This document shows, piece by piece, positions 1 through 64,000 of a stretch of DNA of 64,000 bases. Origin of the DNA: Leadbetterella sp. (GTDB taxonomy: Bacteria; Bacteroidota; Bacteroidia; Cytophagales; Spirosomataceae). How positions within the stretch are numbered: the stretch's first letter is position 1; every line of letters starts with the position of its first letter. The notes beneath the pieces are model-generated. The model was not told where the DNA came from. It made no database searches and saw only the letters and a program-made list of their open reading frames with translations. The stretch is taken from the NCBI GenBank assembly GCA_019638185.1, contig JAHBUH010000014.1, positions 1-64,000 on the forward strand, written 5' to 3'. Both the position numbers and the translations under genes were made by a program.

Positions 1-461
1 CACAAATTGGTGCTTTTTTAATCCCGTTTGTTGATGGTGATGCTGCTGGCAATGGGTATGTAACTAATTTAAAAAATACTCTTCCAAAACCACCATTTGT
101 TTTACAATTAAAAAATAATCATTATCTAGAACATCTTTTAGCATGGATTTTACTACCATCAAATTTTCAAGATGAGCGAAATCTTAAAACTATTCTAGAC
201 AACAAACCAATTAACTACTATGATATAAACCAGTTAGGTGATTTACTTGCTAATGACTATAAAAGTTACTGGAAAGTACACGATGACTTAATAGAATTGA
301 TGGTTGCCAGTTCAGAAATGACATTAAAAGTAAAAAAAATAATAAATGCCTTTGATAAGATAGTATTAACTTGTGACTCTAATAGCTTGAATCCTGATTG
401 GGTAATAAATACCGTTGAATCAAATTCAGATACGACCGTATTAACTCTGAATATATATTAA
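1..461 (+). CDS. C-terminal part of an ATPase/TOPRIM (OLD-family-like) nuclease, cut by the window start
   Basis: The frame is open from base 3 to the TAA at 459-461, giving about 152 residues without a start. Near its beginning the fragment reads PFVDGDAAGNGY: a hydrophobic strand followed by DGD and a glycine-rich turn. This is the metal-binding DxD of a TOPRIM domain as found in OLD-family ATP-dependent endonucleases. The rest is a charged helical tail. The stop lies one base before the ATG of an SF1 helicase, so the two are one operon. OLD-type nuclease plus UvrD-like helicase is the known GajA/GajB layout of the Gabija anti-phage system. The ATPase half is outside the window, so the family call rests on the DGD motif and the partner. 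Another TOPRIM-containing defence protein is possible. Confidence 0.6.
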   Translation, partial: QIGAFLIPFVDGDAAGNGYVTNLKNTLPKPPFVLQLKNNHYLEHLLAWILLPSNFQDERNLKTILDNKPINYYDINQLGDLLANDYKSYWKVHDDLIELMVASSEMTLKVKKIINAFDKIVLTCDSNSLNPDWVINTVESNSDTTVLTLNIY

Positions 462-462
462 A

Positions 463-1836
463 ATGGGAAAGGTCAAAGTATTCACTGGACAAGCTGGAAC
501 TGGGAAAACTTTTTCATTGATGCAATCATTGTCTCAAATTATTCCAGAAAGAGAATGGTTAAAATTTGAAACAATACTAGCGTTGACTTTTATGCATGGT
601 TCAAGGAAAAGGCTTGAAACAAATCTTAAGTTTGTTAAAACAGATTTTAAAGTTCGTTATGAATGCTCAACAATAGACAGCTTTGCTCTGACAATGCTAA
701 ATTGGTTCAGAAGTTACATAGGTATTTCTAAGATTATACGACCAAACGAAGAAGTTGTTTCAGAAAATGAGTTTGAACACTTCATGAGCCTAGAAATGGT
801 AAGAGAAAAAACAGTGCATCTTCTACAATTCGATTCAGTGAGAAGGTTTATTGAAAATTCGTATCCATATATTGTCATAGATGAATTTCAAGATTGTACC
901 GGGACCTTATTAGAAATAGTTAAACAACTTTCAAATTCGACAAATATTCTGATCGCTTCTGATCAATTTCAGCAGCTATCGAATCCTGAAAGTAAGGAAG
1001 GTATGCAATGGATTATTGAAAGTCAATTTGAACATAAAAATTTAAATGAGAGTGGAGTAAAAAGAACTAATAATAATAAAATATTAGTATCGGCAACATG
1101 CCTTAGAACTGGAGTTCGTACAGAAGGTTCAAAAATTAAAATTTTTCCTTGCCCTGGAGGTAAAAAGGGCTCATTCCCACTCGCTGAATATCATTTAAAA
1201 GCTAATATATATTATACTCTCGCATGTGGAAACATAGCTATTATCTCACCAACACAAAATAGTCCTTTTGTAAGTCGGTTATTAGAGAGTCTTTCAATAC
1301 CATATACGTACAAAAAGGCTCCCTTTAAAACAATAGGCCCATATAATCAGCTATTAGGTTTTGAAAATTCTGTAGATATTGACGAATTAGTTAAAGATTT
1401 ACCAAGATCTCCTTTTACCAAAAAGGCTCTTAAAGAGCTAAAAACAAAAAACCAGTTTATATTAAATAAATGTGTGGATAGGTTAAATAAAAGGCTCTCC
1501 CTTAGGGGCATTGACACAATTTCTTATGATGATTTTTATTACGTACTTAAACAAACAGCTCACACTTATGACAACTTTTACAAGAAGGAAAATACTGCAA
1601 AACTTATTTTTACAACAGTACATGGCGCTAAAAATCGTGAATTTGACAACGTAATAGTTTTGTGGCCTTACAATGTTACAAGCAACTTGATGCAGAAACG
1701 TAAACTACTATATAATGCAATTACTAGAGCAAAACAAAATGCTGTTGTTATTATACAGTATAAGTCAGACAAAGTTGCTGACTTGGCGAATGATGATTTA
1801 TTCGGATTAATTATAGACGAAATTAATAACCAATAA
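463..1836 (+). CDS. SF1 (UvrD/Rep-like) DNA helicase, Gabija GajB-like
   Basis: A compact 457-residue superfamily 1 helicase. Visible motifs are Walker A GQAGTGKT (9-16), a Ia-like segment near 42-51, motif II DEFQD (140-144), motif V around TVHGAKNREFDNV (385-397) and motif VI YNAITRAKQ (417-425) with the arginine finger. It is much shorter than housekeeping UvrD/PcrA (about 700 residues) and close to the size of GajB. It starts one base after the stop of the TOPRIM nuclease gene, so translation is probably coupled. In Gabija the helicase partner works with the nuclease against phage; I infer the same here from size and context, not from a search. The DNA is A+T-rich compared with the window after 3.9 kb, which fits recent transfer. 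Confidence 0.75.
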   Translation: MGKVKVFTGQAGTGKTFSLMQSLSQIIPEREWLKFETILALTFMHGSRKRLETNLKFVKTDFKVRYECSTIDSFALTMLNWFRSYIGISKIIRPNEEVVSENEFEHFMSLEMVREKTVHLLQFDSVRRFIENSYPYIVIDEFQDCTGTLLEIVKQLSNSTNILIASDQFQQLSNPESKEGMQWIIESQFEHKNLNESGVKRTNNNKILVSATCLRTGVRTEGSKIKIFPCPGGKKGSFPLAEYHLKANIYYTLACGNIAIISPTQNSPFVSRLLESLSIPYTYKKAPFKTIGPYNQLLGFENSVDIDELVKDLPRSPFTKKALKELKTKNQFILNKCVDRLNKRLSLRGIDTISYDDFYYVLKQTAHTYDNFYKKENTAKLIFTTVHGAKNREFDNVIVLWPYNVTSNLMQKRKLLYNAITRAKQNAVVIIQYKSDKVADLANDDLFGLIIDEINNQ

Positions 1837-1862
1837 ACTACAAATCTATAATTTTTTATTGG
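1830..1862. terminator. Inverted repeat between convergent genes, possible terminator
   Basis: CCAATAAA at 1830-1837 pairs with TTTATTGG at 1855-1862 around a 17-base loop. A T-run sits inside the second arm. The repeat overlaps the helicase stop codon and lies just before the end of the convergent gene, where a two-way terminator is expected. The stem is short and A+T-rich. Confidence 0.35.
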
Positions 1863-1880
1863 ATGGTGCCTGGCAATTAA

Positions 1881-2591
1881 TTATCCTTTGGAGAGGACTT
1901 GCTTCATTTTTGAAATTACACTCTCCAAATAATCAAATACTTCAAGGTTACTTAAAAAAATATCCTTTGAATAATTTATATAGTAACTACTGCCATTAGT
2001 CTCCATAACCCTTAAAACCGGCCTAAAATCAGGATAAAGAAAGAACAATTTACCATGAGTAAATCTATCTCTATCAACTACATAGTTTTCATAAATTTGC
2101 CTGAATTTTTTACGCTTACTACTATCATTTAGCTCTTCTATTTCATAAAAAGAATCGTCAGTCTTAATTATTAATCTCATAATATTCTTGAGATTACCAT
2201 ATGTTAGAATTTCTAAACTCTTCTCTATATGATATTCTCGCATTTTTTCACACTCAGCGCTTCGTTTATAAAAGGCCTCTACATCATTTTTTTCAAAATA
2301 TTCTCTAATAAAAAAATGGAGGTTATCCTTATTAATCTCACCTAACCGAACAATTTTACCAACTCCATAAGTATAATTGTTAAATTTGTAACCTAACTCC
2401 TTAGTGAACATTTCATCCACAACAGGTAAATGAAATTTACCACCTCCCTCTTTTTCGTTTGTAAGAACTAAAGTAGGAAAAACTAAAATGTCAACAAATT
2501 CTCCTTCTATGTAAACTTTTTGATGTGTAGAAAATTCAACTATTAGTGCTTCTTCATCAATATTTAAGATATCGGGTCTAATAATATGCAT
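1881..2591 (-). CDS. Unknown protein of a probable defence island, with R-x4-H (HEPN-like) motif
   Basis: A 236-residue protein that I do not recognise. It has no signal peptide or membrane segment. The N-terminal half is beta-rich and the middle (about 100-170) is strongly helical and charged. A conspicuous motif RDRFTHG at 174-180 gives R-x4-H (R174, H179), the spacing of the catalytic motif in HEPN RNases, where the histidine is often followed by glycine. It is convergent to the helicase and shares its A+T-rich composition, so it may be island cargo rather than part of the same operon. The HEPN reading rests on one short motif and is tentative. Confidence 0.5.
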   Translation of the reverse strand: MHIIRPDILNIDEEALIVEFSTHQKVYIEGEFVDILVFPTLVLTNEKEGGGKFHLPVVDEMFTKELGYKFNNYTYGVGKIVRLGEINKDNLHFFIREYFEKNDVEAFYKRSAECEKMREYHIEKSLEILTYGNLKNIMRLIIKTDDSFYEIEELNDSSKRKKFRQIYENYVVDRDRFTHGKLFFLYPDFRPVLRVMETNGSSYYINYSKDIFLSNLEVFDYLESVISKMKQVLSKG

Positions 2592-2697
2592 ACCTTAACA
2601 GTTTAACTATCTATAAAGTAAAATACACGTAACTGTAATTTTAATCATTCATTTGCGATATGATCTAATATTACAATAAAAATATGGTAAATTGTAA

Positions 2698-3144
2698 TTA
2701 CTTACCAATCAACTTCTCCAACCTCGCCAACATCTCATCTTTCTCCTTCAACATTCTCTCATACAATTCAATCTTTTCTGCATTCAGCTTTTTGATTTCT
2801 TCCAGTGCTTCCAACCATTTTTCAATAGGATTGATATTGGTTATAGGATGTATACTTACGCCACTTGATTGATCATGTGTATTAAATGTATTCGATATAA
2901 TATTCACCGCCTGCTCCTCATCAAAATTCTTAATTGCCTCCACAGGAATTTTCAAGGCCTCGGAAATTTGCTGTAACAGAGTATTGTCAATAGTCTCCTT
3001 TTGCTCTAACAAAGAAATCTTTTGTTGGTTCCAGTCTTCGCCCAGTTCGAAGGCCAGGGCGTCTTGCTTGATGCCAAGCATTTCGCGGAAGCGTTTTACG
3101 TTGCGGCCTTCGTGAATCTTCAGGTGTTTGGTGGTATGTGTCAT
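2698..3144 (-). CDS. XRE-family helix-turn-helix regulator with C-terminal coiled coil
   Basis: 148 residues. An XRE/Cro-type HTH spans roughly residues 12-68 (GRNVKRFREMLGIKQDALA, then a recognition helix near QQKISLLEQ). A linker follows, and residues about 108-148 form a charged coiled coil likely to mediate dimerisation. Soluble regulators of this form, with a conserved start near KIHEGRNVKRFREM, are widespread in Bacteroidota; their targets are mostly unknown. It lies between the defence-type genes and the SymE-like gene and may regulate either. A -7-like box lies upstream at 3233-3240. Confidence 0.8.
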   Translation of the reverse strand: MTHTTKHLKIHEGRNVKRFREMLGIKQDALAFELGEDWNQQKISLLEQKETIDNTLLQQISEALKIPVEAIKNFDEEQAVNIISNTFNTHDQSSGVSIHPITNINPIEKWLEALEEIKKLNAEKIELYERMLKEKDEMLARLEKLIGK

Positions 3145-3232
3145 CGTTTAAAATATTTTTTTGGTTATCATTTAATTTGGCAAGTACTTCGCCATAATGG
3201 GGTGATTACAGGTCAGTAAAATTGCGTAGAAA

Positions 3233-3240
3233 CAAAAGTA
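3233..3240 (-). promoter_or_regulatory. -7 promoter element (TACTTTTG) upstream of the XRE gene
   Basis: On the minus strand this reads TACTTTTG, a match to the Bacteroidota TAnnTTTG element. It would start transcription near 3226, leaving a leader of about 80 bases before the ATG at 3144. No convincing -33 box is seen at the expected spacing. Confidence 0.4.
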
Positions 3241-3381
3241 GTGTTTCTTTCAGAAAAAGAACGGTATAAAGATATGTAAAAAACATATAAATCGCTCACC
3301 AGCTACGGTAAAATACAAATTCACGGAGTGGGATACCTGCCGGCGTCAGTCAAACTTTGCAGAGACAAAACGAAAATAATT

Positions 3382-3660
3382 ATGAAACGAGTTCGCACCA
3401 TCAAGATTTATGATAAGTATACCACCCGAGGGAAAGACCCTGAAATCAGGCTAACCGGTAAATGGCTGGAAGCCTTCGGGTTCAAAATCGGCCATCATGT
3501 AGAAATAGCTACCCGAAAGAATAAGCTGACCATTACCCTGATACCTGACAGCGGACCGGAGAAAGATTATATGACCCTTCTTAAAGGAGAATTACTTAAG
3601 AAATGGTCGAAGGGAGACAGGGCAGCAGAACGCAAGTGTTTATCAAAGGCGGGGATGTGA
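3382..3660 (+). CDS. SymE-like protein (type I toxin family fold)
   Basis: 92 residues from the ATG at 3382. A GTG at 3328 would add 18 residues with no family resemblance, so the ATG is preferred. The core (EIRLTGKWLEAFGFKIGHHV, then ITLI) is the hallmark of SymE-like proteins, an AbrB-type fold. The founder, SymE of Escherichia coli, is an SOS-induced toxic protein held off by the antisense RNA SymR. Many Bacteroidota carry several homologues of unproven toxicity. The C-terminal 35 residues are basic. The gene stands alone beside the A+T-rich island and is followed by an intergenic repeat. I could not identify an antisense promoter by eye. Confidence 0.7.
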   Translation: MKRVRTIKIYDKYTTRGKDPEIRLTGKWLEAFGFKIGHHVEIATRKNKLTITLIPDSGPEKDYMTLLKGELLKKWSKGDRAAERKCLSKAGM

Positions 3661-3763
3661 GGTATTTTGGAGGAAGGGTTTTAAACTGATAGTTCTGGTT
3701 CTTAACAGCTTGATTAGAAAATTTTGTACTATGATACTCGTTTGAGGTAGGTTGTACAGGCTC

Positions 3764-3866
3764 GGTTCTCTAGAGCTTCGCTCGCAAACTTCGCACTGTC
3801 GTGCTCGTTTGTGCTCGAACTGACAGAAAGGACTGCTACTTGTCAGTTCGAGCGTAGTCGAGAACC
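3764..3866. repeat. Intergenic inverted repeat family, copy A
   Basis: Begins GGTTCTCTAGAGCTTCGCTC and ends at the mirror TGTCAGTTCGAGCG...GAGAACC (3841-3866). Outer arms GGTTCTC/GAGAACC and inner arms CTCGAACTGACA/TGTCAGTTCGAG are complementary, so the whole 103 bases can fold as one long hairpin. The same sequence recurs at 4945-5060 and 22666-22816. It encodes no protein and lacks transposase or target duplications. It fills most of the 3661-3904 gap between convergent genes. Confidence 0.85.
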
Positions 3867-3904
3867 ACGTGAGTAGAAAGCTATCTTAAATATTCAAAGT
3901 ACTC

Positions 3905-4777
3905 CTACCTCCGAATCGCTTCCGCCACTTCCACCGGCAAATCAGATTCCAGAATATCGGCACCCGCAGAGAATATGCTGCGGTAAGCCTCGGCGCGGGC
4001 CTGGGGGTCTTTCAGTTTGTCGTAGACTGGGGCGGCGGAGATCATGCATCTTATGCCGCGGGCGTGGAGGAGGTCGTACATTTTTTTGTTTTCGGGCTTG
4101 TTTTCGGAGCCGATGTAGGCGATCATGTTTTTCCAGGGGACGCCGGCGGCTTCGTACTCTTTCATGGCCTCCTCGGTTTTTACAAAGGCGCTCATCATGC
4201 GTTTGGGGTTATCGTGGTAATAAAAGAGGGCCTGTTCGGCGGTGTGTACCGTTACCATCATGTAGGTGTCGGCCTTGTTTTTACGGATGATTTCGGTGAT
4301 CATCTGCATGGGTACGTCTTTCTTGTCGAGGTTCAGGACGGTTCTGCCTTTGGCCCAGTCCATAGCCTCCTGCAGGGTAGGAATCCGGTACGGGGTGAGG
4401 TTTCCTTCGGCGTCTTTCAGGCGGAGTTTTTTTACTTCTTCCCAGGTGTAGTCGGCCAGCTTGCCGGTGCCGTTGGTTGTGCGGTCCAGTGTGGCGTCAT
4501 GCAGGAGGACGATCACGCTGTCTTTGGTCAGCCGGGGATCGATCTCGAAAAAGGCCGGGGTATGGTTCAGCACATATTCGAAGCCTTCGATGGCGTTTTC
4601 GGGGTAGCCGGCGATGTGCGTGCCGCGATGCCCGCTGATGATCTTGCGGCCGTCATCGGGATGGCCGAACCAGGCACTGATGGCTTTGAAGTTTTTGAAT
4701 TTCAAGCGGTGCTTTTGCGCTTCGGAGGAGAAGGTTACGCAAAGGAGGGTCAGGAGTGATAAAAAAATCTTGTTCAT
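3905..4777 (-). CDS. Exported glycerophosphodiester phosphodiesterase (GDPD family)
   Basis: 290 residues with a cleavable signal peptide (MNKIFLSLLTLLCVTFSSEA). GDPD-fold TIM barrel with its hallmark residues: SGHRG (H50, R51), the PEN loop at 59-61, FEID (E78, D80) and LLHDATLDRTTNGTG (H93). These bind the divalent metal and the phosphodiester, giving sn-glycerol 3-phosphate plus an alcohol in classical members; the head-group specificity here is unknown. It ends the long minus-strand gene set after a 305-base gap filled with repeats, so it may have its own promoter. Its phosphodiesterase activity matches the phosphoesterase theme of that gene set. Confidence 0.88.
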   Translation of the reverse strand: MNKIFLSLLTLLCVTFSSEAQKHRLKFKNFKAISAWFGHPDDGRKIISGHRGTHIAGYPENAIEGFEYVLNHTPAFFEIDPRLTKDSVIVLLHDATLDRTTNGTGKLADYTWEEVKKLRLKDAEGNLTPYRIPTLQEAMDWAKGRTVLNLDKKDVPMQMITEIIRKNKADTYMMVTVHTAEQALFYYHDNPKRMMSAFVKTEEAMKEYEAAGVPWKNMIAYIGSENKPENKKMYDLLHARGIRCMISAAPVYDKLKDPQARAEAYRSIFSAGADILESDLPVEVAEAIRR

Positions 4778-4944
4778 AACTATAAAATAAGTTCTTAATA
4801 AATAATTCTAAATGAGTTATCAACTATCACCTCGATAGTAGTCAACCGCTAATCAGCTACTCTGGCAAGTTTCGGGTTCTCACCCTTAAATTGTACTCGG
4901 CGTGCCCCTCGTCTTCGCTCGGGGTGACAAGTGGCAGCCGCTCA

Positions 4945-5060
4945 TGTCAGTTCGAGCGCAGTCGAGAACCGAACACAAACGAACACAAGAGCGCGAAGTT
5001 TGCGAGCGAAGCTCTCGAGAACCGAACACAAACAAGCGCGAGTGACTTGTTCGTTAACCT
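4945..5060. repeat. Intergenic inverted repeat family, copy B (compound)
   Basis: TGTCAGTTCGAGCGCAGTCG at 4945 runs into GAGAACC at 4970. It is followed by GAACACAAACGAACACAAGA and a second GTTTGCGAGCGAAGCTCTCG arm ending in GAGAACC near 5033. Part of the unit is repeated and the order differs from copy A. A related CTCGGGGTGACA piece precedes it at about 4916. Together these occupy nearly all of the 4778-5082 gap, in which I see no gene. Confidence 0.8.
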
Positions 5061-5082
5061 CCGGCGCTCTTACAAAAATAAA

Positions 5083-5679
5083 TCACAATTTAGAATTCAG
5101 CAATTCCAGCGTAAATCCTTCATCATTACTTAACGTAAACCGCGTAACGGAGGAGTTCTGCTGTACTATGCGCCGGTAGTTGGCCAAAGGCATACCCAAC
5201 TTGTGCGCCATAAACAGTCGATTCACCCCGTTATGGGCTACCACCAGGAAAGTACCCTCCTGGTGCGTACCCAGCAGCTCTTCAAAAAAGGCATCTACCC
5301 GGCTCACTATCTCCTGCCCGGTTTCTCCGTTTACCCCGGCTCTGTTAGTAGAGGGATCTGCGCTCCATTTTTCCCATGAATCAGGGTGTTCTTCTATAAA
5401 CTGCTTACGGGTCTTGCCCTCCCACAATCCGAAATCTACTTCAATGAGGCGCTTATCTTTCGTCACCTCCCTGCCCGATACAATCTGCGCGGTCTTGTAG
5501 GCGCGCAGCAGCGGTGAAGAGTAAACGCCTGTAAAGTTCACGCCCTCCAACTGTCGACGTACGGCTTCGGCCTGAGCACGTCCTTTGGCATTCACCGGGA
5601 TGTCAGTACGGCCGCAGTAGCGGTTATTTTGCGCATTAAAATCGGTTTCTCCGTGTCTTAAGAGGTATATGGTCAGCAT
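5083..5679 (-). CDS. Histidine phosphatase superfamily (phosphoglycerate-mutase-like) phosphatase
   Basis: 198 residues. The LRHGETDFN signature (R8, H9, G10, E11) carries the phospho-accepting histidine. R59 and E87 are at the usual places, and the second catalytic histidine is in VVAHNGVNR (H149). Length and motifs fit CobC/PhoE-like broad phosphatases rather than true glycolytic mutases. No signal peptide, so cytoplasmic. It follows the FGGY kinase gene by 58 bases and probably removes phosphate from a sugar or polyol phosphate of the same pathway; the substrate cannot be read from sequence. Confidence 0.85.
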   Translation of the reverse strand: MLTIYLLRHGETDFNAQNNRYCGRTDIPVNAKGRAQAEAVRRQLEGVNFTGVYSSPLLRAYKTAQIVSGREVTKDKRLIEVDFGLWEGKTRKQFIEEHPDSWEKWSADPSTNRAGVNGETGQEIVSRVDAFFEELLGTHQEGTFLVVAHNGVNRLFMAHKLGMPLANYRRIVQQNSSVTRFTLSNDEGFTLELLNSKL

Positions 5680-5683
5680 AGTT

Positions 5684-5724
5684 TTAGCTATTAGCTATCA
5701 GCCGTCAGCTATCAGTGAGTAGCT
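5684..5724. repeat. AGCTAT-type low-complexity repeat inside the operon
   Basis: Three imperfect repeats of the AGCTATTAG/AGCTATCAG type with an inserted CCGTC, in the 58-base gap between the FGGY kinase and phosphatase genes. Related AGCTAT-rich spacers occur at 30849-30973 and 52902-53007. Confidence 0.5.
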
Positions 5725-5737
5725 GCCGGGCTGAGGA

Positions 5738-7177
5738 TTAAAGGATGTTTCTTTTTTTGAGTTCAATAATAAAATTACGGTAGCTATGCTCGTAGTCACT
5801 GATCATAGACGCTACAGGTTCCACCACTTTTTCGGGCCGGATCATGGCCTCTGCCGCTTCCGAAAGCGAAGAGTAATACGTACCAGATGCCGCCAGAACC
5901 GCCGCACCAGCTGCACCGGAAGTGTTTTTCATTTTTTGCACCGGCACCTGCATTACCGTGCTTCGGATGCTCAGCCAGACATCGCTGTTGCTACCGCCCC
6001 CGGCAGAAAATACCCGGTCCACTTTTTCGCCCGAAAGCTCGCGGATGCGCTCATAGGCATAACGTTCCACATAGGCCACGCCTTCCATGCAGGCGGCAAA
6101 AAGTTCTTCCTCCGTCCATTCGGTGTTCCAGAAGCCTGAGGCCTGCGGAGCGAAGAAGGGGAATCGTTCGCCTTTCTGTAACAGCGGCCAGGCGGTCAGC
6201 CCGGTAGGAATGAGCTGGGCGGCTTTTGCGTTCAGGGCCGCCAGATCTCGATTTCCGAACAGTCGGGTTACCCAGTCGGCACCGGTATTGCTGGCTCCGC
6301 CGGGCATCCAATAGCCTTCGGGGTGGCGGTGGTTATAAATAGCGCCGGTTTCGTCGCGGATTTCGTTCCGGGTCACCCCTTTGATCACCAGCGTGGTGCC
6401 GATGGTGGTATTCCACTGCCCGGGCTGCACGGCGCCGGAGGCCACCTGGGAAACACAGCCGTCGGTCATGCCGGTGGTGACAGTGACATCGGTAGGTAAT
6501 CCCCATTTTTCAGCAAGGTCTTTCCGGAGGGGAGCTATCGGTGTGCCCGAAGGTTTTACTTCCTGCAGCCATTCCTTGCGGATGCCCAGCCCGGAAAGAT
6601 ATTCCGGCCAGGTCAGATGATGCAGGTCGAAGCCAGATTTGAGGGCATTAGTATAGTCGGTTACGGCATACTCACCGCACAAACGGCCGGTGATAAAATC
6701 GGACGCATGGATAAATTTGGACAGCTTCTCCGCCTGCTCCGGGAAATGATCCAGGAACCAAAGCATTTTGGGCAGTCCGCTGGAGGTATTGAATGCCCGG
6801 TAGCCGGGAATCCGGTTTTCTTCTGCGGCGGCTTTGCACCGGGCAGCTTCTTTATCCGACCGCTGATCGCTGTACATGAGAGCGGCGTGAAGCGGGTTAC
6901 TGTCTTTGTCTATCGGGATGATGGTGCCGGAAGTAGAGGTTACCGCCACGGCTTTTACGAGCGATAAGTCAACGGATGCGCGGGCTTCGTTTAAAACGGA
7001 TTCCATCAAGAGGGAGGTGATTTCCCACCATTCTTCCGGCGACTGCTCCTCACGCGAGTTTTCGGTGAGGGCAAAGGCCTGATCGTGGGCCGAAATGAGA
7101 AGGCCTGTTTCATCTAAAAGTGCCACTCTGGCTCCCTGGGTGCCTATGTCTATTCCTATGAAATATGCTTTGTTCAT
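5738..7177 (-). CDS. FGGY-family carbohydrate kinase, D-ribulokinase/xylulokinase-like
   Basis: 479 residues with the ASKHA fold. The phosphate-1 loop is GIDIGTQGARVAL (8-20). A TTGMTDGC segment near 240 carries the catalytic Asp, GTTLVIKG forms phosphate-2, GGASNTGADW follows, and the C-terminal adenosine motif SAGGGSNSD is near 393. The TDGC and GGASNTG pair with a YNHRHPEG segment resembles D-ribulose kinases more than classic xylulokinases. It would phosphorylate a ketose or polyol in the cytoplasm. It overlaps the preceding FGGY gene by 4 bases (ATGA), so the two kinases are translationally coupled. The substrate is inferred only from fold and context. Confidence 0.85.
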   Translation of the reverse strand: MNKAYFIGIDIGTQGARVALLDETGLLISAHDQAFALTENSREEQSPEEWWEITSLLMESVLNEARASVDLSLVKAVAVTSTSGTIIPIDKDSNPLHAALMYSDQRSDKEAARCKAAAEENRIPGYRAFNTSSGLPKMLWFLDHFPEQAEKLSKFIHASDFITGRLCGEYAVTDYTNALKSGFDLHHLTWPEYLSGLGIRKEWLQEVKPSGTPIAPLRKDLAEKWGLPTDVTVTTGMTDGCVSQVASGAVQPGQWNTTIGTTLVIKGVTRNEIRDETGAIYNHRHPEGYWMPGGASNTGADWVTRLFGNRDLAALNAKAAQLIPTGLTAWPLLQKGERFPFFAPQASGFWNTEWTEEELFAACMEGVAYVERYAYERIRELSGEKVDRVFSAGGGSNSDVWLSIRSTVMQVPVQKMKNTSGAAGAAVLAASGTYYSSLSEAAEAMIRPEKVVEPVASMISDYEHSYRNFIIELKKRNIL

Positions 7178-8634
7178 AAACTCACCTCCCCCTGCTTCCT
7201 GAAAAGCGAGCGCACGCCTGCCCAGTTAGTATACAGCCCATCATAATACTCTTTCTTATTCGTCTGCGGTTTTGCACTCAGGTAATCCGTAGGTATCGCC
7301 GCCGAAGGCAGCTCCAGCGCATCATTACAGTGCAGCGCCGAGCCGATCACCGTAGCCTGCTCAAAGCCGGAACGTACCCGCACTTCCTTCCCGGTCATAT
7401 CGGCGATGAGCTGCCGCAGGGTAGCGCTCTGAAGTCCGCCGCCACAGGCCCACAGGTAGGTTTCGCGGTGGCCGGCGCATTCGGCCAGTACTTTGTAATT
7501 TTCTACAATGGAAAAGGCGATATCCACCAGGCTGGCCCAGACAAAACTGCTTCGCTTCAGCTCATGGGTGACCGGTACGTGAAAAACAAATCCGCCGGTA
7601 GTCACAGGCGATTTCTCCGATGCGATCAGCGAACCCAGGCTGCCCACGCAGTTATCATATAAATTCTCACTCAGCTCTTTTTCGATGACATCATACGATT
7701 CGTTCGGATAAAAGACCTCTTTCAGTCGCTGGTAATTCAGTCCGGTTACCCCGGCGTTGGCTTCGAAAACGAAGCGGCCAGGTTCAATGTCGCGGCTGGT
7801 CCAGGTACGCTGCTCGTCATCGGTCAGGAAGCCCCCTTCCAGCTTCACCACGGGCGTGGTGGTTCCCGATACCAGGATCACGTCGCCGGTATGCGGACGG
7901 GTGCTTTTAATGGCCATCTGGGTATCACCGCCGCCTACCACGGCCTTCACGTGCTGGCCCAGTCCCCAGTCGGCAGCTACATCAGCCTTCACCTCCCCTA
8001 CCACTTCGCCTGACGAGCGCAGGGGCGACAGCAGCCCTTCCGCAATACCGTACCGGCTGCACAGCTCAGGGCTCCAGCTTCCTGCCGCCACATCGTACAG
8101 CAGGGTTTCGGAGGCCTGCGAGTGCTCGTACACCGCTACCCCGGAAAGCGCCCAAAGCGCCCAGTCGCTGATACTCAGAAAGGTTTCTGCCTCCTGCCAC
8201 AGTTCCGGTCGCTTTTCCCGAATACCGATCAGCTTGAACACCGAAAAAAGAGAGGTAGGATACCGGCCGCTCAGGGCATATACCCGGCCTTTATCGCCGA
8301 AGGCATCTTCCCATTCGCGCCCGCGGTGGTCGATGTTCGGCATACCGATCAGCGCCCTGCCGGTTTTGCCGATCAGCACAATTCCCTCCCGCTGGCTGGT
8401 AGACGTCACCGCCAGCAGCTTTACCTCGCCGGCCTGGGAAAGCGCCTTTCGGGTCAATGCCTTCAACGTATCCAGCAGTTCATCCGGCTTAAAAAAGATG
8501 GAATCGGGGAAAACCGTATCGCGGTGATAAATGATATCCGCACGTTCCACGCTCAGGATTTCGCCCGATGGTGTCACCACGGCCGAACGTACGTTTCCTG
8601 TTCCTATATCGAGTACTAAATAAGCTTGTTTCAT
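7174..8634 (-). CDS. FGGY-family carbohydrate kinase, second paralogue
   Basis: 486 residues. Phosphate-1 is LDIGTGNVRSAVV (about 8-20), with a TSTSQREG segment, VVGGGDTQMA (catalytic Asp), VSGTTTPVV (phosphate-2) and WACGGGLQS (adenosine motif). It is clearly FGGY, but only distantly similar to its 3' neighbour: the TDG around the catalytic Asp is GGDTQ here. This suggests a different substrate, not a recent duplication. It lies 20 bases after the hydroxyacid dehydrogenase gene. The exact sugar is not recognisable; tetritols, pentitols and ketopentoses are all handled by FGGY enzymes. Confidence 0.82.
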   Translation of the reverse strand: MKQAYLVLDIGTGNVRSAVVTPSGEILSVERADIIYHRDTVFPDSIFFKPDELLDTLKALTRKALSQAGEVKLLAVTSTSQREGIVLIGKTGRALIGMPNIDHRGREWEDAFGDKGRVYALSGRYPTSLFSVFKLIGIREKRPELWQEAETFLSISDWALWALSGVAVYEHSQASETLLYDVAAGSWSPELCSRYGIAEGLLSPLRSSGEVVGEVKADVAADWGLGQHVKAVVGGGDTQMAIKSTRPHTGDVILVSGTTTPVVKLEGGFLTDDEQRTWTSRDIEPGRFVFEANAGVTGLNYQRLKEVFYPNESYDVIEKELSENLYDNCVGSLGSLIASEKSPVTTGGFVFHVPVTHELKRSSFVWASLVDIAFSIVENYKVLAECAGHRETYLWACGGGLQSATLRQLIADMTGKEVRVRSGFEQATVIGSALHCNDALELPSAAIPTDYLSAKPQTNKKEYYDGLYTNWAGVRSLFRKQGEVSL

Positions 8635-8654
8635 GTTTGTATATTTGAGCTATC

Positions 8655-9656
8655 TCAAATTCTCTCCAATATCTGACGGTTTGCAATGCGTTTCGGATTC
8701 ACTTCTCCCTTCTCCAGCCATTCCGACAGCGCCTCGTTCAGAATCCGCACGTGATGGTCTTCTACCTCGTGCGTAGCACCGGCTATGTGCGGCGTGGCCA
8801 GCACGTTCCCGGAACGGATGATCTTGTAATCCAGCGCATCGGGTGGCTCATGGTCAAACACATCCAGGATAGCGCCGCGAATCTTTTTCTGTTCCAGCGC
8901 TTCGAACAGGGCATTCCGGTCCACCACCACGGCCCGGGCCGTATTGACAAAGATAGCCTCCGGCTTCATTAAACGAAACAGGTGTGCATCGATCAGCCCT
9001 TTGGTTTCGTCTGTTACGGGTAAATGTACCGACACAATGTCGTTTTCCGCAAACACTTCCTCCAGGCTGCTGTTTTTATAGCCCGGAAAAACGGCCGGAT
9101 CCACGTAAGGGTCGTAATAGGCGATCTCGCAGGGAAAATCTTCTATGCGGGCTGCAATCAGCTGCCCGATGGCCCCGAAACCCACAAAACCAACTTTTTT
9201 ACCCGCCAACTCATTTCCTTTGAAAATCAGGTAGGACGTGTGAGCACCTTCATCCCATTTGCCCGATTTCAGCCATTCGGTAGCAAATATCGTGTCACGC
9301 AGGAAGGTGATCACATTAGCAATGAACAACTCTGCCACCGCCTGGGCATTCCGCGCCGGGGTATAAAACACCGGGATATGGTGCAGGCTGGCGGTTTCCA
9401 GCGACACATTGGAGGGCGTACCCCGGCATACGCCAATAAATTTCAGGTGCGGAAAAGCATTAATCACCTTATCGGTTACGTGGTCATGCTCCGTGATGAG
9501 GGCCTCCGCGCCCGACTCTTGCAGAAGCGCAAGCAGCTCGTCTTCATTAAAGGCCCTGCCATTCACTTTCCACGGCCGGTACACCGTTTCGCCCAAAATC
9601 CGGTTTAGTTCTCTTAATCCCCCTTCGTTATATGGAGAGGTTACCAGTACTTTCAT
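8655..9656 (-). CDS. NAD-dependent D-2-hydroxyacid dehydrogenase
   Basis: 333 residues, two-domain D-2-hydroxyacid dehydrogenase. The Rossmann motif is GFGAIG (G159, G161, G164). The catalytic triad is R241 (NTARAVVVD), E270 (DVFDHEPP) and H290 (TPHIAGATHE). The C-terminus has no ACT domain, so it is not a regulated SerA. Oxidation or reduction of a 2-hydroxy acid, such as a sugar acid, fits its place between a polyol-permease-like transporter and two sugar kinases. It follows the transporter by 65 bases, part of which is a repeat. Confidence 0.88.
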   Translation of the reverse strand: MKVLVTSPYNEGGLRELNRILGETVYRPWKVNGRAFNEDELLALLQESGAEALITEHDHVTDKVINAFPHLKFIGVCRGTPSNVSLETASLHHIPVFYTPARNAQAVAELFIANVITFLRDTIFATEWLKSGKWDEGAHTSYLIFKGNELAGKKVGFVGFGAIGQLIAARIEDFPCEIAYYDPYVDPAVFPGYKNSSLEEVFAENDIVSVHLPVTDETKGLIDAHLFRLMKPEAIFVNTARAVVVDRNALFEALEQKKIRGAILDVFDHEPPDALDYKIIRSGNVLATPHIAGATHEVEDHHVRILNEALSEWLEKGEVNPKRIANRQILERI

Positions 9657-9700
9657 AATCTAATTGGTATATAATGTTTATTTAGCTTTCAGCTTAAAAA

Positions 9701-9747
9701 TTAGTTCCGAGTGGATAGTTGTCAATTATCCATTGTCAATTCTTTGG
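9701..9747. repeat. TTAGTTCCG...CAATTCTTT spacer repeat, copy 1 (overlaps transporter 3' end)
   Basis: TTAGTTCCG at 9701, then internal GTCAATTATC/GTCAATTCTT copies. A related spacer lies at 15474-15527 in the same operon, again following an MFS transporter/metabolic gene junction. The last seven codons and stop of the transporter gene (KELTMDN, ending at 9722) are made of this repeat. Confidence 0.55.
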
Positions 9748-10957
9748 CTCCCGGAATAGTAATAAACCGCGTCAGCACCGCACTCAAAAAGTACAGCCCG
9801 GCCAGTATCCACACCACCCCTTCAGCTCCGGCACTTCCTATAAATATTCTCACAATGGCCGGGCCCGCAAAAACGGCCAGCCCCGCGCCCAGGTTTAAAA
9901 CCGACATGGCCGCGCCCTTATCTTTCTGCACCAGTGAAGGCACCAGGGCCGACAGCGGTACGTAGCCCGCCAGGCAGGCACCCCATAAAATACCGGCAGC
10001 CAATACCAGTGCATAACTGCCCCCGCCTATCTGTGGCGAATAATACAGCAGGAGCGTAGTGAGCCCGCACCCTACCCCGCCAAACCAGATGATGGTTTTC
10101 TGCCAGCCCATCCGGTCACCCACAAATCCGAAAATGAGGTTAAAGGCAATATTGCTCGTAAAAATGGTGCCCCAGATGTACAGCCACTGGGTGGTATTAA
10201 ACCCGTGCGACTCCATGTACACCGGAAGAAATACCGGGAAGGCAAACTGGGCGGTGGTATTGATCACCCGTACGATTCCCCCCAGGGCCACCTTGGGCTC
10301 TTCCTTCATAATGGTCAGCCCTTTCAGCAGCTCCTGCCACTTGCTGCCCGCAGAAGCCGTATTGGCCGGAAAGCGGGCTTTGTTAAACACCAGCGCCAGC
10401 AAAGCGCCAATAAGCACCCACAGCACTGCGCTCCAGAGCGCACTGATGTGCCCCAGGTTTTCAATGGCCCAGCTGGAATAAAAGGCGCCCAGCACGTTCA
10501 GGCCACCGGTAAACACAAACCAGAACCAGCCTACGGCCCGCCCGAGTGCTCCCTGCGGCACCACGTAAGATATCCATACCAAAAAGGAATAGGCAAACAG
10601 CGGGTAACCAAAACCGCGCAGGGCATACGTGATATAGAGGGTGGTTATATCCAGTGAACCCAGTCCGCGGGAAATAAACAGCACCGTACCGATCAGGTAG
10701 ATCACCAGCCCCAACAGCATGGTGCGCCGCGGGTTCAGGGTTTCGGTCAACACGCCCGAGAACCAGGAAGAAATGGCAATGGTCACTCCGTACAGTGAAA
10801 AAAGTGTGGCCGTGTTCTGGATGGTCAGCCCCCGGTCTATCAGGTAAGGGCTCAGCCAGCCCTGTTCCATGCCATCGCCCATCATAAAGATAAGGATGCC
10901 CAGGTAACCCCACAGCAGGTTAGCGGGAAGGCCTATTTTATTGGCAAAATTATTCAT
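9722..10957 (-). CDS. MFS transporter, polyol permease family-like
   Basis: 411 residues, 12 predicted membrane segments. The N-terminus (LPANLLWGYLGILIFMMGDG), a YALRGFGYPLFAYSFLVWIS stretch and GWFWFVFTGGLNVLG closely follow the pattern of ribitol, xylitol and arabitol permeases (RbtT/DalT group). VRVINTTAQFAFPVFLPV and KGAAMSVLNLGAGLAVFAGP also fit. This is proton symport across the inner membrane. With two FGGY kinases and a hydroxyacid dehydrogenase downstream, a polyol or its phosphate-free product is the likely cargo. The C-terminal KELTMDN tail derives from an intergenic repeat. Confidence 0.8.
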   Translation of the reverse strand: MNNFANKIGLPANLLWGYLGILIFMMGDGMEQGWLSPYLIDRGLTIQNTATLFSLYGVTIAISSWFSGVLTETLNPRRTMLLGLVIYLIGTVLFISRGLGSLDITTLYITYALRGFGYPLFAYSFLVWISYVVPQGALGRAVGWFWFVFTGGLNVLGAFYSSWAIENLGHISALWSAVLWVLIGALLALVFNKARFPANTASAGSKWQELLKGLTIMKEEPKVALGGIVRVINTTAQFAFPVFLPVYMESHGFNTTQWLYIWGTIFTSNIAFNLIFGFVGDRMGWQKTIIWFGGVGCGLTTLLLYYSPQIGGGSYALVLAAGILWGACLAGYVPLSALVPSLVQKDKGAAMSVLNLGAGLAVFAGPAIVRIFIGSAGAEGVVWILAGLYFLSAVLTRFITIPGAKELTMDN

Positions 10958-10992
10958 TCTTTAGTACAGTTTATCTTCATAAAAACTCCGGC

Positions 10993-11856
10993 TTAAAAGG
11001 TTACCATAGAGGTAACGGGTAAATGGTCTGACGGATAGCGGTCATCTTTATACGTATCCGATATTACTTTGTAATCTTCCACCTTAAAATGACGACTCAG
11101 GAATATAAAGTCGATCCTGTATTTGGGAGACCCCTGAAATACCCCTCCTGAAAATGCGGTTTCTTCTACCCCTTCTCCCGGCTTTTGGGTGATGTCACGG
11201 GCATCATTAAGCATTTCTTTTACCGCAGTGACCTGGGGAGAGCCGGGAGCCGAATTAAAATCTCCCGTACAGATCACGGGGGTGTCTCCGGCTATCTCCC
11301 GGATCTTTCGGGCCAGAAGCGGGCCTGATTCGGCCCGGGCTTCTTTAAGCCGCCAGTAAAAATGCGTATTGAAAAAATAAAACTCCCTGCCTGTTTCTTT
11401 AACCCTGAACCTGATCCATTGCCCAATGCGATGGTCAGAAGCATCCCAGCCTACACTTTGCACATCGGGAGTCGGACTGAGCCAGAAAACACCGCTGTCC
11501 AGAACTTCAAAGAGCGCCGTACGATAAAATATAGCACAGTTATGCTGATTGGCAGAAACCACTCCATACGAATGGGCAAGGTAGTCAAAACCTACCAGGC
11601 GTTGCTTCATATCGGCCAGTTGTCTTTCGCTCCCTTCCTGCGTTCCTACGATATCAAAACCGTGTGTAGTAATCACTTTCACCAGGGCGTCTTTTCGCAG
11701 GTTCCACCCGTTTCCCGACTGTTCGTCAGCCTGGGTAGCATACCGGATATTATAGGTAGCCACCCTGAAGCGGCTGTCGTTATTAGAAACTTCCGGCCTT
11801 TTACCGTCGTTCCACAGCATCAAAAGCACTAAACCTATCCGCAGCAAGCTCATCAT
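10993..11856 (-). CDS. Endonuclease/exonuclease/phosphatase (EEP) family hydrolase, first paralogue
   Basis: 287 residues. A hydrophobic N-terminus (SLLRIGLVLLMLW) suggests export. EEP motifs in order: ATYNIRY, GTQEG (metal-binding Glu), FNTHFYW, CTGDFNSAPGS (catalytic Asp-Asn) and YPSDHLPV (Asp-His). Exported EEP proteins of this type in Bacteroidota act on phosphoesters such as phosphodiesters, inositol phosphates or sphingomyelin-like lipids. The fold does not reveal which. It lies 22 bases after a paralogue that has the same motifs. Both sit in the SusCD operon, so they probably split phosphate bonds of the imported substrate. Confidence 0.85.
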   Translation of the reverse strand: MMSLLRIGLVLLMLWNDGKRPEVSNNDSRFRVATYNIRYATQADEQSGNGWNLRKDALVKVITTHGFDIVGTQEGSERQLADMKQRLVGFDYLAHSYGVVSANQHNCAIFYRTALFEVLDSGVFWLSPTPDVQSVGWDASDHRIGQWIRFRVKETGREFYFFNTHFYWRLKEARAESGPLLARKIREIAGDTPVICTGDFNSAPGSPQVTAVKEMLNDARDITQKPGEGVEETAFSGGVFQGSPKYRIDFIFLSRHFKVEDYKVISDTYKDDRYPSDHLPVTSMVTF

Positions 11857-11878
11857 TTCATAGTTAGGGTATCATTGC

Positions 11879-12778
11879 TCATAAAATCTCCAGGTCAGAC
11901 TGCACAAAGAAGTGGTCACTCGGGTACACGCCACCGATATCATCCCGGATGATCTCTGCTGCCACCGGTTTAACTTTCCCCCGGTACCAGATAAAATCGA
12001 TCCGTCCGCCGACCGCTGCCTTTTCGTATTTCATTCCCTTGAAGGCGTGCCCGGTAAAGCCGATCTCTTTCTGGCCGTACAGGGTTTCCAATGCATCTTT
12101 CCAGCCTTCTTCCCGAGCTTTTGTAAAAACAGGGCTGTCAAAACGCGAGTTAAAGTCGCCGGTCAGGATCTGGTTAAATTCAGGCAGGTACTGCTTGCTT
12201 TCTTCTATCACCATCTTCAATTGCTGTAGCTTGGCTTCTGCCGATACGTGGTCGAGGTGGAGATTGATCACCCGGAATTCTTTCCCGGTGGCTATTTCTT
12301 TCAGCCGTACCCAGTTGGCATGGCGTGCCCGGGCGGTATCCCACGATTTGCTTCCTGCCACCAGGGGCGTTTCCGACAGCCAGTAGGTACCGGCGGTCAG
12401 CAGCTCATATTTTTTCTTTGAAAAGAGAATAGGATTCTTCGCAATGCCGTGATAGCCGGTGGGATGAGCGTCCATTTCGGGGCCGTCAAACCCGATCAGC
12501 TGAAAGTCTTTAAAGTATTTCTTAAAATCGTCTGACTGGCTCTTTAAAACTTCCTGGAGACAGATGATGTCCGGCTTGCGATTACGGATGATCTTCAGGC
12601 AGATATCGCGGCGCGACGACCAGCCCACCCCTTTCTCCTCGTCTTCGTCCAGGGCTACACGAATGTTACAGCAAAGTACCCGGTGCGTGGCACCGGCCGC
12701 TGCAAAAGTTTCTGTACCGGCCGCCGCTATAAGGGGCACGGCCGAAAGTGAAAATTTCAAAAAATTTCTCCGTTCCAT
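11879..12778 (-). CDS. EEP family hydrolase with twin-arginine-like signal, second paralogue
   Basis: 299 residues. The N-terminus MERRNFLKFSLSAVPLIAAA is a Tat-type signal (RRNFLK), so it is probably exported already folded with its metals. EEP motifs: CCNIRV, CLQEVL, VINLHLDHV, LTGDFNSRF and YPSDHFFV. It starts 3 bases after the stop of the FAD oxidoreductase gene. It is related to, but clearly diverged from, the EEP gene that follows. A nuclease role is unlikely for an exported enzyme in this setting; phosphodiesterase or phosphatase is more plausible. Confidence 0.86.
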   Translation of the reverse strand: MERRNFLKFSLSAVPLIAAAGTETFAAAGATHRVLCCNIRVALDEDEEKGVGWSSRRDICLKIIRNRKPDIICLQEVLKSQSDDFKKYFKDFQLIGFDGPEMDAHPTGYHGIAKNPILFSKKKYELLTAGTYWLSETPLVAGSKSWDTARARHANWVRLKEIATGKEFRVINLHLDHVSAEAKLQQLKMVIEESKQYLPEFNQILTGDFNSRFDSPVFTKAREEGWKDALETLYGQKEIGFTGHAFKGMKYEKAAVGGRIDFIWYRGKVKPVAAEIIRDDIGGVYPSDHFFVQSDLEIL

Positions 12779-12781
12779 CGT

Positions 12782-14179
12782 TTATTCGTTTATTTCTTCA
12801 AAATCACGCAGGAAAGCCCCGGATTCTACCAGTTCTGCCTGCAATTGTTCTACTGAGACCTCTCCTACCTGCACGCCTGTTCGTATGGCCAGTTTTGCTG
12901 CCCTTCCGGCGGCCTCGCCCATGGCCATACACGGCGCCATCACCCGGATAGCCGACATGGCCTCGTGGGTGGTAGATATACTCCGGCCGGCCACAATCAG
13001 GTTTTTCACCTTTTGCGGAATCAATGAGCGGAAGGGAATATCGTAGCAGTCGCCACACCACGTAAGCGTACAGCCGCCACCGTCAGGATGATGAATATCC
13101 AGCGGGTAGCTGGCCACGGCAATAGCGTCTTCAAAATGCCGGCAGCTCAGGATGTCTTCCTGGGTCATGGTGTACCGGCCATTGATCCGGCGGGTTTCCC
13201 GGATACCTACAAAGGGCGCCGTTTTCAGGAAGTACGCATTTTCAAAGCCCGGAACATACTCAATCAGGTATTTCTGGATATCGTGAATCTGGCGGCGGCC
13301 TTCGGTTTCACCATGGCTGAGGCTTTCCGGATCGGTACCGTTCACACCGTTAATGCGGGTCATGTTGATCCAGGCTTCGCCTTTCCGGAGGCCGGTGATG
13401 ATGATGGTCCGCTCTACGGGCAGGTGCAGGCCCTCTTCGGCTGCTTTCTGGATCAGGCTGCGAAGGCCCACCACGATGAACTGGTTGTTTTGCCCGAAAT
13501 ATTCCGCCGGGATAAAGTCGGTCAGGTAGGTCCGGGGTTCTTCGGCAATGCTCAGCCGCAGCTTTTCCGTATCTACCCCGCCCAGGCAGAACATCAGGGT
13601 GGGCGGTTGCACGCCACCGGTTTCGTTGCCGTATTCACAGGGCACGCCGGAGCGGTAGGCCACGTCGGCATCACCGGTACAGTCAATGATGGTTTTAGCC
13701 AGGATGGCCTCGCGACCTGCCTTGCTTTCAATGATGATGCCTTTCAGCTCGTCGCCTTCCATCACTACATCGGAGCAGAAGGTATAGAACATCACTTCCA
13801 CACCGGCTTCCTGCAGCATTTCCAGGGCCACGGTCTTCACCGCTTCCGGCTCTACCAGGGTCAGGCTCATGTGCAGCGGGCACGGCCGGTGCTCGCTGGA
13901 AGCATCCACTGCTTTCAGGCGATCAATGAATTTCTGGGGGATGCCCTTGATGATCTGGTTGCCTTTCTGGCCCAGGAAACCCAGGATAGGCAGGCCGATG
14001 GTCATGTTACCGCCGAGGAAGCTCCGGCTATCCAGCAGCAAAACGTTCAGGCCGTCTTCTACCGCCGCCAGGGCCGCGGTGATCCCGGATGGGCCGCCTC
14101 CCACTACCAGCACATCTACTTCTTTTCTTACCTGTATCTCCCTTGCGGGCTCTGTGATTGTCTTTTGTAGGTTTGACAT
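12782..14179 (-). CDS. FAD-dependent oxidoreductase (FAD_oxidored family)
   Basis: 465 residues. The dinucleotide-binding motif GGGPSG is at 27-32 with the acidic strand end VLLLD about 20 residues on. The CTGDADVAYRSGVP motif is typical of PF12831-type oxidoreductases, and the C-terminal FAD contact is near VAGRSISTTHEA and APCMAMGEAAG. No signal peptide. These enzymes are common in Bacteroidota saccharide loci, where they are thought to oxidise sugars or polyols, though few have a proven substrate. It lies 28 bases after the ACS-type transporter, so the two may act together: import, then oxidation. Confidence 0.85.
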   Translation of the reverse strand: MSNLQKTITEPAREIQVRKEVDVLVVGGGPSGITAALAAVEDGLNVLLLDSRSFLGGNMTIGLPILGFLGQKGNQIIKGIPQKFIDRLKAVDASSEHRPCPLHMSLTLVEPEAVKTVALEMLQEAGVEVMFYTFCSDVVMEGDELKGIIIESKAGREAILAKTIIDCTGDADVAYRSGVPCEYGNETGGVQPPTLMFCLGGVDTEKLRLSIAEEPRTYLTDFIPAEYFGQNNQFIVVGLRSLIQKAAEEGLHLPVERTIIITGLRKGEAWINMTRINGVNGTDPESLSHGETEGRRQIHDIQKYLIEYVPGFENAYFLKTAPFVGIRETRRINGRYTMTQEDILSCRHFEDAIAVASYPLDIHHPDGGGCTLTWCGDCYDIPFRSLIPQKVKNLIVAGRSISTTHEAMSAIRVMAPCMAMGEAAGRAAKLAIRTGVQVGEVSVEQLQAELVESGAFLRDFEEINE

Positions 14180-14207
14180 GGTTATGTTTTATCTAAAATT
14201 TTATCTT

Positions 14208-15467
14208 TTATTCTGTTTTTCTTGTTATGCCGGGTCTTTCCTTCCGCACCATCACCCACAGCAGCAGCACTGCCAGCGGATGCATCACCGCCATGGCCAG
14301 AAATATCTTTTCGGTACCCATGGTACCCATCATTTGCCCCACAAAGTAATTAAACAGCACCGCGCCTACCGCGCCAAAGCCCCCGGCAATGCCCAGCACA
14401 CTGGCCACATTGGCCACCGGAAACGCCTCAGCGATCACCACGCTCAGCGAAAACAGCCAGCTCAGGCAGGCCACCGCCACCAGGCTGAAGAGCAGAATGG
14501 TCACCCACGGCCCCGACAAATAGGGCGTTACTGCGCAGAGGGGCGCCAGTACCGCCACTGTGGTCAGCATGATCTTCCGGGCCCGCAGCGGCTCCATACC
14601 CTTTCTCACCAGGCGGTCTGACCAGGCCGAGGTGCCGATAGCCCCCAAATCCGCGGCCAGGAAAGGAATCCAGCCGAACATGCCCACCTGGGCCAGGGTA
14701 AGACCCGATTCTTCCTGCAGGTAGCCGGGCAGCCAGAACAGGCAGAAATACCAGACGGGATCGCTCACAAAACGGATCAGGATAACGCCCCACAGGCTGC
14801 GGGTTTTCCATAGTTCTGCCCAGCGAAATTTCACCGTGCTGTCTGCCTGGCCTTCTTCCGCACCGGTTATGCCAGCCGGCGGTTCCCGGTAAACCAGCTT
14901 CCAGAGCAAGGCAATGAAAAGCCCGGTTATACCCATGGCCACAAAGGCCATTTTCCAGCTGTAGGTAATGGCCAGCCAGGCGATCAGCGGCGGGGCAATG
15001 ATAGCACCGATACTGCTGCCGGCCACGCAGAAGCTGTTAGCCGTAGCCCGGAGCTTGCCCGGAAACCAGACGGTCACCACTTTGATCTGGGCCGGGAAAT
15101 TAGTAGGCTCGGCCATGCCCAGCATGCCCCTGAAAAAGCCGAACTGCTTTACGGTGGAAGAAAGGCCGCCGCCCAGACAGGCCAGCGACCACGCAATGAT
15201 GCCGTAAAACATCACCTTCTTCTCACCGAATTTATCAACCATCCATCCCGTTACCGGATACATGGCTGCATAACAAATGGTAAAAATGTTGACAATCACC
15301 GCATACCCCTCGTCGTTCAGTGAAAACTCGGTCTTCAGCATGGGTTTCAGGATAGACACCAGCTGGCGGTCCATGTAATTAAATACGATGGCCACGAAAA
15401 CCACAGCGATGATGAGCCACCGGCGGGTATCAGGGCGGATGCCTGTGTATGCGTTATTTATCTTCAT
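14208..15467 (-). CDS. MFS transporter, anion:cation symporter (ACS/hexuronate) type
   Basis: 419 residues, 12 membrane segments. The N-terminal RRWLIIAVVFVAIVFNYMDR and the loop GWMVDKFGEKKVMF are classic for the ACS family (ExuT, GudP and similar). The FFRGMLGMAEPTNFPAQIKV stretch and CVAGSSIGAIIAPP also match. Such transporters carry organic anions: hexuronates, glucarate, and in relatives sugar or glycerol phosphates. It is the first of two transporters in the operon and differs in family from the one at 9722-10957, so the locus probably imports two chemically different products, one of them an acid. Confidence 0.86.
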   Translation of the reverse strand: MKINNAYTGIRPDTRRWLIIAVVFVAIVFNYMDRQLVSILKPMLKTEFSLNDEGYAVIVNIFTICYAAMYPVTGWMVDKFGEKKVMFYGIIAWSLACLGGGLSSTVKQFGFFRGMLGMAEPTNFPAQIKVVTVWFPGKLRATANSFCVAGSSIGAIIAPPLIAWLAITYSWKMAFVAMGITGLFIALLWKLVYREPPAGITGAEEGQADSTVKFRWAELWKTRSLWGVILIRFVSDPVWYFCLFWLPGYLQEESGLTLAQVGMFGWIPFLAADLGAIGTSAWSDRLVRKGMEPLRARKIMLTTVAVLAPLCAVTPYLSGPWVTILLFSLVAVACLSWLFSLSVVIAEAFPVANVASVLGIAGGFGAVGAVLFNYFVGQMMGTMGTEKIFLAMAVMHPLAVLLLWVMVRKERPGITRKTE

Positions 15468-15473
15468 AGGTTA

Positions 15474-15527
15474 TTAGTTCCGGGTATATAGTTCCGGGTA
15501 GAGAGTACCTCAATTGTCAATTCTTTA
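15474..15527. repeat. TTAGTTCCG...CAATTCTTT spacer repeat, copy 2
   Basis: TTAGTTCCG at 15474, a second AGTTCCGGGTA at about 15490, then CAATTGTCAATTCTTT. It is related to 9701-9747. It occupies most of the 82-base gap between the phosphoesterase and transporter genes. Confidence 0.5.
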
Positions 15528-15549
15528 CCTCAGGCTCCATATACGCTAC

Positions 15550-16659
15550 TTAATCCAATTTCATCACAAATTCATTTTTGGCATCTCTCTTCCACGCATA
15601 CTGCTGCGTAGTGGGAGAAATGGCAAATAAAGGCGAGAAGGTTTTTACTTTCACGGTTTTGTTATCGGGAAGGAATTCCATGATTCTCAGCCAGCCGTCG
15701 CCGCCGTTTCCGTCGCGGTGCCCACCGCCATAGCTTTGCGCATCAAAAAGCATCTGGTGAACGGTTTTCCCGGCTTTGTTCTTATCGTTCCGGTATCCTT
15801 CCCCTGAAATATGTCCGCACAAGACCATAGAGAAATTTACAGACGGGTAAACCAGTTTCTCCCAGATCTCCTGCCCGTTATTCGACTCCGGCAGCGTGAT
15901 CCGGGCCGATTTCTCCACCACTTTATCCACGTAATAGGGCTGGTACATAAACCATTTATTTTCACCCGTGGTACGCTCATCTTTCGTATTCAGGTAGGCA
16001 TGAGTCACCAGCACGATCCGGTGGTTTTTATATTGTTCCAGCCCGGCTACCCGTTTGGCCCAGCTGATCACGGTATCGCGGGGTGCATATTCCACGGTCA
16101 TGAACAGGTAGTCTTTGCCGTTCAGGGACTTCAGCTCCAGGGCCGAGTTTTCCAGCGTATGAATATCCTGCACGTTCCGGGTATTCTGCACCAGGTGTTT
16201 GGTATTCAGGAAGTTTTTATCGGCCGGAAAATATTCGGGATAACGGGTGGTTCTTAAACCGTCTTTATTGATGGAATAGTCGTGATTACCCGATGCGGCC
16301 AGGTAAGGTACCTTCCCGTCCAGCCTCTTGAAGGAATTAGAGATATACTCCCACTGGCGCGGCGCCGATGTATTTCCGTCAATACCGGGCACCACAATAT
16401 CATCCAGCTCCACCAGGTCACCGGTACAAACCACCATCCGGACGTTCAGGCTGTCCAGGTTTTCTTCTATCCAGGCCATCATCAGGTCAAAGACGGGTTG
16501 GTTCCGGGTCCATTTTACATAGTTCTGCGGATCGGGAATCATGATCACAGACCAGGAGTCTTTGTTCTCCAGCCGGGGTTTTACGTAGCTCTGCTGGGCA
16601 TATCCACTGCCGGCCAGGAGGAGGAACAAAACAAAAACGATAATCTTTTTCATAGTCAA
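15550..16659 (-). CDS. Exported calcineurin-like metallophosphoesterase
   Basis: 369 residues with a signal peptide (KKIIVFVLFLLLAGSGYAQ). Metallophosphoesterase motifs: IPDPQNY (the D-x-H position reads D-P-Q), VCTGDLVE (GDxxE/D), AASGNHDYS (GNHD), VTHAYL and CGHISGEG (GHxH-like). It would hydrolyse phosphomonoesters or diesters outside the inner membrane. It is the first gene after SusD, the usual place for the enzyme that attacks the substrate bound by the SusCD complex. Its presence in place of a glycosidase points to a phosphate-linked substrate. Confidence 0.87.
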   Translation of the reverse strand: MTMKKIIVFVLFLLLAGSGYAQQSYVKPRLENKDSWSVIMIPDPQNYVKWTRNQPVFDLMMAWIEENLDSLNVRMVVCTGDLVELDDIVVPGIDGNTSAPRQWEYISNSFKRLDGKVPYLAASGNHDYSINKDGLRTTRYPEYFPADKNFLNTKHLVQNTRNVQDIHTLENSALELKSLNGKDYLFMTVEYAPRDTVISWAKRVAGLEQYKNHRIVLVTHAYLNTKDERTTGENKWFMYQPYYVDKVVEKSARITLPESNNGQEIWEKLVYPSVNFSMVLCGHISGEGYRNDKNKAGKTVHQMLFDAQSYGGGHRDGNGGDGWLRIMEFLPDNKTVKVKTFSPLFAISPTTQQYAWKRDAKNEFVMKLD

Positions 16660-16713
16660 TCAGGTTAAGTAAGGGGTTTGTCCGAGCGCCGGACAAACCC
16701 ACTTAGAAAACGA

Positions 16714-18459
16714 TCAATATCCCGGATTCTGTGTCAGGTTCTTATTGGCATTTATCTCTGCCAGCGGAATCGGCCAGTATTCGTCTTTGTTGGTTTTGTA
16801 AACCACCTGCTGGGTATTGAAATATTTTAACGCCTCGGTTGAATTGTAGACCGGCGTGTAATTTTCGTCAATTTTTACCAGCACCGCTTTCTTCCACGGA
16901 GTGGCCGCCCGGTTCAGGTAAAGTACCCCGTTCATGACGTCCTGGGCAATGCCCCATCTCCGGATATCGTACCATCGCAGGCCGTCGTCAGCCAGCTCTA
17001 CTTTTCTTTCGTAGCGCAACGCCGTTCTCATCTCCGCCTGGTTGAGGCCGCTTTTCAGGTCGGGCATCCCGGCCCGTTTCCGGATCTGGTTAATGGCATC
17101 GTACACGGAGGCGTCAATAGCATTGGCTTCTATTTTGGCTTCTGCATAGATCAATAATAACTCGGCAAAACGGAATATCCCGCAGTTCATATCCGATACA
17201 CCGGAAACAGAGTTCAGGGCATAATCAGCTATATCCGAATGCTTTCTCCACAAATACCCGCTGAAAGAACGGTAGGCATTGGTAGCGTCGGTGTTAGCTA
17301 CCTGGGAAGGGGTGCTGCTTTGCCCGTTAATCACCGGCCAGTAGTTATTCACCCGTGTAAAACTGGAATGCGGTTCAAACTGGATGCCCAGCAGCCGGGA
17401 ATGCGGACGTACGCAGTAGAGGTCCAGCCGGGGATCACGGTTCACAAAAGGATTCTCGGCATTGTACAAAGGCGACTGGTCTATGGGTAGCCCGTCAATG
17501 GCCTGGAACGAATCGATCAGGTTCTGGGTGGGTCCCCAATAGCATACTCCTTTGCCCAGCCGGGATCCCATAAAGTAGCCCTGGTTATGGGTATTCCCGC
17601 TGATGGATTTATTGTATTCGGCCACCCATATCCATTCCTTGCTGGATTTATAGCCTTCGTATCCGAAGATATTGGAGCTTGCCGGCTCACCCACATCATA
17701 GGTTTTGTTGGCAAAGCTCTTAGTCGCATTGAACGGGGTCAGTTCATAGACCCCTTTCGACAGCTGGATGGCTTTTGCCGCGGCTTCTGCCGCCACGGTA
17801 TACTGCTTGCTGTACAGAGCCACACGCGCTTTGAGCATATAGGCCACCACGCTTCCGGCCCGTACGTTCCCGTAAGCCGACTGCGATGCCGGCAGCTTAT
17901 CAGCCACGGCGGTCATTTCATCAATGATCCATTTCTGAATTTCACTTTTAGGCGTGCGGGGCACGTCAGTTTCTCCGAGCTTAAGCCCATGGGTTACCAG
18001 GGGCACATCGCCGTACAGCTCGATCAGCTGCGAATAGGCATACGCCCGGATCACCCGCAGTTCGGCGTTCAGCTGGTTATAAGCGGCCTCCTGCATGGTA
18101 GATTTAATGCTCTCCAGGTTATCCAGTACCGAGTGACACCGGGCAATGGTCTTGTAATGAACCTGCCAGGGCTTGATAGCCGATGCATTAGTGGTGGTCA
18201 GCGAGCTGGTGATCGGCGAAGTATAGTTTTCACCCGGACGCGCATAACCGATATCCGTAATGTTATCCATCACGTGCCAGATAGGCGTAGAGGCCGCATC
18301 CAGCAGGGTAAGTCCCTTGTAGGCTCCCAGCAGGCCCATTTCCGCCTCCTGCTGCGTGGCAGGGAAAGTGCCCGTAGTAGGCCCGTTTAGCGGGAACCGA
18401 TCCAGTTCACAGGACGTGAAAGCAAATAAAGCCAGCGTAAGTATGATTATCTTTTTCAT
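16714..18459 (-). CDS. SusD/RagB-family nutrient-binding outer-membrane lipoprotein
   Basis: 581 residues from the ATG at 18459, chosen because it gives the lipoprotein signal MKKIIILTLALFAFTSC with the lipobox Cys in place. A start at 18483 would add eight residues before the signal and overlap SusC. N-terminal TPR-like helices (KGLTLLDAAS onward) and the C-terminal SusD features (RFAELLLIYAEAKIEA, LADDGLRWYDIRRWG, WPIPLAEINANKNLTQNPGY) are typical. It forms the lid on the SusC channel and picks the substrate at the cell surface. It starts 7 bases after the SusC stop. Confidence 0.95.
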   Translation of the reverse strand: MKKIIILTLALFAFTSCELDRFPLNGPTTGTFPATQQEAEMGLLGAYKGLTLLDAASTPIWHVMDNITDIGYARPGENYTSPITSSLTTTNASAIKPWQVHYKTIARCHSVLDNLESIKSTMQEAAYNQLNAELRVIRAYAYSQLIELYGDVPLVTHGLKLGETDVPRTPKSEIQKWIIDEMTAVADKLPASQSAYGNVRAGSVVAYMLKARVALYSKQYTVAAEAAAKAIQLSKGVYELTPFNATKSFANKTYDVGEPASSNIFGYEGYKSSKEWIWVAEYNKSISGNTHNQGYFMGSRLGKGVCYWGPTQNLIDSFQAIDGLPIDQSPLYNAENPFVNRDPRLDLYCVRPHSRLLGIQFEPHSSFTRVNNYWPVINGQSSTPSQVANTDATNAYRSFSGYLWRKHSDIADYALNSVSGVSDMNCGIFRFAELLLIYAEAKIEANAIDASVYDAINQIRKRAGMPDLKSGLNQAEMRTALRYERKVELADDGLRWYDIRRWGIAQDVMNGVLYLNRAATPWKKAVLVKIDENYTPVYNSTEALKYFNTQQVVYKTNKDEYWPIPLAEINANKNLTQNPGY

Positions 18460-18466
18460 GTTCTGT

Positions 18467-21400
18467 TTAGAATTTAATATCAAGTCCTATTGAATAAACT
18501 TTTACCTGCGGATAGAAATTTCCGCCCCCCAGAGACACCCCGTCAGCAGCATCAGCGTTATAGGCCACCTCCGGATCATATCCCTGCCAGAACTTCGTAA
18601 AGGTGAGGATATTCTGCCCGTTCACATAAATGAGCGCCTTATTTAATTTCAATTTGCTGATCACATTCTTCGGTAAAGAATAGCCTAATTGTATATTCTT
18701 AAGCCGCAAGTAGGAGGCATCTTTCATCCAGAAAGTAGAGTTCTGCTGGTTATTTGCCGAGGTGGTGGACAGACGGGGCAGTGAAGCATCGGGATTCTCG
18801 GGTGTCCAGTAATCCAGCTGCCAGGGTTTGATAGAGCTGGAATTGATGGTAGGAATAACGTAATGCGAGTTCAGGTAGCCGTTTGCCTTTCCTACGCCTT
18901 GCAGGAAGAGATTCAGGCTCAGCCCTTTCCAGCCCAGGTCCAGGTTTGTCCCATAGGTATACCGCGGAATAGTACTCCCGATCACCACCTTGTCGTCATC
19001 GGTGATCTTACCGTCAGGAATCGGGTTCCCCGCCGCATCAAAAGCCCCGGCGATGTCCTTATACCGGATATCGCCCGGTTTCAGGGTACCGAACTGCGTA
19101 GGGCCGGCATCGATTTCCGCCTGGTTCTGGTACAATCCGTCGGCTACAAGGCCAAAAATAGAGTTCACGGCGTAGCCTTCTTCCTGTCTTAGCAGCGTTC
19201 CTGAAGTCTGGCCTTTCATATCCACAATTTTGTTTTTAACATCCGAGATATTGAAGCCCACGCCCAGCTTGAAGTCGCCCCAGCTGTCATCATAATTCAG
19301 TCCCAGTTCCCATCCTTTGTTACTTACTTTTGCGGCGTTCTGGTAAGGCGCATTTAAGCCGGTCAGCTGCGACGTGTACAGCGTAAGCAGGATGCCGTCA
19401 GTCATTTTATCGTACCAGTCGGCGGTAATAGAGAACTTATTGAACAGGGTAGCGTCCAGCCCGATGCCCTTCATGGTGGTTTCTTCCCACTTCAGATCCG
19501 GGTTAGACATCGTATTCAGGGTCACCAGCTGGTATATTTTTTCAGCCATAGAGATACTACCGATGGCCAGGGTTTCAGCAAAAGGATAATACGAGCTGCC
19601 GATGTTCTGGTTACCCAGCTTACCCCACGAAGCCCGGAGTTTCAACTGGTTAAAAATAGGGCGAAGGTCCTGCATGAACGATTCTTCGGAGATCCGCCAG
19701 CCGGCTGAAAACGAAGGGAAAGACGCCCAGCGATTGGCTTTAATGAAGCGGGAGGTTCCGTCGTAACGGATATTGGCCTCGAAAAGATAACGGTTGTCAA
19801 AATCATAATTCAGCCTGCCGAAGGTAGACACCAGGAGCCATTGTGCCTGGGTTCCGTCGTTATTACGGGTCTCGTTATCGGCTCCGGCCGTCAGCACCTC
19901 ATAGGTATCGTACGTAAAATCTCTCCGGTAGCCCATCAGGTATTTTTCATCGTAGGTCTCACGCGAGGCGCCCCCCAGGATACTGAAGTTATGCTTGCCC
20001 CAGTTCTTAAAGGCAGAAGCCAGGAACTGGTAGTTGCCGAAGTTATACCGGTAGGCCGTTTCCGTTAATTCGGTGAATGTATTCGCCGCACCGGACTGGC
20101 TGCCGTCATCGTTATAGGTCATGATGCTCTTAACGAAATTATGCGTATTGGTGGTCCGGTACCGAGGCGCCACTACCCCGGTCAGGTTAAGCCAGCTCAA
20201 AGGCTTCCAGGTAGCACTGAAATTAGCCTGCAGCTCCATGGTATTGGCTTTCCGGTTACCACCCTCATTGATCATGGCTACCGGGTTAATATTCACCCAT
20301 CCTTCTGACCACAGGCCGTTTCTGCGGATGGGAATATTAGTAGGCATCCGGCCCAGGTAATTCCAGATGGTTCCTTCACTGGCTATCTGCAGGCGGTCGC
20401 CTTTGGTATACGACAAATCCATTTTCAGTGACAGTTTGTCGTTCACCTTAACGTCCATATTGTTCCGCAGGATATAGCGTTCGTAGCCCGTATTTTTAAT
20501 GATACCGTCCTGGTTAATATAGCTGAAAGAAGGCATGATCCGGATCTTATCGGTATGAGCCGACAGCGATACAAAATGATTCTGGGTAAAGCCGGAACCG
20601 TTCAGAATGGCCTTTTGCCAGTCAAAATTGTCTGGATCTGCCGCATATTTCTGCCTGAAATCTTCAATGGCCTGGTCGCTGTAAAGCGCGTAACCGTTAT
20701 CATTCATGTTGGCTTCGTTGAACACCCGCATATAGGTCAGACCGTCGGTCACTTTCGGCACATTGGTGGCCGACTGCCAGCCCACGTAATCGCGGTAATT
20801 CACCTCCATCTTACCGGCTGCGGCTCTTTTGGTGGTGATCAGGACCACCCCATTAGCCGCCCGTGAACCGTAAATAGCGGCAGATGCGGCATCTTTCAGC
20901 ACAGAGATGGATTCGATGAGGTTGATATCGATCTGGTTGATCAGGCCGGGCACACCGTCAATCAGCACCAGGGGGTTACTGTCGGACCCGCCGAACGAGT
21001 TAATCCCCCGTATCCGGATCTGGCCGCCGTCTGCACCGGGAGAACCCGTTTGCGAGGTCACCGTAACCCCGGGCGCTACCCCCTGCAAGGCATTGGAAGT
21101 GGAAATAATGGGCCGTCTCTCCAGTTGCTCACCCCCTATGGCCGACACTGCCCCGGTCAGGTTTACTTTCTTCTGGGTACCGTATCCTACTACCACCACT
21201 TCTTCCAGCGACTGCGTATCTTCCCGGAGCTCAATGCTGAGCTGGGTCTGGTTGGTGACAATTATTTCCCGGCTGATATAGCCTATAAATGAAACCAGCA
21301 GGATATCTCCTTCTTTCGCAGCCAGCTGGAACTTACCGTTTACGTCGGTCATGGCGGCCGTGTTAGTCCCCTTCACCACCACATTTGCCCCGATCACGGG

Positions 21401-21538
21401 TTCATTTTTTTCATCCGTAACCACGCCGGAGATCCGGTTCTGGGCGAATGCCCCTGAAAAACAGGATAACATGCATATCAAAACCAGAATAACTTTCGGC
21501 GGGTGAAAGCTTTTTCGTTTTAATAAAGAGTTCATCAT
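18467..21538 (-). CDS. SusC/RagA-family TonB-dependent outer-membrane transporter
   Basis: 1023 residues. Signal peptide up to about residue 33 (CMLSCFSGAFAQ), an N-terminal carboxypeptidase-regulatory-like beta domain (RISGVVTDEKNEPVIGANVV), the SusC signature EEVVVVGYGTQKKVNLTGAV, then plug (GGQIRIRGINSF, NPLVLIDGVPG) and a 22-strand barrel ending in KVYSIGLDIKF. There is no anti-sigma-interacting N-terminal extension, so control is more likely by the divergent DeoR regulator than by an ECF sigma factor. It leads the operon. The ATG at 21535 is an equally good start. Confidence 0.96.
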   Translation of the reverse strand: MMNSLLKRKSFHPPKVILVLICMLSCFSGAFAQNRISGVVTDEKNEPVIGANVVVKGTNTAAMTDVNGKFQLAAKEGDILLVSFIGYISREIIVTNQTQLSIELREDTQSLEEVVVVGYGTQKKVNLTGAVSAIGGEQLERRPIISTSNALQGVAPGVTVTSQTGSPGADGGQIRIRGINSFGGSDSNPLVLIDGVPGLINQIDINLIESISVLKDAASAAIYGSRAANGVVLITTKRAAAGKMEVNYRDYVGWQSATNVPKVTDGLTYMRVFNEANMNDNGYALYSDQAIEDFRQKYAADPDNFDWQKAILNGSGFTQNHFVSLSAHTDKIRIMPSFSYINQDGIIKNTGYERYILRNNMDVKVNDKLSLKMDLSYTKGDRLQIASEGTIWNYLGRMPTNIPIRRNGLWSEGWVNINPVAMINEGGNRKANTMELQANFSATWKPLSWLNLTGVVAPRYRTTNTHNFVKSIMTYNDDGSQSGAANTFTELTETAYRYNFGNYQFLASAFKNWGKHNFSILGGASRETYDEKYLMGYRRDFTYDTYEVLTAGADNETRNNDGTQAQWLLVSTFGRLNYDFDNRYLFEANIRYDGTSRFIKANRWASFPSFSAGWRISEESFMQDLRPIFNQLKLRASWGKLGNQNIGSSYYPFAETLAIGSISMAEKIYQLVTLNTMSNPDLKWEETTMKGIGLDATLFNKFSITADWYDKMTDGILLTLYTSQLTGLNAPYQNAAKVSNKGWELGLNYDDSWGDFKLGVGFNISDVKNKIVDMKGQTSGTLLRQEEGYAVNSIFGLVADGLYQNQAEIDAGPTQFGTLKPGDIRYKDIAGAFDAAGNPIPDGKITDDDKVVIGSTIPRYTYGTNLDLGWKGLSLNLFLQGVGKANGYLNSHYVIPTINSSSIKPWQLDYWTPENPDASLPRLSTTSANNQQNSTFWMKDASYLRLKNIQLGYSLPKNVISKLKLNKALIYVNGQNILTFTKFWQGYDPEVAYNADAADGVSLGGGNFYPQVKVYSIGLDIKF

Positions 21539-21702
21539 AAAATAAAAAATTAAGGTTAATTGATAACATTCTCCATTTGTGTGAACGTCACCTCCGGATG
21601 TCCTGTTCTTTCCCTGTAAAGCCGCCGTTTCAAAGGCCGGGCGGCCCGCTCAGAAAATAGAAATATTCCAACACAAAAGATGATCTATTTTATTTTCACT
21701 AC

Positions 21703-21854
21703 AAATGAAAGCACAAAACAAAAGAAAACAAAACAAAATGAAACATTTTTTAATATTTTTTAATCATTTGATAATATTCAAATGAAATAATTAATGATTT
21801 TATAACGTAAAGCGGCGAAAAAGTCGATTTTTTAACTTATAATTGCTTTCATTT
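21703..21854. promoter_or_regulatory. Divergent SusC/DeoR promoter region with 11-bp inverted operator-like repeat
   Basis: AAATGAAAGCA at 21703-21713 is exactly the reverse complement of TGCTTTCATTT at 21844-21854. Additional AAATGAAA-like copies lie at 21736-21743 and 21780-21787. The whole 333-base region between susC and the DeoR gene is A+T-rich and has no ORF. Spaced repeats flanking a divergent promoter suit DeoR/GlpR repressors, which bind several sites and loop DNA. The second arm lies 18 bases before the DeoR start codon, so it could serve autoregulation. Confidence 0.55.
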
Positions 21855-21871
21855 TATTTCAATTAGACAGC

Positions 21872-22633
21872 ATGACGATCACCGAACGGCACCAGTACAT
21901 ACTGGCGGAACTACAGAACAAGGGAAGTGTGCACATACAGGATCTCTGTGATCAGCTGGAGGTTTCCGGCGTAACCCTCCGGAAAGATCTCAAAATGCTG
22001 GAAGAAAAAAACCTGCTGTTCAGAACCCACGGCGGTGCCTCGCTGAATAACCCCTACGCCGCTGAAAGGCCTATTCACGAGAAGCAGCACATTAACAGCT
22101 ACGAGAAGCAGCGGATCGGCCGGGCCGCCCTGTCTATCCTCGGTGAAAACGACTCCCTGATGCTGGGTTCCGGCACCACCATCTTTGAATTTGCCCGGCA
22201 GCTGAACCCGGCCCATCCCATTACGGTGATCACGCCTGCACTAAAAGTAGGGATCGAGCTGTCAGATAAACCTAACATCGAGGTGCTTCAGCTCGGCGGA
22301 CTGATCCGCCAGAATTCCTCATCGGTAGCCGGAAATTTTGCGGAATATATGCTGGAAAGTGTGTCATGCGGTATTTTGTTCCTGGGGGTAGACGGCATCG
22401 ACCTGGATTACGGCTTCACCATCAGTAACCTCACAGAAGCCGGCCTGAACCAGAAAATGATCAGTACGGCCCAGTCGGTAGCCATCCTGGCCGACCACAC
22501 CAAGTTCGGCCGGAGAGGCATCTCCAAGATTTGTGACCTGGAAACGGTACGGTACGTGATTACCGATTCACTGGCTCCGCGGGAGAGCGTTACGGCACTG
22601 GAGGAGATGGGGATCCAGGTGATTATGGGGTAG
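21872..22633 (+). CDS. DeoR/GlpR-family transcriptional regulator
   Basis: 253 residues. An N-terminal DeoR winged HTH (about 5-58: RHQYILAELQNKGSVHIQDL, then VSGVTLRKDLKMLE) is followed by FRTHGGA and a DeoRC sensor domain with the phosphosugar-binding GSGTTIFEFAR motif. Members repress sugar or polyol operons and release DNA on binding a phosphorylated intermediate. Here the likely inducer is a product of one of the two FGGY kinases. It is transcribed away from susC across the shared promoter region. Confidence 0.93.
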   Translation: MTITERHQYILAELQNKGSVHIQDLCDQLEVSGVTLRKDLKMLEEKNLLFRTHGGASLNNPYAAERPIHEKQHINSYEKQRIGRAALSILGENDSLMLGSGTTIFEFARQLNPAHPITVITPALKVGIELSDKPNIEVLQLGGLIRQNSSSVAGNFAEYMLESVSCGILFLGVDGIDLDYGFTISNLTEAGLNQKMISTAQSVAILADHTKFGRRGISKICDLETVRYVITDSLAPRESVTALEEMGIQVIMG

Positions 22634-22665
22634 GATTCATTATTGTAATTTCTATAACCTCACTT

Positions 22666-22816
22666 GGTTCTCGACTACGCTCGAACTGACATTTTAACCG
22701 CTTCTTGTATTCATTCAAGCTAATGCGTATTCCTCTTTAAGTAAGGACGCCACCTGTCAGTTCGAGCACAAACGAGCACAAGAGTGCGAAGTTTGCGAAC
22801 GAAACTCCCGAGAACC
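22666..22816. repeat. Intergenic inverted repeat family, copy C
   Basis: GGTTCTCGACTACGCTCGAA (from 22666) to TGACA at 22691, then a 63-base spacer, then TGTCAGTTCGAGCACAAACG (from 22755) ending in GAGAACC at 22816. Same family as 3764-3866 and 4945-5060, with a longer loop. It lies between the convergent DeoR gene and the gene at 22855 and probably folds in both transcripts. Confidence 0.85.
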
Positions 22817-22854
22817 AGGCACTTTAAAATTATCCATATCAATACACACAAATC

Positions 22855-23271
22855 TCACTTTTCCGCATTCAGCACCGCCTCTATCCTTCCGTAAATTTCT
22901 ATCAGCGTTTCAAATTCAGGATTTTGTTTATGAAACATAAAAGAGGTATACAGAACACAAATTGTGTCCTCTCCGATATCTACTTTGACTATATTATCCA
23001 TTTTTACAATGGTTTCCCGGTAAAAAGAGGTTTCATACCACCTGGAAAAAACTTTGTGGCGGACTTTCGAGTCAAATGGCTCCAACTCCTCTGTTTCTTT
23101 TTCCACTACCAATTGATAAATACCGGAAATTTCCTGCCCTGAGAGGGTAGAAAATGTCTGTTCAACCACAAAAGAAACCCGGCAACAAATGTTGTTTTTT
23201 GTAGTAAAGTTGTAGGTATCAGTTGTATTGTCAAAAACGTAATTATAACGGTTTTGCAAGTCGGATGCCAT
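22855..23271 (-). CDS. Small protein of unknown function, DUF6169-like
   Basis: 138 residues without signal or membrane segment. Beta-rich first half (YNYVFDNTTDTYNFTTKNNI, a repeated aromatic-strand pattern), then a conserved-looking PFDSKVRHKVFSRWYE stretch and an alpha/beta end. The pattern resembles the Bacteroidota-specific DUF6169 family as I remember it; no function is known. It overlaps by 29 bases a short reading frame just upstream (23243-23458), an arrangement suggesting translational coupling with a small partner. Confidence 0.65.
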   Translation of the reverse strand: MASDLQNRYNYVFDNTTDTYNFTTKNNICCRVSFVVEQTFSTLSGQEISGIYQLVVEKETEELEPFDSKVRHKVFSRWYETSFYRETIVKMDNIVKVDIGEDTICVLYTSFMFHKQNPEFETLIEIYGRIEAVLNAEK

Positions 23272-23458
23272 TCTTAGCTAAAGCTTGAGCAGAAATCTCT
23301 CCCTTCAAATAAGAGCGCACCAACCTCTTATTGGCTACAAGCCTAGCCAACGAGTTGATAACGGTTTCCTTATTTATTCTATTAATATCCGTGATCTTCA
23401 GGCGATTACCTGCGGGTAAAATTGCGTACTTTCTTGCAAGACACCACTCCCCCCATAA
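23243..23458 (-). pseudogene. Short coding frame without a usual start, upstream partner of the DUF6169-like gene
   Basis: The frame is open for 71 codons between two stops. Its sequence is protein-like, especially KETVINSLARLVANKRLVRS and GEISAQALAKNGIRLAKPL at the end. No ATG, GTG or TTG occurs near its left half; the first possible one falls within the conserved part. Either the 5' end has been lost or a rare start is used. Its end overlaps the start of the next gene in another frame, as in coupled gene pairs. Small Bacteroidota proteins ending in a similar LAKPL tail, upstream of such DUF genes, are what it recalls. Confidence 0.4.
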
Positions 23459-23489
23459 TTAGTTCCCCTATCACATATAAATTTAATTC

Positions 23490-24059
23490 CTACCCCTTCA
23501 CCCTGTACTGCCCCGGCGTAACCCCTTAAAACTTCTTAAACTGCTTGATAAAATAGGATGGGTCATTGAACCCTGCTGAAAACGCAATAATCCCCACTGC
23601 CTCGTCTTTATCCTCTTTCAATAAAACCAGGCTGCGACGCAGGCGGATCTCTGTCACAAAACCATTGGGTGTCTGGCCGGTGATCTCCTTGATCTTGGTG
23701 AAAAGGGAGCTCCGGCTGATGTTCAGCTCCGCCACAAACTGATCTATGCTGAATTCGGGGTGATCGAGGTGCTTTAAAACCACCCGGGTGGCGTCGTGAA
23801 TCATCTGCTGGTGCTGCTTATTGCTGGAATACACCTAGTCGGATACCGGGGCCAGTACGTCTTTCAGCAGGATCCGGTTATTAATCAGGCTGTTGCAGCG
23901 GATAATCAGCTCGCGCGACTCAAACGGCTTCGTAATGTAATCATCCGCGCCGATCTGCAGACCCTCCAGCTTCTTTTCGGGTGCTGCAGCCGCTGTGAAC
24001 AGCACTACGGGAATGTTCCGCGTGGCCAGGTCGGATTTGATCTTCTTGCAAATCTCCAT
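23490..24059 (-). pseudogene. Decayed response regulator/AraC-HTH gene (hybrid two-component type), 3' part
   Basis: One reading frame holds the second half of a receiver domain (NIPVVLFTAAAAPEKKLEGL, then GADDYITKPFESRELI) and a complete AraC HTH (FSIDQFVAELNISRSSLFTK, then IIAFSAGFNDPSYFIKQF). It is interrupted by TAG at 23835-23837 between the domains and TAA at 23526-23528. Beyond that stop the same frame continues GVTPGQYRVKG to a TAG at 23490, which is the normal AraC ending, so the TAA replaces one residue. The receiver lacks its phosphorylated Asp region; sequence before 24059 no longer matches. This order is that of hybrid two-component regulators of polysaccharide loci. Confidence 0.8.
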
Positions 24060-24072
24060 TCCTGAAACATAA

Positions 24073-24267
24073 GGAAATCATCACGATGGGAGAAGAAAAA
24101 TTAACAAAGTGCTGCATGAGCTGGCGGGGCACCACAGCTATATCACCTGTGTTTCTTCAGCCGGGTTAAATCATATGGGCGGCTACACCTATTTTGATAC
24201 GGCCTCCCTGAGAGAGCTAGGCCGGAGATATGCGGAGGCCCTGACCCGTTATACGGCTAAACCCTAA
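24073..24267 (+). pseudogene. 3' fragment of a sialate O-acetylesterase-like (SASA) gene
   Basis: An open frame of 64 codons follows a TAA at 24070-24072. The end reads FDTASLRELGRRYAEALTRY followed by TAKP and a stop, preceded by KVLHELAGHH and CVSSAGLNHMGG. This is the pattern of the C-terminal part of SASA-domain carbohydrate esterases (substrate loop, then a final S-x-RELGRRYAEA helix). No start and no catalytic N-terminus are present. It points away from the adjacent regulator fragment, and the two truncations meet within about 15 bases. Confidence 0.55.
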
Positions 24268-24374
24268 AATCGCAATTTACCAGAAAGGAGAAGACGATGA
24301 AAAGCTGATCAGGCCGTAAACATACTTCCTGTATGCTGCACGGGTGCTAAAAATTCTGAACTGGGAAAGGGGCT

Positions 24375-24878
24375 TCAGGCACTGATCACCTTCTCAAAAG
24401 CCCGCCGCGCACTCCCCCTGAAATACACTTCACCGCAATAGGTGTAGCCCAGCTTATCCAGGATATGCAGCATGGGGCCGTTATCAAAGTTAGTATCTAC
24501 CTTAATGCTGAACACGCCGTTTTCCTTTGCTATCTTTTCCAGTTCAATAAAGAAAAACGTGGCCACGCCCTTGCCCTTAGCCAATGGAGAAGCCGCTACC
24601 CGGTGAACACCCACATATGCGCCATCGGTGAGCCATTTGCCTTCGATATCGTTATAGGCCGGTTCCTCATCAAAAATGATGGCACCATAAGCTAGCAAAG
24701 TGCCTTCATCATCTACCACATACGAATAGCCTTTCTCAAAATCGGCACGGATAGAATCCGGGTTAGGATAGCCGTCCTGCCACTGCCGGCTGCCGTCAAG
24801 CCGGCGGCGTTCTATCGCATACTGAACGATTTCCCAGATGGCTGGCAGCTCACTTTCCAGGGCTTTTCTTAATACCAT
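24375..24878 (-). CDS. GNAT-family N-acetyltransferase
   Basis: 167 residues. GNAT core with motif A around VGVHRVAASPLAKGKGVATF (R/Q-x-x-G-x-G/A variant KGKGVA) and IKVDTNFDNGPMLHILDKLG as the C-terminal part of the fold. It acetylates an amine from acetyl-CoA in the cytoplasm; the acceptor cannot be told. It stands alone and ends the region of decayed genes. Confidence 0.87.
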   Translation of the reverse strand: MVLRKALESELPAIWEIVQYAIERRRLDGSRQWQDGYPNPDSIRADFEKGYSYVVDDEGTLLAYGAIIFDEEPAYNDIEGKWLTDGAYVGVHRVAASPLAKGKGVATFFFIELEKIAKENGVFSIKVDTNFDNGPMLHILDKLGYTYCGEVYFRGSARRAFEKVISA

Positions 24879-25046
24879 TGTTTTACGGTTTTCGGTGGCC
24901 CAAAATTAGGGATTTTTATTGAATCCCGGAGTTACCAATAGGTTAATTCTACCGTATCAACCGGTCTCCGGACTCGCGTTCCTCATCCGAACCCGTGCCT
25001 ATCCCCATGAAGCTGAAAACGGTCTCTTTTTACAGCTATTTTGCCT

Positions 25047-25054
25047 TATATTTG
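25047..25054 (+). promoter_or_regulatory. -7 promoter element (TATATTTG) of the membrane AraC gene
   Basis: Matches TAnnTTTG and would start transcription near 25060, a dozen bases before the GTG at 25072. This supports that start. A T-rich -33 region lies upstream, without clear consensus. Confidence 0.5.
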
Positions 25055-25071
25055 CGCTTAAATGATCCGTT

Positions 25072-26106
25072 GTGAAAACCAGTACTGAAATATTGTTCCT
25101 CCTGAGCGCGGCGGGTACCTTAAACGGTTTGATCCTGGCGATCTATTTATTTTTCAGCCGGAAAAACAAATCCGTCTCCGGCATCTTCCTGGCATTTTTG
25201 CTGCTGATGCTTTCTATCCGGATCGGGAAGTCGGTTTTCCTTTATTTCAGTAGCGACCTGCTCCATATCTACCTGCAGATCGGGCTTTCTGCCTGTTTAT
25301 TCATCGGCCCTGCCCTCTATTGTTACACCCACGCCAGCTTTACCCATTACGAGCGGATTCCAAGGGCATGGTTAGTGATGCTGGGCCTGTTGCTTTTCCT
25401 TGTGATAGCCGCAGGAACCGCTTTTCCTTACCAGTATCATCCCGGGGCCTGGAACCGGGTAATTATTCCCTATATTATTTACGGCGAATGGCTGGTTTTC
25501 CAGCTCATAACGCTGTTTGTCTTGTGGAAAAACCGGCAGGAGGCCGTAAAAAAGCCCCTGGTTACTTCTGTGGTTATCGGCAATTTCCTCATCGTTCTGG
25601 CCTATATACTAGCCATTCTGAACTGGATACCCGGCTCCTATATCCTGGGCGCCATCATGTACTCCTTCATTCTGTACATTTCCCTCTTTATGGTCATTAA
25701 TAAAAGAAAGCTGGAGAAGCAGGAAGAAACTGACAAATACCAGAACAGGAAAATAGCGGAGAAGGATGCCCTGCCTATCATTAACCGCCTGGAAAATACT
25801 ATCACAGCCGCCAATCTTTACCGGGACCCCGAACTGAAACTCAATAACCTGGCTCAAAAGCTCAATATTCCCGCCCACCAGCTTTCGCAGGTATTGAACG
25901 ATAACCTGGGAAAAAGCTTCTCCACCTTCATCAATGAATACCGGATCAACGAAGCGGCGGAAAGGATCCTCCGGGAGCCGCACATCAAAATCGAAGAAAT
26001 CGGTTACGAAGTAGGCTTCAATTCCAAGTCGGCCTTCTTCATCGCATTTAAAAAAATCAAAAATACGACCCCGCTAAAATACAGGGAGCAGCGTACTGAT
26101 TTATAA
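25072..26106 (+). CDS. AraC-family regulator with N-terminal membrane domain
   Basis: 344 residues from a GTG. About seven hydrophobic segments fill residues 8-215 (TEILFLLSAAGTLNGLILAI onward). A C-terminal AraC HTH follows (about 240-340: LNNLAQKLNIPAHQLSQVLN, FINEYRINEAAERIL, IEEIGYEVGFNSKSAFFIAF). Regulators of this build are frequent in Bacteroidota and sense an unknown signal at the membrane. The outer-membrane receptor gene that follows in the same direction (26182) has its own -7 box and is the likely target. Confidence 0.88.
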   Translation: MKTSTEILFLLSAAGTLNGLILAIYLFFSRKNKSVSGIFLAFLLLMLSIRIGKSVFLYFSSDLLHIYLQIGLSACLFIGPALYCYTHASFTHYERIPRAWLVMLGLLLFLVIAAGTAFPYQYHPGAWNRVIIPYIIYGEWLVFQLITLFVLWKNRQEAVKKPLVTSVVIGNFLIVLAYILAILNWIPGSYILGAIMYSFILYISLFMVINKRKLEKQEETDKYQNRKIAEKDALPIINRLENTITAANLYRDPELKLNNLAQKLNIPAHQLSQVLNDNLGKSFSTFINEYRINEAAERILREPHIKIEEIGYEVGFNSKSAFFIAFKKIKNTTPLKYREQRTDL

Positions 26107-26157
26107 ATCGGAACTTCTGAATTCCGAAATAAGAACTACTGTGGAATGAGGCCCGGA

Positions 26158-26165
26158 TAGTTTTG
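26158..26165 (+). promoter_or_regulatory. -7 promoter element (TAGTTTTG) of the outer-membrane receptor gene
   Basis: Matches TAnnTTTG 16 bases before the ATG at 26182. No -33 box of the usual kind is seen at the right distance, which would fit a promoter needing an activator such as the upstream AraC protein. Confidence 0.5.
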
Positions 26166-26181
26166 TGCAAAAATTATTTTC

Positions 26182-28554
26182 ATGAAACTCTTCCTTCTGT
26201 TTCTGTTCGGCACGGTAACCGCTTTTTCACAGACCTCCGTACGGGGTATCGTAAGCAATACCGAAAACCGGGAGCCCCTCTCCTCCGCCTATATTTACCG
26301 GGTTTCCGCGGCAGACAGCAGCATCCGCCTGCTGACCATCACCGACTCGCTGGGAAGGTTTCAGCTTGAACTTCAGGATACTTCTCAGGTCACCCTCCGG
26401 ATAGCCGCTGTAGGATTTGAAAGCCGGACAATCGTTCTTCAGCCGGGCCAGGCTTCCATAGAGCTCGACCCCATCTACCTGTCACCCGGCACCACGCTCC
26501 TGGATGCTGTGGTGGTCCGGTCGGCCATCCCCTCTTTCACCAGCAATGCCGGAAATACCGTATTCAGGATAGCCGCTAACCCGGAGCTGACCACTACGCC
26601 TAATGTAATGGAAACCCTGAAGCGGATTCCGGGGCTGATGGTGAGCGGCGAAAACGCGATCCTCATGACCAACGGGGTATCGCCGGAAGTATTTATCGAC
26701 GGCAAGCCTTTGCATCTGAACGGCCCTGAGCTGGTCTCTTATCTGCAGGGCTTATCTCCGGAAAGGGTTTTGTCCGTGGAACTGATTACCAATCCGCCTG
26801 CCCGGTACGACGGCGAGTTCAAAGCCATTATCGATATCCGTTTAAAGAAAACTACCCGTACCGGCTGGACGGCCGGTTATAGCGGCCAGCTAGAACAAAA
26901 TGAGCTGACGGGTACGTATCAGAACCTGAACCTGGCGCTTAACCGGCATCCGCTGCAGGTCTTTGCTACATTCAATTACGCAGGCGGTAAAACCATCTAC
27001 CGGTATGCTGCTTTTCAGCATCTGCCCGATACCCGTTTCATGACCACCCGGCTGTACCAGGCTAACGGCCAGAATAATTACAATCTGCAAACCGGCCTCG
27101 AATATGCCATTGACTCCAAAAATAACCTGCGGGCCCTGGTAAGATATTATCGTCCGGATAATGACCGGGAGCGCCGGGGCGATATCCTGACACTGGCCCA
27201 GAACAAAAAAGACACCGCGTTTCACTACTTAAACACGAATCCGCTTCATTACGAGCAAAAAAACCTGGCTCTGACCCTGGATTATGCACTAAAGCTGAAA
27301 AACTTTCAACTGGACCTGCTGGCGAACCGCCTGGCTGTTCGTAACGCCCAAAACGATGATTTCCTCAATACGAATGCGGCAGACGGAAGCCGGATCGACT
27401 ACTGGGAGTCGGATTTAAAGAACCGATTCCTGATCCACAGCCTGCAGGCCGACCTGTCGCAAAAGCTGAAAAACTGGACGGTGGAGGGCGGGATCAAAAC
27501 GGTGAACTCCGTTTCCGCTAATCATCTCCGGTTTGATGTATGGAACCCCGGTAGCGAATCGCTGATCTATGACCCGGCCCGGAGCAATGTTTTTCAATAT
27601 ACCGAAAAGATCTGGGCTTTCTACCTGGCTTTTACCGGCACCTGGGAGAAGCTGACACTCAACGGCGGGTTACGAACAGAGCATACCCGCTCGGTTTCCC
27701 AATCCGTTTCGCTCGACTCCGTAGTGCATAACCGTTATACCAAATGGCTGCCCTCTCTCAGTGCCGTTTATACGATCAACCCTCACCAGGACATCACCTT
27801 TTCTTTTTCCGGCCGGCTCACCCGGCCTAATTTTACCCAGTTAAATCCTTTCCGGTTTTATTTCAGCGTGTTTAATTACTGGATCGGCAATCCCTATCTT
27901 TTACCGGCAGCAAGAACCCAGCTCGCGGTCAGCTATCGTTACCGGCAGTTCCGGATAGAAACCCATCTGGGTAAAGAACGGGATGTGCTGGCCCGCTACC
28001 CCATGTACGATTCATTAACCAATGAAATGGCTTTCCTGGGGGCCAACTTTCCCCAAAAGAACTTTGCCAATGTGGTCATCAGCTTCCCGGTCACCATCAC
28101 TCCCTGGTGGAAGCTGAGCTACCAGTTTTCAGGGTATTACAACAAAGAAAAAACGCCTTACCTGAACGAAGTTTTTGACCTCAATGTCTACAATTACGTT
28201 ACCCGCCTTAACCAGACCTTTTCACTCCCCCGGAATACGGTGCTGAATCTCCTGGTCAATTATGAATCGCAGACGGGTAACAGCCTCTATATTATCCGGC
28301 CCATGCATAACATTGACCTGAGTGTTCAGAAAACCTGGATCCAGGGAAACCTGGGCGTAAAGCTGGCCTTCCTTGATATTTTTGATACCTACCGCCAATA
28401 CCTGGTTTTCAGGCGTAAAGACATCATCAACAATGAGTTTTACCATTGGTGGGGAGCCCGGAAAGCCCAGTTGACTTTGACGTATAACCTGGGGAATTCC
28501 AGGTTCAATACCCACAGGCCCACGGTAACGGATGAGGAGGCGAGAACGAGATAA
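26182..28554 (+). CDS. Outer-membrane beta-barrel protein of the TonB-dependent receptor type
   Basis: 790 residues with a signal peptide (MKLFLLFLFGTVTAFSQ). A carboxypeptidase-regulatory-like domain (about 20-100, SVRGIVSNTENREPLSSAYI), a plug-like region (NVMETLKRIPGLMVSG, EVFIDGKPL) and a large beta-barrel with repeated outer-membrane strands follow. The layout matches the OMP_b-brl_3 group, which lack a SusD partner. None is present here. The ligand is unknown; peptides, siderophores and metals are typical for this group. A degenerate repeat separates it from the convergent paoC gene. Confidence 0.85.
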   Translation: MKLFLLFLFGTVTAFSQTSVRGIVSNTENREPLSSAYIYRVSAADSSIRLLTITDSLGRFQLELQDTSQVTLRIAAVGFESRTIVLQPGQASIELDPIYLSPGTTLLDAVVVRSAIPSFTSNAGNTVFRIAANPELTTTPNVMETLKRIPGLMVSGENAILMTNGVSPEVFIDGKPLHLNGPELVSYLQGLSPERVLSVELITNPPARYDGEFKAIIDIRLKKTTRTGWTAGYSGQLEQNELTGTYQNLNLALNRHPLQVFATFNYAGGKTIYRYAAFQHLPDTRFMTTRLYQANGQNNYNLQTGLEYAIDSKNNLRALVRYYRPDNDRERRGDILTLAQNKKDTAFHYLNTNPLHYEQKNLALTLDYALKLKNFQLDLLANRLAVRNAQNDDFLNTNAADGSRIDYWESDLKNRFLIHSLQADLSQKLKNWTVEGGIKTVNSVSANHLRFDVWNPGSESLIYDPARSNVFQYTEKIWAFYLAFTGTWEKLTLNGGLRTEHTRSVSQSVSLDSVVHNRYTKWLPSLSAVYTINPHQDITFSFSGRLTRPNFTQLNPFRFYFSVFNYWIGNPYLLPAARTQLAVSYRYRQFRIETHLGKERDVLARYPMYDSLTNEMAFLGANFPQKNFANVVISFPVTITPWWKLSYQFSGYYNKEKTPYLNEVFDLNVYNYVTRLNQTFSLPRNTVLNLLVNYESQTGNSLYIIRPMHNIDLSVQKTWIQGNLGVKLAFLDIFDTYRQYLVFRRKDIINNEFYHWWGARKAQLTLTYNLGNSRFNTHRPTVTDEEARTR

Positions 28555-28582
28555 TCTGTAAATGATGAGGGACCAGCAGGCC

Positions 28583-28620
28583 CGGTTTCCGGGAGCTTCG
28601 CTTGCAAACCGGCACGGCCG
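28583..28620. repeat. Degenerate fragment of the GGTTCTC repeat family
   Basis: GGTTTCCGGGAGCTTCGCTT and the following GCAAACCGGCAC parallel the GAGCTTCGCTCGCAAACTTC stretch of copy A with several changes. It sits between convergent genes like the other copies. Confidence 0.4.
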
Positions 28621-28627
28621 TTTACCC

Positions 28628-30838
28628 TTATGCAATTATCTTATCCGGCGTAACCGGCAGATCCCGCAGCCGTTTCCCGGTGGCGTTATAAATGGCATTG
28701 GTGATGGCCGCTGCCACACCAATGATCCCCACCTCGCCCAGTCCTTTGGCGCCCGAAGGGTTAATATTCACATCGGGTTTGTTGATAAACGCCACTTCAA
28801 TGACCGGGGTATCGGCATTTACCGCAAAATGATACCCGGCCAGGTCATTAGCAATCAACCCGCCCACACGGGCATCGATCAGCATCTCCTCCATCAGGGC
28901 CATGCCTATGCCGCCCGTTACTGCGCCTGACATCTGGTTAGCTGCCGCCTGGGCATTAATGATCTTACCGCCATCCGCCACACAAACGTATTTTTCAACC
29001 TTCACCCGGCCGGTGCGGCGGTTTACACGGAGCTTCGCAAAATGGGCTGACGTGGAGCAGAAAGCAAATTTCTGCCGCTCTTCACCCGGCCCCGAGCTGG
29101 CCTCCAGCTCAAGGCTTTTCAGATCATTCTTCTCCCAGATCTGGTGGTAGCTCACCACGGCACCGGGATTGGTTTTCAGGGCTATACCCTTATCGGTCAA
29201 CTGCACCTCATCGGCTTTCAGGCCCTGAAATGCCGGGTTAATGCCTGCTGCATATTCTGCCAGGCGGGTTTTCAGGTCATTGCTAACCGCCACCACGGCG
29301 CCACTCACCGAAGAGAGCCCGGTACTACCGCCCTGGCTGGGGGCTGCCGGCAGGCTGGAATGCCCCAGCTCTATCGTAATTCTGTTTTTGGGAATGCCTG
29401 TTACCTCGTGGGCGATATTCCGCATGCCGGTGCCCGTACCCGTACCGATGTCGGTCATGGCGGTACGCACCGACACGCTGCCGTCTTTCTGCATTACTAT
29501 ACCCGCACTGGCATAGCCCCTTCCGGCATTCCATGCGCCTACGGCCATGCCGTAACCCGTAGCCCAGTCGCCCTCCAAAAGCTGCAAAGGCTTCGATGGA
29601 CGCTTTTCCCAGCCTATCATCCGCGCCCCGGTTTCAATACACTCGTTCATGTAATTGGTAGACCAGGGCAGGCCGTTGTTAGGATGCTTATCGATGGCTG
29701 TATTCTTCAGGCGCAGTGCCACGGGATCCATGTTCAGCACATAGCTCAGCTCATCGATGGCGCTTTCTATGGCAAAATCCCCGGTGCAGTCGCCCGGCCC
29801 CCGCATCCAGGTAGGGGTGCTGAGGTTCAGCGGTACCAGTGCCCCTTCGGTCTTCAGGTTAGGGATATGATAGATGAGTCGGGTCACTCCGGTGATCCAT
29901 TCGTTAAAATCCTCGTAGGTGGATGTGCCGTTCATGGCCTGGTGCCAGCCGCCCAGGAAACGACCCTCCCGGTCAGCCCCCAGCTTTACTTTCTGCCACG
30001 ACGCCGGCCGGTAGCCCGTCAGCATAAACATCTGCGGCCGGGTAAGCATCAGCTTCACCGGGCGCTTCACCATTTTTGCGGCCATCGCCGCCGCCAGGGT
30101 ATTAGACCATACCCGTAGCCCCGAACCGAAGCCCCCGCCTACAAACTCACTGAACACTTCAATATTTTCAGCCGGAATCTCAAAAACCCGTCCTACGGTC
30201 CGCTGTACATTATTTACGCCCTGGTTTTTATCATACAGCTTCAGCCGGTCAGCCGCCACCCAGTGGGCTATGGTGGCGTGCATCTCCATGGGGTTATGGA
30301 TTTCCGCCGCTATGGTATATTCGGCTTCCACGGTAGCGGCCGCCTGGCTCCAGGCCTCCGGGCTCCCTTTCTCCCGCCCGGTAGAAGCTAAGGTTGCTTT
30401 TCTTCGTGCCTTATCAAAATCCAACTCAAATGGCCCCGCCTCATACTCCCCTTCTACCAGGGAGGCGGCATAAGTGGCCTCCTCCAGCGTGCGGGCCACC
30501 ACCAGGGCTATCGGCTGGCCTTTGAAAAAAATCCGGTCGGTATGGAAAACGGCCAGTCCCAGCCGGGATTCCCGTATTTTCGTTTCATCCGAAAAACCCG
30601 AAACCACCGGCTTATTCAGATGCGTAAGGATCTCTATCACCCCCTCCGCCTCTTTTGCTTTCTCCACTTTCACTGATTTCAGCTTCCCGGCCGCCAGGGT
30701 ACTTACTGCAAATACCCCATAGCAAACTTCTTCCACCGGGTACTCGGCTGCATATTTCCCGCTACCGGTCACTTTCTCCCGGGCTTCCACCCGCCCGTCT
30801 GCGGGCGGTGGCGCCCCACACGTATCTATTATTTTCAT
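28628..30838 (-). CDS. paoC: Molybdopterin-binding subunit of a PaoABC-type aldehyde oxidoreductase
   Basis: 736 residues, xanthine oxidase family large subunit (Ald_Xan_dh_C and the two molybdopterin domains). GGGFGSGLRVW, QGGSTGLSSVSGAV and GAKGLGEVGIIG are the cofactor contacts; the Glu in GLGEVG is the catalytic base of the family. The enzyme oxidises aldehydes in the periplasm in E. coli (PaoABC). It is the third gene after the iron-sulfur and FAD subunits, but a 138-base gap containing a repeat separates it from paoB. No PaoD-like maturation factor is present in the window. Confidence 0.92.
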   Translation of the reverse strand: MKIIDTCGAPPPADGRVEAREKVTGSGKYAAEYPVEEVCYGVFAVSTLAAGKLKSVKVEKAKEAEGVIEILTHLNKPVVSGFSDETKIRESRLGLAVFHTDRIFFKGQPIALVVARTLEEATYAASLVEGEYEAGPFELDFDKARRKATLASTGREKGSPEAWSQAAATVEAEYTIAAEIHNPMEMHATIAHWVAADRLKLYDKNQGVNNVQRTVGRVFEIPAENIEVFSEFVGGGFGSGLRVWSNTLAAAMAAKMVKRPVKLMLTRPQMFMLTGYRPASWQKVKLGADREGRFLGGWHQAMNGTSTYEDFNEWITGVTRLIYHIPNLKTEGALVPLNLSTPTWMRGPGDCTGDFAIESAIDELSYVLNMDPVALRLKNTAIDKHPNNGLPWSTNYMNECIETGARMIGWEKRPSKPLQLLEGDWATGYGMAVGAWNAGRGYASAGIVMQKDGSVSVRTAMTDIGTGTGTGMRNIAHEVTGIPKNRITIELGHSSLPAAPSQGGSTGLSSVSGAVVAVSNDLKTRLAEYAAGINPAFQGLKADEVQLTDKGIALKTNPGAVVSYHQIWEKNDLKSLELEASSGPGEERQKFAFCSTSAHFAKLRVNRRTGRVKVEKYVCVADGGKIINAQAAANQMSGAVTGGIGMALMEEMLIDARVGGLIANDLAGYHFAVNADTPVIEVAFINKPDVNINPSGAKGLGEVGIIGVAAAITNAIYNATGKRLRDLPVTPDKIIA

Positions 30839-30848
30839 TTGTCTGAAA

Positions 30849-30973
30849 TTTAGATTTTAGAAATTAGATATTAGCTGCAGCGGAGCATTTTATTCATAGG
30901 AGCAGACCACTTACCACGGAGAGACACTCGCCAGGCACATCTAACTCCTAACCGCTAATAGCTAACTGCTCAT
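30849..30973. repeat. Low-complexity TTAGATTTTAG/AGCTAACTGCTC spacer between paoB and paoC
   Basis: TTTAGATTTTAGAAATTAGA at 30849 and CTAACTCCTAACCGCTAATA near 30941 are imperfect copies of short TAGA/CTAA units of opposite polarity around about 70 ordinary bases. They form an AGCTAT-type spacer related to 5684-5724. Confidence 0.45.
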
Positions 30974-30976
30974 AAT

Positions 30977-31969
30977 TTATTGTTTATAGCTCTCCTGGGT
31001 TATACAATTTTCCAATGCCGTTTCCACCGCCCCTTTCAGCATAGGCACCTTAAAGGCATTTCCGGCCAGGGGTTTTATCCCTTTCACTACCCGTTCTGCC
31101 GCACCGGCAAACACCTCCGCCGAGGGCGCTTTCCCTTTCAGAAACTCCTCCGCCTCATACCAGCGCCAGGGTTTATGCGCCACCCCGCCCGAAGCCAGCC
31201 GGGCCGCCGTGATCTTCCCGTTTTCCAGGTGCAACGCCGCCGCCACTGAAACCAGGGCAAAGGCATAGGAGGTGCGGTCGCGCAGTTTCAGGTAGGCAAA
31301 ATGCTGATGAAAAGGATTCTCAGGGATATACACATGCGTGATCAGGGCATTTTCCGGGAGGGTGTTATCCTTCCAGGGCGTAGCTTCCGGCAGCTTATGA
31401 AAATCACGAAAAGATATGCTTTTCTCCTTCTTCTCCCGGGTCATGATTTTCACCTCGGCGTCCAGCGCCGCCAGGGCCACACAGAGGTCTGAGGGATGCA
31501 CGGTCACACACTGGGCATTATAGCCCACTATGGCGCTCATCCGCTCGGCACCGTGCAGGGCGCCGCAGCCGCTGTTTGGCTTACGTTTATTGCAGGGGGT
31601 ACTTACATCGTAAAAATACGGGCATCGCGTGCGCTGCAGCAGGTTCCCGCCCACACTGGCCATATTCCTGATCTGGGGGGAAGCTCCGGCCAGCACAGCC
31701 CGGGCCACCAGCGGGTAGCGGGCCAGGATGTCTTTGTTCAAGGTCAGATCGGTATTCCGGGCCATGACTCCTATTAAAAGGCCCCGGCCGGATACAGCGA
31801 TGTCTTTCGGTAACGCAGAAGACACATCCAGCAGCGCTTCCGGCTGGGCAATGTGCTTCTTCATCAGGTCTACCAGGTTAGTGCCACCGGCAATAAACTG
31901 CGCCTCCGCTTTCTTATCTTTCAGGGCTTCCGCCGCATTATTCATTTTTTGAAATGCAAAGGGTCTCAT
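30977..31969 (-). CDS. paoB: FAD-binding subunit of a PaoABC-type aldehyde oxidoreductase
   Basis: 330 residues. FAD_binding_5 domain (GGTNLVDLMKKHIAQPEALL, RNMASVGGNLLQR) followed by the CO_dehydrogenase flavoprotein C-terminal domain. A cysteine-bearing insertion (TRCPYFYD, STPCNKR, SGCGA) is characteristic of the PaoB/YagS branch, which holds an extra [4Fe-4S] cluster absent from ordinary xanthine dehydrogenases. It overlaps paoA by 4 bases. Confidence 0.92.
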   Translation of the reverse strand: MRPFAFQKMNNAAEALKDKKAEAQFIAGGTNLVDLMKKHIAQPEALLDVSSALPKDIAVSGRGLLIGVMARNTDLTLNKDILARYPLVARAVLAGASPQIRNMASVGGNLLQRTRCPYFYDVSTPCNKRKPNSGCGALHGAERMSAIVGYNAQCVTVHPSDLCVALAALDAEVKIMTREKKEKSISFRDFHKLPEATPWKDNTLPENALITHVYIPENPFHQHFAYLKLRDRTSYAFALVSVAAALHLENGKITAARLASGGVAHKPWRWYEAEEFLKGKAPSAEVFAGAAERVVKGIKPLAGNAFKVPMLKGAVETALENCITQESYKQ

Positions 31970-32556
31970 TGGGCAGCAACTTTTTGAATGGACTGAACTA
32001 TACCGTTATACGCACCACAGCGACAAAGATTACCGCTCATAAACTCTTTGATCTCTTCCACAGAGCCGGTCCGCCCCTCTTTCACACAGGCTACCGCCGC
32101 CATGATCTGACCGGGTGTACAATACCCGCACTGGAAGCCGTCGCACTCTATAAAAGCCTGCTGCATGGGGTGAAGCTCATTCCCCTCAGCCAGCCCTTCA
32201 ATGGTGGTCACCTCCTGCCCGGGCACCATAGCGGCCAGGGTCAGGCAGGAAAGCACCCGCTCGCCGTTAATATGCACGGTACAGGCACCGCACTGCCCGT
32301 GATCACATCCCTTTTTGGATCCGGTAAGGCCCAGGTTTTCCCGCAGGAGGTCCAGCAGGGTGGTCCGGCTGTCGGCCAGCACCTCATACTCCCGTTTATT
32401 CACCTTGATTTTGAGCGGAAGGGTTTGCTTAGGAGGCAGCACCACGTTTTCCACGTCCACATAAAATGCCTTCACTCCGGCCGGCAGTGCTGCCAAAGCC
32501 GTAAAAGCTACCGACGACCTCAGGAAGAAGCGCCGGCTATACTGATGTTTTGTCAT
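31966..32556 (-). CDS. paoA: [2Fe-2S] subunit of a PaoABC-type aldehyde oxidoreductase, Tat-exported
   Basis: 196 residues from the ATG at 32556, chosen because it gives the Tat signal KHQYSRRFFLRSSVAFTALA; an upstream in-frame ATG at 32616 would only add an unconserved lead. Plant-type [2Fe-2S] cysteines occur in KKGCDHGQCGACTVHINGER and the later Cys of RVLSC, and the second cluster in CGYCTPGQ and GNLCRCGAYNGI. This subunit carries the export signal for the whole heterotrimer and passes electrons out. Confidence 0.92.
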   Translation of the reverse strand: MTKHQYSRRFFLRSSVAFTALAALPAGVKAFYVDVENVVLPPKQTLPLKIKVNKREYEVLADSRTTLLDLLRENLGLTGSKKGCDHGQCGACTVHINGERVLSCLTLAAMVPGQEVTTIEGLAEGNELHPMQQAFIECDGFQCGYCTPGQIMAAVACVKEGRTGSVEEIKEFMSGNLCRCGAYNGIVQSIQKVAAQ

Positions 32557-32637
32557 GCCCAAGAAAATTAAAAACCGACTCAATTTAGGAAAAACCGGGT
32601 ATAATCCATGCTTCACAGGGCTTCATTTTCCGTCTTC

Positions 32638-32673
32638 CGGCTAAATTCCCCGCTAAAGCACGGGGCTTAGCCG
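32638..32673 (-). terminator. Hairpin downstream of the ABC transporter genes
   Basis: CGGCTAA...CCCCG (32638-32652) pairs with CGGGGCTTAGCCG (32661-32673) around an eight-base loop. It lies between the end of the ABC permease gene and paoA, both on the minus strand, and probably ends the ABC transcript. No strong T-run follows on the minus strand. Confidence 0.5.
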
Positions 32674-32763
32674 CAGGTTATAAAAATATATCCACCTGCT
32701 CTCTTTAAGATTACGGCTTTCCGTTACCTTATAAATCACCCATCCCGTAACCCTGCAGACTGC

Positions 32764-34926
32764 TTATAAGATGGACCCTAACAGCGTATGAAATTCCGGC
32801 CGGTCCGGAGCAGAAGCGTTGAAATCATGGATCAGGCCTTTGTCATCCACCACGATGTAATGGGGTAATTTACGGATGCGGGCTTCTTTCACAAACGCCG
32901 CCCCCGCGGGAAGCCAGTACTCCTGCAGGTTTTGGCCCTCCTTCCGGTCTTTGAGATAACTTTTCCAGCCTTCTTCATCAAAATCCACGTTCACTGACGC
33001 AAAAACCACGTTCCGGTACCAATAATACCGGGCAGCTGCATCTCTGAAGGCCTGCCGGGAACCGTCAGCGCCTTTTGACCAGAGTTCAATCACCACGTAT
33101 TTTCCCTTAAAATCTTTGATGGTTTTGGAATCATTATCCACATCCATAATCGTGATATCCGGGAAAGGCAAACCTTTCAGGGTTACCTGCTGCTCCGATA
33201 GTACCTGTTCTAATTTTTCAGTATATCTCGGGTCAGAGAATGCATCGGAATACCGGTTAATCAACTGTTGCCGGGCCTGGAAATCAGGGAGTTTTTCCAT
33301 GGAGGTCGCTATCTGGTAGCTCAGGAGTTTGTCTTTTATCCGCCCCTTTTCCAGGGCGCTTACGCCCGCCCAGGTGGCACTGTCGGCCCGGGCCCCTTCC
33401 TGCGAAAATGAACTTAGCTTAAACGCCAGGTAATTAGGGTTAGCCAGGGTCAGCTCTGACGGCTTCTCCAGCTCTTTTTCCAGCCGGGTCACCAGCGCTT
33501 TATAAGCTTTCTCTTCCCCGCTGTTGTTGCGATAAAAACCCTGCGCCGCTTTCAGGAAATTCACCGCCATGTCCTGTTGCTTAAACAGCAGGAAGTCATC
33601 CGCCACCGTGTAATTCTCCGCCGTACGGAAACTCTTCATTTTTTCCAGTGACCTCTCCCAGGCTTTGTTCATTTCCTTGTAATATTCGCCGGGTTTATCC
33701 TGGAAAAGCTGGGGAAAGTAGGAAATTTCAAAGCCAAAGGGCATGCCTTGCAGCCCGATTTCTGCCTTTCGGTTAGTTTTGAGAAAACTGATATCCCCGG
33801 AAGGCCCCCGGAAAACTTCAAAATTGTAAAAGTCGCCCTTGCCCAAAAACAGGCCTGTGTTTATGGAGCGGTCATCGGAAATCAATTTGTAAAAGCCCAA
33901 AGGAAGCTCCTCAGAACTGCTCCACGTAAATTCACCATTCACCAGCGGAATAGTGGCCACCTTTTGATTAAACTCCGGTTCGATCAGGTAAAGTTCTTTA
34001 GGAAGATCGGGGCCTTCCAGTTTCCCCGACAATGAGGTAGCGGCAAGAGGCGCCACCTGCTTTGGTTTTTGAATGAAATAGTACGCACTTCCCAGGACAA
34101 GCAGCATAAGAAGGGTCCTGATTCTTACTTTGGTATCAAAAATAAACGCCCTTTTAAAGCTTTTCCGGCTGTACCAGAGGTACCCGATGAGGAGAAAACT
34201 GATGGTCCAGAAAATACTGAGCGCTTCTGAAAAACCAAAAAAGGTATTCAGACTCCGGGTATCCTGGCTAAACGCCAGCTGCTCGGTATGCATGGGAGAA
34301 TACGGGTAAAACTCCTTCCGGATATAGGATACCAGGTTCAGCACCAATCCCAGTATGCCGATGATAAAAGGCCAGATATACCCCTGGAAAACCACGGATA
34401 CAAACAGCATGAAACCGGATATTCCCAGCGAGGAGACAAACAGTTTCAGGAAATCCTGCAGCAGCCAGCTAAAGCTCAGAGCCCATTTTGCCTCCGTTTG
34501 CCCAAAAAGCCATTGATTCAAAGCGGTAAACAGAATGGTAAACAGGAAGAAAAATGCGATAGTGAGGAAGGAAAGAAATACAATATTTAGATATTTCGCT
34601 AAATATATACTTAACTTTTTCACCGGCTGGGTTTCCATCAGTAACCACCCTCCGTTTTTATGATCTATCTGGCATATCCGGTTAGTGGCCACCACGATAA
34701 ACAGGATAATAAAAAACTTGGCAAACGGCCCGGTATCGCTCGTTAAAGCATCTTCAAACAAAGAGATGCTGGTTTCGGGAGGGCCGGGTATCCGGGGTCC
34801 GAAGATCTTCCCGGTAAATTTCAACAGGGGCATTACCAGCGCCAGGCCGGCTCCGGCATATATTAATCCCAATCCTTTGATTTTTATCCACTCAGTGCGG
34901 GTAGCTAATTGTAGATTTTTCAGCAT
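32764..34926 (-). CDS. ABC-2 type permease fused to a periplasmic thioredoxin-like domain lacking CxxC
   Basis: 720 residues. Residues 1-292 form an ABC-2 permease: a cytoplasmic start (RTEWIKIKG), about seven hydrophobic segments, and NRICQIDHKNGGWLL after the second. A seventh segment near 276-292 should carry the rest to the periplasm. Residues about 300-400 resemble a DUF4369-like beta domain, 400-575 are helical, and 588-720 have a TlpA/ResA-like thioredoxin fold (KGKYVVIELW, cis-proline in KLPHYIVVD at P688). The active-site position reads WSKGADGSRQ (616-625), with no cysteine. It ends 3 bases before the ATPase stop region and pairs with that gene. The fusion is unusual and its purpose unknown. 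Confidence 0.82.
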   Translation of the reverse strand: MLKNLQLATRTEWIKIKGLGLIYAGAGLALVMPLLKFTGKIFGPRIPGPPETSISLFEDALTSDTGPFAKFFIILFIVVATNRICQIDHKNGGWLLMETQPVKKLSIYLAKYLNIVFLSFLTIAFFFLFTILFTALNQWLFGQTEAKWALSFSWLLQDFLKLFVSSLGISGFMLFVSVVFQGYIWPFIIGILGLVLNLVSYIRKEFYPYSPMHTEQLAFSQDTRSLNTFFGFSEALSIFWTISFLLIGYLWYSRKSFKRAFIFDTKVRIRTLLMLLVLGSAYYFIQKPKQVAPLAATSLSGKLEGPDLPKELYLIEPEFNQKVATIPLVNGEFTWSSSEELPLGFYKLISDDRSINTGLFLGKGDFYNFEVFRGPSGDISFLKTNRKAEIGLQGMPFGFEISYFPQLFQDKPGEYYKEMNKAWERSLEKMKSFRTAENYTVADDFLLFKQQDMAVNFLKAAQGFYRNNSGEEKAYKALVTRLEKELEKPSELTLANPNYLAFKLSSFSQEGARADSATWAGVSALEKGRIKDKLLSYQIATSMEKLPDFQARQQLINRYSDAFSDPRYTEKLEQVLSEQQVTLKGLPFPDITIMDVDNDSKTIKDFKGKYVVIELWSKGADGSRQAFRDAAARYYWYRNVVFASVNVDFDEEGWKSYLKDRKEGQNLQEYWLPAGAAFVKEARIRKLPHYIVVDDKGLIHDFNASAPDRPEFHTLLGSIL

Positions 34927-34929
34927 GAC

Positions 34930-35829
34930 TTAATTCTTTTTCGTGATTTCCATAAACCATTTTTCAAAGCTTTCCACCGCACTTATCCGGTAAACCTCCG
35001 CCCCGTTTTCAATAAGCGTCCGGTTCGTGCGGGCTATGATCTCGATATCGCCGGTGTCCACCTCCAGGGTATTCTCGTCTATCAGCCGGGCGTGGTCTAT
35101 GTATTTCAGAAAATCGGGGGCATTTTTCAGTTTGATCTCCACCTTATCAAAACCATAGCGGTCGCTTAACTCCTCCTTACTTCCCTGGAACTTCACCTCC
35201 CCGTCAGCAATAATGGCCAGGTGGGTAACCATCTTTTCAAGTTCCTGCAGCAGGTGGCTGGAGATAAAGAGCGTGGTCCCGGTCTTTTGATTGAGTTCCA
35301 CCAGCAGCTGCCGTATTTCCACCATACCGTTAGGATCCAAGCCGTTAACCGGTTCATCCAGGATCAGCAGTTGCGGTTTCCCCAGCAAAGCCATGGCAAT
35401 AGCCAGCCGCTGTTTCATGCCCAGGGAGTACTTCTTCATTTTAATAAACCGGGCATCCCACATGCCCACCAGCTTCAGCGCTTCATCAATGTTCTCCCGG
35501 GGCAGCTCCCGCAGGATGGCCAGTGTGCGGAGATTGTCAATACCACTCAGGTGGTCATAAAAAGCCGGGTAATCAATGAGCGTTCCCATCTTACGGAACG
35601 TCTCAGGATAAGCCGTCTCAATAGGCTCCCCAAACACCTTAACCGTATGATTCACTTCAGGATACACCCCCAGGATCACACGCATGGTAGTAGATTTTCC
35701 GGCGCCGTTAGCCCCTATAAACCCATAAATGCTACCCTTAGGCACCGCCAGGCTAATATTTTTAAGAATCTGCTTTTTCGGAGAAAACCCAAACGAAAGG
35801 TTCTCAATTTGTATAATATTTTCAGCCAT
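34930..35829 (-). CDS. ABC transporter ATP-binding protein, CcmA/NatA-like
   Basis: About 299 residues from the ATG at 35829 (MAENIIQIENLSFGF), the usual start of this family. The open frame continues upstream to 35886 through a hydrophobic stretch with a fortuitous lipobox, which I discard. Walker A GANGAGKST, Q-loop region, signature YSLGMKQRLAIA, Walker B LLILDEPVNGLD and the switch His in SSHLLQELE are present. It energises the permease encoded immediately downstream. The C-terminal 80 residues are a typical regulatory extension. Confidence 0.93.
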   Translation of the reverse strand: MAENIIQIENLSFGFSPKKQILKNISLAVPKGSIYGFIGANGAGKSTTMRVILGVYPEVNHTVKVFGEPIETAYPETFRKMGTLIDYPAFYDHLSGIDNLRTLAILRELPRENIDEALKLVGMWDARFIKMKKYSLGMKQRLAIAMALLGKPQLLILDEPVNGLDPNGMVEIRQLLVELNQKTGTTLFISSHLLQELEKMVTHLAIIADGEVKFQGSKEELSDRYGFDKVEIKLKNAPDFLKYIDHARLIDENTLEVDTGDIEIIARTNRTLIENGAEVYRISAVESFEKWFMEITKKN

Positions 35830-35961
35830 AGCGCACCCGGTTAAAAAGGTCACCAATATTACCCATAAAAAAGCAGCGCCCACCAAAATAAATGCTTAAA
35901 AGGAAAATACCGGTGATAAATGGCAGCACAAAACTTCCCCATAAAAATATCAGGCGGCCTA

Positions 35962-35992
35962 TTGTCCCGTAAAAAGGATTTTTCTACCTTTG
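35962..35992 (+). promoter_or_regulatory. Promoter of the tRNA gene
   Basis: TTG at 35962-35964 and TACCTTTG at 35985-35992 with 20 bases between, a good match to the Bacteroidota -33/-7 consensus. Transcription would start near 35999, about 33 bases before the tRNA. Confidence 0.6.
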
Positions 35993-36031
35993 CATCACTT
36001 TTGAAAAAGGCCACCCGCGCCAATTTCAACA

Positions 36032-36105
36032 GGTCCTATAGCTCAGTTGGTTAGAGCACCTGACTCATAATCAGGTGGTCCCTGGTTCGAGCCCAGGTGG
36101 GACCA
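36032..36105 (+). tRNA. tRNA with anticodon CAT (Met or lysidine-modified Ile)
   Basis: A 74-base cloverleaf. The acceptor GGTCCTA pairs with TGGGACC, the D loop is AGCTCAGTTGGTTAGAGC, the anticodon stem CCTGA/TCAGG encloses CTCATAA, and the T arm is GGTTCGAGCCC. The anticodon is CAT. The CCA end is not encoded. Elongator Met and tRNA-Ile2 (CAT read as AUA after lysidine modification) cannot be separated with confidence by eye; the GG start does not suit an initiator. Confidence 0.9.
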
Positions 36106-36116
36106 CCCTCAGAATG

Positions 36117-36153
36117 AAGGAGTTAGACGAAAGTCTGGCTCCTTTCTTTTTTT
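36117..36153 (+). terminator. Rho-independent terminator after the tRNA
   Basis: AAGGAGTTAGAC (36117-36128) pairs with GTCTGGCTCCTT (36133-36144) around GAAA, with two G-T pairs. A T-rich run follows at 36145-36153. Confidence 0.85.
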
Positions 36154-36209
36154 ACTTGCCCAACATTTTGCCGAACATTTAGGATTGATCCTTTTTTAAT
36201 AGTAAAAGC

Positions 36210-36956
36210 CTATATTCTGGTCAATAAACTCACAAAAGATTCCCTGCGGTTACGAGCTATGGGCAGTTCTGCCCCGTTAGTCATTTTTACAAATCCACCC
36301 TCCCCTTTAATGTATTGGGTGATGTAGCTCATATTGACCAGAAATTGCTTATGTATCCGGAAGAAATTTTGTAGCGAAAGTACTTCTTCCACATCGCCGA
36401 GTGTTTTGGTGATGAGGAGTTTTTCGCCGGTTGAAAGATAAAATTTGGTGTAGGCACTGTCTGACTCGCAGTACACTATTTTATTGATTTCTACAAAAAT
36501 ATAGCCCGTAGCATGAGGAAGTGCCAGCCGATCGGGGTTACGGCCGGGCGCGTACAGGCTTTGGCGCAGGAGTTCAATCTGTTGTTTTTCGATGTTTTTT
36601 TTATTTTCTGCTTTGGCAACAGCTTTTTGGAGTTCATCAATATCTATAGGCTTCAACAGGTACTCCAATGCACTAAACTTAAAGGCTTTTACGGCAAAAT
36701 CATTATACGCCGTAGTAAAAACAATACTGAAATTGATGTCAGCATCCAAATTTTCGAGTAGCTGAAACCCATTCATCACAGGCATCTCGATGTCTAAAAA
36801 AACCAAATCGGGCTGATGCTTTCTAATGGCCGAAAGCCCTTCTCCTCCCCCTAAACCCTCCGCCACGATGCTGACCTGAGGACAGTATTTTTCTATCTGT
36901 AATTTCAAAATAGAAATACAAGCGGGTTCGTCGTCAATAATTATGGCTCTTAACAT
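36210..36956 (-). CDS. LytTR-type response regulator
   Basis: 248 residues. Receiver domain at 1-120 with IIDDEPA, phosphorylated Asp in DLVFLDIEMPVMNG (near 55), FTTAYNDFAVKAF and the Lys in LLKPIDIDE. A LytTR DNA-binding domain occupies about 145-245 (YIFVEINKIVYCESDSAYTK, FFRIHKQFLVNMSYI). It overlaps the upstream sensor gene by 7 bases, so the two form one signalling pair. Confidence 0.93.
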   Translation of the reverse strand: MLRAIIIDDEPACISILKLQIEKYCPQVSIVAEGLGGGEGLSAIRKHQPDLVFLDIEMPVMNGFQLLENLDADINFSIVFTTAYNDFAVKAFKFSALEYLLKPIDIDELQKAVAKAENKKNIEKQQIELLRQSLYAPGRNPDRLALPHATGYIFVEINKIVYCESDSAYTKFYLSTGEKLLITKTLGDVEEVLSLQNFFRIHKQFLVNMSYITQYIKGEGGFVKMTNGAELPIARNRRESFVSLLTRI

Positions 36957-38878
36957 GGTATTTCGATGGTTACTTTTGTTCCTGTTGTATGACCATCTTC
37001 CAGATCCACTATCCTGATCTGGCTATCGATTTTGTATAACTGGCTCAGGATTTTTAGCCGGTCAGAGGTAATTTGCATCCCAAACGATTTGTCTTTTGTG
37101 GCTGTTTTACTTTTCAATTCCCGGGCTTTTTCTCTCCCCACTCCATTATCTACGATTTCTATTTTGAGGAGGTTTTCGTTGGGTTGAACTATATTCACCC
37201 ACACTTTCCCGCCTTGTACTTTATGCATAAGTCCATGCCAGATGGCATTTTCAATGTAGGGCTGCAGTAACAACGGCGGCAATTGCACAAAACGCTGATC
37301 AATATCCTCCTGAACATTAATCTCGTATTGGACTTTGCCTTTGAAGCGCATAGCTTCGAGCTCAATATACAGCCTGAGAGCTTCGAGTTCACTTTGTAAT
37401 GTAATTAGTTCCGACTTTGAGTTTTCTAAAACCAAACGGATGAGTTTTGAGAATTTGGTTAGATAAATCGAGGCAGACTCGGGATTATTTGAAAGTGTGA
37501 AGTTGTTGATTGAATTTAAAACGTTAAAGATAAAATGAGGATTCATTTGAGCTCGTAATGCCGTCATTTCTACCTCGTAGAGTCGTTTTCGGTGTTCAGA
37601 TTCCTGTTCAAATAATTCTTGTTGGGTGGCGTACAGCTCGTCGGTTCGTTGCTCCACCCTGTTTTCCAGTTCTGAGTTAAGTTTTTTCAACTCACTTTGA
37701 TAGTTTTCTATTTCACTACTTTTCTCTTTCAATTTACGATTCACAAACCATAAAAAAGCTACGAAAATCAGGATCAGGCCCAATACACTTGTCAACCAAA
37801 TGTTGTTTTTTCGCTGCTGTTGATTTTCTGTATTTTGCTGTGCAATGAGTTGTTGCTGCTTTTTATTTTCGTATTCATAGTGCAAGGCATCCAGTTTTTG
37901 GTTAGTGCTTTCTTCCGACATCAGATCTTTATATTTCATCCAGTTGATGTGAGATTCTAAGGCTTTGGGAGTATTGCCCAGCAATCGGTAACACTCATAC
38001 AGGGTTTTTGAAGCATCTCTTTCAGAGTAATAAATATTGAGTCTTTGGGCATTTGCAAAGGCCCTTTCTGCAAAATCAATAGCCGTTTTGTATTCTTTTT
38101 GACTTAAGTAAACTTCTGCCAGATAGTTTTGTGCATCGGTTTTCAGATAATCTGAGTGGTCTTTCTCATACAACGCAATGGCCTTCAAAAAATAGTCAAT
38201 GGCTTTGGTGTACAACCCCTGTGTTTTCGCCCAGATGCCATAAATAGCAAAACCGTAGCCTTCAAAAGTATTGTTCCCGAGAGAATGGGCCAGGTCTATT
38301 CCTTTTTCGATATGGGTTTTGGCGGTATCAAATTTCTTCAGTTTAGTATGTATGTCTCCGAGGTCTATGTAAGTGGCCGCTACATTTTGTTTATCGTTTT
38401 GATTTGTCTTTAGTTGCAAATTCAAATAGTGCATTGATTTTTCGGGTTTTTCGAGCCAGTGGTAGGCATCGCCCAGGATTCGTAAGAAAGTAGCCTCCCA
38501 AAAAGCGTCTTTGACACTTTCGGCAATCGCTCTGCCTTTATTGGCCAACTCTATTGCCGAATAATATTTACTTTGCGTGCCTTCTACCTGAGCCAGCATT
38601 TTGTAGCCATACATCTGGCCCTTTTTCCAGCCGATAGTTTCCGCCAATTTTAGCATCACTAAAGCATCCTTTCTGGCGCTATCGGCATTAACAGACTCGG
38701 TTTTGATCTTGGTCACTTCGGCCAATAACAGCACTTTAAGCGTATCGTTTTTAAAAGACGGGGCTGATTTCAGGAGAGAATCTAAACGTTTATTAAGCAT
38801 TTCAAGCCTTGTATCCGCCTGGGCAGATACAAACGGAATGTTAAGCAAAAACAATATACTTACATAAATGATTTTCAT
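36950..38878 (-). CDS. LytS-like sensor histidine kinase with periplasmic TPR repeats
   Basis: 642 residues. Signal peptide (IIYVSILFLLNIPFVSAQ), TPR-type repeats from about 60 to 330, a membrane segment near 355-377 (NIWLTSVLGLILIFVAFLWF), a coiled coil, a His_kinase domain with the phospho-accepting His in LRAQMNPHFIFNVLNSINNF, and an HATPase domain (YIENAIWHGLM, IVDNGVGREKA). It phosphorylates the LytTR regulator encoded immediately downstream. It is divergent from the OmpA-family gene at 39097, a possible target. Confidence 0.92.
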   Translation of the reverse strand: MKIIYVSILFLLNIPFVSAQADTRLEMLNKRLDSLLKSAPSFKNDTLKVLLLAEVTKIKTESVNADSARKDALVMLKLAETIGWKKGQMYGYKMLAQVEGTQSKYYSAIELANKGRAIAESVKDAFWEATFLRILGDAYHWLEKPEKSMHYLNLQLKTNQNDKQNVAATYIDLGDIHTKLKKFDTAKTHIEKGIDLAHSLGNNTFEGYGFAIYGIWAKTQGLYTKAIDYFLKAIALYEKDHSDYLKTDAQNYLAEVYLSQKEYKTAIDFAERAFANAQRLNIYYSERDASKTLYECYRLLGNTPKALESHINWMKYKDLMSEESTNQKLDALHYEYENKKQQQLIAQQNTENQQQRKNNIWLTSVLGLILIFVAFLWFVNRKLKEKSSEIENYQSELKKLNSELENRVEQRTDELYATQQELFEQESEHRKRLYEVEMTALRAQMNPHFIFNVLNSINNFTLSNNPESASIYLTKFSKLIRLVLENSKSELITLQSELEALRLYIELEAMRFKGKVQYEINVQEDIDQRFVQLPPLLLQPYIENAIWHGLMHKVQGGKVWVNIVQPNENLLKIEIVDNGVGREKARELKSKTATKDKSFGMQITSDRLKILSQLYKIDSQIRIVDLEDGHTTGTKVTIEIPC

Positions 38879-39039
38879 AAACTAAAAGTAGAGAAAATAC
38901 AGATACCGATGCAAGCAAAAGCTAATAAGCAGTTGTTTTGAATGAGCTATTGGCGGCTACCTTGCAGTAATCGGTTTTCTGTTCACTCTTCCAAAACAAC
39001 ACTTCATTAACCCAAACCGACACCCACCTAAATCCAGAT

Positions 39040-39069
39040 TTTGTATCCAATAGGAGATGCCTATGTTTG
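39040..39069 (+). promoter_or_regulatory. Promoter of the OmpA-family gene
   Basis: TTTG at 39040-39043 and TATGTTTG at 39062-39069, 18 bases apart. Transcription would start near 39075. This rules out the TTG at 39067 as start codon and supports the ATG at 39097. Confidence 0.6.
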
Positions 39070-39096
39070 TCTTATCAGAATCAAACAAATATACTC

Positions 39097-40230
39097 ATGA
39101 AAAAAGCATCTGTATCTTTCGGCCTTTTAGAATTTGTTTTTCTCGCAACTCTCTCATTAACTCAGATAGCAAATGCCCAGGTGCCTGAAAAATCCTATGC
39201 CCGGTTTGATTTTTTGCCCGGCGATAAAGTTTTGTTTGAAGATGATTTCCTGGATGAGAGTGTTGACGAAATCCCCTCCCATTGGGTAGTTTCCGGAAAA
39301 ATTGAAATCGTAAAAATCAATAACGAATTAACAATGGGCCTGTTAGACGGTACGCCTACCGCTTATCCGCGGTTAAAAAATGATCTATCTCCGCAGCGTT
39401 TCACCGTAGAATTTGATTATCTGTACCGGCATAATACCAAAACATGGAAACAGGCTGTGGCAGATGGAAATACCGGCGGCAACCGGTTAGAGATACAGTT
39501 TGCCAATAATGATGATTATTATAACCGGGAACTTCAGGACAACGTTCTGGGTGATTTCTATAACAATACCCTGATCATAGGAGCCGAAGGCATTGTTCAG
39601 TTTGCCAATGCAAAAGGAAGCTATACTTCCGGCAAAAAAATAGAAGATCTGGGTGACACTTATGAAGATCTTTGCGATAAGTGGGTCCATGTTTCTATTG
39701 CTGTTACCGAAAAATCACTAAAAGTATATCTCAATAGCGAAAGAGTACTGAATGCCCAAATCACCAAAGGGCGGGCTCTGGGCTTCCAATTGTCGGCCAA
39801 TACCTCATCTTACGAAATGGCCTCACAGGTTTTTATCAAAAATGTAAGAGTAGCTGAAGGGGGTGCAGATCCCTACAAAACCCTCTCTGCGGATGGAAGG
39901 TTTATTGCCCGGGGAATCAATTTTGATGTAGCAAAAGCCACACTCAAACCCGAAAGCATGGGCACATTCAATACTATTTCTGCTATGATGAAGGAACATA
40001 CTGACCTGAAACTGGAGATTGGAGGCCACACCGATGCCAGCGGTGACGATGCCGGCAATCTCAAATTATCGCAAGAGAGAGCCGATGCCGTAAAAAACAA
40101 ACTGGTATCGCTGGGAGTAGACGCCAGCCGTTTAAGTACCAAAGGCTATGGAGAAACCCAACCCATCGGCGATAATAATACTTTTGAAGGGAAAGCCGAA
40201 AACCGCAGGGTAGAATTTGTAAAAATGTAA
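39097..40230 (+). CDS. OmpA-family outer-membrane protein with N-terminal lectin-like domain
   Basis: 377 residues from the ATG at 39097, giving a proper signal peptide (LEFVFLATLSLTQIANAQ). Residues about 40-250 are beta-rich with the look of a concanavalin-type jelly roll (FTVEFDYLYRH, LEIQFANNDDYYN, KVYLNSERVLNAQ). Residues about 265-377 are an OmpA peptidoglycan-binding domain (LEIGGHTDASGDD, NLKLSQERADAVKNKL, NRRVEFVKM). It probably anchors the outer membrane to the wall while showing a ligand-binding domain. It is paralogous to the gene at 59057-60259 and is followed after 37 bases by an unknown gene. Confidence 0.87.
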   Translation: MKKASVSFGLLEFVFLATLSLTQIANAQVPEKSYARFDFLPGDKVLFEDDFLDESVDEIPSHWVVSGKIEIVKINNELTMGLLDGTPTAYPRLKNDLSPQRFTVEFDYLYRHNTKTWKQAVADGNTGGNRLEIQFANNDDYYNRELQDNVLGDFYNNTLIIGAEGIVQFANAKGSYTSGKKIEDLGDTYEDLCDKWVHVSIAVTEKSLKVYLNSERVLNAQITKGRALGFQLSANTSSYEMASQVFIKNVRVAEGGADPYKTLSADGRFIARGINFDVAKATLKPESMGTFNTISAMMKEHTDLKLEIGGHTDASGDDAGNLKLSQERADAVKNKLVSLGVDASRLSTKGYGETQPIGDNNTFEGKAENRRVEFVKM

Positions 40231-40267
40231 ACTTCTGTTTAATTATTCATCTAAAATTTATCATTTC

Positions 40268-41152
40268 ATGAAAAAAAATATACTCTGCGGGATCATGCTG
40301 ATAAGTATTTCGGCATTTCGCCTCATCGATGACCTCGCCAGGTACAATATCAATGTACCCGAATTTAAAGAACAGCTGCAAAGCCTCGCAACCAAAAGCG
40401 AGTTTCCCAATTTTTCGTTTTATATGCCCCGAAACATCAGGGAGTTAGCCCAAAAACTACAGGATAACGAAAAAACCGCTATGGCAAAGGCGGTTGGGGA
40501 ATTCGCAAAAACCTATGTCTCGTCTGCCTCTTTTAAGACAGAGGCAATAAAAATGCTTGATGCGCAGAAAGAATCAACAGATCCGGAAAGTGCCGGACTA
40601 AAAGAGGAATATCAATACAAATACAATGAGCAAGTGGCCGAAATAGAGGGCATGATGCCATTTTTAAATGAAGATTTTTTTAATACACAACAGCAAATGG
40701 CGGAAGGCCTGAAGGCAGCAATCAGTACCCTCCCAGACGATACCAGTGCCGATGACATGGACAATCTCAAAAGAACAGTTGCTGAAGCGGAAGCCATCGT
40801 CTTGCTGAAGCCGCTGTTTAAAAGTGACAAAAAGGCCTTTGTAAAGAAGTTAGCCGACCAGAGGGCAAGAAGTGCAGTCAATGAGATAATTGCCCGGCGA
40901 AAACAACGTAACAACGAAATAGACCGTCAGAAAGATTTTAAAGCCAATATCAAAAAACAACTTCAACAGTTTTTAGACGAAACCGCAGATGTAGATTTTA
41001 ATGCTCAAACCAAAACCGACTACGGCAGAATAGTATTTGTGAATCCGGCATACGAGCAAAAGTCCCGTACCTGGAAACAAGCCTACCGCATAGGAAAAGC
41101 AGGAACAGCCGTGTTTAGAGACATTGCCCGGGAATGGCTGAAAGAACTTTAA
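40268..41152 (+). CDS. Unknown, probably exported helical protein, partner of the OmpA-family gene
   Basis: 294 residues that I do not recognise. A short hydrophobic N-terminus (KKNILCGIMLISISAF) suggests export. The rest is almost wholly helical and charged, with coiled-coil-like stretches near 55-120 and 170-240. No cysteines or catalytic motifs stand out after the signal region. It follows the OmpA-family gene by 37 bases in the same direction and is likely co-expressed, perhaps as a periplasmic partner. Confidence 0.7.
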   Translation: MKKNILCGIMLISISAFRLIDDLARYNINVPEFKEQLQSLATKSEFPNFSFYMPRNIRELAQKLQDNEKTAMAKAVGEFAKTYVSSASFKTEAIKMLDAQKESTDPESAGLKEEYQYKYNEQVAEIEGMMPFLNEDFFNTQQQMAEGLKAAISTLPDDTSADDMDNLKRTVAEAEAIVLLKPLFKSDKKAFVKKLADQRARSAVNEIIARRKQRNNEIDRQKDFKANIKKQLQQFLDETADVDFNAQTKTDYGRIVFVNPAYEQKSRTWKQAYRIGKAGTAVFRDIAREWLKEL

Positions 41153-41162
41153 GCCAAAGTAT

Positions 41163-41291
41163 TCAAAACTCTCCAAGCCTGCGTTTATTGATTAAATCCA
41201 CACCTCTTTTAGGGAGAACATCTATATCACGGTAAATTGTCCTTGCACTTATATTGAATTTATCCGCAAGGTTTGTCACTGACCCATAGCT
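41163..41291 (-). pseudogene. Fragment of a DeoR/WYL-type (YafY-like) regulator HTH
   Basis: 42 codons open between stops read LADKFNISARTIYRDIDVLP followed by KRGVDLI. This is the recognition part of an HTH_11 domain as at the start of YafY/WYL regulators. The start and everything after the HTH are missing. It lies in the 155-base gap between two convergent genes. Confidence 0.65.
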
Positions 41292-41307
41292 TTATGGAAA
41301 TAAATCA

Positions 41308-42135
41308 TCACCTCAAATAAACAATATTCGCCACCTTCCGCTGCCCTTCATGGTCAAACTGCTTGTTATCAGAAGGATAATTCACAATGCTCTTTCCTTT
41401 AATATACAGCGCGCTGCTTCCTCCCCCGTCTAAATTCATGGCATCTTCTGCACCCAGCCATTTCATTACGCGGGCTAATTCCATCAGCGACATGCCATGA
41501 GCTTTGCTATTTCTGCCATCCACTACCATTAAAATCAGCTTATGGTTCTTTTGGACAGCAATGGCCGTTCTGGGGTGCCGGTTGGAATTAAAGGGATTAC
41601 TGTCAAAGTTTATACCCTCTCCATTTAAAACCAGCAGGGGCCCGGAAAGCATTACATTTTCTGCCGCAGATTGCTCTGTATTTTCCGGGGTGGCGGCTTG
41701 GATGCTTATCTTTTTCTTATTCAGGGTCAAAACGGAGTTCGCCCGGGCGGATTGTGTTCGCGTAGCGTTAACCACCATTCCGTCTACTTTAATATAGTCT
41801 ACCGCCCCTCCGTTTTTCACATCAAAAAAGCCGCCATTAATGGCTACCAAAGCCCGGTTCTCCTCTGCAAAGGTACCCGTGGTTTTAAGCATCTTAGGAT
41901 CAGCCGCCAGGTGTACGCGTTTGGCGAGTTTTTTAAGGTCTATTTCCACATAGTTGATTTCCTGTTCACTATCAAACAGATCGGTGAAATGTCCCTGCTT
42001 CCAAACCACCCCCTTTGCTATCTTTTCTGTTTTCCAGTCTTTATTCACCACTGACAAAGAGTCTTTTGTGTTTTGGGCGGAAGCCGCCAGAGAAACACAG
42101 CACAACAGGCAAAAAATACGTTTGTTCATATCCAT
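41308..42135 (-). CDS. Exported phosphodiester glycosidase family protein (NAGPA domain)
   Basis: 275 residues with a signal peptide (RIFCLLCCVSLAASAQ). NAGPA motifs: LVAINGGFFDVKNG, LILMVVDGRNSKAHGMSL and EDAMNLDGGGSSALY. The family founder removes GlcNAc from a phosphodiester (uncovering enzyme); bacterial members are exported and may trim phosphodiester-linked sugars of wall or capsule polymers. Its substrate here is unknown. The ATG at 42129 is an alternative start. Confidence 0.88.
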   Translation of the reverse strand: MDMNKRIFCLLCCVSLAASAQNTKDSLSVVNKDWKTEKIAKGVVWKQGHFTDLFDSEQEINYVEIDLKKLAKRVHLAADPKMLKTTGTFAEENRALVAINGGFFDVKNGGAVDYIKVDGMVVNATRTQSARANSVLTLNKKKISIQAATPENTEQSAAENVMLSGPLLVLNGEGINFDSNPFNSNRHPRTAIAVQKNHKLILMVVDGRNSKAHGMSLMELARVMKWLGAEDAMNLDGGGSSALYIKGKSIVNYPSDNKQFDHEGQRKVANIVYLR

Positions 42136-42763
42136 TTAAGAAATAATATTTGCTAAAACCGACTGGGTGATCGGAGGCAAAAAACAGATCAGGAGCCTTC
42201 GGGATCGGACTGTTTTGTATACCATGAAATCACCGCTTAAAAATACCTGAACATTTCGATAACCCCAAAAATGCAGTAGAAAAACAGGTTTCTGATGGAG
42301 AGTTAGCCCGGTTTAATGGTTTAGGTATTCGACAAAACCCTGCAGATCCCAAAATACGCTATCGTTTGAAAATTGGCCAAATTTGCGACAGGAGATATTC
42401 TAAAAAAACCCTTGTTGTTTGTCGTTTATTTCCCAATTCCTGAAGGTAATATGTCTATATATTCAAGTATTGGAACTGAACTCCTTATATAAATCCCGCT
42501 TCTAATATAAGTACCACAGCTACATTCAAAATAATGATAATAGGCGTATTTCTCTTCTTTGGATATTATCTCCTCAAAATTTTCAAGATGAAATGATTGC
42601 CCGGCTTGAACAGCTCATTAAGGCAAAATAAGATTTGTATCCTAAGGTTTTAGTAAACGAAACTTAATATATATTCTGGCCAGACTTCCACATATGCAGG
42701 CTTCCAAAGCCTGATCTATAGTACTGATTATTTCCATCTTCTTATTTTTAAAAATTCACTTTT
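42136..42763. other. Gene-poor region with possible decayed reading frames
   Basis: No intact gene is seen. On the plus strand a 71-codon open frame (42228-42443) without ATG reads protein-like in part (VEKQVSDGELARFNGLGIRQ). A second short frame ends at about 42632 with NFQDEMIARLEQLIKAK. Both could be remnants or chance. The base composition is A+T-richer than the flanking genes. The stretch leads into a frameshifted Bro-N/DinD-like gene, so decayed mobile or phage-related DNA is plausible. Confidence 0.4.
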
Positions 42764-43580
42764 ATGAGCAACATCAAACTTTTTGAAAGCAAACAAATCC
42801 GTTCTGTTTGGGATGAAACGGAACAGAAATGGTATTTCGTAGTAGAAGACGTTATCGCCGTATTGACAGACAGTAAAGATCCGAAGCAATACATTACGAC
42901 GTGACGAAGAACTCGCTAAAGGGTGGGTACAAATTGTACCCACCCTTGCGATGGACACCGCTGGAGGCAAACAAAAAACGGGCTGCACTGACACCAAAGG
43001 CCTTCTGCGTATCATCCAATCCATCCCATCACCCAAAGCAGAGCCCTTTAAACTCTGGCTGGCGCAGGTAGGGGCAGACAGGCTGGAAGAGATTGAAAAC
43101 CCGGAACTGGCTACCCAGCGCACCCGTGAACTCTATAAATTGAAAGGTTATCCCGATGATTGGATCGAAAAACGGATGCGAAGCATAGCCATCCGCGAAG
43201 AACTGACCGAGGAGTGGAAAAACCACGGCGTAAAGGAACAGGTAGAATACGCTATCCTCACTTCGGAAATCTCTAAAGCTACTTTCGGACTTACGCCATC
43301 AGAATACAAAAAGGTAAAAGGCCTGAAAAGCCAGAACTTGCGTGACCACATGACCGACCTCGAACTCATTTTCTCCATGCTGGGTGAGGCATCTACCACG
43401 GCCATCGTAAAAACGCAAAACCCGGAAGGATTTGACGAAAACAAAAAAGCCACCAGACAAGGTGGAGCTGTGGCTGGAAATGCGAGAAAAGAATTGGAAA
43501 GCAAAACGGGGCAGAAGGTAGTATTTGAGCAAAACTACCTGCCTGAAAGCCAAAAGAAAAAGCAGATTGCAAAGAAGTAA
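42764..43580 (+). pseudogene. Frameshifted Bro-N / DinD-like (phage antirepressor-type) gene
   Basis: From the ATG at 42764 the frame reads NIKLFESKQIRSVWDETEQK, then a Bro-N core to KDPKQYI, and stops at 42902. The sequence continues in another frame from RRDEELAKGWVQIV (42897 on) to 43580, with IIQSIPSPKAEPFKLWLAQV and FGLTPSEYKKVKGL. The join at 42895-42897 is explained by loss of two bases (or four or more with the residues expected between QYI and RDEE). Intact homologues are about 280-residue proteins annotated as Bro-N/antirepressor or DNA-damage-inducible protein D. A start at 42951 would give only the C-terminal 209 residues. Confidence 0.8.
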
Positions 43581-43626
43581 ACCAGCCCGGTTAAATGCCT
43601 CAATCCCAATTTTTTACATCCATTAT

Positions 43627-43657
43627 TTTCAAACTATAAAAATAAAGCCTACCTTTG
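43627..43657 (+). promoter_or_regulatory. Promoter of the HdeD-like gene
   Basis: TTTC at 43627-43630 and TACCTTTG at 43650-43657, 19 bases apart. It implies a leader of about 75 bases before the ATG at 43740. Confidence 0.6.
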
Positions 43658-43739
43658 AATCATTAACCAACACGACACCTCTCTCAACACACAGACCCGC
43701 TTTTAACTGTAACTCAGCAAATAATAACTTCAAACTTTA

Positions 43740-44387
43740 ATGCGTATGGCTACATTTTTAAAAACTATCCGTAACACCGTGAAATACTGGTATGTGCCGG
43801 CTATTATTGGTGTATTGTTCATTGTGGTAGGAGTTAGCAGTTTCGGCACACTTGAGAAGACCTACCTCGCGTTGGCGTCACTGTTCAGCTATTCCTTCCT
43901 GTTTTCCGGTGTGCTGGAAATCTGGTTTTCGGTAGAAAACCGGAAAGAGCTGGAAGGCTGGGGCTGGTACCTGGCCAGTGGTATTCTTACTTTACTTATT
44001 GGCATTCTGCTGATTGTACATCCAGCACTAGCCGCTGCCACATTACCGCTTTTTGTGGGTTTCAGCCTGCTGTTCCGTGCTTTCCAGGGACTGGGGTTTG
44101 CGTTTGAGCTCAGGAACTATGGCATACTGAAGTGGGGAAACCTCGCTATTGTAAGCATTTTGGGTATTATTTTTTCATTCCTGCTCATTGCTAACCCGAT
44201 CATAACCGGTGTGTCGCTAGTGGTGCTGACCTCCTTTGCTTTTATCTTTGTGGGTATAAATGCCATTGTGCTGGCCTTCCAGCTCAGGAAGCTGAAAACC
44301 CTCCCGGGAAAACTGCAAAATGAACTGAAAGACAAAATTGAAAATCTGAAAGAAGAGTACTACAAAAATCTTAAAGATAACGAATAA
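43740..44387 (+). CDS. HdeD-family (DUF308) membrane protein
   Basis: 215 residues with six membrane segments in three hairpins (VPAIIGVLFIVVGVSSF; WYLASGILTLLIGILLIVHP; LAIVSILGIIFSFLLIANP) and a charged C-terminal cytoplasmic tail (ENLKEEYYKNLKDNE). HdeD of E. coli helps survive acid at high cell density; Bacteroidota homologues are uncharacterised. It has its own promoter and a strong terminator, so it is a single-gene unit. The ATG at 43746 is an alternative start. Confidence 0.88.
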   Translation: MRMATFLKTIRNTVKYWYVPAIIGVLFIVVGVSSFGTLEKTYLALASLFSYSFLFSGVLEIWFSVENRKELEGWGWYLASGILTLLIGILLIVHPALAAATLPLFVGFSLLFRAFQGLGFAFELRNYGILKWGNLAIVSILGIIFSFLLIANPIITGVSLVVLTSFAFIFVGINAIVLAFQLRKLKTLPGKLQNELKDKIENLKEEYYKNLKDNE

Positions 44388-44390
44388 GCT

Positions 44391-44430
44391 AAGAACGGGG
44401 CAGTCCAAAATGGACTGCCCCGTTCTTTTC
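44391..44430 (+). terminator. Strong hairpin terminator after the HdeD-like gene
   Basis: A perfect 17-bp stem: AAGAACGGGGCAGTCCA (44391-44407) and TGGACTGCCCCGTTCTT (44411-44427) around AAA, followed by TTC. Confidence 0.92.
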
Positions 44431-44473
44431 CACTTCTCGTTTTTGATAGAGGAGCCGAAATTCGATCCAAAGA

Positions 44474-44968
44474 ATGGACACAGAACGCCTTTTCATAAGA
44501 CCGCTATCTGAAAAAGACGCCCAATTCATCTTTGAGCTGTTCAATACCGAACGCTGGATCCGGTATATCGGCAACCGTCACATTCATTCGGAAACCGATG
44601 CGTTGGCCTATATCCGGAAAATAAATGAAAATCCCGACATCATCTATTACACCGTAACGCTCCGGCAAAACTGCGTTCCCATCGGCCTGGTCACCCTCAT
44701 CCGGCGCGATTATCTGGATTTCCGGGACATCGGTTTTGCCTTCCTGCCCGCCTACTCCGGCAAAGGCTATGCTTACGAAGCCGCCAAAGCTGTGGTGGAG
44801 CATCAGGCAGAGAATGCAGAAACCCTGCTGGCGGTGACCTTACCGGATAATACCGCCTCCATCCGGCTGATTGAGAAGCTCGGTTTAAGGTTTGAAAGAG
44901 TGATTGAACGGGATAAGGAAAGTTTATACCTTTACAGCAGCCTAACAGGTCAGGCCTTTAGATCTTAA
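44474..44968 (+). CDS. GNAT-family N-acetyltransferase, RimJ/RimL type
   Basis: 164 residues. It starts MDTERLFIRPLSEKDAQFIF, the typical RimJ/L opening, with motif A FLPAYSGKGYAYEAAKAVVE (acetyl-CoA pyrophosphate loop) and SIRLIEKLGLRFE near the end. It acetylates N-terminal or other amino groups; the target is unknown. It stands alone after the HdeD terminator. Confidence 0.9.
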   Translation: MDTERLFIRPLSEKDAQFIFELFNTERWIRYIGNRHIHSETDALAYIRKINENPDIIYYTVTLRQNCVPIGLVTLIRRDYLDFRDIGFAFLPAYSGKGYAYEAAKAVVEHQAENAETLLAVTLPDNTASIRLIEKLGLRFERVIERDKESLYLYSSLTGQAFRS

Positions 44969-45000
44969 CCGATGTCAATGAAATTGAAATGTTGCCAAAA

Positions 45001-45008
45001 TACTTTTG
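45001..45008 (+). promoter_or_regulatory. -7 promoter element (TACTTTTG)
   Basis: Matches TAnnTTTG; transcription would start near 45015. That favours the ATG at 45033 (or 45021) over the more distal in-frame TTG at 45006. Confidence 0.5.
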
Positions 45009-45032
45009 TCTCAAAATCAAATGAACAAAAAT

Positions 45033-45722
45033 ATGACAACATTCAAAACAGTAGCATGGGGATTGGGCCTGACTCTCTCGTATTATCATCTATACGCCCA
45101 AGACAGCCTTATCGTTCAGCCAAATGAATCGTTCTATTGGGCAGAAGCCGACACCAGCGGCACTTTTTCCGGCAATGAAATGCAGGCAAACTCCCTGGAA
45201 GCTCCCGGTCAGAGTCTGCCTGGTCACCCTATCTTTAACGCTACCTTACTCCAAAGCCCGAATACATGGTTATATACCCGGCCACATGATAAAATTACCC
45301 TGAATACCGGGAAAGCCGACTTCTTTCTGAGCAACCGACGGAACCGTTATTCGGCCCTGTGGGCTTTCACGTCTTTAAATTACCTATACGCCGATTTGGT
45401 GAATCTGATGGATAAAAACATCCTGAAGCAATACCAGAACGGCGTGGTAGACGGCACCAGGATCACACCGGGATTCTTGACCCTGGCCGCAGGATTTATG
45501 CAGGTACCCCTCGCTAACGTATTCCTTCCCCAGGTGATAAAGAATGAAAAAACGCTGAGATGGGTCCAGATTGCCTCGGGTACGCTGATGACGCTTGTGC
45601 AGTCGGGTACATTGTTTATGGGCAAGCCCGCCCCTCATTATGTTCTTTTTTCAACGATTGAAATCGGAACCACTGCCTATATCGCTATAGATGCCATCCG
45701 GTGGAAGCCCAGAAAGAAATAA
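45033..45722 (+). CDS. Unknown exported/outer-membrane-associated protein
   Basis: 229 residues from the ATG at 45033, picked for its spacing to the -7 box and because it begins a signal peptide (FKTVAWGLGLTLSYYHLYAQ). The middle is rich in polar and aromatic residues. Two amphipathic or weakly hydrophobic stretches occur near 150-215 (FLTLAAGFMQVPLANVFLPQ, IEIGTTAYIAIDAI). I recognise no family. Its transcript ends in a two-way terminator shared with the Crp-type gene. Confidence 0.65.
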   Translation: MTTFKTVAWGLGLTLSYYHLYAQDSLIVQPNESFYWAEADTSGTFSGNEMQANSLEAPGQSLPGHPIFNATLLQSPNTWLYTRPHDKITLNTGKADFFLSNRRNRYSALWAFTSLNYLYADLVNLMDKNILKQYQNGVVDGTRITPGFLTLAAGFMQVPLANVFLPQVIKNEKTLRWVQIASGTLMTLVQSGTLFMGKPAPHYVLFSTIEIGTTAYIAIDAIRWKPRKK

Positions 45723-45728
45723 AAAAAG

Positions 45729-45772
45729 TGCTTTTGTCCCGTCAAACCCGTTCCTGTTTAATGGGACAAAAG
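45729..45772. terminator. Bidirectional terminator between convergent genes
   Basis: GCTTTTGTCCC (45729-45739) pairs exactly with GGGACAAAAGC (45762-45772) around a 22-base loop. An A-run precedes it at 45720-45726, giving a T-run on the minus strand. Confidence 0.75.
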
Positions 45773-45776
45773 CCGT

Positions 45777-46367
45777 CTAAACTTTCCTGTATAATTTCCG
45801 CCTGATCCGGCTCAGAGATTCGGGTTTAACACCTATGTAAGTGGCGATGTCGTATTGGGGTACTCTCTGAAAAATGCCGGGACGTGTTTTCAGGAGATTC
45901 AGGTAACGTTGCTCCGGATTTTCGGTAATATAAGAAGTAGTCTGATGGTGCCGCTCTTCAAAGACGGCTTCCATAATCTGGCGTGAAACGGTCTCAAAAT
46001 GAGGAAACTGCCTGAACAAGGCTTGCGCCTTCTCCTCATTGCCTGCTACGAGAACTGTATTTTCCATGCAGATCAGATTGTACCTCGATGGCTTCTTTAC
46101 TTCAAAACCGTCCGGCGAAATGATCCATTGCTCTTCGGTATAAAAATTGGTGGTTACATCATTACCTTCCGTTATGATAAATTCCCTGACCAGGCCTTCC
46201 AGCAGAAAGTAGGTGTCGTGGTGCAATTGCCCTTCTCTGACCAGGTAATCGCCTTTTTTGAAGCTCTTCACCATCATGCTTTCTGTCAAAACCCGTATCT
46301 CACCGGCGGAGAGGCTCGTGATTTTCAAAAAGTAACTGATCAGTCTGTTATCTATGGGCTGCATCAT
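45777..46367 (-). CDS. Crp/Fnr-family transcriptional regulator
   Basis: 196 residues from the ATG at 46367; an in-frame TTG at 46403 is possible but less likely. A cyclic-nucleotide-binding fold spans about 10-115 (KSFKKGDYLVREGQLHHDTY). The HTH spans about 160-196 (YDIATYIGVKPESLSRIRRK). The domain lacks the cAMP-contacting Arg pattern of true Crp, as is common for Bacteroidota members. Such stand-alone regulators often control a neighbouring gene; its target is not apparent. Confidence 0.9.
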   Translation of the reverse strand: MMQPIDNRLISYFLKITSLSAGEIRVLTESMMVKSFKKGDYLVREGQLHHDTYFLLEGLVREFIITEGNDVTTNFYTEEQWIISPDGFEVKKPSRYNLICMENTVLVAGNEEKAQALFRQFPHFETVSRQIMEAVFEERHHQTTSYITENPEQRYLNLLKTRPGIFQRVPQYDIATYIGVKPESLSRIRRKLYRKV

Positions 46368-46403
46368 ATCTGAATCGTGCTGTGAAAGTTCGCAGTTTAG
46401 CAA

Positions 46404-46894
46404 AAATAGTTATTTTATTTATTGACAATAGTCAATGCATCTTTTCTTTCCGGCCTGTATTTTACTTCAGTTTTCTATGTACAAAGGAAAACACGTGCTC
46501 CTATTTCGATAAACTCCAGGTGTACACCGGCTTGTACCCCGCATTTTTCCTGCTTATCTATGTAGGGACAATACTTTCAGCACAAACGTTCCTCGGGCTT
46601 TACACCTACTTCTACTTTGGTGTTGCCGGGCTCAGCACCTTCCCGTAAAATCTTTTTTTCATCCCTTATTACGGGCTCGCCGTGGTGTCACTTTTCAGAC
46701 ACCTAGCCGCTCTCCACAGCAGGAAAATGAGGCCATCTGTTCGGGGCCTGCGATGGCCACGCAGGCAAACCCGATACCGGCAGGGGGAATACTACTCCCA
46801 TTCCTGCTTATTTACGCGCTTACCGGCCGGTTTCAAAGGGTGGAAATCCCGGAGCCTTATTGTATCTTAGCGCAATAAATACCTTTGAGCAAGT
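46404..46894. other. Region without an intact gene; possible decayed membrane-protein gene
   Basis: On the plus strand a frame ending at 46648 reads VYTGLYPAFFLLIYVGTILS and LGLYTYFYFGVAGLSTF. Just beyond its stop another frame gives FIPYYGLAVVSLFRHLAALH. Together they look like one hydrophobic protein broken by a stop and a frameshift, but I cannot name it. The left 100 bases presumably hold the promoter of the Crp-type gene, and the right end holds that of the DUF3995 gene. Confidence 0.35.
46880..46887 (+). promoter_or_regulatory. -7 promoter element (TACCTTTG) of the DUF3995 gene
   Basis: Matches TAnnTTTG. The predicted start of transcription (about 46893-46895) coincides with the TTG start codon, so the transcript may have almost no leader. 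Confidence 0.5.
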
Positions 46895-47329
46895 TTGATA
46901 ACCGCAATAGCCCTTCTGCTGATCCTGGTCTTCTCCTTTCTTTCGGCCCTTCATGTGTATTGGGGTTTCGGCGGGCGCCGGGGAAGCGCCGCCGTACTGC
47001 CCACCAAAGACGATACCCGGAAAGTAATGATGCCGGGCGCTGTTCCTACGTTTACGGTGGCACTGGGACTTCTTTGCCTGGGCGGAGTGGTTTTTCTGAA
47101 CACCTTTGAGATAGAAACGGGCCCGGCGGCGCTGATAGGCCTGATCCGCAAATACGGCCTCTGGGCCATTGCCACCGTTTTCCTCTTACGGGCCGTGGGC
47201 GACTTCAATTACATTGGATTTTTCAAAAAAGTCAAAACCACCCGCTTTGCCCGAAACGATACCCGGTATTACTCGCCCCTGTGCCTCCTTATCGGGCTGC
47301 TGGCTATCGTGCTTGAAATAAACAAATGA
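46895..47329 (+). CDS. DUF3995-family membrane protein
   Basis: 144 residues from a TTG. Four membrane segments (ITAIALLLILVFSFLSALHV; AVPTFTVALGLLCLGGVVFL; KYGLWAIATVFLLRAVGDFN; SPLCLLIGLLAIVLEI) with the family's HVYWGFGG and RAVGDFNYIGF signatures. Function unknown. The start overlaps the predicted transcription start and no ATG precedes the first membrane segment. The stop overlaps the next ATG (ATGA), so it is translationally coupled to the CPBP protease. Confidence 0.85.
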   Translation: MITAIALLLILVFSFLSALHVYWGFGGRRGSAAVLPTKDDTRKVMMPGAVPTFTVALGLLCLGGVVFLNTFEIETGPAALIGLIRKYGLWAIATVFLLRAVGDFNYIGFFKKVKTTRFARNDTRYYSPLCLLIGLLAIVLEINK

Positions 47330-48162
47330 TGACTTATATTTCTTATATTACAGACAGTCCTCCGATGAAATCAAAAGAAACCCTGAAAACAGTAATTATT
47401 GTCCTGATCTGTTTTGCCCTTTATCATCTCCTGTTCCTGAGCTTTAAGCCCATAAAGCTCGGGCTTGACAAAATCACCCGCCAGGGGCTGGTCAGTTATG
47501 TTCTGACCTACCTGGTTGTGGGAATACCCGTCTTTGCAGGTACATGGCTCCTCAACCGCCCCGCTGGTATTTTTAAAAGCCTGGGACTTTCTCCGGGTAT
47601 TGTGACCGCCGTGGCCGTAAGCCTGTTATTTACCCTGCCCATGTTTGCCGGAGGTTTTCTCTTCTTCCGGTTTAACCACCAGATAGAGATTCAAAACCTG
47701 GTAGCCGGAACATGGGTGGCTGGCTTTATGGAAGAGTTATACTTCAGGGGTTTCCTTTTCGGACAGCTGTTCCGGAAAACCCGCCTGGGCTTTGCCACTT
47801 CCATTTTGCTGGGAGCCGCAATCTTCGCTTCCGGACATTTATACCAAAGCCAGGATACCCGTGAGCTCATCGGAATCTTCACGATCACCTTCTCGGGCGC
47901 CGTATTTTTCGCCTGGCTCTATGTAGAATGGAATTATAACCTGTGGGTTCCGATACTGACTCACACCTTCATGAATCTGGCCTGGAGCCTGTTTAAGATT
48001 GATGATTCTGCCCTGGGAGACATGAAAGCCAATGTTTTCAGGGGGCTGACCATCCTGACGGCCATCGTGTTTACCATTCTTTACAAAAAGAAGAAAAACC
48101 GGCCGCTGGTGGTTACCCGGCAGGCGTTACTATTTAAAAAACAAAGTCTGATACCGATGTAA
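47326..48162 (+). CDS. CPBP-family intramembrane protease (Abi/CAAX-type)
   Basis: 278 residues, about eight membrane segments. CPBP motifs are EELYFRGFLFGQ (motif 1, EExxxR), FSGAVFFAWLY (motif 2 region) and PILTHTFMN (motif 3 His). These Glu/His residues form the active site of CAAX-prenyl-protease-like glutamic proteases; bacterial members process unknown substrates. The first ATG overlaps the previous stop by 4 bases. The ATG at 47365 begins a more usual N-terminus. Confidence 0.9.
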   Translation: MMTYISYITDSPPMKSKETLKTVIIVLICFALYHLLFLSFKPIKLGLDKITRQGLVSYVLTYLVVGIPVFAGTWLLNRPAGIFKSLGLSPGIVTAVAVSLLFTLPMFAGGFLFFRFNHQIEIQNLVAGTWVAGFMEELYFRGFLFGQLFRKTRLGFATSILLGAAIFASGHLYQSQDTRELIGIFTITFSGAVFFAWLYVEWNYNLWVPILTHTFMNLAWSLFKIDDSALGDMKANVFRGLTILTAIVFTILYKKKKNRPLVVTRQALLFKKQSLIPM

Positions 48163-48216
48163 AGGCATTCGTATGGTTCCATAAAACTCCTGCTCTCCTG
48201 AATCTCTACAGCGTCT

Positions 48217-48576
48217 CTATATCCGGTCCAGCTGATGTTTTGTCAACTCATTCTCCGTATCGCCGGTGTTCAGGGTGGTGGCCGGTTCAAAAAGCATCAC
48301 CAAAACTTCATTTTCGGCTACGGGCCTGTGTTCCACTCCTTTCGGAACAATCAGGAACTCATTTTTGTGGAGGGTAACGGTTTTATCCCGGAATTCTATT
48401 TTCAGCGTTCCGTCCACAATAAAAAACATTTCGTCTTCGTGGTCATGTTTATGCCAGACAAATTCCCCTTTGAATTTGGCAAGCTTTACATGCTGTCCAT
48501 TGAGCTCACCGGCAATTTTGGGCGACCAGTATTCAGAAAACAGGGAAAATTTTTCGGCTAAGTTAACTTTATCCAT
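48217..48576 (-). CDS. Single-domain cupin protein
   Basis: 119 residues. Cupin motif 1 FVWHKHDHEDEMFFIVDGTL (HxH...E) and motif 2 EFLIVPKGVEHRPVAE give a conserved metal site (His-x-His, Glu, His). No other domain is present. Small cupins of this kind bind metal and small ligands; the function here is unknown. Confidence 0.9.
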   Translation of the reverse strand: MDKVNLAEKFSLFSEYWSPKIAGELNGQHVKLAKFKGEFVWHKHDHEDEMFFIVDGTLKIEFRDKTVTLHKNEFLIVPKGVEHRPVAENEVLVMLFEPATTLNTGDTENELTKHQLDRI

Positions 48577-48654
48577 GGTTTTGCGTATACAGTTATTTAC
48601 ATCAGGAAACGGCTCTTTCGGGCAGATCAGGTTTCAACCAAGCTTTCCCGGATT

Positions 48655-49254
48655 TCATTTTCCCTTCGCTAATTTACAGGTAAATTCCGTCTTTTTATGG
48701 GTTAGGTCCCAGGTTGAAATTTCTTCAAGCACCAGGTCAGGATATTTTTTACCGATATCCCGCAGGGCATTGCCCACTGATTTTCGCAGATATTCACTGT
48801 CATCTGCCTTATGCTGACTGATAAGCTTTATAGCCTCAGTGGGGTGATCTTTAAAGTAAGGCCGGCTTGTCCAGATCCGGAGTCCTTCAATAACCGCCCG
48901 TTTCACATTCGGGTTTTCGTCGGCCAGCCATTTCCGGATAACCGGCAGGCTCTTTTCATAGCTGGTTATCTTGCAATAATGGTCAAATGCCTTGGCCAGC
49001 ATCTCCTGCACCCGCCAGTTCGGATCTTCCGCCACCCGGGTTTCAAGGAGGGTGAGCGCCCGGGGATTTCCGGCAGAAAGCTGCCCCAGCAGATAAGTAG
49101 CCAGCATTCTCACCTGGTAAGCAGAATCCGCCAGAAACTGTTCCGCCAGGTCAAAATGCTTTTGCGTTTTATCGGCCAGAAGAATGTCCCCAGCTTCCAT
49201 AATGTGTTTGAAGCCGTGTTCTATTTTCAGAATATTCTCAATGAGTTTTTCCAT
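48655..49254 (-). CDS. DNA-alkylation-repeat (AlkD-like HEAT) protein
   Basis: 199 residues from the ATG at 49254; an upstream ATG at 49287 adds an unconserved basic lead. Five to six HEAT-like repeats are visible (YQVRMLATYLLGQLS; NWRVQEMLAKAFDHY; NPNVKRAVIEGLRIWTSRPY; YLRKSVGNALRDIGKKYPDL), as in AlkD/AlkC DNA-alkylation-repeat proteins. It may bind damaged DNA or be a glycosylase. The residue pattern of AlkD's catalytic Asp/Trp is not certain by eye. Confidence 0.75.
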   Translation of the reverse strand: MEKLIENILKIEHGFKHIMEAGDILLADKTQKHFDLAEQFLADSAYQVRMLATYLLGQLSAGNPRALTLLETRVAEDPNWRVQEMLAKAFDHYCKITSYEKSLPVIRKWLADENPNVKRAVIEGLRIWTSRPYFKDHPTEAIKLISQHKADDSEYLRKSVGNALRDIGKKYPDLVLEEISTWDLTHKKTEFTCKLAKGK

Positions 49255-49287
49255 AATACGAGACTCACCGATTTTCCGCCTTCCCAT

Positions 49288-49653
49288 CTAATGAATATTG
49301 CAGTGGGTATTTCATTAATCTCTTCTATTAACTGTTGTCATTATTTTGCTCAATTTGTGGTATATATATTCCTTGGGATTTCATAAATGAATTGAATAGC
49401 ATATTTGTTAAATTTCTCCTTCATTATATACCGGATTTTGAATTGGGTGTATGATTACAGCTAACTGTCAAATATAGGGAAGTTTCAGCCAAGCCCATTC
49501 CGGATTTTGAATTTTTAGGTATAATTACCAATGATACTACTGAAACAGTATTCAATAAAATAATGCACTTTTGTAATATAAAAAGCTAACCGGGCATCGC
49601 TCCCTGTTTTAAGAAATGGATTAGTTATCACAAATGACAAAAACCTTAAAAGA
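49288..49653. other. A+T-rich intergenic region with a short direct repeat
   Basis: No gene. CCGGATTTTGAATT occurs at 49431-49444 and again at 49500-49513, each followed by a GTATGATTAC/GTATAATTAC-like segment. The region presumably holds the divergent promoters of the AlkD-like gene and the gene at 49654. Confidence 0.4.
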
Positions 49654-50472
49654 ATGAAGCTTATAAAACTGACTTTCATAGTATCCTCACTTCTACTTTG
49701 GAGGTGCAACCCAACCGACCGTAAAACTACTTCAGTAACCGGGAGCCAGCCAGCTGACACCCTTCCAACGCCGGGACTTGAAAGCCCTCAGGCAGACGAT
49801 ATCAAAAGTGTGATAGCCTTATTCAAAACAGGAGATCCGGATAAAATTGCAGATAAGATTCATTTTCCTTTAAACAGAGAATATCCGATACCCGCCATTA
49901 AAGACAAAGAAGAATTTAAGCAGCGCTTTAGTGAAGTTTTTGACAAGGTTCTGATCGACAAAATTGCGAATTCCAAAGTGGAACAATGGTCGGAAGTGGG
50001 TTGGAGAGGAATTATGTTTGAAAATGGTATTTTGTGGATGGCCAACTCTGATGGAGTGATCACTGCGGTAAACTATCAAAGCGACGTTGAAAAGAAATTA
50101 AGGCAGGATTTAATCACGAAGGACAAACAAAACCTGCACGCTTCATTAAAAACTTTTGAAAGTCCGGTTTACAAAATAAAGACAAAAAAATACCTGATCA
50201 GAATTGACAAACTAACCGACTCCAGGTACAGGTACGCTTCCTGGAAAATAACAGAAAAAGAATCTTCAAAACCCGACATCATCCTGGATAACGGCGAATT
50301 AGAAGCGGATGGAAACGGAGGAAATCACGTAATCACTTTTTCTAAAGATAATTACACCTACAAAATTCACCGGATTTTAATGGGTGCAGAAGGTTCGCCC
50401 GAGGTTACACTTGAAGTGGAGAAGGACGGAAAGCTCATTTTAGCCGAAGATGGAGAACTGATCATGGAATAA
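49654..50472 (+). CDS. Unknown lipoprotein-like protein
   Basis: 272 residues. The N-terminus KLIKLTFIVSSLLLWRCNPT looks like a lipoprotein signal with a poor lipobox (LWRC). A spacer rich in Thr, Ser and Pro follows, then an alpha/beta domain (about 45-140: DDIKSVIALFKTGDPDKIAD) that may be an NTF2-like fold, and a beta-rich second domain (about 160-272). I recognise no named family. Single gene, 25 bases before paiB-like. Confidence 0.6.
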   Translation: MKLIKLTFIVSSLLLWRCNPTDRKTTSVTGSQPADTLPTPGLESPQADDIKSVIALFKTGDPDKIADKIHFPLNREYPIPAIKDKEEFKQRFSEVFDKVLIDKIANSKVEQWSEVGWRGIMFENGILWMANSDGVITAVNYQSDVEKKLRQDLITKDKQNLHASLKTFESPVYKIKTKKYLIRIDKLTDSRYRYASWKITEKESSKPDIILDNGELEADGNGGNHVITFSKDNYTYKIHRILMGAEGSPEVTLEVEKDGKLILAEDGELIME

Positions 50473-50497
50473 AAGAAATAACGAACCGAATAACCTA

Positions 50498-51109
50498 ATG
50501 TATATTCCCAAAATAAACGAAGCCACCGACAGAGATGAAATAGTGGCCTTCATGAAGCAATTCAGTTTCGCCACTATCATTACGGCAAAAGACAGCTTGC
50601 CGGTGGGGACGCATCTGCCCTTCATCGTGACCGTCCGGGGAGAAGATATAGTGCTGACTTCCCATTTCGCAAAGGCAAACAGCCAGTGGAAGGATATTGA
50701 AAACCATCCGGTTCTTGTTATTTTCAGTGAACCTCATGCCTATATTTCGCCCACCCACTACGACAAAGAACTCAGCGTTCCCACCTGGAACTATATTTCG
50801 GTTCACGCTTACGGGCACGGCAAAGTGATTGAAGACCGGGAACAGGTTTTGGAAATCCTTAACGTTACCATTGATAATTACGAAACCTCTTACAGGCAAA
50901 AATGGGACAATTTTCCGGACGATTATAAGACAAAAATGGCGAACGGTATTGTAGCCTTTGAGGTTATAGTGACCGGTTTACAGGCCAAGAAAAAGCTGAG
51001 TCAAAACAAAACGGAAGCCGAAAGACAAAGAATCATTGACACGCTTTCCGGGAGTACGGACACTAATGAAAAGTTAATTGCTGATTATATGCGGCAAAAC
51101 AACATTTAA
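50498..51109 (+). CDS. paiB: FMN-binding PaiB-family protein
   Basis: 203 residues. It starts MYIPKINEATDRDEIVAFMK as PaiB proteins do, with GTHLPFIV, LTSHFAKANSQWKD, YISPTHYDKELSVPTWNY (hallmark P-T-W-N-Y) and a C-terminal helical part (SQNKTEAERQRIIDTLSGS). A split-barrel FMN-binding protein, named for a Bacillus regulator of protease and sporulation genes; its role elsewhere is unclear. No PaiA acetyltransferase lies beside it. Confidence 0.9.
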   Translation: MYIPKINEATDRDEIVAFMKQFSFATIITAKDSLPVGTHLPFIVTVRGEDIVLTSHFAKANSQWKDIENHPVLVIFSEPHAYISPTHYDKELSVPTWNYISVHAYGHGKVIEDREQVLEILNVTIDNYETSYRQKWDNFPDDYKTKMANGIVAFEVIVTGLQAKKKLSQNKTEAERQRIIDTLSGSTDTNEKLIADYMRQNNI

Positions 51110-51235
51110 TGCACTTTTTTGATAAATTGGCTACAGATACACGAACCATCAGAGATTCTGTTATAACATCCCCTGTTTAAGCTACTTTTCCCGGGTAAAT
51201 CTTCCGGAACTTTGTACTGTTAAATAATTCAGAAT

Positions 51236-51934
51236 ATGGACATCACAAAAATCCTGATCATCGTCACCAATATCGGCCTTTATGACAGTGGAAAGCTGGA
51301 AACGGGCTTGTGGCTCAGTGAATTGACTCACTTATACCATGAGGCAAAACAGCAGGGCTATGAAATCACCATCGCCAGCCCGAAGGGCGGAAATGTGCCC
51401 ATAGACCCGGAAAGCCTGAAGCGCTTTACGCTCGACAAAGTCTCAAAAAAATATTGGGCGGATCCGGCATTTAAAGAATTACTGGTCCACAGCCGGAGCC
51501 TGAGTGAGGTGGCCGACGTAAAGTTTGACCTGGTCTACCTGGCCGGCGGACACGGTACGATGTACGATTTCCCGGACGATCCCCAGATGCAATCCATCAT
51601 CCGGAACCACTATGAAAACGGGAAGCCGGTGGCCGCCATCTGTCATGGAGTGGGTGGCTTGCTGAACGTGAGATTATCAGATGGCCAATACCTCATTAAG
51701 AATAAAACCATTACCGGCTTTAACTGGTTTGAGGAAAGCCTGGCTAACCGGAAAAAAGAAGTGCCGTTTAACCTCGAGGCCTCGTTAAAAGAACGGGGTT
51801 CCAACTACCAGAAAGCGTTTATTCCCATGACTTCCAAAGTGGTGACCGACGGGAATTTAATTACCGGGCAAAATCCCTTCAGCTCCAAAGAAATGGCCAA
51901 GGTGGTGATGCGTAAACTGGAAACTTCCATTTAA
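51236..51934 (+). CDS. DJ-1/PfpI superfamily protein, Hsp31-like glyoxalase/chaperone type
   Basis: 232 residues. The nucleophile elbow AAICHGVGGLLNV carries the conserved Cys-His pair, and TGLWLSELTHLYHEAKQQGY includes the acid residue. It is the longer, Hsp31/glyoxalase-III-like branch by the ETGLWLSEL start and GHGTMYDF motif. It may detoxify methylglyoxal or repair glycated groups. It is followed by an epimerase gene after 12 bases. Confidence 0.87.
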   Translation: MDITKILIIVTNIGLYDSGKLETGLWLSELTHLYHEAKQQGYEITIASPKGGNVPIDPESLKRFTLDKVSKKYWADPAFKELLVHSRSLSEVADVKFDLVYLAGGHGTMYDFPDDPQMQSIIRNHYENGKPVAAICHGVGGLLNVRLSDGQYLIKNKTITGFNWFEESLANRKKEVPFNLEASLKERGSNYQKAFIPMTSKVVTDGNLITGQNPFSSKEMAKVVMRKLETSI

Positions 51935-51946
51935 AAATCAGGAAAA

Positions 51947-52894
51947 ATGCAAACTATTTTAGGAGCCAATGGCCAGATAGGCGAAGAACTGGCCCGGGAA
52001 TTGAAAAGAAATTTCACCTCCGATATCCGGATTGTAAGCCGTAAACCCCAAAAAATAAATAATACAGACGAGGTTTTCCCGGCAGATTTATCCATCCGGG
52101 AAGAAGCCATCCTGGCCGTCAAAGGCAGTGAGATCGCTTATTTTACCCTGGGCCTCCCGGCCAGCGCTGACCTGTGGGAACAGCAGTTTCCGCTGATTCT
52201 GCGGAATGTGATTGACGCCTGCAAGATTCACGGAGCTAAGCTGGTGTTTTTTGATAATACCTACATGTATCCACAGGATGGCCGGGTGCTCAGGGAAGAC
52301 ACCGTTTTTCACCCCGTGGGGAGAAAAGGAGTCGTAAGAAAGGAAATGGCCGAAATGGTTCTGAAGGAAATGCAGGCGGGTGAACTGGAAGCCGTGATTT
52401 GTCGTGCGCCAGAATTTTATGGTCCGGGGAAAACACAGAGTATTACTAATACATTAATTTTTAACAACATAGAGACAGAGAAAAGGCTAAAAGTGCCGCT
52501 GTCGGCTGCTAAAAAACGAAGCCTGATCTGGACACCGGACGCCAGCCGGGCTACCGCCCTGATCGGGAACACGCCGGATGCTTTTGGCCAGACCTGGCAT
52601 TTGCCGGTGGATGAAAGCCGCCCCACCTATAAAGAATTCATAACACTGGCTTCTGAGGTTTACGGTAAAGAGTTGAAATACTTTATTATACCGGAATGGG
52701 TTTTCAGCATCGGGGCCCTCTTCAATAAGAGCGTAAAAGAACTGCTGGAATTGCTGCCCCGGTATAAACACGATAATATTTTTGACGATTCAAAATTCAG
52801 AAAACGCTTCCCGGACTTTACCGTCACTTGGTACAGGCAGGGAATAGAGCAGATCCGGCATGAACAGCTTTCTTCCCGAAAAGAAAATCACTAA
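51947..52894 (+). CDS. NAD(P)-dependent epimerase/dehydratase (atypical SDR)
   Basis: 315 residues. Rossmann motif GANGQIG near 5-11, VVxx-type strand DIRIVSRKPQ, FFDNTYMYPQ (the usual catalytic S/Y-x3-K region is modified) and RAPEFYGPG. Typical of extended or atypical short-chain dehydrogenases that act on nucleotide sugars or other small molecules. Together with the DJ-1-like protein and the AraC gene downstream it may form a stress-inducible set. Confidence 0.85.
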   Translation: MQTILGANGQIGEELARELKRNFTSDIRIVSRKPQKINNTDEVFPADLSIREEAILAVKGSEIAYFTLGLPASADLWEQQFPLILRNVIDACKIHGAKLVFFDNTYMYPQDGRVLREDTVFHPVGRKGVVRKEMAEMVLKEMQAGELEAVICRAPEFYGPGKTQSITNTLIFNNIETEKRLKVPLSAAKKRSLIWTPDASRATALIGNTPDAFGQTWHLPVDESRPTYKEFITLASEVYGKELKYFIIPEWVFSIGALFNKSVKELLELLPRYKHDNIFDDSKFRKRFPDFTVTWYRQGIEQIRHEQLSSRKENH

Positions 52895-52901
52895 CTTAGC
52901 A

Positions 52902-53007
52902 ATGAGCTTTGAGCAGTGAGCTATGAGACGGGTGACGCTTCGCTTTGATTCAAAAGGCAGTGGTACGCCGTCTTTCCCTATAGCTGCTCAAAGCTCATAG
53001 CTCAAAA
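52902..53007. repeat. AGCTATGAGC-type inverted repeat
   Basis: ATGAGCTTTGAGCAG (52902-52916) is exactly complementary to CTGCTCAAAGCTCAT (52984-52998), and AGCTATGAG/CTCATAGCT copies flank both arms. It fills the gap between the epimerase and AraC genes. Confidence 0.7.
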
Positions 53008-53019
53008 CTAAAACAAATT

Positions 53020-53931
53020 ATGAAAACACCGGAAAAAGTCTCCTCCATCAGTGCCCTGCACCAGTTGTTAGGACTGCAAAGGCCCTCCCATCCGCTGATC
53101 AGTGTATTTAATTTTGACGATGTAAAACTACAGCCGGAAACCATTCTCCACGCCGTTACTACCGATTTTTATGTGATTGCCTTAAAGAAAGACTGCGCCG
53201 GCGGGAAATGCCGGTACGGTCAGCAATATTATGATTTTGACGATGGCATCATGTACTTTATGGCCCCGCACCAGGTGATGCAGTTTGAAGATATCCTCCT
53301 GAATGGGGTGAGGGGATTTGTGCTGGTGGTTCATCCTGATTTTTTGCAGGGGTATTCCCTGGCGGCCGGAATCAAAGACTACGGCTACTTCTCGTATGCC
53401 AGTAACGAGGCACTTCACCTTTCCGAAAAGGAGGAAAATGCGGTCATGCATATCATAGAAAATGTGAGCCGGGAAACAGACGCCAATATGGATGCCTTTA
53501 CCCAGGACCTGCTGGTATCCAATATTGAGCTGTTACTGAAATACTGCGACCGCTTTTACCACCGGCAGTTCCTGACCCGCAAGAAAGTCAATAACGATCT
53601 CCTTACGAAGCTGGAAGCTCTGCTGGATGATTATTTCAGAAGCGGTAAATTAGTGGAAAAAGGGATCCCTACCGTTCAATGGGTGGCAGATGCACTTCAT
53701 CTCAGCCCCAATTACCTGACAGATATGCTGCGGGTACAAACCGGGCAAACCACGCAGCAGCATATTCAGAACCGGGTGATCGAAAAAGCAAAAGAGCTGC
53801 TGTCGGTCACAGGAATGTCGGTATCCGAAATCGCGTATCAATTAGGCTTTGAGCATCCTCAGTCTTTCCATCGCCTGTTCAAAAGCCGCACGCTGATTTC
53901 ACCGCTGGAGTTCAGGGCTTCGTTTAATTAG
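53020..53931 (+). CDS. AraC-family transcriptional regulator
   Basis: 303 residues. An N-terminal cupin-like sensing domain (about 20-130: LKKDCAGGKCRYGQQYYDFD, FMAPHQVMQF) and a C-terminal AraC HTH (about 200-303: WVADALHLSPNYLTDMLRVQ, SVSEIAYQLGFEHPQSFHRL). Probably regulates the preceding DJ-1/epimerase pair. It ends 3 bases before the convergent NarL-type regulator gene. Confidence 0.92.
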   Translation: MKTPEKVSSISALHQLLGLQRPSHPLISVFNFDDVKLQPETILHAVTTDFYVIALKKDCAGGKCRYGQQYYDFDDGIMYFMAPHQVMQFEDILLNGVRGFVLVVHPDFLQGYSLAAGIKDYGYFSYASNEALHLSEKEENAVMHIIENVSRETDANMDAFTQDLLVSNIELLLKYCDRFYHRQFLTRKKVNNDLLTKLEALLDDYFRSGKLVEKGIPTVQWVADALHLSPNYLTDMLRVQTGQTTQQHIQNRVIEKAKELLSVTGMSVSEIAYQLGFEHPQSFHRLFKSRTLISPLEFRASFN

Positions 53932-53934
53932 GAT

Positions 53935-54567
53935 TCAAACCACATTCTGCTTGATGGCCTTCGCCACGGCTTCGTTCATGGAATGCACCTCCAGCTTCTC
54001 GTAGATGCTGCGGATGTACTGGCGTACCGTGTTAATGGAAATGCCCAGCTCGGCGGCGATCATCTTGTAGCTATTGCCGTTTACCAGGGATAACAGGATA
54101 TCTTTCTCCCGTTTCGTAAGGTTATAATCTTTGGGGGCCACCTGTTTAATGGCGGCGAAAGAGCGGATCACCTTCCGGGCGATAGACGGGCTCATGGGCG
54201 ATCCGCCGTTCATGGTGTCGTGGATAGCCTCGATGATCTTTTCCGGCGAGGTCTTCTTCAGGAGATAGCCTTTAGCCCCCAGGCAGATACTGTCGAACAC
54301 GTGCTCATCATCTTCAAAAACGGTCAACATCACCACCGGCGTGTCCGGGTAGTTACGGATAATAAACCTCAGCCCCTCCAGGCCGTTGACCACCGGCATG
54401 TCGATATCCATCAATACCAGGTCAGGGCGGTAAAAATCCATGATCTTGGCTATGCGGGCACAGTTTTCCCAGCTTCCGCATACTTTTATTTCCCCGGCGG
54501 TGCTGAGCAATTCGGTTAATTGCTCCCGCAACAGCACGTTATCCTCAAAAACCGCTACATTCACCAT
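53935..54567 (-). CDS. NarL/LuxR-type response regulator
   Basis: 210 residues. Receiver (about 1-120) with FEDNVLLREQL, phosphorylated Asp in PDLVLMDIDMPVVNGLEGL and the LLKKTSPEKI Lys region. LuxR HTH (about 145-208: LTKREKDILLSLVNGNSYKM, then LGISINTVRQYIRSIYEKL). It follows the sensor kinase gene by 58 bases. It is the best candidate to bind the CGCAT-N4-ATGCG palindromes at 56920 and 57640. Confidence 0.93.
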   Translation of the reverse strand: MVNVAVFEDNVLLREQLTELLSTAGEIKVCGSWENCARIAKIMDFYRPDLVLMDIDMPVVNGLEGLRFIIRNYPDTPVVMLTVFEDDEHVFDSICLGAKGYLLKKTSPEKIIEAIHDTMNGGSPMSPSIARKVIRSFAAIKQVAPKDYNLTKREKDILLSLVNGNSYKMIAAELGISINTVRQYIRSIYEKLEVHSMNEAVAKAIKQNVV

Positions 54568-54617
54568 TATCCCGATTTTTTTACTTCAAAGTAAGCAGCT
54601 AAACACCGCTTTCGCCA

Positions 54618-54635
54618 TTACATGATTATGTGTAA
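54618..54635. promoter_or_regulatory. Weak third copy of the CAT-N4-ATG palindrome
   Basis: TTACATGATTATGTGTAA overlaps the stop codon of the sensor kinase and lies about 50 bases before the regulator gene. It shares the CAT-N2-TTATG core with 56920-56933 and 57640-57653 but has T/A in place of the outer CG pairs. Confidence 0.25.
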
Positions 54636-56821
54636 GGAAACTGAACGCTCACCAGCGTTCCGGTTGGGCCGGCAGAAGTGATCTCCAGGCTTCCGGCGTT
54701 TCTTTCCGCCCGCTTCTTCATGTTATTCAGGCCGTTACCCTTTTTGACCCGTTTCTCATCAAAGCCGGTGCCGTTATCGCGGATGATCATGCGGATAAAA
54801 TTACCGGCTTTCGCTATCCGGATCTCGGCGCGACTGGCCCGGGCGTACTTGGAAAGGTTATTGACCGCCTCCTTGAAGATCAGGTAAAAATCACGCCTTT
54901 TCTCGGACGTCATCTTCAGCTCGCTTACCGCATCTTCCATTTCAAACGTATAATCCACATCGCTGGTTTCCAGCACCGTTTCCAGGAAATCGATCATCCG
55001 GGCCCGGATGGCCGGGAGGCCGTTATTTTCCGGGTTCATACTCCATACAATATCGCTGATGTTTTCCATCACATCGCGGGTATTGTCGCGGATCTTCTCC
55101 ACCTGCTGGCGTACGGGCGTTTCCGGTGCGGTGTTTTTCATGGCCGCGTATGACAGCAGGTTAATAGCCGTCAGTGTGCTCCCCACCTCGTCATGCAGCT
55201 CTGCGGAAATTCGGTTTCTTTCCTTCAGCAGCATATTCTTCTGCTCGATCTTCTTTTTCAGCAGCATCCGGTTCACCAGGAAAGCGATCACCAGCAGGCC
55301 CGCCAGCGCCAGGGCGATCACCAGGTTACGGGTCAGCTTTTCGTTCCGGATACTTTTCTCCTTCAGCAGGTTCTCCTGTTCCACCACCTTTTTTTGCTCA
55401 TCCAGGTAGCGGATCTGCATTTCGTTCAGTCGCAGGGCCTCGTTCTGCCCGGCTATCTTCAGGTCGCTGATCTCCTTTTCTTTGGTCAGCAGCTCGATCT
55501 CCTTTTGCTTTTCCAAAGCCTCCAGCCGGTTACCACGGATCAGCGCATTCTGCCTTTCTATCTCCAGGGTCTGAATTTTCTGCTCTGCCGAAAGCTTATC
55601 GATCTCCACCTGCTTTTTCTCCGTTTGATACTGCACTTCCAGCTCGTTAAAGTCCTTCCGCGATTTTTCATTGACGATACTGTCTTTGTAAGCGTGAAAT
55701 TTTTCCAGGAATGGGTAGGCCCGGGCTTTATCGCCCTTCACTTGTCCATAATAAAAATTTTGCGATGAATGCCAGTCGCGCAGCGCCTCCCTGTCGTTTT
55801 CCTTCATGGCCAGGGCATAACTTTCGGCATAATACCGGTTCATGAGCTCTTCATCACCGGTATAACCGGCAAACATGGCACCCGTACGGATGTAGCGGTG
55901 CAGCTTGGGCTGACCGATCTTCCGCCCCTCTTCTATGGCCTGTTGCATATACTTCAGGGCATTTTCGCGGTCTTTCCGGCCATGATACATCAGGGCCAGG
56001 TCTACCAGGCTGATAAACCGGGCTTCTTTCCGGGTAGAGCGGGCGGCATACTCCGCTGACTCCGTAAAGTAGCGGGTGGCATTCTCTGCGTCCCCGCTCA
56101 GCTGATACATCCGGGCCAGGTTACTCAGCTGTACGGTCAGCTCCTCGTAATCCTTATGTTTTTTCATGGCCTCGATCCCCTTTTTTGCATAGTCCACAGC
56201 ACGCTCCTTTTCACCAATCAGGAAGGAGACATTGGCCAGTTCACCGTATAGCTGGTGCGCAGATTCTTCATCGCCCAGATGATCGTAAATCCTCAGGGCT
56301 TTCAGTAAGAAGTCATTGGCCTCAATATGCTTTGAATCTTTGGCTTTCAACTGGCCATAGAGATAATAAATCTCGGCCAGAACCGGCTGAAATTCCGGCC
56401 GGTTTCCGGCCAGCCGGACGCCCTCATCCAGGAAGCGGTAAACCTCCGGGTTTCTCTCTCCTGTCTTGTGCCAGGTGGCTTTCAGCTTATTGAGATGAAT
56501 TTTCAAAAGGGTATTCTGCGTCTCATTGCGCACCCGGAAGTTTTCCATAGGTCTCCAATCGGGCTCTTCAGTGCCAAACTCACCATTACCTATGGCATAG
56601 TGCGTTTTCCGCATCATGGCCATGGCTGCCACAAAATCGTTCTTCTCTTTCACCGCCTGCGCATACAGTTCATCCAGCACCTGTATGGCCCGGGGGTATT
56701 CCGACTGCCGCTGATACCGCCGGGCATCCTCCAGCTTCTTTTCCATATAGACGTTATCCACTACCTGCGCCAGGGCAGCAGCCGGGAGAAGTAGCAGCAG
56801 CAGAATCAGGTGTCTGACCAT
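54626..56821 (-). CDS. HisKA_3-type sensor histidine kinase with TPR repeats
   Basis: 731 residues. Signal peptide (HLILLLLLLPAAALAQ), TPR-like repeats from about 30 to 380, a long coiled coil (about 385-490), a membrane segment near 496-512 (VIALALAGLLVIAFLV), a HisKA_3 domain with the phospho-His in SAELHDEVGSTLTAINLL, and an HATPase (FYLIFKEAVNNLSKYA; DNGTGFDEKR; GNGLNNMKKRAE). Cognate of the NarL-type regulator downstream. Divergent from the GNAT gene whose promoter holds a palindrome. Confidence 0.93.
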   Translation of the reverse strand: MVRHLILLLLLLPAAALAQVVDNVYMEKKLEDARRYQRQSEYPRAIQVLDELYAQAVKEKNDFVAAMAMMRKTHYAIGNGEFGTEEPDWRPMENFRVRNETQNTLLKIHLNKLKATWHKTGERNPEVYRFLDEGVRLAGNRPEFQPVLAEIYYLYGQLKAKDSKHIEANDFLLKALRIYDHLGDEESAHQLYGELANVSFLIGEKERAVDYAKKGIEAMKKHKDYEELTVQLSNLARMYQLSGDAENATRYFTESAEYAARSTRKEARFISLVDLALMYHGRKDRENALKYMQQAIEEGRKIGQPKLHRYIRTGAMFAGYTGDEELMNRYYAESYALAMKENDREALRDWHSSQNFYYGQVKGDKARAYPFLEKFHAYKDSIVNEKSRKDFNELEVQYQTEKKQVEIDKLSAEQKIQTLEIERQNALIRGNRLEALEKQKEIELLTKEKEISDLKIAGQNEALRLNEMQIRYLDEQKKVVEQENLLKEKSIRNEKLTRNLVIALALAGLLVIAFLVNRMLLKKKIEQKNMLLKERNRISAELHDEVGSTLTAINLLSYAAMKNTAPETPVRQQVEKIRDNTRDVMENISDIVWSMNPENNGLPAIRARMIDFLETVLETSDVDYTFEMEDAVSELKMTSEKRRDFYLIFKEAVNNLSKYARASRAEIRIAKAGNFIRMIIRDNGTGFDEKRVKKGNGLNNMKKRAERNAGSLEITSAGPTGTLVSVQFPYT

Positions 56822-56919
56822 CCAAATACGGTTAAAGATGTTAAATATAAGCTTTCTTTCTGATAAAACCAGCTATTCCCGGCCGGGACAAAAATACAAA
56901 ATAGTCCCAAAGCCCCTTA

Positions 56920-56933
56920 CGCATGGTTATGCG
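56920..56933. promoter_or_regulatory. Palindrome CGCAT-GGTT-ATGCG in the divergent kinase/GNAT promoter
   Basis: Perfect 5-bp arms around four bases. It is followed by ATTTC, whose TTTC (56935-56938) acts as the -33 box of the GNAT promoter. The same block TACGCAT-N2-TTATGCGATTTC occurs at 57638-57658. A spot touching the -33 box is the usual place for an activator. Confidence 0.65.
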
Positions 56934-56934
56934 A

Positions 56935-56966
56935 TTTCCGGTATAAAATCTTATGTTATAGATTTG
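56935..56966 (+). promoter_or_regulatory. Promoter of the GNAT gene
   Basis: TTTC -33 box (56935-56938) and TAGATTTG -7 box (56959-56966), 20 bases apart. Transcription would start near 56972, 14 bases before the ATG at 56986. Confidence 0.65.
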
Positions 56967-56985
56967 TAATCTCATCTCAGTAAAA

Positions 56986-57624
56986 ATGAATATAGTTTCT
57001 TCTGGTATGATAGAAAAGTGGTTAACCGCCTGGTCTTTATCCAGGAATTTACCGCCACCTGTTCCGTTCAGGTCGGGGTTTAAAGTAGACGTGGGATGGG
57101 AGAATCAGAAAACCCGGTATGTATTTCCGGAATTGAATGAAGATTTTATTCAATTGTCTGAAAACATGGATGAGCATTCTGTATTCTTAAAAGTTTGTGC
57201 TTCTCCTGATGAACTTAAAAAGGTTATTTCCCGAAAATGGGTCTTTCAACCCCAAGGCTATTTGATGTCCTGCTTTCACAAAATGAAGTTCAGAGACAAG
57301 AAACTATCTCCTGATTACGGGTTATGTTTTGATAATTATAACTCCACCCATGTTATCCGGATAAATACGCAGCGTAACGAAACCGCTGCCATAGGTCGCG
57401 TGGTTATCGTTGATGATTTAGCCGTGTATGACAGAATTTTAACTGACCATCAGCACCAGCGAAAAGGACTTGCTACTATTCTGATGAAAGAGCTTGAAAG
57501 GATTGCCCTTTCTCACGGGGTTTTCAAAAATTTATTAGTTGCCACAGAAGAGGGCAAATTATTGTACGAGTCCATCGGCTGGGAAACGTACAGCCTTTAC
57601 ACGTCCCTGGTTATACCCGCTTAG
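56986..57624 (+). CDS. GNAT-family N-acetyltransferase
   Basis: 212 residues. The N-terminal 90 residues form an added domain without clear family (SLSRNLPPPVPFRSGFKVDV). The GNAT core is in the second half, with ILTDHQHQRKGLATILMKEL (motif A, Q-x-x-G-x-A) and LLYESIGWETYSLYTSLV at the end. It carries the palindrome promoter shared with the lipoprotein gene at 57709, so it may belong to that regulon. Substrate unknown. Confidence 0.87.
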   Translation: MNIVSSGMIEKWLTAWSLSRNLPPPVPFRSGFKVDVGWENQKTRYVFPELNEDFIQLSENMDEHSVFLKVCASPDELKKVISRKWVFQPQGYLMSCFHKMKFRDKKLSPDYGLCFDNYNSTHVIRINTQRNETAAIGRVVIVDDLAVYDRILTDHQHQRKGLATILMKELERIALSHGVFKNLLVATEEGKLLYESIGWETYSLYTSLVIPA

Positions 57625-57639
57625 CCCGGCGGCTCCGTA

Positions 57640-57653
57640 CGCATCATTATGCG
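57640..57653. promoter_or_regulatory. Palindrome CGCAT-CATT-ATGCG before the surface-protein cluster
   Basis: Second strong copy of the 56920-56933 site: the arms are identical and the following GCGATTTC (57651-57658) is shared too. It directly abuts the TTTC -33 box of the next promoter. Confidence 0.65.
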
Positions 57654-57654
57654 A

Positions 57655-57685
57655 TTTCAGCCGTAGGGTTTTCTACCCAACTTTG
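57655..57685 (+). promoter_or_regulatory. Promoter of the lipoprotein/collagen-like cluster
   Basis: TTTC (57655-57658), 19 bases, then CAACTTTG (57678-57685), one mismatch from TAnnTTTG. Transcription would start near 57691, so the ATG at 57709 is the best start for the first gene. Confidence 0.5.
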
Positions 57686-57708
57686 TGGCAGAACTAATGA
57701 ATAAAGCA

Positions 57709-58191
57709 ATGAAAACTACATGGGCCTTAATGCTTTTGCTCTGCCTGGGATGTGGACAAAAAACCAACGTAAACCCCGGTGGCAATGCCTACATTAAACT
57801 TACCGTGGCCGGAAAATCATGGAACTCAGACGGGGTAGCCGTGATTGGCATATCCCAGACCGATGGTAAGCACAATCTTACCATTTCCGGCCGCGATGAG
57901 GGTTTTGAAGGGGAAACCTCCAGCTTTGCCGCTGTTTTTTCCTCAGCGGCTGAAATCACCATTGGCACCTATGCGGTAGGGGCTTCAGACCCGGGAGTAA
58001 CGCTCACCAAACTTAACGGCAAAACCTATATAGGTGGAGGGCTGGCCCGTACTTCATTTGTCATTAATATTACGGAAACCAGCGGCTCGGGCAGTGCTAA
58101 AAAGCTGAAGGGCACTTTCTCCGGGGAGATGAAAGGCACGGCCCCCGGAGATGTGGTAACCGTAACCAACGGGGAATTTTCTTCCTTATAA
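57709..58191 (+). CDS. Small lipoprotein of unknown function
   Basis: 160 residues from the ATG at 57709, chosen for its distance from the promoter; upstream in-frame starts at 57697 (ATG) and 57685 (GTG) add a few residues. Lipoprotein signal KTTWALMLLLCLGC with Cys in the lipobox. The mature part is beta-rich (YIKLTVAGKSWNSDG, HNLTISGRDEGFEG) and lacks catalytic motifs, resembling small adhesion or matrix domains. It is the first gene of the surface-protein cluster, probably under the palindrome promoter. Confidence 0.75.
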   Translation: MKTTWALMLLLCLGCGQKTNVNPGGNAYIKLTVAGKSWNSDGVAVIGISQTDGKHNLTISGRDEGFEGETSSFAAVFSSAAEITIGTYAVGASDPGVTLTKLNGKTYIGGGLARTSFVINITETSGSGSAKKLKGTFSGEMKGTAPGDVVTVTNGEFSSL

Positions 58192-58271
58192 AAGTGCAAA
58201 TACATTCCCCGTCAAAAAAGCGGTGACCATAACCAACAGCAAATTTCTCAGCCAGAAAAATTCTCAAAACA

Positions 58272-58994
58272 ATGAAAAAATTATTGATTCCGATGATGCT
58301 CACCGTAGCATTTTGTATCGCAGGGTGTGGTAAAGAGGGACCACAAGGACCCGCAGGAAATGACGGCGCTACGGGACCTACAGGACCGCAAGGGCCGGCG
58401 GGAACCACAGGAGCCACAGGACCGCCGGGACCGGCAGGGACCACGGGAGCTACAGGAGCCACCGGAGCTACAGGAGCCACTGGCGCTACAGGCCCGCAGG
58501 GGCCTGCCGGAACAGCCAATGTGATCTATTCCGACTGGATACGACCCACCGCAGCCACATGGAACAAAGTTAACAATGCCAGGCGGAAACTGATGGAAAT
58601 CACCGATAGCCGCATTACCCTGAATATCATAGAACAAGGCGTGGTGTTAGTATACCGGCAGACAAACAATGGCACTACCTTTCAGTTTCCTGATCATCAG
58701 ATCAGTTCTTCCGGCACCCCTACCATCAGCTATACCCATTACCTCCATGGGAAACTACACATTGAAATCCGGTCTTACAACCGGGATATTGAACCTACAG
58801 AATACCTGTGGGAGCCCTCGGGCTCTGCCGCAAAACACGCCCGGTTCCGCTATATTATTATTCCTGGTTCAATCCCGACTGCTCCCTCGGCAAGGGTGGC
58901 GGCCTATCAACTGAATGGCAAAGCCTATTCAAAGCAGGAACTGGAGCAAATGTCTTACAACCGGATATGCGCGGTGTTAGGGATAAACGAGTAA
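58272..58994 (+). CDS. Collagen-like lipoprotein, first copy
   Basis: 240 residues. Lipoprotein signal [18 protein letters not shown] (Cys19) followed at once by 21 uninterrupted Gly-X-Y triplets (residues 20-82), many of them GAT and GPx, predicting a collagen triple helix. The rest (about 85-240) is a globular beta domain ([39 protein letters not shown]) that reappears, diverged, at the end of the protein at 60311-61360. A trimeric surface stalk with C-terminal heads is likely. Confidence 0.85.
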
Positions 58995-59056
58995 ACTTCC
59001 GGCGCCGGCTTTGTTTGGGGAGGTGTAAACTACAGAAATCTTTTAAACTAGTGAAT

Positions 59057-60259
59057 ATGAAAACGATCATGCTCTTTATTCTCGTCCTGCTTGGGGGCTA
59101 CGGTAATACCGGTGCCGCAGTGGAGAAACCATCCCCTCCTGACAAACAGGCTCCGAAACATGCTCCCGGCCATAATACCTCCCGGGAGACCCGGGAAGGC
59201 CGCCCTGCAAATACACCACCCCACAGCGACTTTGAGCCGGGAACCCGTGTCCTGGTAGCCGAAAACTTTGAACAGGATGCTATCGGCGACTTTCCCGCTA
59301 ACTGGAACACAGATGCTTCAGCCAAAGTAGTTACCCTTCCCGGTACAGAAGGCAAATGGCTGGAACTTTCCACGCCCGGTACTTTCCTGCTGGAAACCGT
59401 AAAACAGCTGCCGGAACATTTCACCCTGGAGTTTGATCTCTTTGTACCGCCCACCTTCTCGTATTACGACTACCCCCTGTGGATCAGCCTGGCGCAAATG
59501 CAAAACAAAAAAGACTTCTTCATCTGGGGAAGAGGCAAAGAAAAAAGGGGAAAAGACAAGCGAAACGGTGTACTGCTGATGCTGCACCCCCAGGAAGAAG
59601 GTGGGAAAAAACTGGGTTACAGCGAATATGAGGTCTGGGAAAACGGAGAGAAGACGGTTTCTAACAGGATAAAGTCGCTGACAGCCTTTAACGTCAACAC
59701 AAACCGCGTACGGGTACAGATCTGGCGACAAAAGCAACGGCTCAGGGTTTACCTGAATGACACCAAGGTATGGGACCTGCCCCGGGCATTTGATGCAGAG
59801 GCCGGCCTGAACACCCTCATCTTCAGTCGCTATGAGGCCAAAGAAGGCCACTGTTTCCACATTTCCCGTATCCGCCTGGCTTCTTCGGAAGAAGATGCCC
59901 GTTCAAAAATTCTGAAAGAGGGCCGGTACTCCACTAACGCCATCCTGTTTAACACGGGCTCGGCCGGGATTAGACCGGAATCAGGCCCGGTTATCAAGGA
60001 GATTGCAGATATCCTGAAAGAAAACCCCGCTTTGAAACTAAAAATCATAGGCCATACAGATACCGACGGAAAGAAAGACAGCAATCTTTTACTTTCTCAG
60101 CAAAGATCGGCCGCCGTAAAAAATGAGCTGGTGCAAAAATACGGCATTACCGCTAACCGCCTGGATACAGACGGTAAAGGAGATACCGAACCCGTAGCGG
60201 ATAATGCTACGGCCGAAGGAAAAGCAAAAAACAGAAGAGTGGAATTTGTAAAAATGTAA
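59057..60259 (+). CDS. OmpA-family outer-membrane protein with N-terminal lectin-like domain, paralogue of 39097-40230
   Basis: 400 residues from the ATG at 59057; a longer frame back to 58808 overlaps the collagen-like gene and is rejected. Signal peptide KTIMLFILVLLGGYGNTGAA. A basic, Pro-rich linker, then a jelly-roll-like domain (about 75-265: FTLEFDLFVPPTFSYYDYPL, RVYLNDTKVWDLP) and a C-terminal OmpA domain (about 285-400: LKIIGHTDTDGKKDSNLLLS, NRRVEFVKM). Same plan as the protein at 39097. It sits between two collagen-like genes, so it may anchor a surface layer to the wall. Confidence 0.87.
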   Translation: MKTIMLFILVLLGGYGNTGAAVEKPSPPDKQAPKHAPGHNTSRETREGRPANTPPHSDFEPGTRVLVAENFEQDAIGDFPANWNTDASAKVVTLPGTEGKWLELSTPGTFLLETVKQLPEHFTLEFDLFVPPTFSYYDYPLWISLAQMQNKKDFFIWGRGKEKRGKDKRNGVLLMLHPQEEGGKKLGYSEYEVWENGEKTVSNRIKSLTAFNVNTNRVRVQIWRQKQRLRVYLNDTKVWDLPRAFDAEAGLNTLIFSRYEAKEGHCFHISRIRLASSEEDARSKILKEGRYSTNAILFNTGSAGIRPESGPVIKEIADILKENPALKLKIIGHTDTDGKKDSNLLLSQQRSAAVKNELVQKYGITANRLDTDGKGDTEPVADNATAEGKAKNRRVEFVKM

Positions 60260-60310
60260 CTCCGGATCAAAATTAATATTTACAAAACCAACCGCTTAAA
60301 TTTATTACCT

Positions 60311-61360
60311 ATGAAAAATCGGATATTCCTCCTCCTGCTGACAGCAATACTATTTTTTGTTTCCTGCGGTAAAACGGGTGAAGCCGGCCCACAGGGCGAG
60401 CAGGGCATACAGGGTGTGGCCGGAAAAGACGGCGGCACTTTCCACAGCGGAAATACCGCGCCCGCTGCATCGCTGGGAAAAACCGGCGATATGTACCTCG
60501 ATAAAGCCACCGGCACACTTTACGGGCCCAAAACGGCCGACGGATGGGGTACGCCTCTGAGCCTGAAAGGGCCAGCCGGTGCCACCGGGCCTACAGGCGC
60601 TACGGGACCTGCAGGCACTACGGGCCCTACAGGACCGGCGGGACCCGCAGGGCCTACCGGACCAACCGGATCCACCGGGCCCATGGGACCGTCCGGACCG
60701 GCGGGATCCACCGGACCTACGGGCGCAACGGGCCCGACAGGGCCCGCAGGGCAAGCTGGCAGCCAGATCCTCAGCGGAACCGCCAATCCCACCGCCTCAC
60801 AGGGTAATATCGGTGATTTTTACCTTAACAAAACCAGCGGTGATCTTTTCGGCCCCAAAACCTCCGCCGGCTGGGAAACTCCCATCAATCTAAAGGGAAC
60901 AGCCAACGCAGTGGCCAGTAAGTGGGTAAACTATAGCTGGAACACTCACGACCCTACCTGGAAAAGTATGAGATATACTATTCCTGCCCCCATGTTCAAT
61001 GCCATAGGGCGTACTAACCTGATCGACTTCCTTAACAATGGAGGCGCGTTACTCGTATATGGTCAAAATTCCGGAAGCTTAGGTCATTACCCGTTCCCCT
61101 ACGATTTACGTAATGCCAGATATACTATGTATCCCCTCGCTGCCGATATGGGATATTTAATCTTGGAGATTCGAAGTATTAGAACAGTGGCCCTCCTTGA
61201 CATTGAATATGACGCCGCAAGAGGAAACAAGTTCCGGTATGTATTGATCTCCCCTGATAAGCAGCTGACGGGAGTGTTGCCCGGCGAAACGGCAGCCAAC
61301 ATCAACTGGCCCAAAATGAGTTATGAAGAAGTAAAAAGCCGGCTGAATCTTCCGGACTGA
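60311..61360 (+). CDS. Collagen-like lipoprotein, second copy, with duplicated GPKT module
   Basis: 349 residues. Lipoprotein signal with FVSC (Cys19). A first collagen block is at 20-43 and the main one at 87-152 (22 Gly-X-Y triplets). Between and after them lie two copies of a 41-residue module (47-87 and 156-196) with the pattern GDxYLxKxxGxLxGPKTxxGWxTPxxLKG. The C-terminal domain (about 200-349) corresponds to that of the protein at 58272 ([39 protein letters not shown]). It probably forms a trimeric stalk with a globular tip. Confidence 0.86.
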
Positions 61361-61373
61361 GGGATTTACTTCC

Positions 61374-63401
61374 TCAATTCAGATACCATTCACAGGAATC
61401 CTCCAGCCCATTTTTGGCTTTTACATTTATCTCATTTTTCCCGGGACTTAGCGTTACGTTTTCCCAGATCACCCGGTTCAGCTTATCTTTCTTTCCGGTT
61501 CCGATTTTTTTGTTATTGATATAGAGGTCGGCCTCCGGGGCATTGGTATATACCCGGATATCCGTAACGGGCCGGGTTCTGCTGGTAAATCTCCGGCTGG
61601 TGATGTAAATCATGGGTTCGGGGTTCCAGTTGGCTTTGTAAAAGTAGAAGGCATCTTTTTTGGTTTTGTAATCGTAGGTGATCAGGCCTTTGTTATTGAT
61701 CCTTTCGGTGTCTCCCTCCGTGCGGATAGAAGACCCGAAGTCGGCAAAAACCCAGATGTATTTCCCCCAGATAAAAGGGCGGGTGGATAATTCCTGCCAG
61801 TTGCCCTCATGATACAATGCCTGCCATTCTTCGGGGTGATACTTACTGGTGGGAACAGGCCTTTGGGCCGGCCATTCGTGCTGGGTGATACTACCGCCTG
61901 CCCCATATTCCGAAATGCCCACGGGGGTACCGTTAGAGTTTTTCATGGCGTCTTCTGTAAAAGCGCCGATCTGGTGAAAATCACCGCCATACCAGCCATA
62001 GTATTTATTCCAGGCAATGAGGTCAGTGGTGCCCAGGAAATAATCCTGGTCAATAAACGTGGCCAGGGTAGTTAAGCGGGAAGGGTCTTCTTTTTTGGCG
62101 ATGTTATGCAATTCTCTCACAAAAGACACGGGGTTATCATAATCCATCTTGACCTCGTTAAAGATCCCCCAGAAACAGATAGACGGGCTGTTAAAGTTCT
62201 GTTTAATCAATTCCAGGAGCATATTACGGGTATTTCTTTCAAAATCAGCGGTTTTCATGTAGCTGGAGCTGATATAACCGCCCGGCCCCACAAAAGGGAT
62301 TTCGGTCCATACAATAATACCGTTTTCATCGCACAGTTTATACACCGGTTTTCCATGCGGATAATGGGTGAGGCGCAAAGAGGTAGCGCCGGATTCTTTT
62401 ATCAGCGCCATTTCTTCCTGATAGTCTTCTTCCGATACCGCACTACCTTTCCCTTTACGGTCTACGTGCTTGCAAAACCCGTACAAATCCAGGTATTTCC
62501 CGTTCAGGAAAAACCCTTTCTGATGATCCACGGAAAAGTAACGAAACCCGGTCTTTTCAGCCACCCGGTCTACCGCCACACCGTCATTCAACAGCTCTAC
62601 TTCCACGGTATAGAGGTAAGGGTTCTCTTTCCCATTCCATAAAACAGGGCGATCAATCACCAATTTCTGGGCGGCTTCTGTTTGGGAGGAATCTAAAATT
62701 TTCTTCGTATTTTCTTTTACCAGCTGCCCGGCCTGATCATAGACACAGGCCCTTATTTCGTAGTTTTTACGTTTATCTTTGAGCGAAAGCATGGTTTGAA
62801 CCTCAATCTCAGCGGCATTTTCGGTTATGTTTTTCTGTTGAATATAAACGCCGGAAGAAGCATAATCCAGAGGAGATATGCAATTTTGGCCCGTTACCAG
62901 TAAATGTACTGGACGGTGCAAACCGCCGTAAATATTAAAATCGCCGCTTAATGGCGCCACATCCAGGCGGTGAGCATTACTCACATATACCTCCAGGTCA
63001 TTCTTTTCCCCGAAATTCACGTAATCGGTGATCTCCAGGCAGAAGGCCGTATATCCCCCGAAATGATCTCCCACCGTTTTACCGTTGACAAACACCTGCG
63101 CTACGGAATTGACTCCCTCAAAATACAGGAAAAGCCGCTTGTTTTTCATAGACTCCGGGATATCCAGTTTACGCTGATAGATAGCGGCCTCCCGGTTATA
63201 TTTGAGGCTTTCAAGCGCATCTTTGGCATTCCAGGTATGGGGCAAAACCACCTGCTCCTTCTTTACATCTTTAAGCACGTTATAAGCCGGATAATACGTC
63301 CATTGATCATTCAGGGGGATCTTTTCCCGGTAAAGCGCCTGTGCGGCCGGGACGCCGACGAGGGAGAAAAGAACGAGTTGAAATAAGAAACTACGCATCA
63401 T
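61374..63401 (-). CDS. Exported glycoside hydrolase family 2 enzyme
   Basis: 675 residues with a signal peptide (RSFLFQLVLFSLVGVPAAQA). GH2 order: sugar-binding jelly roll (about 40-165), immunoglobulin-like domain (about 190-285), TIM barrel (about 290-580), and a short C-terminal beta domain (RVYTNAPEADLYINNKKIGT). The catalytic acid/base is in CFWGIFNEVKMDY (N-E), the nucleophile in VGISEYGAGGSI. Short for a beta-galactosidase, closer to Bacteroidota beta-galactosidase/glucuronidase/mannosidase-like enzymes. It is followed in the same transcript direction by the collagen-like cluster on the opposite strand and preceded by a GH16 gene, so it may act on one glycan. Confidence 0.87.
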   Translation of the reverse strand: MMRSFLFQLVLFSLVGVPAAQALYREKIPLNDQWTYYPAYNVLKDVKKEQVVLPHTWNAKDALESLKYNREAAIYQRKLDIPESMKNKRLFLYFEGVNSVAQVFVNGKTVGDHFGGYTAFCLEITDYVNFGEKNDLEVYVSNAHRLDVAPLSGDFNIYGGLHRPVHLLVTGQNCISPLDYASSGVYIQQKNITENAAEIEVQTMLSLKDKRKNYEIRACVYDQAGQLVKENTKKILDSSQTEAAQKLVIDRPVLWNGKENPYLYTVEVELLNDGVAVDRVAEKTGFRYFSVDHQKGFFLNGKYLDLYGFCKHVDRKGKGSAVSEEDYQEEMALIKESGATSLRLTHYPHGKPVYKLCDENGIIVWTEIPFVGPGGYISSSYMKTADFERNTRNMLLELIKQNFNSPSICFWGIFNEVKMDYDNPVSFVRELHNIAKKEDPSRLTTLATFIDQDYFLGTTDLIAWNKYYGWYGGDFHQIGAFTEDAMKNSNGTPVGISEYGAGGSITQHEWPAQRPVPTSKYHPEEWQALYHEGNWQELSTRPFIWGKYIWVFADFGSSIRTEGDTERINNKGLITYDYKTKKDAFYFYKANWNPEPMIYITSRRFTSRTRPVTDIRVYTNAPEADLYINNKKIGTGKKDKLNRVIWENVTLSPGKNEINVKAKNGLEDSCEWYLN

Positions 63402-63419
63402 GCTTAAATCAGTTTAGTA

Positions 63420-64000
63420 TCAGTTGGTTTTCCGGTCATATACACGTACATAATCAATCAGCAGCTGTGCAGGCATGTATTCGGGAACAGGCGTTCCGGC
63501 ATGCCCTTCAATGCTGAAAATGATATCCCGCTCTTGTTCGTTGAAGTTTTTACGGTATTCTTCCGGGATAAAGGAATCAAACGTTCCTTTGGTATCATGT
63601 TTTGTTATGTCATTGGTCCAAAACAGGATGTTGTCAAAATAGAACAAAATTTTATTGTCATAGCGTTCAATCGTCCAGATATGATAATGATCACTGAGCG
63701 GTGTGCTTATGCTGTGATTCAGCCACCCCAGGCTCTGATCATTGGAGCTGGTGATGCCTGTGGCCCACTGGGGCTTGTTCCCTCTCCACCAATAATGTAT
63801 CCCGCTGGTAAAACGCTCATTGACGTTGCCTTTATTCAGATACGTCTCCATGATGTCTATTTCCAGGTTAGGGCTGCCCTCTGTGGTGGGGGCATCGGCT
63901 ATCCATAGCGCCGAGGTAACATGCGCTCTGTAATCGGGCAGTTTGGCCCGGATCTCCACGCGGGTGTTTGCGCCTACCTTAAATTTAGAGCGGGCGGCTC
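63420..64000 (-). CDS. Glycoside hydrolase family 16 enzyme, 5' part beyond the window
   Basis: The frame is open from the window end to the stop at 63420 (about 193 residues). It has the GH16 active-site motif EIDIMETY (nucleophile and acid/base Glu), HIWTIERYDNKILFYFDN (jelly-roll strand) and LLIDYVRVYDRKTN as the terminal strand. Family members cut beta-1,3/1,4-glucans, agarose, carrageenan or porphyran; the substrate cannot be decided here. It lies 18 bases before the GH2 gene on the same strand, presumably in one operon. Confidence 0.85.
   Translation of the reverse strand, partial: AARSKFKVGANTRVEIRAKLPDYRAHVTSALWIADAPTTEGSPNLEIDIMETYLNKGNVNERFTSGIHYWWRGNKPQWATGITSSNDQSLGWLNHSISTPLSDHYHIWTIERYDNKILFYFDNILFWTNDITKHDTKGTFDSFIPEEYRKNFNEQERDIIFSIEGHAGTPVPEYMPAQLLIDYVRVYDRKTN

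Follow-up and report, generated by a model that had tools for sequence, protein, structure and literature searches.

Which substrate is taken up by a SusC/SusD locus that carries phosphoesterases and sugar kinases, and no glycosidase? The question is raised by a gene cluster of Leadbetterella sp. at positions 3905-21538 of the window, i.e., the whole analysed stretch of 64,000 nucleotides (contig JAHBUH010000014.1). The cluster consists of 13 intact frames, all on the minus strand, with intergenic gaps of -17 to 82 bp except for 305 bp before the GDPD gene; genes were identified from Pfam/NCBIfam profiles, and export was judged by eye from the N-termini of the translations. All 13 genes claimed in an earlier note on this DNA were found, intact and matching their families, and its claim that glycosidases are absent was upheld: a Pfam search (E <= 0.001) of the 13 genes gave no match to any family of glycoside hydrolases or polysaccharide lyases, and of the features of a PUL only the SusC/SusD pair (TIGR04056 960 bits; PF07980 175 bits) is present. 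Scans gave 17 promoter-like sites (shuffle mean 17.6) and 25 terminator-like sites (21.3), counts so close to the shuffle means that they are uninformative. We favour, with slightly better than even confidence, a DeoR-linked utilisation locus for small phosphate esters, probably glycerophosphodiester-like diesters and/or phosphorylated polyols or sugars; in the best reading, some environmental Bacteroidota would cleave phosphomono- or diesters outside the cell and draw carbon from them, perhaps phosphate as well.

The SusC/RagA-family TonB-linked outer-membrane transporter (18467-21538) is accompanied by a SusD-family lipoprotein (16714-18483), whose start is probably an internal Met, the ninth residue. 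Co-located with this pair are five phosphoesterase genes from four superfamilies (PF00149, PF03372 twice, PF03009 and PF00300), a combination that would mark a Pus-type cluster (see below). Four of the products look exported (the calcineurin-type enzyme, both EEPs and GDPD), one more than had been counted earlier. GDPD (3905-4777; 290 aa; PF03009 74 bits), glycerophosphodiester phosphodiesterase-like, has a leader-like N-terminus; its closest solved chain is 3mz2 (E 3e-100), and residues H50, E60, E78, D80 and H93 are unchanged across 17 aligned rows. MetP, the calcineurin-type phosphoesterase (Metallophos; 15550-16659; PF00149 E 4e-7), probably starts two codons inside its ORF, and its stretches GDLV, GNHD and GHISG are unchanged across nine aligned rows. 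A sequence search among solved structures gave no relative of MetP; the best structural matches of its model are purple acid phosphatases, which, since model confidence is low (pLDDT 66.4), may back the fold only. The two endonuclease/exonuclease/phosphatase-fold hydrolases, EEP1 (10993-11856; PF03372) and EEP2 (11879-12778; PF03372; twin-arginine-like leader), match 3mpr (E 3e-45) and 3g6s (E 5e-31), respectively, and both match the mannosyl-6-phosphatase 4c1r (E 5e-45 and 2e-20); EEP and calcineurin folds include nucleases and other hydrolases too. HisP (5083-5679; 198 aa; PF00300 196 bits), a CobC-like histidine phosphatase of branch 1, has no leader, is apparently cytosolic, and stays under the cut-off for the alpha-ribazole phosphatase CobC (TIGR03162 153.5 vs 162.9 bits).

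Five phosphoesterase genes would also suit a cluster aimed at phosphate, in which the sugar enzymes merely dispose of the carbon part. In Flavobacterium, SusCD clusters with phosphomono- and diesterases (Pus, phosphate utilisation system) are described as induced under phosphate depletion only (PMC8115612, available part), but sugar kinases and polyol carriers are not named for them in that part of the source. Furthermore, the regulator adjoining the present locus is DeoR-type, and what is most constant in the module are cytosolic carbon-type enzymes, so that phosphate scavenging appears rather unlikely.

Concerning carriers, RbtT (9722-10957) is an MFS transporter that clearly passes the threshold for the RbtT/DalT/CsbX subfamily (TIGR00897 547.9 vs 375 bits), and a second one, MFSgal (14208-15467), is closest to D-galactonate-type carriers and stays under their cut-off (TIGR00893 218 vs 395 bits). 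FADox (12782-14179), an FAD-dependent oxidoreductase without leader, matches the full profile PF12831 (428 bits) and solved chains weakly (best E 9e-7 across 41 residues). In 2HDH (8655-9656; 333 aa; PF02826 176 bits), a D-isomer-type 2-hydroxyacid dehydrogenase, residues R241, E270 and H290, the catalytic triad of the family, are unchanged across 27 aligned rows. Two FGGY kinases (both PF00370/PF02782) follow. FGGY2 (7174-8634; 486 aa), a distant member closest to LsrK (solved chain 5ya0, autoinducer-2 kinase, E 6e-29), has R82, E83 and D237 unchanged across 12 aligned rows; it was rejected as LsrK itself, its NF008187 score of 139.3 bits being far below the cut-off of 528. FGGY1 (5738-7177; 479 aa), XylB/ribulose-kinase-like, is closest to 5htr (E 3e-54) and 5htn (E 6e-47), which we take to be the AtXK-1 and SePSK of PMC4880283. 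Elsewhere the genome encodes GlpK and a ribulokinase, each scoring above its cut-off, as well as a XylB-like kinase that scores below its own, so FGGY1 and FGGY2 are probably not housekeeping copies.

A carrier of the RbtT subfamily and a kinase near SePSK could belong to the use of teichoic-acid-type polyol phosphate polymers, with chains cut outside, ribitol or glycerol entering via RbtT, and phosphorylation thereafter. SePSK is described as having D-ribulose kinase activity, with Asp221 and Ser222 contacting D-ribulose (PMC4880283, available part), and GlpQ, a glycerophosphodiesterase, as acting on phosphoglycerol teichoic acids (PMC7086022, likewise in part). In the alignment of FGGY1, the Asp contact is kept (D239) and a Gly (G240) stands opposite Ser222 (chain numbering 2 above that of the paper); the Gly speaks against the teichoic acid reading. 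The retained triad of 2HDH is that of a 2-hydroxyacid enzyme, and eight related loci have the bare core without SusCD of the window type. Ribitol or arabinitol use normally requires a polyol dehydrogenase. Such families (SDR, zinc alcohol dehydrogenase) are absent among the 13 genes (Pfam), which weakens the ribitol teichoic acid reading, and 40 flanking or inserted genes in 16 related loci yielded as dehydrogenase-type only an aldolase-SDR fusion (locus L048) and a GFO/IDH/MocA gene (L078). Teichoic acid seems a decidedly improbable substrate.

The related loci, 31 in number and several of them truncated by sequence ends, were collected with FGGY2 as query. The same gene order had earlier been proposed as something to look for in other genomes; the set and much of the order indeed recur in other Bacteroidota, and near-conserved order is seen in Chitinophagaceae and in one congener (G291). 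Pseudoflavitalea rhizosphaerae is one carrier, and Dyadobacter sp. CY323 carries the bare core. The gene cluster is real and conserved, which makes a chance grouping unlikely, and gene content, gene order and kept catalytic residues can, like this conservation, be read from the DNA itself. The window copy groups inside the Chitinophagaceae copies, such that the cluster has probably been transferred between families. FGGY2 (as query), FGGY1 and HisP are found in all 31 loci, 2HDH in 30, RbtT in 28 and GDPD in 26 (two of the five loci without GDPD, L039 and L071, lack RbtT as well); FADox, MFSgal and EEP2 are found in 19 each, a DeoR homologue of >50% identity in 18, MetP in 12, SusC in 9 and SusD in 8, several loci being end-truncated. 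The most constant unit is RbtT-2HDH-FGGY2-FGGY1-HisP, usually with GDPD, so that the true core is smaller than 13 genes; SusCD, MetP, EEPs, MFSgal and FADox are variable in presence. In the eight bare-core loci, which contain neither SusCD of the window type nor EEP, calcineurin enzyme or second MFS, GDPD is the sole exported enzyme retained; in one of them (L066), a different outer-membrane barrel gene is situated between RbtT and DeoR. The make-up of the eight bare-core loci suggests, at least for them, a small soluble phosphodiester as the substrate.

The surroundings of these loci bear on a further explanation, an ordinary glycan or glycoside locus whose phosphoesterases only strip decorations and whose glycosidases are encoded elsewhere. 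Rhamnosidase-family genes adjoin L055 and L078/79, rhamnose-pathway-like genes adjoin L048 (and, judged from ORF lengths alone, L050 and L053), and the EEPs match a mannosyl-6-phosphatase, perhaps a decoration remover; glycosidase families, however, were found in just two of 16 loci (L055 and L078; some flanking genes per locus), and we consider a glycan substrate improbable. One locus (L043) contains a sulfatase-family gene within the cluster. Pedobacter locus L051 has two additional phosphoesterases, one a type I phosphodiesterase, the other a calcineurin enzyme with three domains, and Pedobacter L054 has another EEP. Of the earlier proposal of a phosphate-linked polymer or head group, the phosphate linkage gains from these additions, the five phosphoesterase genes, the kinases and the conserved set, whereas the polymer loses ground through the bare-core loci (8 of 31) and the missing polyol dehydrogenase.

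Divergent from the operon lies a DeoR/GlpR-family gene (21872-22633, plus strand; PF00455 152 bits, PF08220 63 bits), which had been overlooked in the earlier note and whose product is probably a repressor. The 333 bp between SusC and DeoR (21539-21871) contain four TTTCATTT/AAATGAAA octamers, three in one orientation and one in the opposite. As a shared DeoR operator TTTCATTT was rejected, the octamer being missing in 13 of 18 other regions compared.

Outside Bacteroidota, RbtT, DeoR, two FGGY kinases, HisP and 2HDH are grouped together on a Streptomyces plasmid, in a stretch where no gene is annotated as phosphodiesterase. The KN37 Streptomyces cluster was rejected as a strict orthologue: its first FGGY kinase (FGGYa) shares 24% identity with FGGY2 and 27% with FGGY1 and is not the FGGY2 orthologue. 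On a Pseudalkalibacillus plasmid, an RbtT relative (66% identical) adjoins alcohol dehydrogenase, RpiB and DhaKL, which is consistent with a polyol carrier, and the Rhodococcus relative stands alongside an FGGY kinase, DeoR, a zinc dehydrogenase and an aldolase-family gene. As further copies of the cluster, these two and the RbtT relatives of Peribacillus, two Klebsiella, Pantoea, Streptomyces angustmyceticus, Acetobacter and Priestia were rejected, their surroundings being of other kinds, as were FGGY matches in Staphylococcus (L058), Roseateles (L059) and Alloyangia (L060), with unrelated or lsr surroundings.

For the favoured small phosphate esters we infer, from gene families and leaders, the substrate class, enzyme export, direction of flow, DeoR control and carbon use as follows: SusCD would bind the phosphoester and carry it across the outer membrane, the exported MetP, EEPs and GDPD would cleave the diester or take off phosphate, RbtT (and MFSgal) would bring the liberated polyol or sugar acid into the cell, and 2HDH, FGGY2, FGGY1 and HisP would turn it into a phosphorylated intermediate of central metabolism. 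Points against this reading are the nucleases and other hydrolases among EEP and calcineurin folds, the rhamnose-type genes beside some loci, the sulfatase-family gene in L043, the five loci without GDPD, and the Streptomyces stretch with no annotated phosphodiesterase. More tentatively, this may be a new route, present in Bacteroidota and similar in make-up in Streptomyces, by which a small polyol or C4/C5 sugar acid freed from a phosphodiester passes via RbtT to 2HDH, two FGGY kinases and a phosphatase, a series of steps that corresponds to none of the pathways encountered in this analysis. The locus links outer-membrane phosphoester capture in Bacteroidota with polyol/sugar-acid catabolism, usually separate subjects of study, and exposes a recurring cytosolic enzyme core whose make-up is similar even in another phylum. 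Once named, the substrate would reveal a carbon (perhaps phosphate) source of these bacteria, and both FGGY kinases as well as a subgroup of 2HDH enzymes would gain functions.

Compared with known systems, pentitol operons (rbt/dal), which combine a pentitol dehydrogenase with carrier and kinase, share with the locus an RbtT-family carrier over cut-off, FGGY kinases and an own regulator, whereas in the locus 2HDH, HisP and phosphodiesterases stand in place of the missing pentitol dehydrogenase. The agrocinopine (acc) system resembles it in phosphodiester cleavage, comparing AccF, which splits a sugar phosphodiester to a sugar phosphate, and GDPD by described reaction; there, import precedes cleavage (PMC4526662, PMC7356202, available parts), whereas here cleavage is apparently exported and combined with SusCD/MFS. 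Likeness to the DHAP shunt of 5-deoxypentoses (PMC12632272, PMC6079011, in part) comes via a megaplasmid of Enterococcus raffinosus, on which homologues of 2HDH (42%) and FGGY2 (31%) lie beside MtnK-, MtnA- and fuculose-phosphate-aldolase-type genes; the shunt has MtnK, MtnA and aldolase, whereas none of these (class II in the case of the aldolase) is matched by profile among the 13 genes. Among the best-ranked openly licensed papers, a weak negative, no description of the cytosolic set or of a SusCD-phosphate/teichoic version was found. That the system is undescribed, as had been supposed, holds in part: Pus clusters, with their SusCD pair adjoining phosphomono-/diesterases and reported induction by phosphate depletion, are already published (PMC8115612, in the part available), whereas it is new that SusCD phosphoesterases of this kind are coupled to a polyol-type carrier, a regulator of the DeoR type and a route made up of two kinases, 2HDH and a phosphatase.

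The locus consists of 13 genes of the same direction on the minus strand, from SusC (21538) to GDPD (ending at 3905), with intergenic spacings of -17 to 82 bp except for 305 bp ahead of GDPD. Besides SusC and SusD, assigned by family matches, it comprises a calcineurin-type phosphoesterase (MetP), an MFS carrier close to D-galactonate carriers (MFSgal), an FAD oxidoreductase (FADox), two EEP hydrolases (EEP1, EEP2), an RbtT/DalT/CsbX carrier scoring above the curated cut-off (RbtT), a 2-hydroxyacid dehydrogenase (2HDH), two FGGY kinases (FGGY1, FGGY2), a histidine phosphatase (HisP) and, as last gene, GDPD; leader peptides were assessed by eye. All 13 had been listed in the earlier note, which missed, however, a DeoR-family gene divergent from the locus (start 21872). 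None of the 13 matches a glycosidase or lyase family, and no operator, promoter or terminator sought at the locus was demonstrated. At positions 1-3000 of the window, G+C is 0.31 (0.49-0.56 in the locus); this part carries a UvrD-like helicase gene (463-1836), an ORF matching no Pfam family (1881-2591) and, from 2698 to 3144, an HTH gene, and it may have been acquired as a piece of its own. Molybdopterin hydroxylase genes (large and FAD subunits) are situated at 28628-31969 on the minus strand.

Recurrence of the gene set elsewhere is stronger evidence against chance than family counts in the own genome. Searching genome contigs with FGGY2 yielded 20 loci. Relatives of at least 47% identity are found in 10 of 291 order genomes, the next among the matches listed having 27%; two of 10 genus genomes contain relatives at E <= 1e-40 and three of 395 phylum genomes at E <= 1e-100 (own genome included each time). 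Together with 11 loci from these order, genus and phylum genomes, 31 loci were compared by tblastn (identity limits 40-50%), L065 being excluded as a duplicate of L049. FGGY2 (by selection, as the query), FGGY1 and HisP occur in 31/31, 2HDH in 30, RbtT in 28, GDPD in 26, FADox, MFSgal and EEP2 each in 19, DeoR in 18, MetP in 12 (once as a 30-residue end at the edge of L072), SusC in nine and SusD in eight, EEP1 in none at these limits; several loci end at contig or fetch ends, so missing SusC, DeoR and MetP genes are in part an artefact. Gene order is similar with some differences: MetP comes after SusD in the window and its congener G291, but after EEP2 in the Chitinophagaceae loci.

Eight loci, one from Agriterribacter (L045) and seven from the window's own family (L049, L064, L066-L070), possess DeoR, RbtT, 2HDH, FGGY2, FGGY1, HisP and GDPD, and at the same tblastn limits (40-50%) none of MFSgal, FADox, EEP, MetP or a close SusCD. 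Among the exported enzymes, GDPD is thus the one retained beside the core, which we infer to be the older unit. In L066 a different outer-membrane barrel gene separates RbtT from DeoR, and in L049 there is a SusC-like match (26%) at greater distance. Since MFSgal and FADox occur in the identical 19 loci, they look like a sub-module.

In a tree of 2HDH, FGGY2 and FGGY1 (29 rows, 1281 columns; L046, L052 and L056 omitted), the window and G291 fall within a 12-row clade (support 100/100) otherwise made up of Chitinophagaceae and one record titled Williamsia, with Dyadobacter placed apart. L049, from Dyadobacter sp. CY323, is identical to L065 (genome G248) across 19,901 bases, by which the family labelled f1 is assigned to Spirosomataceae. 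Tree placement and occurrence in two of 10 congeners (own included) make it likely that the locus moved between families, in one direction or the other.

Within the own genome (4.22 Mb; E <= 0.001), SusD has 30 matches (29 above cut-off), EEP nine (two in the locus), GDPD five (one in the locus) and PF12831 ten, the locus FADox being the sole full-length one. Because GlpK, a ribulokinase and a XylB-like kinase are separately present, FGGY1 and FGGY2 probably serve another role. A second GDPD adjoins a XylB-like kinase (contig C39, about 94157-95751), which makes two places in this genome where a GDPD neighbours an FGGY kinase. A further SusD match (C23:145448-146666) has an EEP gene around 120 bp off and is a second SusCD-phosphoesterase candidate.

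Concerning the enzymes, R241, E270 and H290 of 2HDH, the catalytic triad of its family, are kept in 27/27 rows; this conservation speaks for a 2-hydroxy- or 2-oxo-acid among the intermediates. FGGY2 retains R82, E83 and D237; in an alignment with the autoinducer-2 kinase LsrK, these fall on its REG stretch and on an Asp. Compared with the D-ribulose kinase SePSK, FGGY1 retains the Asp, but not Ser222 (contacts as in PMC4880283). EEP1 and EEP2 are closest to solved EEPs, one named mannosyl-6-phosphatase, and may therefore be monoesterases as well as diesterases. Judged from sequence, a phosphoester would be handled outside the cell, the freed polyol or sugar acid would enter, 2HDH, FGGY2, FGGY1 and HisP would act on it in the cytosol in whichever order, and the end product would feed central metabolism.

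Some neighbours, among 40 flanking or inserted genes Pfam-tested across 16 loci, point elsewhere. Rhamnosidase-family genes lie beside L055 and L078/79. Genes like those of the rhamnose pathway border L048 and, by ORF lengths alone, L050 and L053. Either coincidence or a link to plant polymers could explain these neighbours. In L043, FADox and EEP2 are separated by a sulfatase-family gene. In G291, a nucleoside-hydrolase-family gene with leader-like start follows GDPD (L062:14338-15282), which would allow a nucleotide-type substrate too. As a side observation, a Pedobacter locus carries near DeoR a gene (L051:17925-19022) of the enolase superfamily (MR_MLE), which includes sugar-acid dehydratases.

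Similar sets exist outside Bacteroidota. A Streptomyces sp. KN37 plasmid unites RbtT (49% identical), DeoR (28%), HisP (38%), 2HDH (36%) and two kinases, FGGYb (37% to FGGY1) and FGGYa; the latter was rejected as FGGY2 orthologue. On a Streptomyces NBC_00053 plasmid, a 2HDH homologue adjoins an FGGY kinase and an aldolase-II-family gene, with an RbtT relative nearby. A Klebsiella plasmid (L085:5887-9029) has in row an aldolase-II-family gene (above cut-off for methylthioribulose 1-phosphate dehydratase), an FGGY kinase and a 2HDH homologue (35%). An Enterococcus raffinosus megaplasmid (L057:8006-14675) lines up 2HDH and FGGY2 homologues in a row with an L-fuculose-phosphate-type aldolase, S-methyl-5-thioribose kinase (MtnK) and the matching isomerase (MtnA), possibly an extended DHAP shunt (5-deoxypentose route). 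2HDH and FGGY are thus a recurring pair with varying partner steps, thioribose/deoxypentose-type in two of these plasmid cases. In Pseudalkalibacillus, an RbtT relative (66% identity) lies beside alcohol dehydrogenase, RpiB and DhaKL.

No description of this gene set was found among the papers listed by the literature searches, some of which followed single leads. The nearest published kind is the phosphate utilisation system (Pus) cluster (PMC8115612), and the window locus can be regarded as a variant of SusCD phosphoester loci that additionally carries a putative catabolic core.
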